Shown: piece by piece, positions 1 through 34,106 of the stretch
Numbering within the stretch: the first letter of the stretch is position 1
How the letters are laid out: each line of letters opens with the position of its first letter
Source of the DNA: Prevotella sp.
Lineage (GTDB): Bacteria; Bacteroidota; Bacteroidia; Bacteroidales; Bacteroidaceae
Direction: 5' to 3'
Assembly (NCBI GenBank): GCA_017469955.1
Contig: JAFUFJ010000013.1
Location: forward strand, 1 to 34,106
DNA: 34,106 nt
Notes under the pieces: model-generated
Told to the model about the DNA's origin: nothing
The model's input: only the letters and a program-made list of their open reading frames with translations
Databases searched by the model: none
Made by a program: the position numbers and the translations under genes

Positions 1-126
1 AGCCCTGCCCTTTCACCACAAGACAACGGCCGGAAGACGGCCTATGACATGCAGGGACGCCGGCTGGAGTTGGCACCCGGAAGGGGCATATACATCAGGG
101 ACGGCAGGAAGACGGTGCGCCGATGA
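1..126 (+). CDS. C-terminal end of a secreted protein with Prevotella-type C-terminal tail (partial)
   Basis: Frame 1 is open from the first base of the window to a TGA at 124-126, giving the last 41 residues of a protein whose start lies outside. The end reads AYDMQGRRLELAPGRGIYI and then RDGRKTVRR. This matches the tail pattern at the ends of the proteins at 15247-18390 and 18858-21167: Y, two residues, GQ or GR, V or L, then G-[IV]-[YV]-[IV], and a basic GRK or GKK ending. In Bacteroidetes such tails are related to the C-terminal domains of type IX secretion cargo, though here the tail is short and its role is inferred. The catalytic part is not visible, so no enzyme function can be given. 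The 22-bp repeat array A begins 5 bp after the stop codon. Confidence 0.7.
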   Translation, partial: SPALSPQDNGRKTAYDMQGRRLELAPGRGIYIRDGRKTVRR

Positions 127-130
127 GCCT

Positions 131-240
131 GAGAAAGCTAAGGGTTCAGCCCGAGAAGTCTATCAGTTCTGGGTGAGAAAGCTAAGAGTTATCGACCAGA
201 AAGCTATGACTTCTCGGGCTGAACCCTTAGCTTTCTTAAG
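131..240. repeat. 22-bp-period palindromic array A (5 units)
   Basis: Five consecutive 22-bp units start at 131, 153, 175, 197 and 219. Positions 4-5 of each unit are AA, position 8 is C and positions 15-16 are TT. Each unit is an imperfect dyad centred on position 10 (ideal core GAGAAAGCT-A-AGCTTTCTC plus a 3-nt spacer, often GC-rich). The array also folds on itself: 132-160 is an exact reverse complement of 208-236, a 29-bp perfect inverted repeat around a 47-nt centre. It sits between the stop of the partial gene at 126 and the end of recO at 279. There is no U-tract, so it is not a standard intrinsic terminator. Confidence 0.9.
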
Positions 241-248
241 TACCTTCA

Positions 249-273
249 CCGCCCTTCTTCAAGAGAAGGGCGG
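249..273. terminator. Hairpin between convergent gene ends (possible recO terminator)
   Basis: A perfect 10-bp stem (CCGCCCTTCT at 249-258, AGAAGGGCGG at 264-273) with a 5-nt loop lies just beyond the recO stop codon. Neither side has a good T-tract, so it may be a weak terminator or a 3'-end stabilising hairpin. Confidence 0.5.
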
Positions 274-278
274 GCGTT

Positions 279-1004
279 TCAGACGAAAAGCTCCTGAACT
301 ACGGGCAGGGAACGCAGTTCGGGAAACGAAGGAACGTGGAGTCGGTAGTAGGCAATGAGATGGTCTAAGATGCGGTTTCTTTGCGCGCGCGTAAATAGAA
401 AGAGGTGCATCGTCTCGTAATGCATGCGCATAAGACGCTCTATATAGGCAGCCTCGCCGGGCTCAACAAAGTCGGAATGCAAGGGCTGGGACGAGGAAAA
501 CTCGGCGCTTCTGAGGTCGAAGAAGGAGCCTTCACGATAGCCTTCAAGGTTAGGATAGAAACCTATGAACTGGGAAAGGCGCATGAGAAAGACCAAGTGG
601 AAGTTGGCTGCAGGCCGGCTTGTGGCATCAAGCCACTGCAGACTGCTGCTCACGTAGCCGAAGAGAGCTTCATTGCGCTGCTCGCCACGCGTAGCATAGG
701 TGAGGAACTCAGACAGGAAAAGTGCCAGAGAAAGCTTGCCGGCGTCGAAGGGAACAGAGACGTAAGGCATCTCCAGACGTACGTCGCGCAGCCGTTGAAG
801 GCGAGCCTGCTGGCGATGGTCAAACTCGATCATGAGCAGCGTCAGGGGCTGGAAAAGCTGTCTTTTCAGCTTTCCGCGCGCCGTCTTGGGCATGTTCAAG
901 AGGAACGACAACCGACCTGTCTGCTCCGTAAGCATGTCGACTATCAACTGGTTGTCTCCATACTTCAGGGCATTCAACACGACCGCTCTTGACTTGACAA
1001 ACAT
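279..1004 (-). CDS. recO: DNA repair protein RecO
   Basis: The 241-residue product has the RecO family layout. It begins with an N-terminal OB-fold (SRAVVLNALKYGDNQLIVD, then TEQTGRLSFLL), and continues with the helical C-terminal region typical of the family. RecO acts in the RecFOR recombinational repair pathway, where it helps load RecA onto SSB-coated single-stranded DNA. The length is normal for Bacteroidales RecO. No four-cysteine zinc finger is visible, which is common in this group. The start MFVKSRAVVLNAL is the natural one, with a TAATTTTG -7 box 25 bp upstream at 1029-1036. The gene is divergent from tRNA-Glu and appears monocistronic. Confidence 0.92.
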   Translation of the reverse strand: MFVKSRAVVLNALKYGDNQLIVDMLTEQTGRLSFLLNMPKTARGKLKRQLFQPLTLLMIEFDHRQQARLQRLRDVRLEMPYVSVPFDAGKLSLALFLSEFLTYATRGEQRNEALFGYVSSSLQWLDATSRPAANFHLVFLMRLSQFIGFYPNLEGYREGSFFDLRSAEFSSSQPLHSDFVEPGEAAYIERLMRMHYETMHLFLFTRAQRNRILDHLIAYYRLHVPSFPELRSLPVVQELFV

Positions 1005-1028
1005 GACTTGAAAACCTTACTTTGCAGA

Positions 1029-1036
1029 CAAAATTA
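1029..1036 (-). promoter_or_regulatory. -7 box for recO (TAATTTTG)
   Basis: The minus strand reads TAATTTTG, matching the Bacteroidetes -7 consensus TAnnTTTG, and lies 25 bp before the recO start. A good -33 TTTG is not seen at the expected distance, so the call rests on the -7 box and its position. Confidence 0.5.
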
Positions 1037-1075
1037 CTAAAAAACAGCCGTTTGAGGAAAATTTTAAGAAGAAAA

Positions 1076-1107
1076 TTTGGTCATAAAAGAAAAAACAACT
1101 AACTTTG
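1076..1107 (+). promoter_or_regulatory. Promoter for tRNA-Glu (TTTG-N20-TAACTTTG)
   Basis: TTTG at 1076-1079 and TAACTTTG at 1100-1107 match the Bacteroidetes -33/-7 pattern with a 20-bp spacer. The tRNA starts 22 bp after the -7 box. This promoter lies back to back with the recO promoter. Confidence 0.7.
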
Positions 1108-1128
1108 CACCCGCTAAAGAAGTCGCAT

Positions 1129-1203
1129 GGTCCCTTCGTCTATCGGTTAGGACGACAGATTTTCATTCTGTAAAGAGGAGTTCGACTCTCCTAGGGACTA
1201 CCA
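1129..1203 (+). tRNA. tRNA-Glu (anticodon UUC)
   Basis: A full cloverleaf can be drawn. The acceptor GGTCCCT pairs with AGGGACT (one G-U at the end). The D arm contains GGTTAGGAC, the anticodon stem is ACAGA/TCTGT around the loop TTTTCAT with anticodon TTC, and the T arm reads GAGGAGTTCGACTCTC. CCA is encoded at 1201-1203. Anticodon UUC reads GAA and GAG, so it is glutamate tRNA. It has its own promoter at 1076-1107. A GCGCA/TGCGC hairpin and a T7 run near 1269-1276 downstream could end the transcript. Confidence 0.96.
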
Positions 1204-1379
1204 ACATTAAATCCGCCATCCGCGCAGTGATGCGCTACCAACATGAGTTGGGACAAGGTGACGGAGGATTTTTTTGAAGGGCCCAAGCCCCGATAAAGAT
1301 CCGCCCAGGGCAGCCTTCACGACGTAAGACCCATAAGCTTTAAACAACCATCAAACAATTAAAAAATCAAACAACAAAA

Positions 1380-1634
1380 ATGGCAAACCACAAATCATCG
1401 CTGAAGAGAATCAGACAGACCAAGACTCGCACTCTTCACAACCGCTATTATGCAAAAACAATGCGTAATGCCGTACGCAAACTGCGCGCACTGACCAACA
1501 AGGAAGAGGCTGAGGCACAGTATCCGAAAGTACAGAAGATGCTCGACAAGCTGGCCCAGAAGAACATCATCCACAAGAACAAAGCTGCCAACATCAAGTC
1601 TGGATTGGCAAAACATATCGCTTCGCTCGGCTAA
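1380..1634 (+). CDS. rpsT: 30S ribosomal protein S20
   Basis: The 84-residue basic protein starts [20 protein letters not shown], the standard S20 N-terminus. The helical, alanine- and lysine-rich body ends with [18 protein letters not shown], the typical S20 C-terminal helix (HKNxAARxKSRL in many relatives). S20 binds 16S rRNA early in 30S assembly. The length is normal. The gene stands alone between tRNA-Glu and gyrB and is followed by a strong hairpin terminator at 1671-1713. Confidence 0.97.
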
Positions 1635-1670
1635 GAAGCATACCTTCGCAGCCCGACAGGCAGGCAACCA

Positions 1671-1713
1671 ATGGTCGCACACCTCAGAAAAGAGGCGTGC
1701 GACCATTTCTTTT
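1671..1713 (+). terminator. Intrinsic terminator after rpsT
   Basis: A 15-bp stem with one mismatch (1671-1685 pairing with 1692-1706; loop AGAAAA) is followed by TTCTTTT. It lies 36 bp after the rpsT stop. Confidence 0.85.
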
Positions 1714-1864
1714 CATCGCCAGAAACCAACGCCGGCAGCCACGGAAACACGCAAGACACGCCCAAAAGAAACACTTTTCGAAAAGAACCTTTGTCGAAGA
1801 CAAAAAACCATAAAAACAAGCACTTTTTCCAACAAAAAAGTTTCTTCATTTCGCGATTTTTTCG

Positions 1865-1872
1865 TATCTTTG
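1865..1872 (+). promoter_or_regulatory. -7 box for gyrB (TATCTTTG)
   Basis: TATCTTTG fits TAnnTTTG and lies 25 bp before the gyrB ATG. The -33 region (about 1841-1845, TTTCT) is only a partial match. Two short palindromes lie further upstream (1774-1785 and 1790-1804). Confidence 0.65.
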
Positions 1873-1897
1873 CAATCTATTAGACCAATAAAGCAAA

Positions 1898-3868
1898 ATG
1901 GCAGAAAACATTCAGAACGCAAACAACTACTCAGCCAGTAATATTCAAGTGCTGGAAGGACTCGAAGCCGTACGCAAACGTCCGGCCATGTATATCGGTG
2001 ACATCAGTGAAAAAGGACTTCACCACCTGGTCAACGAAACCGTCGACAACTCCATCGACGAGGCTATGGCCGGTTATTGCACCGACATCGAGGTGACAAT
2101 CAATGAGGACAACTCCATTACCGTACAAGACAACGGACGAGGAATACCCGTCGATGAACACGAGAAAATGCACAAATCAGCCCTTGAAGTCGTGATGACC
2201 GTGCTCCACGCAGGCGGTAAGTTCGACAAAGGATCCTATAAAGTGTCAGGCGGACTTCACGGCGTCGGTGTGTCATGTGTCAATGCTTTGTCGAGCCACA
2301 TGACCTCGCAAGTGTTCCGCGACGGAAAGATATATCAGCAGGAATACGAACAAGGCAAGCCACTGTATCCCGTGAAAGTGGTCGGCGAAACAACCCTCCG
2401 AGGCACACGTCAGCAGTTCTGGCCCGACGCATCCATATTCACTACCACCGTCTATCGCTGGGACATCATCGCCAGACGCATGAGAGAACTGGCCTTCCTC
2501 AATGCCGGAATCAAGATAACACTCACCGACTTGCGACCCGACGAGCAGGGACAAATCAAGCAGGAAGTATTCCATGCCAAGGACGGACTGAAAGAGTTCG
2601 TGCGCTACGTCGACCGCCATCGCACCCACCTCTTCGACGATGTCATCTACCTGAAGACCGAGAAACAAGGCATACCCATCGAGGTTGCCGTGATGTACAA
2701 CACCGACTACAACGAAAACATCCACTCATACGTCAACAACATCAATACCATTGAAGGCGGTACTCACTTGGCAGGTTTCCGTGCAGCATTGACAAGAACG
2801 CTGAAGAAATATGCCGATAATGACCCACAAATATCGAAACAAATCGAGAAGGCCAAGATCGAAATAGCCCCAGAAGACTTCCGGGAGGGACTCACAGCCG
2901 TCATCTCTATCAAAGTCGCAGAGCCTCAGTTTGAGGGACAAACCAAAACAAAGCTCGGTAACAGTGAGGTCACCGGTGCCGTTCAACAGGCCGTTGGCGA
3001 GGCATTGTCATACTATCTCGAGGAGCATCCGAAGGAGGCAAAACAGATATGTGAGAAAGTAGTCTTGGCCGCAACGGCACGCATTGCTGCCCGCAAGGCT
3101 CGCGAAAGCGTACAGCGTAAGAACCCGATGTCGGGCGGAGGCCTGCCTGGAAAGCTGGCCGACTGTTCGAACAAAGACCCGAAAGAGTGTGAGATCTTCC
3201 TCGTAGAGGGCGACTCTGCCGGCGGTTCTGCCAAGCAAGGACGCGACCGTTACACCCAAGCCATCCTGCCTTTGCGCGGAAAAATCCTGAACGTAGAGAA
3301 GGTTCAATGGCATAGAGTCTTTGAAGCCGAGTCGGTAATGAATATCATTCAGTCCATTGGAGTTCGCTTCGGCGTAGAAGGAGAAGGCGACCGTGAGGCC
3401 AACATTGATAAGCTACGCTATGATAAAATCATCATTATGACCGACGCCGACGTCGACGGTTCCCACATTGATACGCTCATCATGACCCTCTTCTACCGCT
3501 TCATGCCGAAGGTGATTCAGGACGGTCATCTCTATATTGCCACACCTCCGCTCTACAAATGCACCTACAAAAAGGTGAGCGAATACTGCTATACCGAGCA
3601 GCAACGCCAAGCATTCATCGACAAATATGTGGCCGGTGACGAGAATGCCACTGCCCTTCATACCCAGCGATACAAAGGACTTGGTGAGATGAATCCTGAG
3701 CAATTGTGGGAGACTACGATGGATCCGAAGACGAGACTGCTGAAGCAAGTCACCATTGAGAACGCTGCGCAAGCCGACGAAATCTTCTCGATGCTCATGG
3801 GAGACGACGTGGAACCGCGCCGGGAATTTATCGAAGCCAATGCTACTTACGCAAACATCGACGCATAA
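1898..3868 (+). CDS. gyrB: DNA gyrase subunit B (ATPase subunit)
   Basis: The 656-residue protein has all type IIA topoisomerase B-subunit landmarks. The GHKL ATPase motifs are ETVDNSIDEAMAGYC, DNGRGIPV and GGLHGVGVSCVNALS in the first 130 residues. The TOPRIM domain shows EGDSAGGSAKQGRDR near residue 437 and DADVDGSHIDTL near 515. The C-terminal block is QRYKGLGEMNPEQLWETTMDP-like. With GyrA it introduces negative supercoils using ATP. The length is typical of Bacteroidales GyrB, which lack the long insert seen in E. coli GyrB. The alternative, ParE, is less likely because of the QRYKGLGEMNP and PGKLADCS signatures. A strong terminator follows at 3882-3917. Confidence 0.95.
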   Translation: MAENIQNANNYSASNIQVLEGLEAVRKRPAMYIGDISEKGLHHLVNETVDNSIDEAMAGYCTDIEVTINEDNSITVQDNGRGIPVDEHEKMHKSALEVVMTVLHAGGKFDKGSYKVSGGLHGVGVSCVNALSSHMTSQVFRDGKIYQQEYEQGKPLYPVKVVGETTLRGTRQQFWPDASIFTTTVYRWDIIARRMRELAFLNAGIKITLTDLRPDEQGQIKQEVFHAKDGLKEFVRYVDRHRTHLFDDVIYLKTEKQGIPIEVAVMYNTDYNENIHSYVNNINTIEGGTHLAGFRAALTRTLKKYADNDPQISKQIEKAKIEIAPEDFREGLTAVISIKVAEPQFEGQTKTKLGNSEVTGAVQQAVGEALSYYLEEHPKEAKQICEKVVLAATARIAARKARESVQRKNPMSGGGLPGKLADCSNKDPKECEIFLVEGDSAGGSAKQGRDRYTQAILPLRGKILNVEKVQWHRVFEAESVMNIIQSIGVRFGVEGEGDREANIDKLRYDKIIIMTDADVDGSHIDTLIMTLFYRFMPKVIQDGHLYIATPPLYKCTYKKVSEYCYTEQQRQAFIDKYVAGDENATALHTQRYKGLGEMNPEQLWETTMDPKTRLLKQVTIENAAQADEIFSMLMGDDVEPRREFIEANATYANIDA

Positions 3869-3881
3869 GCGACAAACTCTG

Positions 3882-3917
3882 AAAGGCGAACTTGATAAGA
3901 GTTCGCCTTTTTTATTT
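3882..3917 (+). terminator. Intrinsic terminator after gyrB
   Basis: A perfect 11-bp stem (AAAGGCGAACT at 3882-3892, AGTTCGCCTTT at 3900-3910) with a 7-nt loop runs into TTTATTTT. It ends only 23 bp before the start codon of the next gene. Confidence 0.9.
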
Positions 3918-3940
3918 TAGCCTTATCAGACATTACTACA

Positions 3941-6352
3941 ATGAAAAAACTCCTTTTCTTCCTGCTTTTTCCAGCAGTTTCCACAGCCTTGCAGGCGCAA
4001 CAGCTGCCCATGCTGCTGTGGTATGACCGCGAAGCCAAGTATTTTGAAGAAGCACTCCCCATCGGAAACGGGCAGATCGGCGCAGTGATCTATGGCGGTC
4101 CAGACACAGACTCGCTACAACTCAACGACATAACCCTATGGACTGGCAAGCCATGGGACCGCGAAAGAGACGCAGAAGCCTATACGTGGATACCGAAGAT
4201 TCGCGAGGCTTTGTTCAATGAAGACTATCAGACGGCCGACAGACTCCAGCGACATGTCCAGGGGCCGGACTCCGAATGGTATGAGCCTCTGGGCACACTC
4301 ACGATAAAAGACCTGCATGTCAAAGAAGGCCCGGCTACCGACTATCGGCGAGAACTCGACATCGACCATGCCATTGCGCGCACCTCATACAGCCGCAACG
4401 GCATCCGTTATGAGCGTGAATACCTTGCCTCCTGCCCCGACCGCCTCATCGCCATCCGTCTGAAGGCTTCGGAAGAAAGGAGGCTGGCCGTTGCGCTAAG
4501 GCTCAAATCGCTGCTGCCTTACACGCTCGAACGGCGCGGAAGCAACCAGCTTCTCATGCATGGGCACGCCATCGGCGACGCCTCTGAGACCATCCACTTT
4601 ACGACATTGGTGCAGGTAGACTGCGGAAAGCAGGGGCTCTGGGGCACCGACGACGAGGGCAACCTCATCGTATCACAGGCTACCGAAGCCACCATCTACC
4701 TGACCAGCGAAACCTCTTTCAACGGCTTCGACAAGCATCCCGTGCGTGAAGGGCGCGACATCAAGACAGCCATCGACGACGACTCGAAGGCATGGAGAGG
4801 GCTGAAATATGCGAAAGTGAAGGCCCGCCACACGAAAGACTATCAGCAACTCTACGCCCGTATGCAGCTTTTCCTGGAGGGAAGCGTTGCCGACGAGACC
4901 CGCACCACTGACCGTCAACTGCTGCAGTACACCGACAACAACGAGCGAAACCCCTATCTTGAGACGCTCTATGCGCAGTATGGACGCTATCTTCTCATCA
5001 GCTGCTCGCGCACAAAGGACGTGCCGGCCAACCTGCAAGGCATCTGGAATCCCCACCTTCGGGCACCCTGGCGCAGCAACTACACCATAAACATCAACCT
5101 CGAAGAGAACTACTGGCCGGCAGAAGTGGCCAACCTCACCGAGACGACCCGCCCCCTCATCGCCTTCATCGGCCACCTTTCTGAGAACGGTAGGTATGCA
5201 GCACGCAACTATTACGGCATCCGCCAAGGATGGTCGGCCAGCCACAACAGCGACATCTGGGCCATGACCAACCCTGTCGGCAACAAGGAAGGCGACCCTG
5301 TTTGGGCCAACTGGAACATGGGAGGGGCATGGCTTTGCATGCTGTTGTGGGAGCACTATCTCTATACGCAAGACGAACAGTTCCTCGCCCAGACGGCCTA
5401 TCCGCTGATGAAGGGGGCTGCCGACTTCTGTCTTGCATGGCTCATCGAGAACCCCAACCGGCCTGAAGAGCTCATCACCGCGCCCGCTACTTCGCCAGAG
5501 AACATCTACATCACCGACAAAGGATACAGGGGCCAGACCCTCTATGGCGCCACAGCCGACCTTGCCATCATAAGGGAGTTGTTCGCCAACGTGGCTGAAG
5601 CCGGCAAGATCATGGGCGTTCCTGCCGGCGAGACGGAGCCCTTCCAGACGGCACTCCGGCGACTTCACCCCTACACCGTAGGCCAAAACGGCGATCTCAA
5701 CGAATGGTTCTACGACTGGGAAGACCTCTATCCGCAGCACCGACACCAGTCACATCTCATAGGACTCTATCCCGGACACCACTTCACCGACCCCGTTCTC
5801 AGGAAAGCTGCCGAGCAAACACTCCTTGACAAGGGCGACAACACAACAGGATGGTCCACGGGATGGCGCATCAACCTGTGGGCTCGGCTCCACAACAGCC
5901 GGCAAGCCTATCATCTCTACCGAAAACTCCTCACCTATGTGACGCCCGACAACTATGACGGACCTGACAAACGCGACTCTGGAGGCACCTATCCCAACCT
6001 CTTCGACGCCCACTCTCCGTTCCAGATCGACGGCAACTTCGGCGGAACAGCGGGCGTCTGCGAGATGTTGATGCAAAGCTCTTGCGAGTGGACACACGAC
6101 GCTTCAGCCTCCAAGCCACGACAAGTGGCCCGCATCGAGCTGCTGCCCGCACAGCCGAAAGAGTGGCCTTCAGGATCGGTAAAGGGACTGAAAGCCCGCG
6201 GAGCGTTCACCGTTGACTTCACGTGGAGAGACGGACGTGTCACCGAAGCCACCCTCAAGCCGGCCAAAGCACAGACCCTCCAGCTCGTCTGCAACGGCCA
6301 GTCACACACATACGACGTACGTCCGAACAAGACCCTGACACTTCATTTCTGA
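3941..6352 (+). CDS. Secreted glycoside hydrolase family 95 (alpha-L-fucosidase-like)
   Basis: The 803-residue protein begins with a signal peptide (MKKLLFFLLFPAVSTALQAQ). The GH95 N-terminal beta domain follows (EALPIGNGQIGAVIYGG, LQLNDITLWTGKPW), then an (alpha/alpha)6 barrel and a C-terminal beta domain. Residues matching the GH95 active site are visible: N384 and N386 in NYTININLEENYWPAE, E520 in ATSPENIY, and D697 in FQIDGNFGGTAG. GH95 enzymes are inverting and mostly cleave alpha-1,2-L-fucose from glycans; some members act on L-galactose. The protein is likely periplasmic or exported. It lies alone, with no SusC/D pair or other glycosidase beside it, and no promoter of its own is obvious between the gyrB terminator and its ATG. 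The family call is firm; the exact sugar is inferred. Confidence 0.92.
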   Translation: MKKLLFFLLFPAVSTALQAQQLPMLLWYDREAKYFEEALPIGNGQIGAVIYGGPDTDSLQLNDITLWTGKPWDRERDAEAYTWIPKIREALFNEDYQTADRLQRHVQGPDSEWYEPLGTLTIKDLHVKEGPATDYRRELDIDHAIARTSYSRNGIRYEREYLASCPDRLIAIRLKASEERRLAVALRLKSLLPYTLERRGSNQLLMHGHAIGDASETIHFTTLVQVDCGKQGLWGTDDEGNLIVSQATEATIYLTSETSFNGFDKHPVREGRDIKTAIDDDSKAWRGLKYAKVKARHTKDYQQLYARMQLFLEGSVADETRTTDRQLLQYTDNNERNPYLETLYAQYGRYLLISCSRTKDVPANLQGIWNPHLRAPWRSNYTININLEENYWPAEVANLTETTRPLIAFIGHLSENGRYAARNYYGIRQGWSASHNSDIWAMTNPVGNKEGDPVWANWNMGGAWLCMLLWEHYLYTQDEQFLAQTAYPLMKGAADFCLAWLIENPNRPEELITAPATSPENIYITDKGYRGQTLYGATADLAIIRELFANVAEAGKIMGVPAGETEPFQTALRRLHPYTVGQNGDLNEWFYDWEDLYPQHRHQSHLIGLYPGHHFTDPVLRKAAEQTLLDKGDNTTGWSTGWRINLWARLHNSRQAYHLYRKLLTYVTPDNYDGPDKRDSGGTYPNLFDAHSPFQIDGNFGGTAGVCEMLMQSSCEWTHDASASKPRQVARIELLPAQPKEWPSGSVKGLKARGAFTVDFTWRDGRVTEATLKPAKAQTLQLVCNGQSHTYDVRPNKTLTLHF

Positions 6353-6396
6353 CACACTCCGCCGGCAAATCGCCCGCAACACAACCCCTTCCGCCC

Positions 6397-6506
6397 GAGA
6401 AAGCTAAGGGTTCAGCCCCAGAAGTCTATCCTTTCTGGGTGAGAAAGCTAAGAGTTATCGACAAGAAACCTAAGACTTCTCACCCTGAAACCTTAGCTTT
6501 CTCAGA
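6397..6506. repeat. 22-bp-period palindromic array B (5 units)
   Basis: Units start at 6397, 6419, 6441, 6463 and 6485, in exact 22-bp register. Units 1 and 3 are identical to units 1 and 3 of array A over all 22 positions, while units 2, 4 and 5 differ. AA at unit positions 4-5, C at 8 and TT at 15-16 hold in all five. The ends are again inverted copies (AGAAAGCTAAGG near 6398 and CCTTAGCTTTCT near 6492). It lies 44 bp after the GH95 stop. Confidence 0.9.
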
Positions 6507-6643
6507 CACAAAGCAGGGAGTTTGCAAAAAGAACCCACAGGAAGCACTTCCTCCAGCCTATGCGAAGGGGTGGAAAACAACGAGAAAAACCATCAAGAAG
6601 GCTATGGTCTGACCATCTGTTTCCTGCCGTTTCGGACGATGAT
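6507..6643. other. Intergenic spacer between array B and a terminator
   Basis: No convincing gene, RNA or repeat is seen here. Short open frames on either strand have no family resemblance. It may be the distal 3' untranslated region of the GH95 transcript, which would run to the terminator at 6644-6667. Confidence 0.4.
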
Positions 6644-6667
6644 GCCCCGATGGAATGGGGCTTTTTT
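6644..6667 (+). terminator. Intrinsic terminator about 290 bp after the GH95 gene
   Basis: GCCCC (6644-6648) and GGGGC (6657-6661) enclose an 8-nt loop and are followed by T6. It is the first plausible terminator downstream of the GH95 gene and lies beyond array B, so the array would be transcribed. Confidence 0.7.
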
Positions 6668-6822
6668 GATGCCCGAGAGCGTATAATCGGCATCGGGAAC
6701 GGCTCTGTCGGCTGAGGAAACGGCAGAAAAAGGGAAAGAAAAAACAAACCGTTGACGCATAAGAATTCCCGTATTTCCTACAAAATTACTGCTTTATTTT
6801 CTCATTATCAAAGAAATCTTCG

Positions 6823-6830
6823 TAATTTTG
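6823..6830 (+). promoter_or_regulatory. -7 box for gpmI (TAATTTTG)
   Basis: TAATTTTG matches TAnnTTTG and lies 45 bp before the gpmI ATG. The region near 6797-6803 (TTTTCTC) is a weak -33 match. Confidence 0.6.
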
Positions 6831-6875
6831 CAATCTGAAAGAAAACATATCACAAATCAGTAGTAACAAGAAACT

Positions 6876-8396
6876 ATGAAAAAGAAAGCACTACTCATGA
6901 TTCTCGACGGATGGGGAATCGGACAACATGGCAAAGGAGACGTCATCTACAACACGCCGACTCCCTACCTTGACCTTCTGAATGCAACCTCGGCCCACTC
7001 ACAGTTGCAGGCCTCAGGAGAAGACGTTGGCCTGCCCGACGGACAGATGGGCAACTCAGAAGTGGGGCACCTGAACATCGGCGCAGGCCGTATTGTCTAT
7101 CAAGACCTGGTGAAAATCAATCGTGCATGCAGAGACAACTCCATCGTAGAGAACCCGCAAATAAAAGACGCATACACCTATGCCAAGGAAAAAGGCAAAA
7201 AACTCCACCTCATGGGTCTCACTTCAGATGGGGGAGTTCACTCGAGCCTTGACCACCTCTTTAAGCTCATTGAAGTGGGTAAACACTATGGTTTAAAAAA
7301 CCAAACCTTCGTGCATTGCTTCATGGACGGTCGCGATACTGACCCGCATTCGGGAAAAGGATTCATCGAACAGGTCGACAAAGTATGTGCAGAAAACGAT
7401 GCAGCCATCGCCAGCATCGTAGGCCGTTTCTACGCGATGGACCGCGACAAACGCTGGGAAAGAGTAAAAGAGGGCTACGACCTCATCGTCAAAGGCACCG
7501 GCAAACAGACCGCAAATATGGTTGAAGCCATGCAGGAAAGCTACGACGAAGGCATCACCGACGAGTTCATCAAGCCCATTCATAACGCATCAGTCAACGG
7601 ACTCATCGAGGAAGGCGACGTCGTCATCTTCATCAACTTCCGCAATGACCGCGCTAAAGAGCTCACCATCGCCCTCACACAGCAAGACCTTCCCGAGTAC
7701 GACATGCACGTTGTTCCCGGACTTCACTACTATTGCATGACGCCTTACGATGCCAATTTCACAGGCGTACATATCCTTTTCCCGAAAGAAAACGTAGACA
7801 ACACCCTCGGAGAATACCTCTCAAGCCTCGGCAAAAAGCAGCTTCACACCGCAGAAACCGAAAAATATGCCCACGTGACATTCTTCTTCAATGGCGGACG
7901 AGAGGCACCCTTTGAAGGCGAAGACCGCATCCTCGTGCCCTCGCCAAAGGTGGCTACTTACGACCTTAAGCCAGAGATGTCGGCCTTCGAGGTCAAGGAC
8001 AAGCTCGTTGGAGCTATCAATACCCAGGAATATGACTTCATCGTCGTCAACTTCGCCAATGGCGATATGGTGGGACATACGGGCGTATACAATGCCATTG
8101 CCAAGGCAGTTTGGGCCGTCGACAATTGTGTTCGTGAGGTTATTGAAGCAGCAAAGAGCAACGGATATGAGGCCATTATCATTGCAGATCACGGCAATGC
8201 AGACAATGCAATCAACCCAGACGGAACCCCGAATACGGCCCATTCTCTCAATCCTGTGCCGTTTATCTATGTGACAAACAACAACTCGGCCACCGTCAAG
8301 GACGGACGTCTTGCCGACGTTGCCCCCTCTATCCTCCACATCATGGGTCTGGAACAGCCCAGCGACATGACGGGAGAATGCCTTATTGCAGACTAA
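6876..8396 (+). CDS. gpmI: 2,3-bisphosphoglycerate-independent phosphoglycerate mutase
   Basis: The 506-residue protein belongs to the alkaline-phosphatase superfamily iPGM group. It interconverts 3- and 2-phosphoglycerate in glycolysis using two Mn2+ ions. Visible motifs are the metal-binding MILDGWGIG at the start, the catalytic serine S61 in [48 protein letters not shown], the [11 protein letters not shown] segment, [12 protein letters not shown], and the C-terminal metal site ADHGNADN. The length is normal. It has its own -7 box at 6823-6830 and a strong terminator at 8405-8445. It is a housekeeping gene unrelated to its neighbours. Confidence 0.96.
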
Positions 8397-8404
8397 AAGA
8401 CCGA

Positions 8405-8445
8405 AGCCCCTGCAAGCATTCATCTTGTGGGGGCTATTTATTTTT
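8405..8445 (+). terminator. Intrinsic terminator after gpmI, ending 6 bp before the next ORF
   Basis: A 12-bp stem with two internal wobble pairs (8405-8416 with 8424-8435) and a 7-nt loop is followed by ATTTATTTTT. It ends just before the ATG at 8452 of the FNT-family gene, so read-through or a promoter inside this segment is needed to express that gene. Confidence 0.85.
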
Positions 8446-8451
8446 CAGCAT

Positions 8452-9039
8452 ATGCCTATTCGCAAAGCCTTTCTTTCCGGCCTTTTCATCGGACTTGGCT
8501 CCTATGGTTACCTTGCCTTGGGCGGTCTTCCTGGAGCAGTTATCTTTGCCTTCGGCCTCATCAGCGTCATTGTCATGCGCGTACCTTTGTATACTGGCAT
8601 GGCAGGAGTCGCAGGGTTCTCCCAGACAAGCGAGCTGCTTGTCGTGTGGTTTTTCAACATTCTCGGGTGTGCAGTCATGGGACTTGCGGCCCACTATTGC
8701 GGTCATTTTGAGGAAGTTCTCTCGCCGATGGTGGCCAACCGGCTCGACGATTCTTTTCCGGAAGCCTTTGTCAAGGCGATGGGATGCGGCCTGATAATCG
8801 ACTGCGCCGTTTACATGGCAAAGGAGAAACAGACCATGCTGCCCGTCATCTTCGGTGTCCCGCTGTTCATTGTCTGCGGATTCTACCATTCTATTGCCGA
8901 CGTGATGTACCTCACAGCCAACCTGAAATGGCAGCCCGAAATTCCCCTTTATTACCTTGCTATCTTCCTCGGCAACTACGCAGGCTGCAACATTCGCCGG
9001 CTTTGCCTAATCCCTCTTGTGCATGAACATAAAGATTGA
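8452..9039 (+). CDS. Compact formate/nitrite transporter (FNT) family membrane protein
   Basis: The 195-residue hydrophobic protein has about six membrane segments: near the N-terminus (AFLSGLFIGLGSYGYLALGG), AVIFAFGLISVIVMR, LLVVWFFNILGCAVMGLAA, a helix around KAMGCGLIIDCAVYMA, LPVIFGVPLFIVCG, and YLAIFLGNYAGC. The key match is VCGFYHSIADVMYL, equivalent to the SGFEHSIANM motif with the conserved pore histidine of FocA and NirC. FNT proteins are pentameric channels for formate, nitrite, hydrosulfide or lactate. At 195 residues it is clearly shorter than usual (about 260-280), with short loops. The ATG at 8452 was chosen because an in-frame TTG at 8386 would overlap gpmI and put the terminator stem inside the coding region. 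The last 17 bp overlap ung. The substrate is unknown. Confidence 0.75.
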   Translation: MPIRKAFLSGLFIGLGSYGYLALGGLPGAVIFAFGLISVIVMRVPLYTGMAGVAGFSQTSELLVVWFFNILGCAVMGLAAHYCGHFEEVLSPMVANRLDDSFPEAFVKAMGCGLIIDCAVYMAKEKQTMLPVIFGVPLFIVCGFYHSIADVMYLTANLKWQPEIPLYYLAIFLGNYAGCNIRRLCLIPLVHEHKD

Positions 9040-9688
9040 ACCCTCGTGGAAAGCCCGTCTGCTGGCCGAATTCGACAAGCCTTACTTTGAGATGCTGGCC
9101 GAAAGCGTCAGGAAGGAGTACCAGTCGGCGACGTGTTATCCGCCGGCTCGTCTCGTGTTCAATGCCTTTAATCTTTGTCCTTTCGACCAAGTGAAGGTAG
9201 TCATCATCGGTCAGGATCCCTATCATGAGCCAGGGCAGGCCCACGGACTGAGCTTCTCCGTACAGGACGGAGTGCCTTTTCCTCCCTCGCTGCAGAACAT
9301 CTTCAAGGAGATCAACGACGACATTGGCACGCCGATTCCTTTCTCCGGCAACCTTACCCGGTGGGCAGAGCAGGGCGTCTTGCTGCTCAATGCCACGCTG
9401 ACCGTGCGTGCTCATCAGGCTAACAGCCATGCCCAGCTGGGCTGGCAAACCTTCACTGACGCTGCCATCAGAGCCCTTGCTTCAGAGCGTCGGCACCTGG
9501 TCTACCTGCTATGGGGCGGATATGCGCGCGGAAAGGCCTACATGATCGACCGGGAAGAGAACCTTGTGCTCGAGTCAGTGCATCCCTCTCCCCTCTCTGC
9601 CAACCGCGGAGGATGGTTCGGACAGCACCAGTTCTCGCGGTGCAACGCCTATCTTATCGACCACAACCAAACCCCAATTCAGTGGTAA
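9023..9688 (+). CDS. ung: Uracil-DNA glycosylase, family 1
   Basis: The 221-residue protein carries all UDG family 1 motifs. The water-activating loop is GQDPYHEPGQAHGLSFSV, with catalytic D65. The uracil-binding aromatic stretch is GVPFPPSLQNIFKEI. LLLNATLTVRAHQANSH follows, and the minor-groove loop is HPSPLSANRGGWFG with H187. It removes uracil from DNA to start base-excision repair. The length is normal. The ATG at 9023 gives MNIKIEPSW; an in-frame TTG at 9017 is possible but less likely. Either start overlaps the 3' end of the FNT gene (stop at 9039), so translation of the two is probably coupled. Confidence 0.96.
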   Translation: MNIKIEPSWKARLLAEFDKPYFEMLAESVRKEYQSATCYPPARLVFNAFNLCPFDQVKVVIIGQDPYHEPGQAHGLSFSVQDGVPFPPSLQNIFKEINDDIGTPIPFSGNLTRWAEQGVLLLNATLTVRAHQANSHAQLGWQTFTDAAIRALASERRHLVYLLWGGYARGKAYMIDREENLVLESVHPSPLSANRGGWFGQHQFSRCNAYLIDHNQTPIQW

Positions 9689-9704
9689 CACGCGCCTTTC
9701 ACGG

Positions 9705-9770
9705 GGTAAAAGATGAAGTATTGCGCGGTAAAAAATAATCTTTTGGCCTGTAAAAGATGGTATTTTCCGC
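9705..9770. repeat. 22-bp-period array of a second type (3 units)
   Basis: Three units start at 9705, 9727 and 9749, exactly 22 bp apart. They share the core GTAAAA-[AG]-A-T at the left and a T-rich right part, with GC-rich ends (GCGC, GGCC, CCGC). As in arrays A-D, positions 4-5 are AA and two of the three units have TT at 15-16, although the sequence otherwise differs. It lies between ung (stop 9688) and the DUF3109 gene (start 9835), in its upstream region. Confidence 0.75.
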
Positions 9771-9834
9771 CAAGAACCGGCAGGAGTCTGCCAAAGAAGA
9801 AACCAGAAACACGACAAGAAACCATCCTGAACAG

Positions 9835-10437
9835 ATGAACAACCGAATGCTTCCGATCCTGCAAGTGGGCGACGTGCTCGTCTCGCCCGACATCCTTACC
9901 GAGCGTTTCTGCTGCGACTATGAGAAATGCAGGGGTGCATGCTGCGTGGAAGGGAATGCCGGTGCGCCCGTCAATCTTGATGAAATCGACGAAATCGAGG
10001 CATCACTCGACGCCGTATGGGGCGACCTTTCGGCGCAGGCCCAGAGCGTTATCGACCGGCAAGGCGTAGCCTACAACGACCCGGACGGCGACCTTGTGAC
10101 GAGCATCGTGGGCGGAAGAGACTGTGTCTTCACCTGCTACGAGGGCAGCAACTGCCTCTGTGCGCTCGAAAAGGCCTACCGCCAAGGGCATACCCGCTTC
10201 TGCAAGCCCGCCTCATGCTCGCTCTATCCCATCCGCGCCAAGCAGTTTTCCGACGGTTCGTTCGGCCTGAACTACAACCGATGGGACATCTGTCGCGACG
10301 CCGTCGAGAAGGGGAAACGCCTTGACATGCCTGTCTACAAGTTCCTCAGGGAGCCCCTCGTCCGCCGTTTCGGGCAGGCATGGTATGACGAACTCGAAGC
10401 CTTGGCCGGCGAACTGAAGGCCCAAGGCCTGCTATAA
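9835..10437 (+). CDS. DUF3109 family cysteine-rich protein
   Basis: The 200-residue soluble protein resembles DUF3109, a Bacteroidetes family distantly like the YkgJ-type putative zinc/iron-chelating proteins. Cysteines are clustered in FCCDYEKCRGACC near the N-terminus, CVFTCYEGSNCLC and FCKPASCSLYPIR in the middle, and WDIC later. This spacing suggests bound metal or an iron-sulfur cluster, but no reaction is known. The start MNNRMLPILQVGDVL was chosen; another in-frame start lies at 9757 inside the 22-bp repeat and is less likely. It is convergent with the AraC-type gene, and the two share the hairpin at 10441-10470. Confidence 0.8.
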   Translation: MNNRMLPILQVGDVLVSPDILTERFCCDYEKCRGACCVEGNAGAPVNLDEIDEIEASLDAVWGDLSAQAQSVIDRQGVAYNDPDGDLVTSIVGGRDCVFTCYEGSNCLCALEKAYRQGHTRFCKPASCSLYPIRAKQFSDGSFGLNYNRWDICRDAVEKGKRLDMPVYKFLREPLVRRFGQAWYDELEALAGELKAQGLL

Positions 10438-10440
10438 GAA

Positions 10441-10470
10441 AAGGACTTCCTGCGGGAAGGCCTTATTTTC
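10441..10470. terminator. Bidirectional hairpin terminator between convergent genes
   Basis: AAGGACTTCC (10441-10450) pairs with GGAAGGCCTT (10455-10464), with one mismatch, and is followed by ATTTTC on the plus strand and by TTTTCTTAT on the minus strand. The stem overlaps the stop codon of the AraC-type gene. Confidence 0.7.
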
Positions 10471-11341
10471 TGCGATATTCTGAGGGGCTGAGCCCGACAT
10501 GTTCCTTGAAATACTTGCCGAGAAACGACTGGTTGGGGAAGTTCAACTCTGTGGCAATCTGCTTGATGCTCTTGTTGGAGTTCTTCAGCAGGACGCGCAT
10601 TTCGAGCGTCACATAGTTGTCTATCCACTCGTTAGGGGTGCGGTGGCTGACATGCTTGACCGTCTCTGAGAGGTATTTCGAGGTGATGTTCAGCTGACTG
10701 CTGTACCAACTGACCCGGCGTTCGGTGCGGAAATTCTGCTCGACCAGACGTATAAACTGCGAGAAAATCACCTCCGGACGGGTCTTACGCTTGTCGTTCA
10801 TCTGCTGGATACGTGCCACTGCATTGCAAAAGTCAGCGATCAAAGCGCTCATCAACAGGCGCACAATATCATGGCGAAAGAGGTTTTCGGTGTCGTCGAT
10901 CTTGCGCTTAATCATCCAGAAATAGTCTTTGATGGCGTCGACCTCCTTCTGCTGGAGCTTGAAAACGGGATGGAACCTGGAGAAGAGGAAGAGTGCCGAC
11001 AGCTCTTTGATGCCCGCCATCGTCTCGCGAAGGTTGTCTTCGGTGATCATGATGGCTATGCCTTGACAGTCGCCACTGAGCTGATAGTCGCCCAAGACTT
11101 GCCCTTCACTGATGATAATAAGGTCGTTAGGGCCGACCGCATGTCTCTCGGTATTGACCGTGTAATAGGCTTTTCCTTCGAGACAAAGAGCGAGCAATGC
11201 GCATCCCATTCGCCTGGGAGATGTGGGTAAAGGCACCTTGGAGAACTCGTCGCAGAGCAGTATATCGTCGTCGATATAGCTGTTTCCATAGTTGCTTTTG
11301 CCGTAAGAGATGGTGATTTCCTGTATGTACTGATTGTTCAT
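10463..11341 (-). CDS. AraC-family transcriptional regulator
   Basis: The 292-residue protein has a cupin-like N-terminal sensing domain (roughly residues 20-130, including AYYTVNTERHAVGPNDLIII). A helical linker follows, then a C-terminal AraC/XylS double helix-turn-helix (about 190-292). The second HTH is SIKQIATELNFPNQSFLGKYF, then KEHVGLSPSEYRRK, the classic family ending. It is probably a DNA-binding regulator responding to a small ligand that cannot be named. It lies downstream of the secreted 307-residue gene on the same strand. Its upstream region contains the 87-bp tandem duplication, giving two complete promoters plus a third -7 box. Confidence 0.93.
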   Translation of the reverse strand: MNNQYIQEITISYGKSNYGNSYIDDDILLCDEFSKVPLPTSPRRMGCALLALCLEGKAYYTVNTERHAVGPNDLIIISEGQVLGDYQLSGDCQGIAIMITEDNLRETMAGIKELSALFLFSRFHPVFKLQQKEVDAIKDYFWMIKRKIDDTENLFRHDIVRLLMSALIADFCNAVARIQQMNDKRKTRPEVIFSQFIRLVEQNFRTERRVSWYSSQLNITSKYLSETVKHVSHRTPNEWIDNYVTLEMRVLLKNSNKSIKQIATELNFPNQSFLGKYFKEHVGLSPSEYRRK

Positions 11342-11381
11342 ATTTTTACCTAATTTTAGAAGAAGACGACTTATTTGGGGG

Positions 11382-11413
11382 CAAAGTTAGTCAAAAACGA
11401 GGGTAATGCAAAA
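11382..11413 (-). promoter_or_regulatory. Promoter P1 for the AraC-type gene
   Basis: On the minus strand TTTTG (11409-11413), a 19-bp spacer and TAACTTTG (11382-11389) form a near-ideal Bacteroidetes promoter. It lies about 40 bp upstream of the AraC-type start codon. Confidence 0.75.
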
Positions 11414-11468
11414 GAAAAGTCCTGAATTTTCTTTTCATTGCCGAGTGCAAACTAAGTTCGGCGTGAGC

Positions 11469-11500
11469 CAAAGTTAGTCAAAAACGAGGGTAATGCAAAA
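11469..11500 (-). promoter_or_regulatory. Promoter P2 for the AraC-type gene (duplicate of P1)
   Basis: An exact copy of P1 lies 87 bp upstream, with TTTTG, a 19-bp spacer and TAACTTTG. A further TAACTTTG at 11556-11563 may be the -7 box of the upstream-most, probably ancestral, promoter, whose -33 spacing is less ideal (about 21 bp). Confidence 0.7.
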
Positions 11501-11583
11501 GAAAAGTCCTGAATTTTCTTTTCATTGCCGAGTGCAAACTAAGTTCGGCGTGAGCCAAAGTTAGTCAAAAAGTCTGTATCTTC

Positions 11584-12507
11584 TCAAAAATTTTGGTGAA
11601 AATATGGTAAAATTTCCAATGCTTCTACATTGGCGATGATGTCGGGCAGCATGTCGCCTTCGACCGAGATGAGCACTCGATGGTGGGGAGAAGCGACAAA
11701 ACGTCCGCAGGTTTGCTCGTCGGTTTGACCTGTGCATACGTATTCTTGTCCGTCGCAGGCGACACGCTGTCCGCGCTTGGCTCCGCGCATCGTCACCCTC
11801 ACCCACCCTATGAACGGCTCATTGAAGACGTAATAGATGCCTTCAGGCTCGATGTCGAAGTAGTCGGCATGGCGCACATGAGCCACTCTTTCGGCCTCAT
11901 AGCAGCCCTCAAACCATTCGTCTTCCTCGCCGAAGGGTTCCGGACAGAGCCTTGAAGGCACCCATCTGGCAAGGTCGATGTCGTCGGAAGTCCACTTCAT
12001 GGGCATCAATGCCGGTTCTGACTGCTCATGGCCTTCGTCGGTCAGGCTGGTGCTTGCCGGACGGCAGAGCCACCCTTCGTCGCTGTCGACGGCAAAATGG
12101 CAGCCGTTGTTGTAGGCTCCTCTGAGCACGACGGCTATCTGTCGCGTGGTGGAATGGCGTGCAGAGGGCGAGTAAGCGACGGCAATGATGTTGGTGCCTG
12201 GATGGAGAAATCGCGCGATATCGAAACGGATGCCCGTGGCAGTGGTGTCGTTAATGGCCTCACGACATGGCATCATCACGTCAGTAGAGACGTTGCGCTC
12301 GTTGACAAACACCTCCATTCGCCCGCTCGTCATCACAAGAAGCGTGGCATAACGGGGTGCTTCGTCGAGTTCGATCTCTTCGCGAAACCACACTTGCATG
12401 GCGTCGTCGGCCTCGGGAAAGGATATCCACGGCACGCAGAAGTCTTGTCCCGACGCCTGGGAGGCGCAGGCAACGAGCAGCAGGAGGATATGGAAGAGTC
12501 GGCTCAT
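11584..12507 (-). CDS. Secreted protein with beta-sandwich (carbohydrate-binding-like) domains
   Basis: The 307-residue protein starts with a signal peptide (MSRLFHILLLLVACASQASG). I do not recognise a named family with certainty. The stretch VWFREEIELDEAPRYATLLV, followed by GRMEVFVNERNV, GIRFDIARFLHPGTNIIAV and IAVVLRGAY, resembles the accessory beta-sandwich domains found at the N-termini of alpha-L-rhamnosidases and family 2 glycosidases. No catalytic domain follows, so it may be a stand-alone sugar-binding or structural protein, or a remnant of a larger enzyme. It has an ideal promoter at 12527-12557 and precedes the AraC-type gene, with the 87-bp repeat between them. Confidence 0.65.
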   Translation of the reverse strand: MSRLFHILLLLVACASQASGQDFCVPWISFPEADDAMQVWFREEIELDEAPRYATLLVMTSGRMEVFVNERNVSTDVMMPCREAINDTTATGIRFDIARFLHPGTNIIAVAYSPSARHSTTRQIAVVLRGAYNNGCHFAVDSDEGWLCRPASTSLTDEGHEQSEPALMPMKWTSDDIDLARWVPSRLCPEPFGEEDEWFEGCYEAERVAHVRHADYFDIEPEGIYYVFNEPFIGWVRVTMRGAKRGQRVACDGQEYVCTGQTDEQTCGRFVASPHHRVLISVEGDMLPDIIANVEALEILPYFHQNF

Positions 12508-12526
12508 CTTCGTGGTATTATCACTG

Positions 12527-12557
12527 CAAAATTACGCTTTTTCGGCCGATAATCAAA
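12527..12557 (-). promoter_or_regulatory. Promoter for the secreted 307-residue protein gene
   Basis: The minus strand has TTTG (12554-12557), a 19-bp spacer and TAATTTTG (12527-12534), an exact match to the Bacteroidetes consensus. It lies 20 bp upstream of the start codon. Confidence 0.75.
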
Positions 12558-12634
12558 ACATTTCGGGCATAAATGGCACGCCATCGGCACATGAAGCGTG
12601 GCAGAGATGGCGAGAATGGGCGAGACCCGCCACT

Positions 12635-12744
12635 GAGAAAGCTATCCTTTCAGCCCGAGAAGTCTATGGGTTATTGGTCAGAAAGCATAGGTTTATTGGC
12701 CAGAAAGCTAAGACTTCTCGGGGTGAAAGCTAAGCTTTCTCGGG
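12635..12744. repeat. 22-bp-period palindromic array C (5 units)
   Basis: Units start at 12635, 12657, 12679, 12701 and 12723. AA at unit positions 4-5, C at 8 and TT at 15-16 are kept in all five. The last unit carries AAAGCTAAGCTTTC, close to the ideal dyad of the family. Fold-back is weaker than in A, because unit 1 has TCCTTTC where A and B have AGGGTTC. It lies upstream of the promoter of the 307-residue gene and downstream of hsp20. Confidence 0.88.
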
Positions 12745-12798
12745 GACAGAGGATGAAGATGCCGGGATGAACCCTGGGCGTTTCGTGGAAAAAGGGAC

Positions 12799-12831
12799 AG
12801 GAGAAAGGCCGTCGGCCGGCCGTTTTCTCCT
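12799..12831. other. Strong GC-rich hairpin between two repeat arrays
   Basis: AGGAGAAAGGCCG (12799-12811) folds onto CGGCC plus TTTCTCCT (12817-12831) with a 2-nt bulge. It lies between array C and the type-3 array. On the minus strand a T5 run follows after 6 nt, so it could be a second terminator for hsp20, but this is uncertain. Confidence 0.5.
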
Positions 12832-12844
12832 CCATCCCGGCCCG

Positions 12845-12976
12845 CTCTCAACTGCTCATCGGCCTGCTCTCAGCTGCTCATCGGCCCGCCCTCAACTGCT
12901 CATCGGCCTGCTCTCAGCTGCTCATCGGCCCGCCCTCAACTGCTCATCGGGCTGCTCTCAACTGCTCATCGGGCTG
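12845..12976. repeat. 22-bp-period array of a third type (6 units)
   Basis: Six units start at 12845, 12867, 12889, 12911, 12933 and 12955. Each reads C-[TC]-CTCA-[AG]-CTGCTCATCGG followed by a 4-nt end (CCTG, CCCG or GCTG). Units 1 and 3 differ at only one position, and units 2 and 4 are identical. The sequence is GC-rich and unlike arrays A-D, but the period is the same. It lies between array C and the hsp20 terminator. There are no spacers, so it is not a CRISPR array. Confidence 0.95.
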
Positions 12977-12986
12977 CCGTGTCTGC

Positions 12987-13021
12987 AAAAACAAAGGCGC
13001 GCCCTTGGCAGGGTGCGCCTT
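12987..13021 (-). terminator. Intrinsic terminator after hsp20
   Basis: On the minus strand AAGGCGCACCC pairs with GGGCGCGCCTT (13011-13021 with 12994-13004, one mismatch), followed by TGTTTTT. It lies 22 bp after the hsp20 stop. Confidence 0.8.
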
Positions 13022-13042
13022 GTTCTCCTCCTGAATGCGCCG

Positions 13043-13483
13043 TTAGTCGATGGCAATCTGCCGATGTACCGTCTGCTTTTCCTGCACGAACTTGGGCAGG
13101 TCGACCGTCAGCACGCCGTCGTTTACACGGGCTGCTATTTTATCTTTCTCCACGTCGTCGGGCAAGATCAGAGTCTGCTCGAACTTCGTATAGTTGAACT
13201 CACGGCGCAGATAGTGGGCCTTCTTGTCCTCATCCTTCTTCTCTTGCTTGCGCTCCATTTTGATAACAAGGTTGCCTTCCTCGTTGATAGTCACTGAGAA
13301 GTCTTCCTTCTGCATGCCGGGAGCGGCCAGTTCGACGGTGTAAGCATTGTCGCTTTCGATGACGTTGATGGCCGGTGCCGTAGCAGCTGCACGAGGCATG
13401 TAGTCGGTATTGAAAAAGTCGTTGAACACTTCAGGTAACCAAGCGTTTCTGTGAATCATTGGTAACATAGTCATTTCCTCCAT
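13043..13483 (-). CDS. Small heat shock protein, Hsp20/alpha-crystallin family
   Basis: The 146-residue protein has the alpha-crystallin domain from about residue 37. It starts with NVIESDNAYTVELAAPGMQ and KEDFSVTINEEGNLVI, includes FEQTLILPDDVEKDKIAARV, and ends with the consensus NDGVLTVDLPK. The C-terminal tail has an I-x-I type motif (QIAID) used in oligomer assembly. These ATP-independent chaperones hold unfolding proteins under stress. The start is uncertain: MEEMTMLPMI offers in-frame ATGs at 13483, 13474 and 13468. It is divergent from the TPR regulator gene, and no clear promoter was found. Confidence 0.93.
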   Translation of the reverse strand: MEEMTMLPMIHRNAWLPEVFNDFFNTDYMPRAAATAPAINVIESDNAYTVELAAPGMQKEDFSVTINEEGNLVIKMERKQEKKDEDKKAHYLRREFNYTKFEQTLILPDDVEKDKIAARVNDGVLTVDLPKFVQEKQTVHRQIAID

Positions 13484-13666
13484 TTTTATTAATTGGTTCT
13501 ACTTGTTTTTAATTTCTTTCCCTTGCGGGTTCACTGTCATAGGTGCAAGATGCATACCAACGAACCGGCGTGTGTCATAATGACAAAATATGTGTCAATC
13601 TGTCAGAAATCAGTCTTAAAACAGGCTTGTCGACGAGAAAAACGCAGGCCTTTCGAAAGAATTATG

Positions 13667-13674
13667 TAACTTTG
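13667..13674 (+). promoter_or_regulatory. -7 box directly before the TPR regulator gene (TAACTTTG)
   Basis: TAACTTTG matches TAnnTTTG and lies only 10 bp before the ATG at 13685. If used, the transcript would start within a few bases of the start codon. No -33 TTTG is seen at the usual spacing. Confidence 0.45.
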
Positions 13675-13684
13675 CCCATAGGAT

Positions 13685-15151
13685 ATGAAACGACTTCTGA
13701 TACCGCTCATGGCAATAATGATGCTGCTCGCGGGCTGCAACGGCACTCCCGGCGAGGCGCAAGACAGGCAGGAGAGCGAGGCAAAGGCCTGGCTTGACAG
13801 CGCGCGGACGTACATTTCACGGCAAGACCTGCGACGGGCGATGGTGGCTTTGAAGCAGGCTGAGAAGACCATCGGCGACAACAGCAGCCCTGAAACGTCC
13901 TATCAGGTGTACAGATACATCGCGTGGGTGAACGAGAGCAGCGGGGCAAGCCTGGCTGCTTTGCCCTATGAGCAGCGCGCATTGGCCTGTGCCGAGGCCA
14001 TGGGCAACGCCAATCATGTGGCTGATGCCTTGCTGGCCAAGGCCAACACCCTGTTCAACCTGCAGATGAACGACAGCGCCTTCTACTACAATCAGCGCGC
14101 CGCACGCATGTCAAAACACCTCAATGAAGGACGGCAGTCGGTCGTTCTACGGCAGCAGGGCTACTATGAGATGCTCAACAACCAGCTGAAAGAAGCCGAG
14201 CAGCACGCCCGCAAAGCACTTGAACTGGCCGACGACGCATCGGCTTCGGCCAACGCACAGGCCCTGCTCTGCCAGGTATTGATCCTGCAAGGACGCCACA
14301 AGGAGGCCGAACAGCTGACGGCTTTGGAGCAGAAAGACAGCCAGTCGGCCCCGCTGCACAACCGGTTGGCGCTGAGAAGCGAACTGCTGGAACGGCAGGG
14401 CGACTACCGACAAGCACTGGCTGCATTGAGAGAACTCAAAGAGCTTGACGACTCTCTTACGGCAGAACTCAGCCGACTCGACATCGTAAGGCTGCAAAGT
14501 GACTACGACCGGGCCGTCATTCAAAGCGAAAAAGCCCGGCAGCAGCTCGCGATATCCATTGCCGTCATCGTCCTGCTGTGTCTGGTCTTTGCCCTTGCGA
14601 TATGGTATTACCAGCACCAACAGACGCTCTACAAGCACTACAGAGACCGGCTGGCAAGCGTCAGAGAGGACATCGAACACCACATCGCAGACAAGGATTC
14701 TACGATTGAAAGCATGAAGAAACAACTCGACAAGAAGGTGGAAGACCTCGAAAACATGCAGCGAAAACTGCCTCAACAACTGCGTACCGACCACACCTTC
14801 GACAGCATTGCCACCACCAAGCGGGGCATCGATGTGCTATATTCCATCGTCAAAGAGGAGAACATCAGCCAGATGGGCAAGCGTGAACAGCAAGCCGTCA
14901 CCAGCGTGATGCAGGCCATTGACCCCGACCTGTACGAGCTGTTGGCCGACAAAGACTTGGCACTCACGCCGAAAGAGACTTTCTTCTGCATCATGGAACG
15001 CAACCATATGAACGAACAACAGAAAGCCATCGCCTTCTGTTCTACCGAGCAAGCAGTCAGGTCGGTGAAGAGCAGACTGGGAAAGAAAATCGACCTTAGC
15101 CGGCTGAACAGCCCGAAACAACAGGCCTTCACAACCCCTTTACAGGCATAG
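13685..15151 (+). CDS. Membrane-anchored TPR protein with cytoplasmic coiled coil and HTH-like end
   Basis: The 488-residue protein has an N-terminal hydrophobic segment ending in a lipobox-like LLAGC (residues 14-18). About 250 residues of TPR-like helical repeats follow (SARTYISRQDLRRAMVALKQ, NQLKEAEQHARKALEL, LERQGDYRQALAALREL). A single transmembrane helix lies near residues 288-309 (LAISIAVIVLLCLVFALAIW), then a charged coiled coil (about 320-370). The last 60 residues contain LTPKETFFCIMERNHMN and STEQAVRSVKSRLGKKI, which resemble a helix-turn-helix. Bacteroidetes have many such sensors with extracytoplasmic TPRs and a cytoplasmic DNA-binding end; the role as a one-component regulator is inferred. 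Its target is unknown. Confidence 0.7.
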   Translation: MKRLLIPLMAIMMLLAGCNGTPGEAQDRQESEAKAWLDSARTYISRQDLRRAMVALKQAEKTIGDNSSPETSYQVYRYIAWVNESSGASLAALPYEQRALACAEAMGNANHVADALLAKANTLFNLQMNDSAFYYNQRAARMSKHLNEGRQSVVLRQQGYYEMLNNQLKEAEQHARKALELADDASASANAQALLCQVLILQGRHKEAEQLTALEQKDSQSAPLHNRLALRSELLERQGDYRQALAALRELKELDDSLTAELSRLDIVRLQSDYDRAVIQSEKARQQLAISIAVIVLLCLVFALAIWYYQHQQTLYKHYRDRLASVREDIEHHIADKDSTIESMKKQLDKKVEDLENMQRKLPQQLRTDHTFDSIATTKRGIDVLYSIVKEENISQMGKREQQAVTSVMQAIDPDLYELLADKDLALTPKETFFCIMERNHMNEQQKAIAFCSTEQAVRSVKSRLGKKIDLSRLNSPKQQAFTTPLQA

Positions 15152-15170
15152 CCCATCGACCTCTCCCAAT

Positions 15171-15220
15171 AAAAAAGCAACTGCACAGACCTTCCGGCTA
15201 AGGAAAATCTGTGCAGTTGC
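15171..15220 (-). terminator. Terminator between convergent genes (for the M6 protease gene)
   Basis: A perfect 13-bp inverted repeat (GCAACTGCACAGA at 15177-15189, TCTGTGCAGTTGC at 15208-15220) has a minor inner stem and is followed on the minus strand by TTTTTTATT. A second small GC hairpin (15229-15246) lies next to the stop codon of the minus-strand gene. Confidence 0.85.
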
Positions 15221-15246
15221 TATGATGTGCCGGCGGCTTCGCCGGC

Positions 15247-18200
15247 CTATTTCACGATCTTGCGTCCGCGACGAACGACGACACCCTTGTAGTTGTCGCT
15301 CACACGCTGGCCCGACAAGTTGTAGACAGGAGCCTTTTCAGCATCATCTGCATCGACGGTTGTGATGCCCGTAAGTACTTCAGGACTCTTGGTAAGGATA
15401 ACAGTCAGCATGTCAATGTCATCGTCTACGATGTGTCCGAACACGCCAGTAATGTCAAACATCTTACCGTCAATGTTGGCAGGCACCACAATATCGTCGC
15501 GCATCAGTGCGTTGGCTATGTAAAGAGGGCTGTCACTCGACGCGTCGCTGGCCAGGTAGAAGGGCTGCATGAACTCAGCAAGCGAGCATTCCTTGAGCAC
15601 AACCAGGTTGGAAGTGAGCGGAGATGCCAGCAGCTTCTCATTGCTATCAAGGGCAAGCAGCTCGGCAATAGTCGTCGTGATCGGTTCGGCTTCAGCACCT
15701 TCACTGACGGTGATTGTCTCGACGTTTGTCAAGCCTTCTGCCTCTTCAAGGTAAGCCATCCCGTCCTCAACGCTATAGAGACCTATCACTTCTCCGTTAA
15801 GGATGTCGTTCTCTTTCATCGACAGTTCCACCGTGAGAGAGACGGCTCCAGTGGCATCTCTGATGATAGCATCCCCGTCTTCGGCAACGATTACCTGCGC
15901 ATTTGTCAGCTTAAGAGCCACATAAGTCTCATTGTCCTGCTCCTTCAACTCTGCGATATTATCTACAGAAACGTAGTCTGGGAGGGGGCTCCATGCCGTG
16001 TCTTCTTCGGGGCTTTTCAGCAGATAGAGCTCGTCAATGATTTCGCCGTTGAGGATGTTTGTTCCGAATATAGCCGTGACATTGAAACGTTTGTTGTCGA
16101 TATCTGTCGGGACTTTGAGGTTCTTGATGCCCAAAGTACCGTATAGACGGGCACGTTTGTCACCCACGACTGCCCACACTCCTCCGTCACGAACGAGCTC
16201 AACTGTCTTGACAAGCACCATGTCGGCATAGTCGTTTTCAGTGAGTTCTTCGAAAGAAACCTCATGAGCTTCGAGTGCTGCTCCCGTGGAAACTGTGACA
16301 GCAGTGAGGTCGGTCTGGCCGGCTATGGGCTGTGCTATCGGCATCTTGTTGCGTGTTCCAGTCTGTAAATAGAGCACTCCGTTGAGGTGATTGCTACGCA
16401 AAGGCGACAATCCTACGTTGTCCAAGACGAGTGCACCGGTGGCATCTCTGATGTAGATGTCTGTGCCATGTACGTAGAGAACCTCAGCGTCGCTGAGCGT
16501 AAGGATGCACTTTGTGCCTTCTGCCTGTTGCTTGAATTCGGCAATATTGTCGACGATCGGCTGGTCTTCGACGGTGACTTTGCAGGTTGCAGAGAACTTT
16601 CCGTCGTCAGTTGTGGCTGCGATGACGCACGTTCCGGCAGCGACTCCCGTCACTTTTCCTTCGTTGTCAACCGTAGCTATCTGCTCATTGTCGGACTTCC
16701 AGGTGACCGATGTGCTGATATAGGAGGGCACTGGTTCCCATTGCATCGTGTGGCTGATGCCTACACCGATGGTGAGTTCTTCTTCGACGGTGATGCCTTT
16801 GAGCACGTATGTGTCTTCGATGTCGAAGGTGATGACGCCGTTTCGCTCCTGGATGTTGGTGAGTCCCCACTGGGTTTCCTCGCCCGACCAAGTGAGAAGG
16901 TTGGCCGGTGTGGTGGCGTTGTTGAGCTCTGTCACGCCTCTTCCGCCGGGGAACGGGTCGTTGGCGCTGGCCCTTCCCTGCCATCCTGCAGCCCTTACGA
17001 GCTCATAGTAGTTGTGGCTGGGGTTGTTGTTGACGCGGTTGTAGGCCCAGACACTGGTGTTTGTCGAGTCGACACGGAACACCAGCATACCGTGACCGGG
17101 CAGTTCTGCGTTCCACTTTGTTTGCTGTCGGTTTTCGATATAGAATGTTTCGTTGCGCACAGGTGTCGTGATACGATAGCCTGTATTGCTTGCGTCGATG
17201 CTCTGAAGGGTATACGATCCTTCGGAGGTAATGGTCTTTGGTTCGGTGAATCCCACGGCTGTGCGCTCGAGAAGCGAATAGCCTGCGGGGGTACGCCCGT
17301 AGTTAAAGTAGCTGCCTCCGGCCATGATCGACCAGTCAGCAGGGTGGTTGCTCGAGCCGTTCTCTTCGTAGTCGGCGTCATAGAAGTCAGGCAGTCCGAG
17401 CACGTGTCCGAACTCATGGCAGATGGTTCCGATGCCGTCAATGGTTGTTGTGCCATAGCTGGTCCATCCATAGAGCTCGACTGAGCTGGCATAGTCGCCT
17501 ATGCGTACGCCGTCTTTGCGGATGTTGCTGTAGTAAGCGAGGCTGTATCTGTGGGGCCAGAACAAGCGGCTATCGTTGCCACTGTAGTTGGCACCGTTGC
17601 CAGCCACGATGAAGTAGACCATGTCGACGACGCCATTATTGTCGCGGTCGTACTGACTGAAGTCGACATCGGCGTCGGCTGCGTTGATGGCTGCTGTGAG
17701 AATAGCCGTTGCATTCGATGTTCCCTGGGCGTCATACTGGCTGTAGTCGACCGAGTAGGGTCCGTAAACATCGAATTGGGGCTTGAATTTTCCTGCTGAG
17801 TTGTCGCTGAAATAGTCGCGCACACTGCCCGTATACTGCACACGCTGGCCGGTGGTTGAGCGGTAGCCTGTGTAGTTTTCTTTGTTGAACATGTCGACCA
17901 TGATGTCGTGATAGTCGGTGCGAGAGAACTTCTTATCGTTATACTCCACGAGGATAACCAGACCGCGGAAGTTGTTGTAGTCGTAGCGGCTTGCGCGCTG
18001 AGGGGCACGGGCCTTCGAGCGATTGCTCATCTCGGCGTCGTACATCTGCTTCACCTGAGGCCGCATGTCGGGAGCCTGATACTTCGCCTGGCCGGCCAGG
18101 AAGGCCTGCTCCGTGGCCGAACGACGGTCGGCATCGTGAGCCACCTGGGCGGTAGCCGTCAGCTGTCCGCCCTCCAGACGGGCGTATACATAGTAGCCTG

Positions 18201-18390
18201 CCTCATTTTTCACCACCGAATAGCCGTCGGTTGTGGTATTAAAACTTAGCCATTCGTCGCCATGCAGGCGCAGGGTCACGCTGCTTCCGTCGGGCTGATT
18301 CACTTTTACTGCACCCTTGTGGGCGGGTACTGCCAGCAATGTACACACATTGAAAAGGGCAATACTAAGTATCAAGTTTAGTCGTCTCAT
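15247..18390 (-). CDS. Secreted M6-family metalloprotease with Ig-like and OB-like repeats
   Basis: The 1047-residue protein has a signal peptide (MRRLNLILSIALFNVCTLLA). An M6 (immune inhibitor A-like) zinc metalloprotease domain follows, with the catalytic helix ICHEFGHVLGLPDFYD (HEFGH at 325-329) and downstream DWSIMAGGSYFNYGRTPAGY. A Big_2-type bacterial Ig domain spans roughly 530-612 (WKSDNEQIATVDNEGKVTGV). Two related repeats begin at about 613 and 808 (VDNIAEFKQQ and VDNIAELKEQ, each with IRDATGA), probably OB-fold domains. It ends with VYNLSGQRVSDNYKGVVV and RRGRKIVK, the Prevotella-type sorting-like tail. It probably degrades proteins outside the cell. It has its own promoter at 18416-18446 and its own terminator. 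Confidence 0.88.
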   Translation of the reverse strand: MRRLNLILSIALFNVCTLLAVPAHKGAVKVNQPDGSSVTLRLHGDEWLSFNTTTDGYSVVKNEAGYYVYARLEGGQLTATAQVAHDADRRSATEQAFLAGQAKYQAPDMRPQVKQMYDAEMSNRSKARAPQRASRYDYNNFRGLVILVEYNDKKFSRTDYHDIMVDMFNKENYTGYRSTTGQRVQYTGSVRDYFSDNSAGKFKPQFDVYGPYSVDYSQYDAQGTSNATAILTAAINAADADVDFSQYDRDNNGVVDMVYFIVAGNGANYSGNDSRLFWPHRYSLAYYSNIRKDGVRIGDYASSVELYGWTSYGTTTIDGIGTICHEFGHVLGLPDFYDADYEENGSSNHPADWSIMAGGSYFNYGRTPAGYSLLERTAVGFTEPKTITSEGSYTLQSIDASNTGYRITTPVRNETFYIENRQQTKWNAELPGHGMLVFRVDSTNTSVWAYNRVNNNPSHNYYELVRAAGWQGRASANDPFPGGRGVTELNNATTPANLLTWSGEETQWGLTNIQERNGVITFDIEDTYVLKGITVEEELTIGVGISHTMQWEPVPSYISTSVTWKSDNEQIATVDNEGKVTGVAAGTCVIAATTDDGKFSATCKVTVEDQPIVDNIAEFKQQAEGTKCILTLSDAEVLYVHGTDIYIRDATGALVLDNVGLSPLRSNHLNGVLYLQTGTRNKMPIAQPIAGQTDLTAVTVSTGAALEAHEVSFEELTENDYADMVLVKTVELVRDGGVWAVVGDKRARLYGTLGIKNLKVPTDIDNKRFNVTAIFGTNILNGEIIDELYLLKSPEEDTAWSPLPDYVSVDNIAELKEQDNETYVALKLTNAQVIVAEDGDAIIRDATGAVSLTVELSMKENDILNGEVIGLYSVEDGMAYLEEAEGLTNVETITVSEGAEAEPITTTIAELLALDSNEKLLASPLTSNLVVLKECSLAEFMQPFYLASDASSDSPLYIANALMRDDIVVPANIDGKMFDITGVFGHIVDDDIDMLTVILTKSPEVLTGITTVDADDAEKAPVYNLSGQRVSDNYKGVVVRRGRKIVK

Positions 18391-18415
18391 TGTCTATTTT
18401 TATAGATTAGTTTTG

Positions 18416-18446
18416 CAAAAGTACAAAAAATATGCGGAATAGCAAC
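18416..18446 (-). promoter_or_regulatory. Promoter for the M6 protease gene
   Basis: The minus strand shows TTG (about 18443-18446), a 19-bp spacer and TACTTTTG (18416-18423), 25 bp before the start codon. This matches TAnnTTTG. Confidence 0.65.
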
Positions 18447-18525
18447 ACAATTAACATTATTCAACTAAAATAGTTTCAATCTGCAACCTGTAGGCTCATG
18501 GCCGAGAGGACTGAGGGGGCTGATT

Positions 18526-18657
18526 GAGAAAGCTGAGAAGGTTGGTTGACAAAGCATAGGGTTTAGCTCCAGAAGTCTAAGGTTTCTTGTCAATAAAGCT
18601 ATCCTTTCTCACCCATAAAGCTATGACTTCTGGGGCTGAACCCTTAGCTTTCTCGGC
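18526..18657. repeat. 22-bp-period palindromic array D (6 units)
   Basis: Units start at 18526, 18548, 18570, 18592, 18614 and 18636. AA at unit positions 4-5 and C at 8 hold in all six; TT at 15-16 holds in all but the first. The last unit matches the last unit of array A for its first 18 bases. Units 2-3 are an imperfect reverse complement of units 5-6, so the array folds back like A. It has one unit more than A, B and C. It lies between the M6 protease promoter and the terminator of the upstream operon. Confidence 0.9.
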
Positions 18658-18775
18658 ATGACTGCTGCCCGACGGTGCCGGCCTTCAGACGCCTTCCGGC
18701 CCTGACGGCAGTGGCCGATGCAGTTCTTCCAGCCTGCAGGCCCGCCTGAACGACGGGAATCCTGCCCGGGAAACA
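18658..18775. other. Spacer between array D and the operon terminator
   Basis: This GC-rich stretch holds no gene or RNA that I can support. It contains short inverted GCCGGCC-type sequences but no convincing element. Confidence 0.4.
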
Positions 18776-18816
18776 GCAAAAAGAGAGGGCTGCCCCCGCA
18801 AGGAACAGCCCTCTCT
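18776..18816 (-). terminator. Intrinsic terminator ending the SusC/SusD five-gene operon
   Basis: On the minus strand AGAGAGGGCTG pairs perfectly with CAGCCCTCTCT (plus-strand 18806-18816 and 18782-18792) and is followed by a T-rich run (TTTTTGC). It is 42 bp after the stop of the last operon gene. Confidence 0.85.
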
Positions 18817-18857
18817 CTGTGTGTTATTGATGCGATCGGATGATCGGCATTGTCTGA

Positions 18858-21167
18858 TTAGCGAACGACTTTCTTGCCGTTTTCGATGACGATACCCTTG
18901 AAGGCATCGTTGACTTGCTGACCGGCAACGTTGTACTTCTTGGCAGCAACGCGGTGGGTCTCGGTCTTGACAGTCTCCACACCATCAGCAGGCTTCACAC
19001 CCTGATAGATCTTGAGGGCAACGTCTGACTTCACGCCACGGCCTACAACATAGACTTCAGCCTCACGATATGGAGTGTCAGCGGGCAGAGGCTCGGCGGT
19101 AACAGACACGTAGTTGATGTTGTTACGCTCTTCGTCGGTCTTATAGTTAGAGTCGTCTACGGTTACAGAAGTAATCCACTCAGGAGCATCGAGATAGTAC
19201 ATCTCGTTGTCGTCGGCGTCGAACCAAGGTGTAGCGGTGTAGACATAGGCAGCAGGAATGTTGTAGGTATCGTTGTCGACCTTGCTGGTTTCACCGTCGT
19301 CAGACACCTTGATTACGTTGGTGTTGGGAATCTCTACGGTGCCGTTGTTGGCGTAAAGCACGTCAGCTACACGAACCTTGTCAAACAGGCAAGTGAACTC
19401 GAGAGGGATGGTTTGGTCTGAATAATAGTGGTAAAGCGTCGTTGCACCACCTTCAGCATCGGGATAGTTGACCACGAAGCGGGCCACGTCTGGCATGTCG
19501 GCATCTTCGTCATGAAGGTCATGAGAGCGGAGGCCGCAGTTGACACCTTCCTGATCCCAACCGGTAATGGAAACCATGAACGGACGGTCGAGCACGATAG
19601 GCTCAACACCTTCTACGCCGAGCTCGTCGACAACCTTCTGGGTAAAGGTGATCTTATGGACGTAGTATACGCCTGTCTTAGTGTATTGTACCTCAGCAGG
19701 CTCTTCGTCGAGCACGACATCCTCGGCAGTTGCGGTCAAGACGGCAATCACGTCATCCTCGTCAGCCACGGCAAGTCCATTGGCCAACACGTGATAGCCG
19801 GTGATGGTCATGGTCAGCTCCTTGCCGACAGGCAGCGGGTTGGGGTTGTCGGCATAGAGGAAAGGCACATAGATGTCTTCCACATAGAGCGGGCTGATGG
19901 GAGCCGGGAAGGCCTGCTGAACAGCCACACAAGTACCAGTTCCATTATCTGCGTCGTCAATGGTACCCGTTCCGTAGAGGTAACCGGTAGAGAGCGAGCC
20001 GAAGCCGTAGCCAGAACCGTGGACGTCAAAGAACGCAGCCTGAACGGTAGAGTCGGCATAGACCACCTGCGGCCACCAGCGAGAACTTCGTTGTGCTTCA
20101 TTCAAGGTTGAAGGATCGTGGGTGTAATTGCTGCTGTAGTCGACAGAGAGCGTGAACGAATCGGTCTGCTCGGCAGTGACAATCGTAGGAGCTGCATAGT
20201 AGTAGCCTGGCTCGATGTTGACAGAATAGTTGTGGTTCTCATCGGCATTGGCGGTCACGTCGATGTAGCGAGATGCACCTTCAGTGGCACGATAGATGTA
20301 ATTGATGTGCCAATTGGTGGTTGCAGGATTGGAAGAAGCATTCTCGAATGTCACATCAGTCCAAGGTGCAACCTGGAGCATGGTAGGATAGTAGCCAGAG
20401 CCCGACTTGTCCCAACCGCGATAGAGGGCGCCTGCAGGCTTGGTATAGTAAGGCTTGTCGTAGTAGGTCAGTGTGCTGGAAGGCATGAAATACGGCGTAA
20501 GAGAATAGCCTGCGTATTGACCCTCGGTCAGCAAACGGACGAACCAGATGTCGTCGGCAAAGGTAATGACTTTGTTTTCTGCATCGATGGTAGCCTCGAT
20601 GTCTGTCAGATACCATCCGGCCTGATTGTTGTCATCACCTGCAAAATAGAAGTTACCAGAAATGTCAAACGGGCCATAAGTATCATTAGTGCCAGCAGCC
20701 TGACGGGCGATGGTCAGCGTTCCTGTAGCAAGGTCGACCGTACCAGTGAGGTCATTGTCAAACATACCAGAAAGGGTCACGGTGCCTGCAGCCTCGTCGG
20801 CTACCGATATGATGACGGAAGCTGTGCGGGCAGTGCCGGTCACTTTTGAAGGATCAGCATCTCGAGTGCTTGATGTTTTGTAGTCCCACTGATAGGGTCC
20901 GGCCAGCTCTGCTACTGAAGCGATGGCTTTTTTCGGAGCCTTTGCCACACGATTCTTCAGCGACTTGCTGCTGGAAAGCGTTCCGAGAACTTCGTTCTTC
21001 TCGATCGACATTACCGAGGCTTTTGCGTCACTTGCAAGAGCTGCGGGAGCTTTAGCCGTCACGGCCACATTGTTGTTCTTCATCTTCGCCTGTGCGTCTG
21101 TGACACTTTGGGCGAAAGTACCTGTCGTGGCAACAACTGCCAACATGGTAAGTAAAACTTTCTTCAT
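18858..21167 (-). CDS. Large secreted protein with Prevotella-type C-terminal tail, unknown function
   Basis: The 769-residue protein has a signal peptide (MKKVLLTMLAVVATTGTFAQ). A low-complexity lysine/alanine-rich linker follows (KAPAALASDAKASVM, RVAKAPKKAIASVAEL), then a long beta-rich body starting around AGPYQWDYKTSS. It ends with KYNVAGQQVNDAFKGIVIEN and GKKVVR, the same tail type as the M6 protease. No catalytic motif is visible. It is the last gene of the operon, 52 bp after the DUF4302 gene, and is followed directly by a terminator. It may be a surface protein that binds the operon's substrate, but this is inference from position only. Confidence 0.7.
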   Translation of the reverse strand: MKKVLLTMLAVVATTGTFAQSVTDAQAKMKNNNVAVTAKAPAALASDAKASVMSIEKNEVLGTLSSSKSLKNRVAKAPKKAIASVAELAGPYQWDYKTSSTRDADPSKVTGTARTASVIISVADEAAGTVTLSGMFDNDLTGTVDLATGTLTIARQAAGTNDTYGPFDISGNFYFAGDDNNQAGWYLTDIEATIDAENKVITFADDIWFVRLLTEGQYAGYSLTPYFMPSSTLTYYDKPYYTKPAGALYRGWDKSGSGYYPTMLQVAPWTDVTFENASSNPATTNWHINYIYRATEGASRYIDVTANADENHNYSVNIEPGYYYAAPTIVTAEQTDSFTLSVDYSSNYTHDPSTLNEAQRSSRWWPQVVYADSTVQAAFFDVHGSGYGFGSLSTGYLYGTGTIDDADNGTGTCVAVQQAFPAPISPLYVEDIYVPFLYADNPNPLPVGKELTMTITGYHVLANGLAVADEDDVIAVLTATAEDVVLDEEPAEVQYTKTGVYYVHKITFTQKVVDELGVEGVEPIVLDRPFMVSITGWDQEGVNCGLRSHDLHDEDADMPDVARFVVNYPDAEGGATTLYHYYSDQTIPLEFTCLFDKVRVADVLYANNGTVEIPNTNVIKVSDDGETSKVDNDTYNIPAAYVYTATPWFDADDNEMYYLDAPEWITSVTVDDSNYKTDEERNNINYVSVTAEPLPADTPYREAEVYVVGRGVKSDVALKIYQGVKPADGVETVKTETHRVAAKKYNVAGQQVNDAFKGIVIENGKKVVR

Positions 21168-21219
21168 AATACAACAATTTTAATTAATAAAGTAAATAAA
21201 TAAAAACAATCTTATTACA

Positions 21220-22569
21220 TTAGACTCTTGTGAATGCAACAAATATCTCGCCTGATGCGGAATGCAGCTGGAGCGTGCCCAGATTGAAGGCCGAACGGTC
21301 TTTCGTTCCTACGAAGGCTCCGGTGAAACCGTTCAGGAAGTCAAGGGCTGCAGGGACAGAGTTGATGAATGGCTGAGAGGCTTCACGCACCTCAACCTCG
21401 CCAAAGACAACCTGTTCGCCGTCATACTGAACGGGATAGTCGAAGAATACGTTCGACGTAGCGTTACGGCTGTTGCGATAGGTGATGCGGAAGGTGGCCT
21501 TGGTTCCGTCTTCGTTCAGGCCCGTAAAGGCGGCATTGGTGAAGGTCAAAGAGCGTGCACGCAGGCCATTATAGAGACCGTCGACAAGCGTCTGGGCTGC
21601 CTCTGACATCGAAGATGAGCGGGTCATACGCCATGACTTGCCGTTTTCGAGCTCCTCAACGAAATACTTTGTGGGGTCGGCTCCTGCGATGGTAAACTCA
21701 GGATTGGCCACACACTTGAAGATGTCGGCCTCGGCATCGTAGGCAAACTCTTGGGCTGCAGCTCCGTCAACCGTCAACAAGGGAGCACGGAAGCGCAGAT
21801 AGTAGGTGTCGTTGCGCTTGGTGATCATGAACGGATGGTAGGAACCGTTGGTCAGATAGTCGCCGTCGTAGGGGTAGATATTGGGCATGGTCGTGCTCAG
21901 TTCTTCTACCTTCATGATGCTGTCGCCCACGGTGATGACGTTGTAGTTGGGAATGGTAGATGGGAAGATGTTGGCAAGGAAGCTGTTGACGTCGTCAATA
22001 TACTCCTTGAAGTCGGTGCCTACAGGCAGACGGGTCAGACGGTTGTAGGTACCGCGCTTCTTTCCTTTCAGCATCACATAGCCCTCGTCAATATTGGATT
22101 CGACAATCACAAACTCGTAGTCGCCACCGACTCCCGTGCCCCAGACGTTGGTAGAACTGCCGGGAAGATAGCGAACATCGGGATCGGAGAAGGCATGTAC
22201 GTTGGGGTTCTCGGAGTTGAATGTCAGAACCGGACCATTGTCGGTGATGACTTCCCAAAGCGACTGGTATTCCCTATACACATTGCCTGAGAAAACATTG
22301 TTCATGCCTACATTGACTGACATGTCCTTGTTGAACTTGACCATCCAATGATAGCCCGTGCCGGTGTATTCGGCATCGTCGGTGGTAGGATAGTATTCTA
22401 ACACCCAACCGCCCTCAGACGACTGGAGCATGCTGGTGTATTTCTCGCTGGCTGCATTCAGACGTTCGGCTGCCGAGGCGTCGAAAATGTCGTCTTCCTC
22501 GTGTACACAGCCCGTCAAGAGCAGTGACATGCAGCCAAAAAGCAATGAAAACTGAAATATCTTCTTCAT
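21220..22569 (-). CDS. DUF4302 domain lipoprotein
   Basis: The 449-residue protein has a lipoprotein signal (MKKIFQFSLLFGCMSLLLTG then C20). The DUF4302 region starts around YTSMLQSSEGGWVLEYYPT and continues with repeated beta-rich segments (GYHWMVKFNKDMSVNVGM, GGDYEFVIVES, YVMLKGKKRGT). The family is found in Bacteroidetes, mostly beside SusC/SusD genes, and has no assigned reaction. It is the fourth gene of the operon, 15 bp after the HExxH lipoprotein gene and 52 bp before the tailed secreted protein. It probably sits on the outer membrane with the SusC/SusD complex. Confidence 0.85.
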   Translation of the reverse strand: MKKIFQFSLLFGCMSLLLTGCVHEEDDIFDASAAERLNAASEKYTSMLQSSEGGWVLEYYPTTDDAEYTGTGYHWMVKFNKDMSVNVGMNNVFSGNVYREYQSLWEVITDNGPVLTFNSENPNVHAFSDPDVRYLPGSSTNVWGTGVGGDYEFVIVESNIDEGYVMLKGKKRGTYNRLTRLPVGTDFKEYIDDVNSFLANIFPSTIPNYNVITVGDSIMKVEELSTTMPNIYPYDGDYLTNGSYHPFMITKRNDTYYLRFRAPLLTVDGAAAQEFAYDAEADIFKCVANPEFTIAGADPTKYFVEELENGKSWRMTRSSSMSEAAQTLVDGLYNGLRARSLTFTNAAFTGLNEDGTKATFRITYRNSRNATSNVFFDYPVQYDGEQVVFGEVEVREASQPFINSVPAALDFLNGFTGAFVGTKDRSAFNLGTLQLHSASGEIFVAFTRV

Positions 22570-22584
22570 ATATGCTGTCCTCCT

Positions 22585-23799
22585 TTATTTAATCATTAAA
22601 CTCTCATACTGGTCAATCTGCTCAAGAAGCTTCTCCATCACGGTCTTGCTCGGATCTTCTTCGGAGGGTTGTACCAGACGGTTGACAAGATGACCATTCT
22701 GAACGATGAAGCTGCCATCGGCGTCAGTAACGTAGGTACGCTCCTGAAGGTCGCGACGCATCACGTCAATGTCAATGTTATAATAGGTCTGCAACCACTC
22801 GCGTACCATCTGCAGTTTCTGGCCGATGAGCTCGTCGCCATGGATGCCGCTGGGCCAGTCATAGACCCACTTGCCGTTTTCAAGGGCTGCGTAGCCGTTG
22901 GCATTGCGCTTGATGACCTTGCGGACAAGCTTGATTGACGAACTGCTGACTTCATGAACATAGCCGACCGTGTCGGGATGGGCACCGCTTGCAAGCAGCG
23001 CATAGATGGAGTCAGGATTGCTCAGGTCGTTAGACTCCCACTCATACTTGGCTGCTCCGACGAGGCGCTGCCACTGAAGTGAGTCGTTACCGATGTAGCA
23101 AGAGAGGGTCTCCACCCAGTCGTCTGCGGCTTGTGAGCCTGCATATGGTGTGACAAAACCCTTGCCCGCAGCCAGTGAGTCGTGAGTCTCACCCCAAGAG
23201 AGGGGGTCGTACTTACCGTTGCTGAGCAGGTTGAACGCCTGGGGACGTGAGTGATGCTGGTCGAGAATGTGGCCAAACTCGTGGTGCATCACATGGAAGA
23301 AATACTTGTTCAGGTGGTCAATGTTGTTTTCATCGAGAGAATTGACCTTATAAAGATATATCTTCAGACCGCCTTCGGCAGTACCCAATGTCTCGGTATG
23401 CGACGTGGCATTGACAGAAGGAGAACCTGTCAGAAGGATGATGCGGGGAGAAGTGATCTTCATGAACTCTTCACCACCCTGCTTCTCATAGACCTCATAC
23501 CACAGATACTTGGTGAGGACGGCCAGCTTCTTGCTGACTTCATAGCCGGCAGGGATCAGGTTCTTCTGCTTGTCAGACATGATGTCCTGAAGCTTATAGA
23601 TGTAGCGCAGGTTATACTTCTCAAGGAAGTTCTTCTTGATGAAGGTGTCCAAGGGGAAGGTATAGACGCTACGATCAAGTGGATAGTCGTTGGTGTCGAA
23701 AATACTTGGGCCGAAGTCGTCGTCGCTGCATGACACAACAGAACCCATTGCGACCATTGCCACAAAGGCAAACAGCAATATTCTCAAATTTGATTTCAT
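22585..23799 (-). CDS. Substrate import-associated zinc metallohydrolase lipoprotein
   Basis: The 404-residue lipoprotein has a signal with the cleavage region GSVVSC (C24). The zinc motif is HVMHHEFGHILDQHH, with HEFGH at residues 173-177. Downstream, TPYAGSQAADDWVETLSCYI may supply a third ligand. This matches the Bacteroidetes family of putative zinc-binding metallopeptidases encoded beside SusC/SusD pairs. It would be surface-exposed and could trim peptide substrates before import. The proteolytic activity and substrate are inferred. It is the third gene of the operon, 17 bp after susD and 15 bp before the DUF4302 gene. Confidence 0.88.
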   Translation of the reverse strand: MKSNLRILLFAFVAMVAMGSVVSCSDDDFGPSIFDTNDYPLDRSVYTFPLDTFIKKNFLEKYNLRYIYKLQDIMSDKQKNLIPAGYEVSKKLAVLTKYLWYEVYEKQGGEEFMKITSPRIILLTGSPSVNATSHTETLGTAEGGLKIYLYKVNSLDENNIDHLNKYFFHVMHHEFGHILDQHHSRPQAFNLLSNGKYDPLSWGETHDSLAAGKGFVTPYAGSQAADDWVETLSCYIGNDSLQWQRLVGAAKYEWESNDLSNPDSIYALLASGAHPDTVGYVHEVSSSSIKLVRKVIKRNANGYAALENGKWVYDWPSGIHGDELIGQKLQMVREWLQTYYNIDIDVMRRDLQERTYVTDADGSFIVQNGHLVNRLVQPSEEDPSKTVMEKLLEQIDQYESLMIK

Positions 23800-23816
23800 A
23801 TGATGTTCCTCCTCTA

Positions 23817-25604
23817 TTAATCCTTACTATAATAACCTTCTAAGGGATAAGCCACAACAGCATCGTCGCCACCTGGCTCGTTGACGAGCGGACGAGACGG
23901 GTTGAGACCGGCCTGAATGGCATCTTGCGGTACCTCGATGGCACGACGAGGATCATCCCACTTCAACGTGAAGGTGATTTCATCCTGATCGGCACCTGCT
24001 CCGGCATAGATACGATTGTAGTTTCCGTAGACGTGGGAGTACTCAATACCCCAACGCTTGAGGTCGAAGAAGCGGTCGCCCTCGAAGATTCTCTCAATAC
24101 GACGGAACTCATTAATACAGTTCATGTACTTGACGGCTTCTTCAGGAACGACAAACTCAGAACTCATGTTCTTGGTGAACTCCCAATCAGCAAAGACGTT
24201 TGCCTTGCCATAATTGTTGACTGACGTGGACGGTGTGCCGAAGTAACTCCTGATGTCGGCTTCTGTCATGTCGCGAACACCGGTAGCTACGGCCGACTGG
24301 TAGTCGGCATCAGAGAACGAAATCAGGCTGTGGTTGTAGGCAATCAAGTCGGCTGCTGCCTCTGCATATTGCCCTAACATCACTTCTGCCTCGGCACGCT
24401 CAAGCAAAAGCATGTTGCAAGTGAACTCACGACGGATGGTGTGTACGTAGCCAATGCCGGCAAGCTTGTCGGTATACTGGAACTCTTCACCGCACTTTGC
24501 AGGGAAATAACCGTAGTCACGGCCTGTCCAGAATGTATAACCACCCTGCCAGATGACGGGATAAGCATAGTAACGGCCGTTCCAAGGAGTCTGGTGATAG
24601 TAGATCTCACGAGTGCGGGTTGAGTTGTTGGCATAGCGATAGCCCAGACCATGACGACGAACCAGCGACATCGTGTTGAGCAGGAAGAGGTTGTTCGTTG
24701 CAGTCGGACTGTCATAGATCTGCAGATAGTCGTCCATGTATGTACAGTCTCCGAAGCCGTCATACTTCATTAGCTTGGATGCCATCTGGTTGGGATCGGT
24801 CGTCAATACGGCATTGGCATGCTCGATGACCTTATCATACTGACGCAGGAACAGATAGACTCTGGATGCCAAGGCATGGGCTGCATCAACATTGAAGTGG
24901 TACTTGACAGCCTGATATCCGGCGTCGCTGACGTCTTTCAGTCCTTCTTCCAAGTCGCGAACAATCTTTTCGTAGACACCAGCAACCGTGCCTCGGTCGT
25001 ATTGATGCTGGAAATCTGTCACGCCCTCGATGTCGTCAATATAAGGAACGCCTTGGTCTAACTTGCTTGCATTCTCATCTTTATAGGCTTGAGAGAAGAC
25101 GTTGACCAGAATGAAATGGCAATAAGCACGGATAAGCAATGCCTCAGCACGGCTTTGCTTCATACTCTCCGTCATCTCACCTGTCTCTTTATAAATGTTT
25201 TCTATACCGTCAAGTGCATAGTTTGCAGAGATGATGGCGCCATAGAAACTCGACCAAAGGTAGCTGGGAGTGTCCTGATTCTCCGACGACACACAAGGCT
25301 CGAAACGATAGAGTTCGTCGTCTTGACGTCCATAGGAGCCAAGGTTATAACGGGCAGCGATTTGCTCTGAAGAACTGCTGATTGGCAGATGCAGCGTATT
25401 ATTGTCCATAATATTGTCGCTGGAAAGCTCACAAATCCATCCATAGTTAGCCGTAGGATAAGACGTGATGAGCAGCTGACGGACCTTTTCTTCGTTGTCA
25501 ATCTGCGTACGTTCGTCAGGCAACTGGTCTAAGAAATCGTTACAAGAAGTTAGCGTAAGGGCTCCAAGACCTATTACTAATGCTATATATTTTAGTGATT
25601 TCAT
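23817..25604 (-). CDS. SusD/RagB-like outer-membrane nutrient-binding lipoprotein
   Basis: The 595-residue lipoprotein has a signal ending LTLTSC (C21), followed by the SusD-family opening NDFLDQLPDERT. Family helical segments follow (AEALLIRAYCHFILVNVFSQ, AAHALASRVYLFLRQYDKVI). The end has NEFRRIERIFEGDRFFDLKR and WGIEYSHVYGN, matching the conserved SusD C-terminal block (RR.ELxxEGxRxxDLxRW). SusD-type proteins form a lid over the SusC channel and capture substrate. It is the second gene of the operon, 37 bp after its SusC partner. The ligand is unknown. Confidence 0.93.
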   Translation of the reverse strand: MKSLKYIALVIGLGALTLTSCNDFLDQLPDERTQIDNEEKVRQLLITSYPTANYGWICELSSDNIMDNNTLHLPISSSSEQIAARYNLGSYGRQDDELYRFEPCVSSENQDTPSYLWSSFYGAIISANYALDGIENIYKETGEMTESMKQSRAEALLIRAYCHFILVNVFSQAYKDENASKLDQGVPYIDDIEGVTDFQHQYDRGTVAGVYEKIVRDLEEGLKDVSDAGYQAVKYHFNVDAAHALASRVYLFLRQYDKVIEHANAVLTTDPNQMASKLMKYDGFGDCTYMDDYLQIYDSPTATNNLFLLNTMSLVRRHGLGYRYANNSTRTREIYYHQTPWNGRYYAYPVIWQGGYTFWTGRDYGYFPAKCGEEFQYTDKLAGIGYVHTIRREFTCNMLLLERAEAEVMLGQYAEAAADLIAYNHSLISFSDADYQSAVATGVRDMTEADIRSYFGTPSTSVNNYGKANVFADWEFTKNMSSEFVVPEEAVKYMNCINEFRRIERIFEGDRFFDLKRWGIEYSHVYGNYNRIYAGAGADQDEITFTLKWDDPRRAIEVPQDAIQAGLNPSRPLVNEPGGDDAVVAYPLEGYYSKD

Positions 25605-25641
25605 ATCGATTTTGTTTTCTTTTATTAAACAAGATGAAAGA

Positions 25642-28600
25642 TTAGATGCCTAAACGGACTGTCATTGTGAACTGCTTTGACAATGGATTGGCAACACCAC
25701 CGGCATTTACAAACTCAGGATCTTGGCCGTTCAGTTTGTCATCAGCATAGATCAAGAACAGGTTGGTGGCGTCAAGCTTCAGTGATGCCGAGCTCAAACC
25801 AACGTGCTTCAAGAGATTCTTCGAGAAATCGTACGTGAGAGAGATGTCCTTCATACGGATGAAGTCGCCCTTTGCCACACGTGCTGTCGAATAGTTATAG
25901 GCATTATAAGCATAACCAAGTTGCGTGTTGTTGTAGTACTGACGGATAGAAGCAATGGCGGGAATGTCGGTATACTTCTCATCGCCAGGCTCAACCCAAC
26001 GGTTTTTGAACTCCTTCGGCATGGCAGTCATATCAGAATAGCCTACGCCAAAGACCGGATCGAGGCGCACCTTGTTGCCGAACGAATAGGTCAAGAAGAT
26101 ATTCAAACGCCAGTTCTTGTACTTGAACATATTGTTTAGACCACCCGTTGTTGTCGGTTCTGTAGGACCTTCGTATTTCAAGAAGTCGAGCTTGTCGTAC
26201 TCCTGGAAGTTGATGTTCGTGGTTGTAACGTCACCATTCTGGTTGATGATCTGCGGAATACCTTCGTCATTCAAGCCAACGAATGGGATAGAGAACAGGG
26301 CACGATGGTCATAACCGACACGAGCATAACCGCCTGTCTGAACCAAGTCTATCACACGTGAATAGCTCAGAAGGTCCGTAATCTCGGTATGGTTATAGGC
26401 GTAGGTAAGGTCGGTTGTCCATTGGAAGTCCTTAGTCTGAATGTTCTTCGACGTAATGGTTGCTTCAACGCCTCGCGACTTCATGCCTGCCACATTGGCA
26501 AACTGACGTCCCTGAGTCTGTGTCTGCAGATAACCCATCAGGTCAAAGTTGTCACGCCAATAGGCATCGAACACAAGGTTGAGTCGGTTCTTCAGGAAAC
26601 CAAGGTCAAGACCTATGTTATATTCGTACTTTTTCTCATAAGTAAGGTTCTGATTTCCGTATTGGGTCTGTTCAATACCGGTCTCCTGCTGATCGGCTTG
26701 AGGTCTCCAACCAATAACAGAACGGAACACTGGCAAAGCGTTAGATGCCGCAGTCTGGTCGCCTACCAATGAGTACGACATACGCAACTTAGCATAAGAG
26801 ACGGCTCCGTTAACTCGTTCTGAGAAACGTTGGAAGAAAGGCTCCTCGTCAATGTTCCATGACGGAGAGATGTTCCATGTAGGCAGCCAACGTGACTGAC
26901 GACTCTTGCCCAACTGGTTTGAACCGTCATAACGGCCCGTCACGTTGATAACGTAACGGCCTTTATACATATAGTTGAGGTTTGCGAAATAAGCCAAACT
27001 ATAGTTCCAAGACTTGGCAAACTCAGTTAACACCGTGCCTTCTTCCTTTGCCTGCTTATAGAACTTCGGGGTCTCAATGACAAGGCGACTGTTTTCATAG
27101 TCTACACCGAACTTATTGTTTTCATAAGCATCGCGAGTCAACTTGCGAGCTTCCATACCAGCCAAAGCATTGAAGACGTGAGTTCCTTCGTTCCACACCT
27201 TATTATATTGTGCCTGCCCGCGGAAATACAACTGTTTGGCATTATTAGTCTGCAAAGTATGGATACCACCTTGGGGCATCACAGAGATTGGCAGCGAGTT
27301 AGGCTCATCAGGATCTCTGTACAGATAGGTGTTGCTGTCGCGGATATTCGGATTGTCAACACCTGCACGATAGGCTTCCGAACGGTTTGAATGATTCAGA
27401 ACGTAGGTATTGCGTGAGGTGCTCAAGTTGCGATATGAGCCTAAGGCATTGATTTCCAGTCCTTGAATAGGCTTCCATGAAATCTCGCCTTGGAACTGTA
27501 ATGATGTTTCCTGCAGGTTCAGATAGTTGTTGCCCAGTTCTTCAAAGATGTTGAACGGTGCATAGTTTCGCGTATAATAGCCTTCGGGGTCAAGTGTACG
27601 TGAAGTGTTCATTGCATAGCTGAAAGGAGCAATGTCAAACGAACGGCTCACTGCGCCACTGACTGGGTCTACACTTCGATTCAAAGTACCTGGCGCATCC
27701 TGGTTACGGAAATAGCCATTCGAGCGCATCGTTACCGACAGATGCTTGGACAAGTCGAACGAAGCATTGATATTTGCCGTATAGCGCTCCACTTTACTTG
27801 ATGGTGTCCAGCCCGGATCATTATATGCAGACAATGATGCATAGAGGTTAGAATTCTCTGTACCCGACGAGATGCTGACCGAGTGGGTCTGTACAATATT
27901 GTTGTTGAACAAAAGATCAAACCAGTCGGTATTGCGGAACTCTGCCTGTTGCAGGTATGCATTCATTGCCGCATCAGTATAAGGCAGGCCAAATTCGCCT
28001 TTCGTCTCGTCGTATTGCGAAATCAAAGTGTACATACGACCGTAAAGACCTGAGCTGCTACCGTTAGCCAACGACGAGAACTCCAGCCATCCCTTGGCAG
28101 CCATTTCCTTATAAATACCCATCTGCTCTTGCGAGTTCGAGATGTTGTATTCCGAATAACTTGGCTTCAAGCGATAGGTAAATTCGCCGGTATAGTTAAT
28201 CGTGCTGTGTCCAGAACGGCCTTTCTTGGTCGTGATGACAATCACACCCGACATGGCTCGTGCACCATAGATAGAAGTTGCCGAACCGTCTTTCAATACC
28301 TGGAACGACTCAATATCGTCGGCATTCAAGCCTGCAATGGCGTTAGAGATAAGAGTTTCAGCATTACCTGAAGACAGTTCATCGGCACTTACATCGACAG
28401 CACCCTCTAAGATAACGCCGTCAACAACCCACAGCGGGCTTGACGTACCATAAATAGAGGTTGCGCCACGTACACGAATTTTCGGTGCAGTACCGAACGT
28501 ACCTGACACGTTCTGCACACTTACACCAGCCACACGGCCTTCGAGCGAACGGCTTACATCAGCCATACCCGAAAGTTTTGCCTTGTCGGCATCCACTTTT

Positions 28601-28962
28601 GTTGTTGCTCCCGAGAACATGCGCTTGTCCATCTTTTGCACACCCGTCACAACCACTTCGTCAAGTGACTTCGAGTCGGGCTCCAGTTCAATGCGCATGT
28701 CTTGTTTTCCCTTCAGGGTCTGGGTGACAAATCCTACGTATGTAACGACAATCGAAGGATTCTTCTTGTCTGTTGTGAGCTGGAAATGTCCGTCGATATT
28801 TGTAACGGCATTCTCCTTGGAGTCCTTTACTGTAATCGTGACACCAATCAACGGCTCACCATCTTCCTGAGAGATAACGGTACCTGAGATTCTTGTCTGG
28901 GCCATCAGTGCTCCTACGCTGAGGAATAAGCCGGCCAGTACCATCAGTAGTCTTTTCTTCAT
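25642..28962 (-). CDS. SusC/RagA-like TonB-dependent outer-membrane transporter
   Basis: The 1106-residue protein has a signal peptide (MKKRLLMVLAGLFLSVGALM). A carboxypeptidase-regulatory-like domain follows (ISGTVISQEDGEPLIGVTIT), then a TonB-box-like LDEVVVTG. The plug domain carries the SusC signature (SIYGTSSPLWVVDGVIL, FQVLKDGSATSIYGARAMSG, VIVITTKKG). The rest is a long beta-barrel ending TMTVRLGI. The start at 28962 was chosen over the upstream ATG at 29007 because only it places the signal peptide at the N-terminus. With SusD it imports a substrate across the outer membrane using TonB. It is the first gene of the five-gene operon, with a promoter at 29069-29100. Confidence 0.95.
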   Translation of the reverse strand: MKKRLLMVLAGLFLSVGALMAQTRISGTVISQEDGEPLIGVTITVKDSKENAVTNIDGHFQLTTDKKNPSIVVTYVGFVTQTLKGKQDMRIELEPDSKSLDEVVVTGVQKMDKRMFSGATTKVDADKAKLSGMADVSRSLEGRVAGVSVQNVSGTFGTAPKIRVRGATSIYGTSSPLWVVDGVILEGAVDVSADELSSGNAETLISNAIAGLNADDIESFQVLKDGSATSIYGARAMSGVIVITTKKGRSGHSTINYTGEFTYRLKPSYSEYNISNSQEQMGIYKEMAAKGWLEFSSLANGSSSGLYGRMYTLISQYDETKGEFGLPYTDAAMNAYLQQAEFRNTDWFDLLFNNNIVQTHSVSISSGTENSNLYASLSAYNDPGWTPSSKVERYTANINASFDLSKHLSVTMRSNGYFRNQDAPGTLNRSVDPVSGAVSRSFDIAPFSYAMNTSRTLDPEGYYTRNYAPFNIFEELGNNYLNLQETSLQFQGEISWKPIQGLEINALGSYRNLSTSRNTYVLNHSNRSEAYRAGVDNPNIRDSNTYLYRDPDEPNSLPISVMPQGGIHTLQTNNAKQLYFRGQAQYNKVWNEGTHVFNALAGMEARKLTRDAYENNKFGVDYENSRLVIETPKFYKQAKEEGTVLTEFAKSWNYSLAYFANLNYMYKGRYVINVTGRYDGSNQLGKSRQSRWLPTWNISPSWNIDEEPFFQRFSERVNGAVSYAKLRMSYSLVGDQTAASNALPVFRSVIGWRPQADQQETGIEQTQYGNQNLTYEKKYEYNIGLDLGFLKNRLNLVFDAYWRDNFDLMGYLQTQTQGRQFANVAGMKSRGVEATITSKNIQTKDFQWTTDLTYAYNHTEITDLLSYSRVIDLVQTGGYARVGYDHRALFSIPFVGLNDEGIPQIINQNGDVTTTNINFQEYDKLDFLKYEGPTEPTTTGGLNNMFKYKNWRLNIFLTYSFGNKVRLDPVFGVGYSDMTAMPKEFKNRWVEPGDEKYTDIPAIASIRQYYNNTQLGYAYNAYNYSTARVAKGDFIRMKDISLTYDFSKNLLKHVGLSSASLKLDATNLFLIYADDKLNGQDPEFVNAGGVANPLSKQFTMTVRLGI

Positions 28963-29068
28963 AAACTCTCTCTGATTTGTTTGTTTTTTATCGTTATTAT
29001 TTATCATTTTCTGTGTTGTTATCCTGAATCTTCCACCTTAGACACCTCAGAAGAGATGATATGTCATG

Positions 29069-29100
29069 CAAAATTACATCATTTCCTGCTTTCTGGCAAA
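29069..29100 (-). promoter_or_regulatory. Promoter of the SusC/SusD five-gene operon
   Basis: The minus strand has TTTG (29097-29100), a 20-bp spacer and TAATTTTG (29069-29076). It lies about 107 bp upstream of the SusC start codon, leaving roughly a 100-nt leader. The 28963-29399 intergenic stretch is otherwise AT-rich with no gene visible. Confidence 0.75.
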
Positions 29101-29399
29101 CAATTTTATTAAAACCACACGATTTGTAACGTTTGTTAACATAATTTCCGCCAGCAATCGTCATAATTGTTGTTTTTTCAGTCGCAAAAACTTCAATTTG
29201 CAAATTTTCCGCCTTTTTTATAAAAAAACTGAAACTTATCTTCGCCAAAAATTCCATTTTAGCCCGATAAACACTTGAAAATAATTGATTTGCAAAAAAT
29301 AGTTAACCACCTTATGCCCCTATATTTCACCTACAAATGACCTGTTATCAGCATGTCTGACATCTGTTATCCCAATAATTCGCGCGCGTTCATATTATA

Positions 29400-29446
29400 T
29401 AAATAAAAGGAGAAGGTCCTTTGCCATGGATAGGCAAAGGGCCTTC
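29400..29446 (-). terminator. Intrinsic terminator after the second SusD gene
   Basis: GAAGGTCCTTTGCC (29412-29425) and GGCAAAGGGCCTTC (29433-29446) form a 14-bp stem (one wobble pair) around a 7-nt loop. On the minus strand it runs into TTTTATTT. It lies 22 bp after the SusD stop. Confidence 0.9.
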
Positions 29447-29468
29447 TTCCTATATTTTCTGAAAGAGC

Positions 29469-30944
29469 CTATTCAGGAAGGTTGCCTTCCCAGCCCTCAG
29501 TCTGCGCTACGCCAAAACCTGCATTGATTTCATCTTCAGGAATGGGGAACACAAGTTTTGAAATGTCATAGTTTGCATAGCGGAATGCTACAGAAGGAGC
29601 ATTATAGGCCACCACCTGAGCAGTACCGCCCCAACGGCGCAAGTCATAGAGACGCAGTCCTTCTTGGAACAGCTCACGGGCACGCTCGTCTTTGATAAAT
29701 GCATAGAGTTCGCTGTCTGTCTGGGGCAGATCGTCCACAGAAGTGATGGCAGTGTTACGCTTCGCCACATTGAGAAGAGCCGTGCGGGCAGCGCCGGCAT
29801 CTCCGCTCTTCAGCTTTGATTCTGCAATTATCAGGTACATCTCCGGCACATTCACCAAATAGTTTGTTGCATAAGCTGGGTTACCCGACGAATAATGTGA
29901 GAACTTTCCTCCTGCGTATACGGGAACGGTTTCCGTAGAAGTATTGTCAAAATCCATGATCGACGTGCGCACGTCGGTATCGGCATAAAGGCTCAACAGC
30001 TTCGGACTCGGGCTGAAACTATAGGTAGTCCACAGCGTTCCACATGAGTTAGCACTCCAGTTTTGATTGGCATTGATGTCCAGATAGAAAATGCTTTCCG
30101 TGTTGGAGGCGCCACCATTGTAGAGGGCTTTATAGGCCGATGCCGTATAGGCCAGTGCCGGTGCTCCTGCTTCGTCGATGGCTTCCTGAGCCTTAGAGGC
30201 TGCCACTGCCCAGTTCTCCAGATAGAGATTCACTCGAGCCTGCAGACCTTTCACCGACGCCACCGTGAAGTAGTTGGCATCGCCGCGGTCGCCTCCTGCA
30301 GCATTAAAATGCTCTATCGACTTGTTCAGGTCGCTGACAATGAAGTCGTAGACCTGCCCTACTGTTGAACGCTCCACCTGCGAGAAGGCGGGAATGGGCT
30401 TTTCGCTGATCACGACACCTGGTTGTGAAGAGTAATCGGTGCCGTTCACTTTCACCTGATGTCCAAAGACATTCACCAATATGAGGTTGGCATAGGCGCG
30501 CAGAGCGTAAGCCTCTGCGATGTCGACGTCAAGCACTTCCTTGTCATCATCGGTAGCATCCTCATACAGATCGGTCGCTGCATCAATGACGCGGGCTGCG
30601 TTGTCGACGATCTTATATCCATACTCCCAGATGTAGGAGAGGTACGTGTCTGTGGTTTGGAAAGAATACTGGTAGATACCGTCCCAATGCCCCGTCTTGG
30701 TATTCCAATAAGCCAAGTCGGTAGGAATGTCACCGATTGAGGTGGCATAGTTGCCGGCAAAATAGCGGGTATATAAGTTACTATAGACACCCGTCAGTGC
30801 GGTAGTCGCCAGTTCGGCATTGGTAATCGAGCCTTCTGCGTCTACTCCTTTGTAGTACTTGGTGTCAAGGAAATCGTCGCCACAGCTCATGAAACCCATG
30901 GCAAGCGTCAGTGCTGCTACGGCACTATAGATATATTTCTTCAT
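29469..30944 (-). CDS. SusD/RagB-like outer-membrane nutrient-binding lipoprotein (second pair)
   Basis: The 491-residue lipoprotein has a signal ending LAMGFMSC (C21) and then GDDFLDTKYYKGV, typical of SusD proteins. The helical core includes AYALRAYANLILVNVFGHQV and VASVKGLQARVNLYLENWAV. The C-terminal block is IKDERARELFQEGLRLYDLR and RWGG, with a closing LVFPIPEDEINAGFGV segment. It is shorter than the first SusD. It is 26 bp after its SusC partner and is followed by a strong terminator, so the pair forms a two-gene operon. The substrate is unknown, and no regulator or enzyme of the locus is inside the window. Confidence 0.93.
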   Translation of the reverse strand: MKKYIYSAVAALTLAMGFMSCGDDFLDTKYYKGVDAEGSITNAELATTALTGVYSNLYTRYFAGNYATSIGDIPTDLAYWNTKTGHWDGIYQYSFQTTDTYLSYIWEYGYKIVDNAARVIDAATDLYEDATDDDKEVLDVDIAEAYALRAYANLILVNVFGHQVKVNGTDYSSQPGVVISEKPIPAFSQVERSTVGQVYDFIVSDLNKSIEHFNAAGGDRGDANYFTVASVKGLQARVNLYLENWAVAASKAQEAIDEAGAPALAYTASAYKALYNGGASNTESIFYLDINANQNWSANSCGTLWTTYSFSPSPKLLSLYADTDVRTSIMDFDNTSTETVPVYAGGKFSHYSSGNPAYATNYLVNVPEMYLIIAESKLKSGDAGAARTALLNVAKRNTAITSVDDLPQTDSELYAFIKDERARELFQEGLRLYDLRRWGGTAQVVAYNAPSVAFRYANYDISKLVFPIPEDEINAGFGVAQTEGWEGNLPE

Positions 30945-30970
30945 ATTGATTTTCCTTTCTTTCTAAGTAG

Positions 30971-33900
30971 TTAGAATGTTATTTGAATACCTCCGACGAA
31001 AGTGGTTACGGCAGGATACTGCCATGCGATGACACCGTTTGCATAGGTCTCGGGATTGTAGCCTATGAAGTCGCTGGCCGTCCATGTATACAGGTTGTCT
31101 GCCGAGAAGTAGATGCGGGCTTTCTCGATATATGCCTTCTTGGTCAGGTCTTTTGGCAGGGTATATCCGAAAGTGACGTTGCTCAGGCGCAGGAAGTTTC
31201 CGCTCATGATGAAGCGGCTCGAAGCCTGTGTTCCATAGTACGGGTCGCCATAGATGTACTGAGGATACTTCGCGTCAGTGTTCTCCGGTGTCCATGAGTC
31301 GGTAGCCACCACTTCAAGAGGCGTGCGTCCTGACATGCCCCATCCGGTGAAGCGTGCACCGCTGTCATACACCTTTCCGCCCAGACGGTAGTTGAACGAG
31401 AGGCTGGCATCGATGCCATTATACTTGACAGAGGTTCCGAAACCGCCGAATACCTTGGGGTTGGCCTGTCCTACATAGCGCTTGGCTGCCTGTGTATAGT
31501 TAGTGGTTGTCTCGTCACCCTCGGCATTCTTGTACCACAAAGGCTGTCCTGTCTCACGGTCTACGCCGGCATACTCTTTCAAATAGAACTGGTTGTAGGG
31601 GTGTCCAGGCTCGATGATATAGTATGTACCCTCGATAGGCAGGTCGGTAGAGAGCTTCAGCACCTCGTTCTTGTTGTAGGTAAGGTTGGCATAAGCCGTC
31701 CAGTCTATGGTCTTGTTGCGCAGAATCACTGCGTTGATGGTTGTCTCAATACCACTGTTACGGATAGATCCGATGTTCTGATAGGTTGACGACATACCCG
31801 TCGTGCGTGACAGAGGCACCTCGAAAAGGGCGTCAGTCGTCTTCTCATTGTAATAGTCGAAGGCCAGATTGACACGGTCGAAGAACAGGAGGTCTACGCC
31901 GACGTCGAACTTCTTCGAAACTTCCCACGTCAGGTTCGGGTTGCTGATAGAGGTCGGAATCATGCCTGCCGAGCCATGATAGTTAGCACCCGACTCGTAG
32001 AAACCGCGGGCTGAGTACCAGCCGATGTCCTGATTACCCACAGTACCGTAAGAGGCGCGCAGCGTACCGTTGGTGAGCACCTTGCTCTTCGGGAAGAAAG
32101 CTTCCTGGGTGAAGCGCCACTTGCCGCCCACTGACCAGAAGGTACCCCAGCGCTTGTCGGCGCCGAACACCGAACTTCCGTCACGACGAATCGAAGCCGA
32201 GAGGTAGTATTTCTCGTCAAACGAATAGTGTGCATCGCCGAAATAAGAAGCCAGGCGGGCCTCGCTCTTGTAGTATTCCGAGTCGTTCCAGTGGCCTACC
32301 GTGCTTAAATCGCGCATACCGGCATTGGCAAACGGGAAGTTGTCGCCGCAGTAGTATTCATACCAATAGTCTTTGCGCTGCGACTCCTGTCCGAGCATCA
32401 GGCTGATGTCGTGCTTGCCGGCAAAGGTATAGTTCCATCCGAGCACGTTGGTCCAGGTCAGCGTGCTGGTCTGTGAGTTGTATTGTTGGCCCAGTCCCGG
32501 GTAGTCCATACCCTGTGGATTGGTGATGGCGCTCCAGTATTGATACTCGCGCAGGTTGTAGATGTTCACGCCCAGCGTGGTCTTTGCATAGATGCCCTTG
32601 CCGAAATCAACCTGCAAATAGGGGCTCATCGTGAGCGTAGTGCTCTTCATCTCGTTGATGTCGCCCACCTCTTCGTCATAGAGTGCCAGCGGGTTGTAGT
32701 AGTCGATGTTGGCATAGGTGCCGTCAGGATTGTAGAAAGGATCCATAGGAGTCATCGACGAGATGGCTGCCACGGTGGCATTTGACATCGAACCGCCTGT
32801 CGACTGCGAGAAGCCATTCTTCAAAGCATAGGTATAGGCAGCATTGGCACCCACCGTGAAGAAGTTGAACTTCGAGTTGAAGTTAGCACGTCCCGAGTAG
32901 CGTTTGAAGTCAGAACCGATGACGATGCCTTCGGTGTCAAGATAGCCTGCACTGACATAGTAGTTGGTAGTGCCGGTCTGTCCGTTGACGTTCAGGTTGT
33001 AGTCCTGATAGAATCCGTTGCGTGTCACCTTGTCCATCCAGTCGTAGCTCGACACACCGTCCCACTCATACACCTGATCTTTCAGATAGTCGTAGTACTC
33101 ATCGGCCGTTCCGTCCTGATAGCGATTGGCATATCCTGTAGCAAAGAGGCGCATGGTCTGCTCGGCATTGGCAAACTTCATGTTGTTGTTAGCCATCGAC
33201 GTAACGCCGAACTTGCTCTCGAAGTTGATGTTGGCCTTGCCCTGCTGGCCTTTCTTTGTGGTGATGACAATCACGCCATTGCCAGCTCTCGAGCCGTAGA
33301 TGGCCGTGGCAGCAGCGTCTTTCAGCACCGTTACCGACTCGATGTCGTTGGGGTTGATCGAGGCCATCGGGTCAAGATAGTTGTTCGAACTTGAGCTCAT
33401 CGAGTCATAGTCGGAGTTCACGGGCACGCCGTCGATCACATACAACGGCTGCGTACCTGAGTTCAGCGATGCACGTCCGCGCACATACACCTCGCCCCAT
33501 GTGCCCGGCATGCTGGTCGAGTTGTTCATTTGTATGCCAGAAACCGCACCTTCGAGGGCCTTCACGAAGTTGGCATCACTCTTCTTTTCTATAGCATCCT
33601 TGTCGACAACGGCAGCTGCTCCCGTGAAGGAGGCTCGACGCTGAACGCCGTAACCCGTCACGACTACCTCGCTGACTATTTGTGCATCAAGTTCCAAAGC
33701 TATAACCATAGTGGGGGGGGTAACCCTTACTTTGCGCGTCTGCATGCCCAAGTAAGACACTTCCACATAGCTTTCTGCACTGGGAACGTCCAGCGAGAAG
33801 AATCCGTCAAGATTGGTCACTGCCACAGTGTTCGTACCGACGACGGCCACCTTGGCACCAACAACAGGCTCATTGCTTGCCGACTCAACGACGGTTCCGC

Positions 33901-33976
33901 TGACTTTCACCTGTGCCATCACTGTCCCTATTCCAAATAGGAGCACAGCAAAAAACATTGTTAGTCTTTTTTCCAT
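30971..33976 (-). CDS. SusC/RagA-like TonB-dependent outer-membrane transporter (second pair)
   Basis: The 1001-residue protein has a signal peptide (MEKRLTMFFAVLLFGIGTVM). A carboxypeptidase-regulatory-like domain follows (VSGTVVESASNEPVVGAKVA), then SEVVVTGYGVQRR. The plug signature is GTQPLYVIDGVPVNS, VTVLKDAAATAIYGSRAGNG and VIVITTKKGQQG, followed by a beta-barrel ending FVGGIQITF. The start at 33976 was chosen because the longer frame from 34051 would precede the signal peptide with unrelated residues. A run of eight C (33713-33720 on the plus strand as G8) lies in the coding region at about residue 86. The promoter is not recognisable in the short sequence left before the window ends. 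Confidence 0.94.
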   Translation of the reverse strand: MEKRLTMFFAVLLFGIGTVMAQVKVSGTVVESASNEPVVGAKVAVVGTNTVAVTNLDGFFSLDVPSAESYVEVSYLGMQTRKVRVTPPTMVIALELDAQIVSEVVVTGYGVQRRASFTGAAAVVDKDAIEKKSDANFVKALEGAVSGIQMNNSTSMPGTWGEVYVRGRASLNSGTQPLYVIDGVPVNSDYDSMSSSSNNYLDPMASINPNDIESVTVLKDAAATAIYGSRAGNGVIVITTKKGQQGKANINFESKFGVTSMANNNMKFANAEQTMRLFATGYANRYQDGTADEYYDYLKDQVYEWDGVSSYDWMDKVTRNGFYQDYNLNVNGQTGTTNYYVSAGYLDTEGIVIGSDFKRYSGRANFNSKFNFFTVGANAAYTYALKNGFSQSTGGSMSNATVAAISSMTPMDPFYNPDGTYANIDYYNPLALYDEEVGDINEMKSTTLTMSPYLQVDFGKGIYAKTTLGVNIYNLREYQYWSAITNPQGMDYPGLGQQYNSQTSTLTWTNVLGWNYTFAGKHDISLMLGQESQRKDYWYEYYCGDNFPFANAGMRDLSTVGHWNDSEYYKSEARLASYFGDAHYSFDEKYYLSASIRRDGSSVFGADKRWGTFWSVGGKWRFTQEAFFPKSKVLTNGTLRASYGTVGNQDIGWYSARGFYESGANYHGSAGMIPTSISNPNLTWEVSKKFDVGVDLLFFDRVNLAFDYYNEKTTDALFEVPLSRTTGMSSTYQNIGSIRNSGIETTINAVILRNKTIDWTAYANLTYNKNEVLKLSTDLPIEGTYYIIEPGHPYNQFYLKEYAGVDRETGQPLWYKNAEGDETTTNYTQAAKRYVGQANPKVFGGFGTSVKYNGIDASLSFNYRLGGKVYDSGARFTGWGMSGRTPLEVVATDSWTPENTDAKYPQYIYGDPYYGTQASSRFIMSGNFLRLSNVTFGYTLPKDLTKKAYIEKARIYFSADNLYTWTASDFIGYNPETYANGVIAWQYPAVTTFVGGIQITF

Positions 33977-34106
33977 AAAAATCTCTCTCTCTAAATAATT
34001 AATAATGATTGAATATATACCGCATCTGACAGCTGGCCTTTCACGTGCCAAGCTTGCCTTGTCCTGAAAAAATACGCTCCTCTGGGCGCGAGGTGCAACA
34101 CTCTTG
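33977..34106. other. Upstream region of the second SusC gene, cut by the window end
   Basis: AT-rich leader next to the gene changing to a GC-rich stretch at the window edge. No -7/-33 pair could be identified, so the promoter is probably outside the window or differs from the consensus. Confidence 0.35.

Follow-up and report, generated by a model that had tools for sequence, protein, structure and literature searches.

What kind of element repeats with an exact 22-bp period while its units vary in sequence? The question is raised by a stretch of Prevotella DNA analysed here over its whole length (the window, 34,106 bp), for which a preliminary description had reported four intergenic arrays of dyad units in exact 22-bp register. 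All four arrays are present, and all of them hold one and the same 107-bp element, in which five 19-bp dyads are separated by 3-bp spacers (Table 1). The 21 units counted earlier (5 + 5 + 5 + 6) are better read as five per core, the remaining one at 18526 being a degenerate flank unit; this same unit is the single exception among the 21 in which TT at positions 15–16 had been found to be missing.

Table 1. Array copies, flanking unit and lattice in the window
Feature	Position	Strand	Evidence or remark
Array copy 1, five dyad units, 107-bp core	131..237	-	Model R1 match 131-236, E 4.3e-30
Array copy 2, five dyad units	6397..6503	-	Model R1 match, E 7.7e-28
Array copy 3, five dyad units	12635..12741	-	Model R1 match, E 2.8e-27
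Array copy 4, five dyad units	18548..18654	+	Model R1 match, E 5.4e-26
Degenerate sixth unit preceding copy 4, without TT at 15-16	18526..18547	+	Flank unit outside the 107-bp core
11.02-bp A/T lattice through genes and intergenic DNA	1..34106	.	Stronger at about 1-19000, weaker at 19000-34000 overall

Architecture and sequence constraints of the array element

The register was compared with chance: the chains in the window score 18–23, and three mononucleotide shuffles of the window never gave more than 6. The earlier term 'tandem dyad' holds for the units and is incomplete for the element, which is additionally an oriented, imperfect palindrome over its whole length, with best self reverse-complement identities of 77, 71, 69 and 67% in copies 1–4 (copy 4 reaches its best value at a different shift because 132 bp were given for it). 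The 107-bp core has an orientation, and its outer units are mostly complementary to one another. The element thus possesses terminal inverted repeats of the kind used to recognise MITEs and foldback elements, the outer units being complementary at most pairs and the inner ones not.

In the genome, which comprises 2.26 Mb at 75.6% completeness, the array model R1 (built from 30 copies) matches at least 133 separate places, a floor that rests on the scoring of 150 of 1672 candidates and on the best matches listed. Palindromic copies appear on both strands in the match lists of this genome and of two relatives discussed below (G380 and G100). The arrays are thus neither confined to the window nor out of register elsewhere, either of which, according to the preliminary description, would have spoken against a dispersed family. 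The host is a Prevotella close to rumen isolates, its best gyrB matches, RUG047 included, showing 94% amino-acid identity.

The constraints on the sequence were studied in 119 distinct copies from the stretches of this genome that were examined, selected with a weight matrix derived from 30 of these copies, a selection biased toward intact sites. In this set, the AA (positions 4–5) and TT (positions 15–16) half-sites are intact in 1187 of 1190 cases, the adjoining bases vary, and the dyad centre reads TAA, TTA, ATA or TAT in 580 of 595 units. The centres AAA, TTT, AAT and ATT did not occur at all (about 124 expected from column frequencies); a TpA step is therefore present at nearly every dyad centre. 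The half-site triplets are mostly AGC, GTC, CCC, ACC, CTC, TCC and AGG, and some of them are nearly fixed by position (AGC at 1L in 113, GTC at 2L in 102, GTC at 4R in 99 and AGC at 5R in 114 of the 119 copies), which points to shared descent or to an architecture beyond what the lattice described below would explain by itself. Linkage between bases is strongest within units, and there is little across units. Nearest-neighbour copies differ at 6–28 of 107 positions and are therefore not fresh duplicates. The commonest exchanges among the 1706 differences are C/G (451), C/T (353) and A/T (317); 63 variable columns account for 1658 of these differences and 44 columns chosen beforehand as conserved for 48, a contrast that arises partly by construction. 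Hence, we read the copies as probably old, diverged and under constraint, with no fresh burst.

An 11-bp lattice encoded mainly in third codon positions

When 115 copies are averaged, the register of the array is found to reach about 350 bp to each side, into the neighbouring genes, and the array phase beats 20 other phases in all 37 consecutive units, 32 of which lie outside the array. The A/T content of the window, with arrays unmasked, shows a line at 11.02 bp, whose power rises with window length and amounts to 33 times background in four 8-kb windows. In 20-kb stretches with arrays masked, the 5-kb spectral peak is 27.0 in C6, 28.9 in C4 and still 23.5 over those 160 kb of contig C15 that are free of arrays according to the finder, the median over periods being 0.9. 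The lattice is coherent over 2–3 kb: after demodulation at 11.02, the phase correlation in C15 (in noise units) is 1.57 at 220 bp, 0.64 at 2.6 kb and 0.10 at 5.5 kb, and the corresponding values in C6, with arrays unmasked, are 2.29, 0.53 and 0.10. Lattice power is mildly higher near arrays (6.0–6.6 within 4 kb) than in array-free DNA (4.5). Arrays were left unmasked in the window spectrum, in the first gyrB-locus comparison and in the C6 coherence analysis, and were masked in the 20-kb spectra and in the codon-position, control and panel analyses. Along C15, a slow drift of phase was also seen.

Third codon positions carry most of this signal. When the phase of each of 107,534 third-position sites is predicted solely from neighbouring DNA 45–700 bp away, their AT ranges from 0.263 in the trough to 0.661 at the peak. 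At sites with a clear local phase, the AT swing is 0.41 at codon position 3, 0.14 at position 1 and 0.09 at position 2, intergenic DNA follows the lattice with a smaller swing than third positions, and the peaks of AA and TT coincide with dips of GC, CC, GG and CG. Taken by component, the 5-kb peak of C15 is 24.0 for third positions, 7.6 for non-coding DNA, 3.4 for position 1 and 2.5 for position 2, and one synonymous codon shuffle within genes lowered the whole peak from 23.5 to 7.3. Adjacent genes in C15 agree in phase in all four strand combinations (mean cosine 0.71–0.75 in 38, 12, 32 and 11 pairs, 93 in total). Since neighbouring genes are in phase regardless of strand, the direction of transcription does not set the phase.

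Arrays and lattice among related genomes

The preliminary description had proposed to scan the genome and related Prevotella with a 22-bp profile, and such arrays are found in both. The generic model R2, built from 20 arrays of several species, matches 163 of 398 genomes of the genus at E <= 1e-4 and 5 of 296 genomes of the phylum, our genome being included in both counts. In the genus scans with R2 and R1, 9 candidates were scored per genome, and copy counts are floors. Two of the phylum matches, G643 and G651, come from a different genus within the family and contain 22-bp chains; in the loci of two others (G512 and G573), the array finder showed no 22-bp chain. The relatives' loci that were examined hold chains of 3–8 units. 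A motif-free lag scan of 11 Prevotella sets gave 22 as the sole lag with hits in 6 of them, with motifs that differ between species; G162, G380 and G061 gave some hits at other lags, G010 gave none, and G201, whose stretches contain masked N runs, was left out of this reading. With R1, 5 of the 398 genus genomes give a match at 1e-7, and 5 of a set of 40 do so at 1e-3, our genome included in both. Judged from such matches, the sequence type of the array appears to be specific to each species.

The lattice, too, is present in some genomes of the genus. Measured by the same method, the third-position swing is 0.313 in our genome, 0.199 in G268, 0.185 in G016, 0.173 in G184, 0.130 in G006 and 0.111 in G138, and it is flat in E. 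coli K-12 (0.006 in 50 kb), G040 (0.003), G266 (0.008) and 14 gyrB loci of relatives (0.009). Twenty genomes of the genus, sampled at 20–400 kb each, formed a panel, in which 11 have an overall A/T swing of 0.04–0.16 and periods of 10.93–11.02 bp, G162 among them, and 9 have a swing below 0.03. No lattice is seen in the pooled gyrB loci of the nearest named relatives, among them P. communis, whose locus (L088) shows no clear line; single named loci are weak evidence, as peaks of 4–6 occur at other periods (e.g., 6.25 at 10.56 in L107). The HU-type protein families PF00216 and PF18291 are both present in all 20 panel genomes and therefore do not explain the presence or absence of the lattice.

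After removal of duplicates, 109 of 114 arrays of our genome lie within 1.5 bp of the phase of their flanks, as do 23 of 23 in a partly overlapping set, with about 27% expected at random. The corresponding counts in other lattice genomes are 11 of 14 (G184), 13 of 17 (G006), 5 of 6 (G268) and 3 of 5 (G012). Arrays and lattice are thus linked where both exist. They are also separable: G380 has arrays and no lattice (1 of 9 arrays in flank phase), and G016 has a strong lattice with no R2 match at 1e-4 (9 of 1098 candidates scored) and one lag-22 stretch within 60 kb.

Readings of the arrays and known systems

The preliminary description had offered a binding platform for a dimeric protein, 22 bp being about two helical turns, as one candidate, and this candidate appears to fit best, given the near-invariant AA/TT every 11 bp and the central TpA. 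The reading that we hold to be the likeliest, at about even credence, is a DNA-packaging structure with an 11-bp repeat, formed by a putative protein, for which the arrays serve as strong sites; both the structure and its architectural protein are what we infer from the observations above. The arrays would then be dispersed intergenic DNA sites of ten half-sites each, in which AA/TT recurs at every helical turn (11 bp) and successive turns alternate as dyads (22 bp), and in lattice genomes they would constitute the most perfect pieces of the lattice. An abundant architectural DNA-binding protein, acting as a dimer with a 22-bp footprint, would polymerise or wrap DNA at an 11-bp repeat, touch AA/TT in the narrow minor groove at every turn and bend DNA at TpA. 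Such a protein would select in-phase AT along genes, codon choice fitting the genes to the structure, and the arrays, free of coding constraint, could serve as high-affinity nucleation or anchoring sites. More tentatively, we speculate that some Prevotella chromosomes may be written on a continuous 11-bp lattice fitting a regular nucleoprotein filament, the position of which would set codon choice over kilobases, with arrays nucleating the filament or setting its phase; this would be a bacterial counterpart of sequence-directed chromatin with a kilobase register.

Alternatively, transposition or conversion could have spread the arrays as a dispersed repeat peculiar to the species (a MITE, a foldback element or something like PINSR). 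Its 22-bp format would then reflect internal history, and its in-phase placement would follow incidentally from the fact that phase is kept by a 110-bp module. We regard this as unlikely, although the triplet order fixed over the 119 copies and the own array type of each species, as judged from the few R1 matches in the genus, agree with it. The same holds for two relatives: in G380, which gives 152 array matches (both strands counted, palindromic copies appearing twice), near-identical copies have homologous flanks, and in G100, 26 copies of homologous arrays, mostly of five units, lie within longer repeats (longest alignment per copy 99–384 bp, the queries having been cut 150 bp to either side). 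In our genome, however, the ends of the copies show no excess of target-type direct repeats for k=3 to 10 with 5 bp of play (at k=3, 40 observed vs 42.0 in the control of re-paired flanks), and no flank homology is evident among the copies apart from the register. In the named relatives that were compared, the gene pairs flanking the arrays are not conserved, so that no empty site could be demonstrated there. Moreover, the in-phase placement of the arrays far exceeds the random expectation, and AA/TT is kept in copies as diverged as those described above. The earlier suggestion of a mobile foldback element is weakened accordingly; its inverted ends are there, but a direct-repeat excess is not, and the copies sit in flank phase.

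A role of the arrays as ordinary transcription-factor sites, the operators of a large regulon, is also improbable. Dyad half-sites, exact spacing and intergenic location (118 of 119 copies overlap no gene call of a simple gene caller) would suit such a role; on the other hand, where both neighbours were called (n=114), these are in tandem in 62 cases, convergent in 31 and divergent in 21, the median distance from a copy is 107.5 bp to a gene end as against 193 bp to a gene start, and the lattice is left unexplained. A phase-dependent bias of mutation or repair, by which DNA held on a regular scaffold would accumulate AT on one face without selection, seems to us equally doubtful. It accounts for the swing being largest at codon position 3, an order that selection on structure predicts identically, but the AA/TT and TpA rules of the arrays exceed a mutation gradient, and the scaffold would likewise need a kilobase register. 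Structured RNA or terminator hairpins, which the preliminary description had also considered, are very improbable: the four window arrays do fold beyond shuffles (z -4.7 to -12.5) and outer units pair above expectation (1R/5L 34 vs 19.2; 1post/5pre 53 vs 39.0), but inner arms avoid complementarity (observed vs expected, 3L/3R 0 vs 8.4, 2post/4pre 4 vs 11.3 and 2R/4L 11 vs 14.1), and Rfam at gathering scores found one tRNA and no other RNA family over the window.

Several further candidates were rejected. A CRISPR needs near-identical repeats with long unique spacers, and the arrays have 3-bp spacers and variable units; a simple satellite was likewise rejected, in agreement with the preliminary description on both, and a known RNA family was rejected on the Rfam scan. 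As for a phage origin, one 17-mer has exact matches in 14 IMG/VR stretches, a number about equal to chance by a rough estimate, and the generic finder showed no array in them.

To return to the packaging structure, the sequence suggests that DNA itself is shaped to fit such a regular structure. If this is true, the phase of the DNA helix governs much of the synonymous codon choice here, not translation alone, because third-position AT is predictable from DNA hundreds of bases away. Nucleoid structure would then leave a readable, kilobase-scale record in the sequence of this lineage, with consequences for analyses of codon usage, mutation rate and horizontal transfer. The function of the bacterial ~11-bp periodicity would also become open to direct tests, with the compact, high-copy arrays as bait DNA for the putative protein responsible.

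The passages of the literature on bacterial repeats and periodicity consulted here mention neither 22-bp arrays nor a kilobase-coherent lattice in Prevotella. The nearest named repeat is PINSR, a 188-bp intergenic repeat of Prevotella intermedia/nigrescens, which is described as non-coding, numbers 177 copies in one P. intermedia strain and 184 in another, and has about three quarters of its sites in common between two strains (PMC4755523). The same source, in the parts cited, reports it as absent from other clades by PCR and describes it without 22-bp dyads or a lattice (PMC4755523). Our arrays resemble PINSR, as there described, in their intergenic location and high copy number, and differ from it in having inverted ends, PINSR lacking terminal inverted repeats. 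Set beside the arrays by this description, PINSR is a possible relative, and the earlier statement that no named element of this kind is known needs this caveat (PMC4755523). The arrays of G100 would fit the PINSR group, a placement that is unproven. An analogue is BrickBuilt, an intergenic MITE of Porphyromonas gingivalis with internal 23-nt tandem units, for which the cited passages give a leader and a tail, 12-bp terminal repeats, 19 copies in one strain and a proposed GAAA target duplication (PMC4596501). Our arrays are likewise intergenic with internal tandem units; unlike BrickBuilt as so described, they have units of 22 nt rather than 23, and their copies share no evident flank sequence.

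Phased A/T sequences are also known from the eukaryote C. elegans, whose PATCs (periodic An/Tn clusters) have a helical period of ~10 bp. These clusters are described in non-coding DNA (PMC7725773), unlike our lattice, which is mostly borne by third codon positions. The ~11-bp A-tract periodicity of bacterial genomes ('class A flexible patterns', 'structural code') is well documented in the sources as cited (PMC3431218, PMC4132750, PMC7537859, PMC1242344). According to these passages, it is borne by codon positions 1 and 3 in cyanobacteria, and in Mycoplasma hyopneumoniae J a 10.9-bp signal runs across almost the entire genome (both PMC3431218, PMC4132750, PMC7537859); in E. coli, the periodicity is stated to reach at least 1000 bp with ~2% variation (PMC7537859). 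Our genome differs by its third-position swing (0.31 vs 0.006 in 50 kb of E. coli) and by a line that is phase-coherent over 2–3 kb and in phase with dispersed 22-bp arrays, the comparison with E. coli being made by measurement and that with Mycoplasma by description. The lattice is therefore stronger and longer-ranged than in the E. coli control, and it is tied to dispersed arrays.

Lattice strength and array distribution

The 11.02-bp A/T periodicity that runs through genes and intergenic DNA (the lattice) is weaker in the distal part of the window, where TonB-receptor, SusD-type and metallopeptidase genes follow one another, than in the first 19 kb. This difference could stem from recent acquisition or from high expression. 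The intergenic arrays (five 19-bp dyads in 22-bp register) are unevenly distributed among the contigs of the genome; the lattice is strong across 166 kb of contig C15, despite the lack of any array there among the matches listed.

Positions of the features discussed
Feature	Contig	Positions (strand)
Perfect tandem duplication, 87-bp segment	window	11382-11555
Array copy 3	window	12635-12741 (-)
Tandem repeat, period 22 bp, 6.4 copies	window	12838-12977
Weaker lattice	window	19000-34106
Strong lattice, no array listed	C15	1-166000

Other repeats in the window

Besides the 87-bp duplication, there is a further tandem repeat near array copy 3, at a distance of approximately 100 bp; the two have the period in common but not the motif.

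Arrays in compared genomes

At loci L287-L290 of genome G380, the array copies are near-identical or similar, their flanks are likewise homologous, and a TGATAATCA palindrome is located approximately 22 bp ahead of the array. The density of TGATNATCA in array loci is higher in G014 (0.28/kb) and G012 (0.65/kb) than in the Prevotella sp. genome itself (0.05/kb). Outside the genus, G651, from the same family, carries 22-bp arrays at loci L190, L195, L198 and L201; these are of the GAAAC..GTTTC type, which differs from the AAnnC..GnnTT type.
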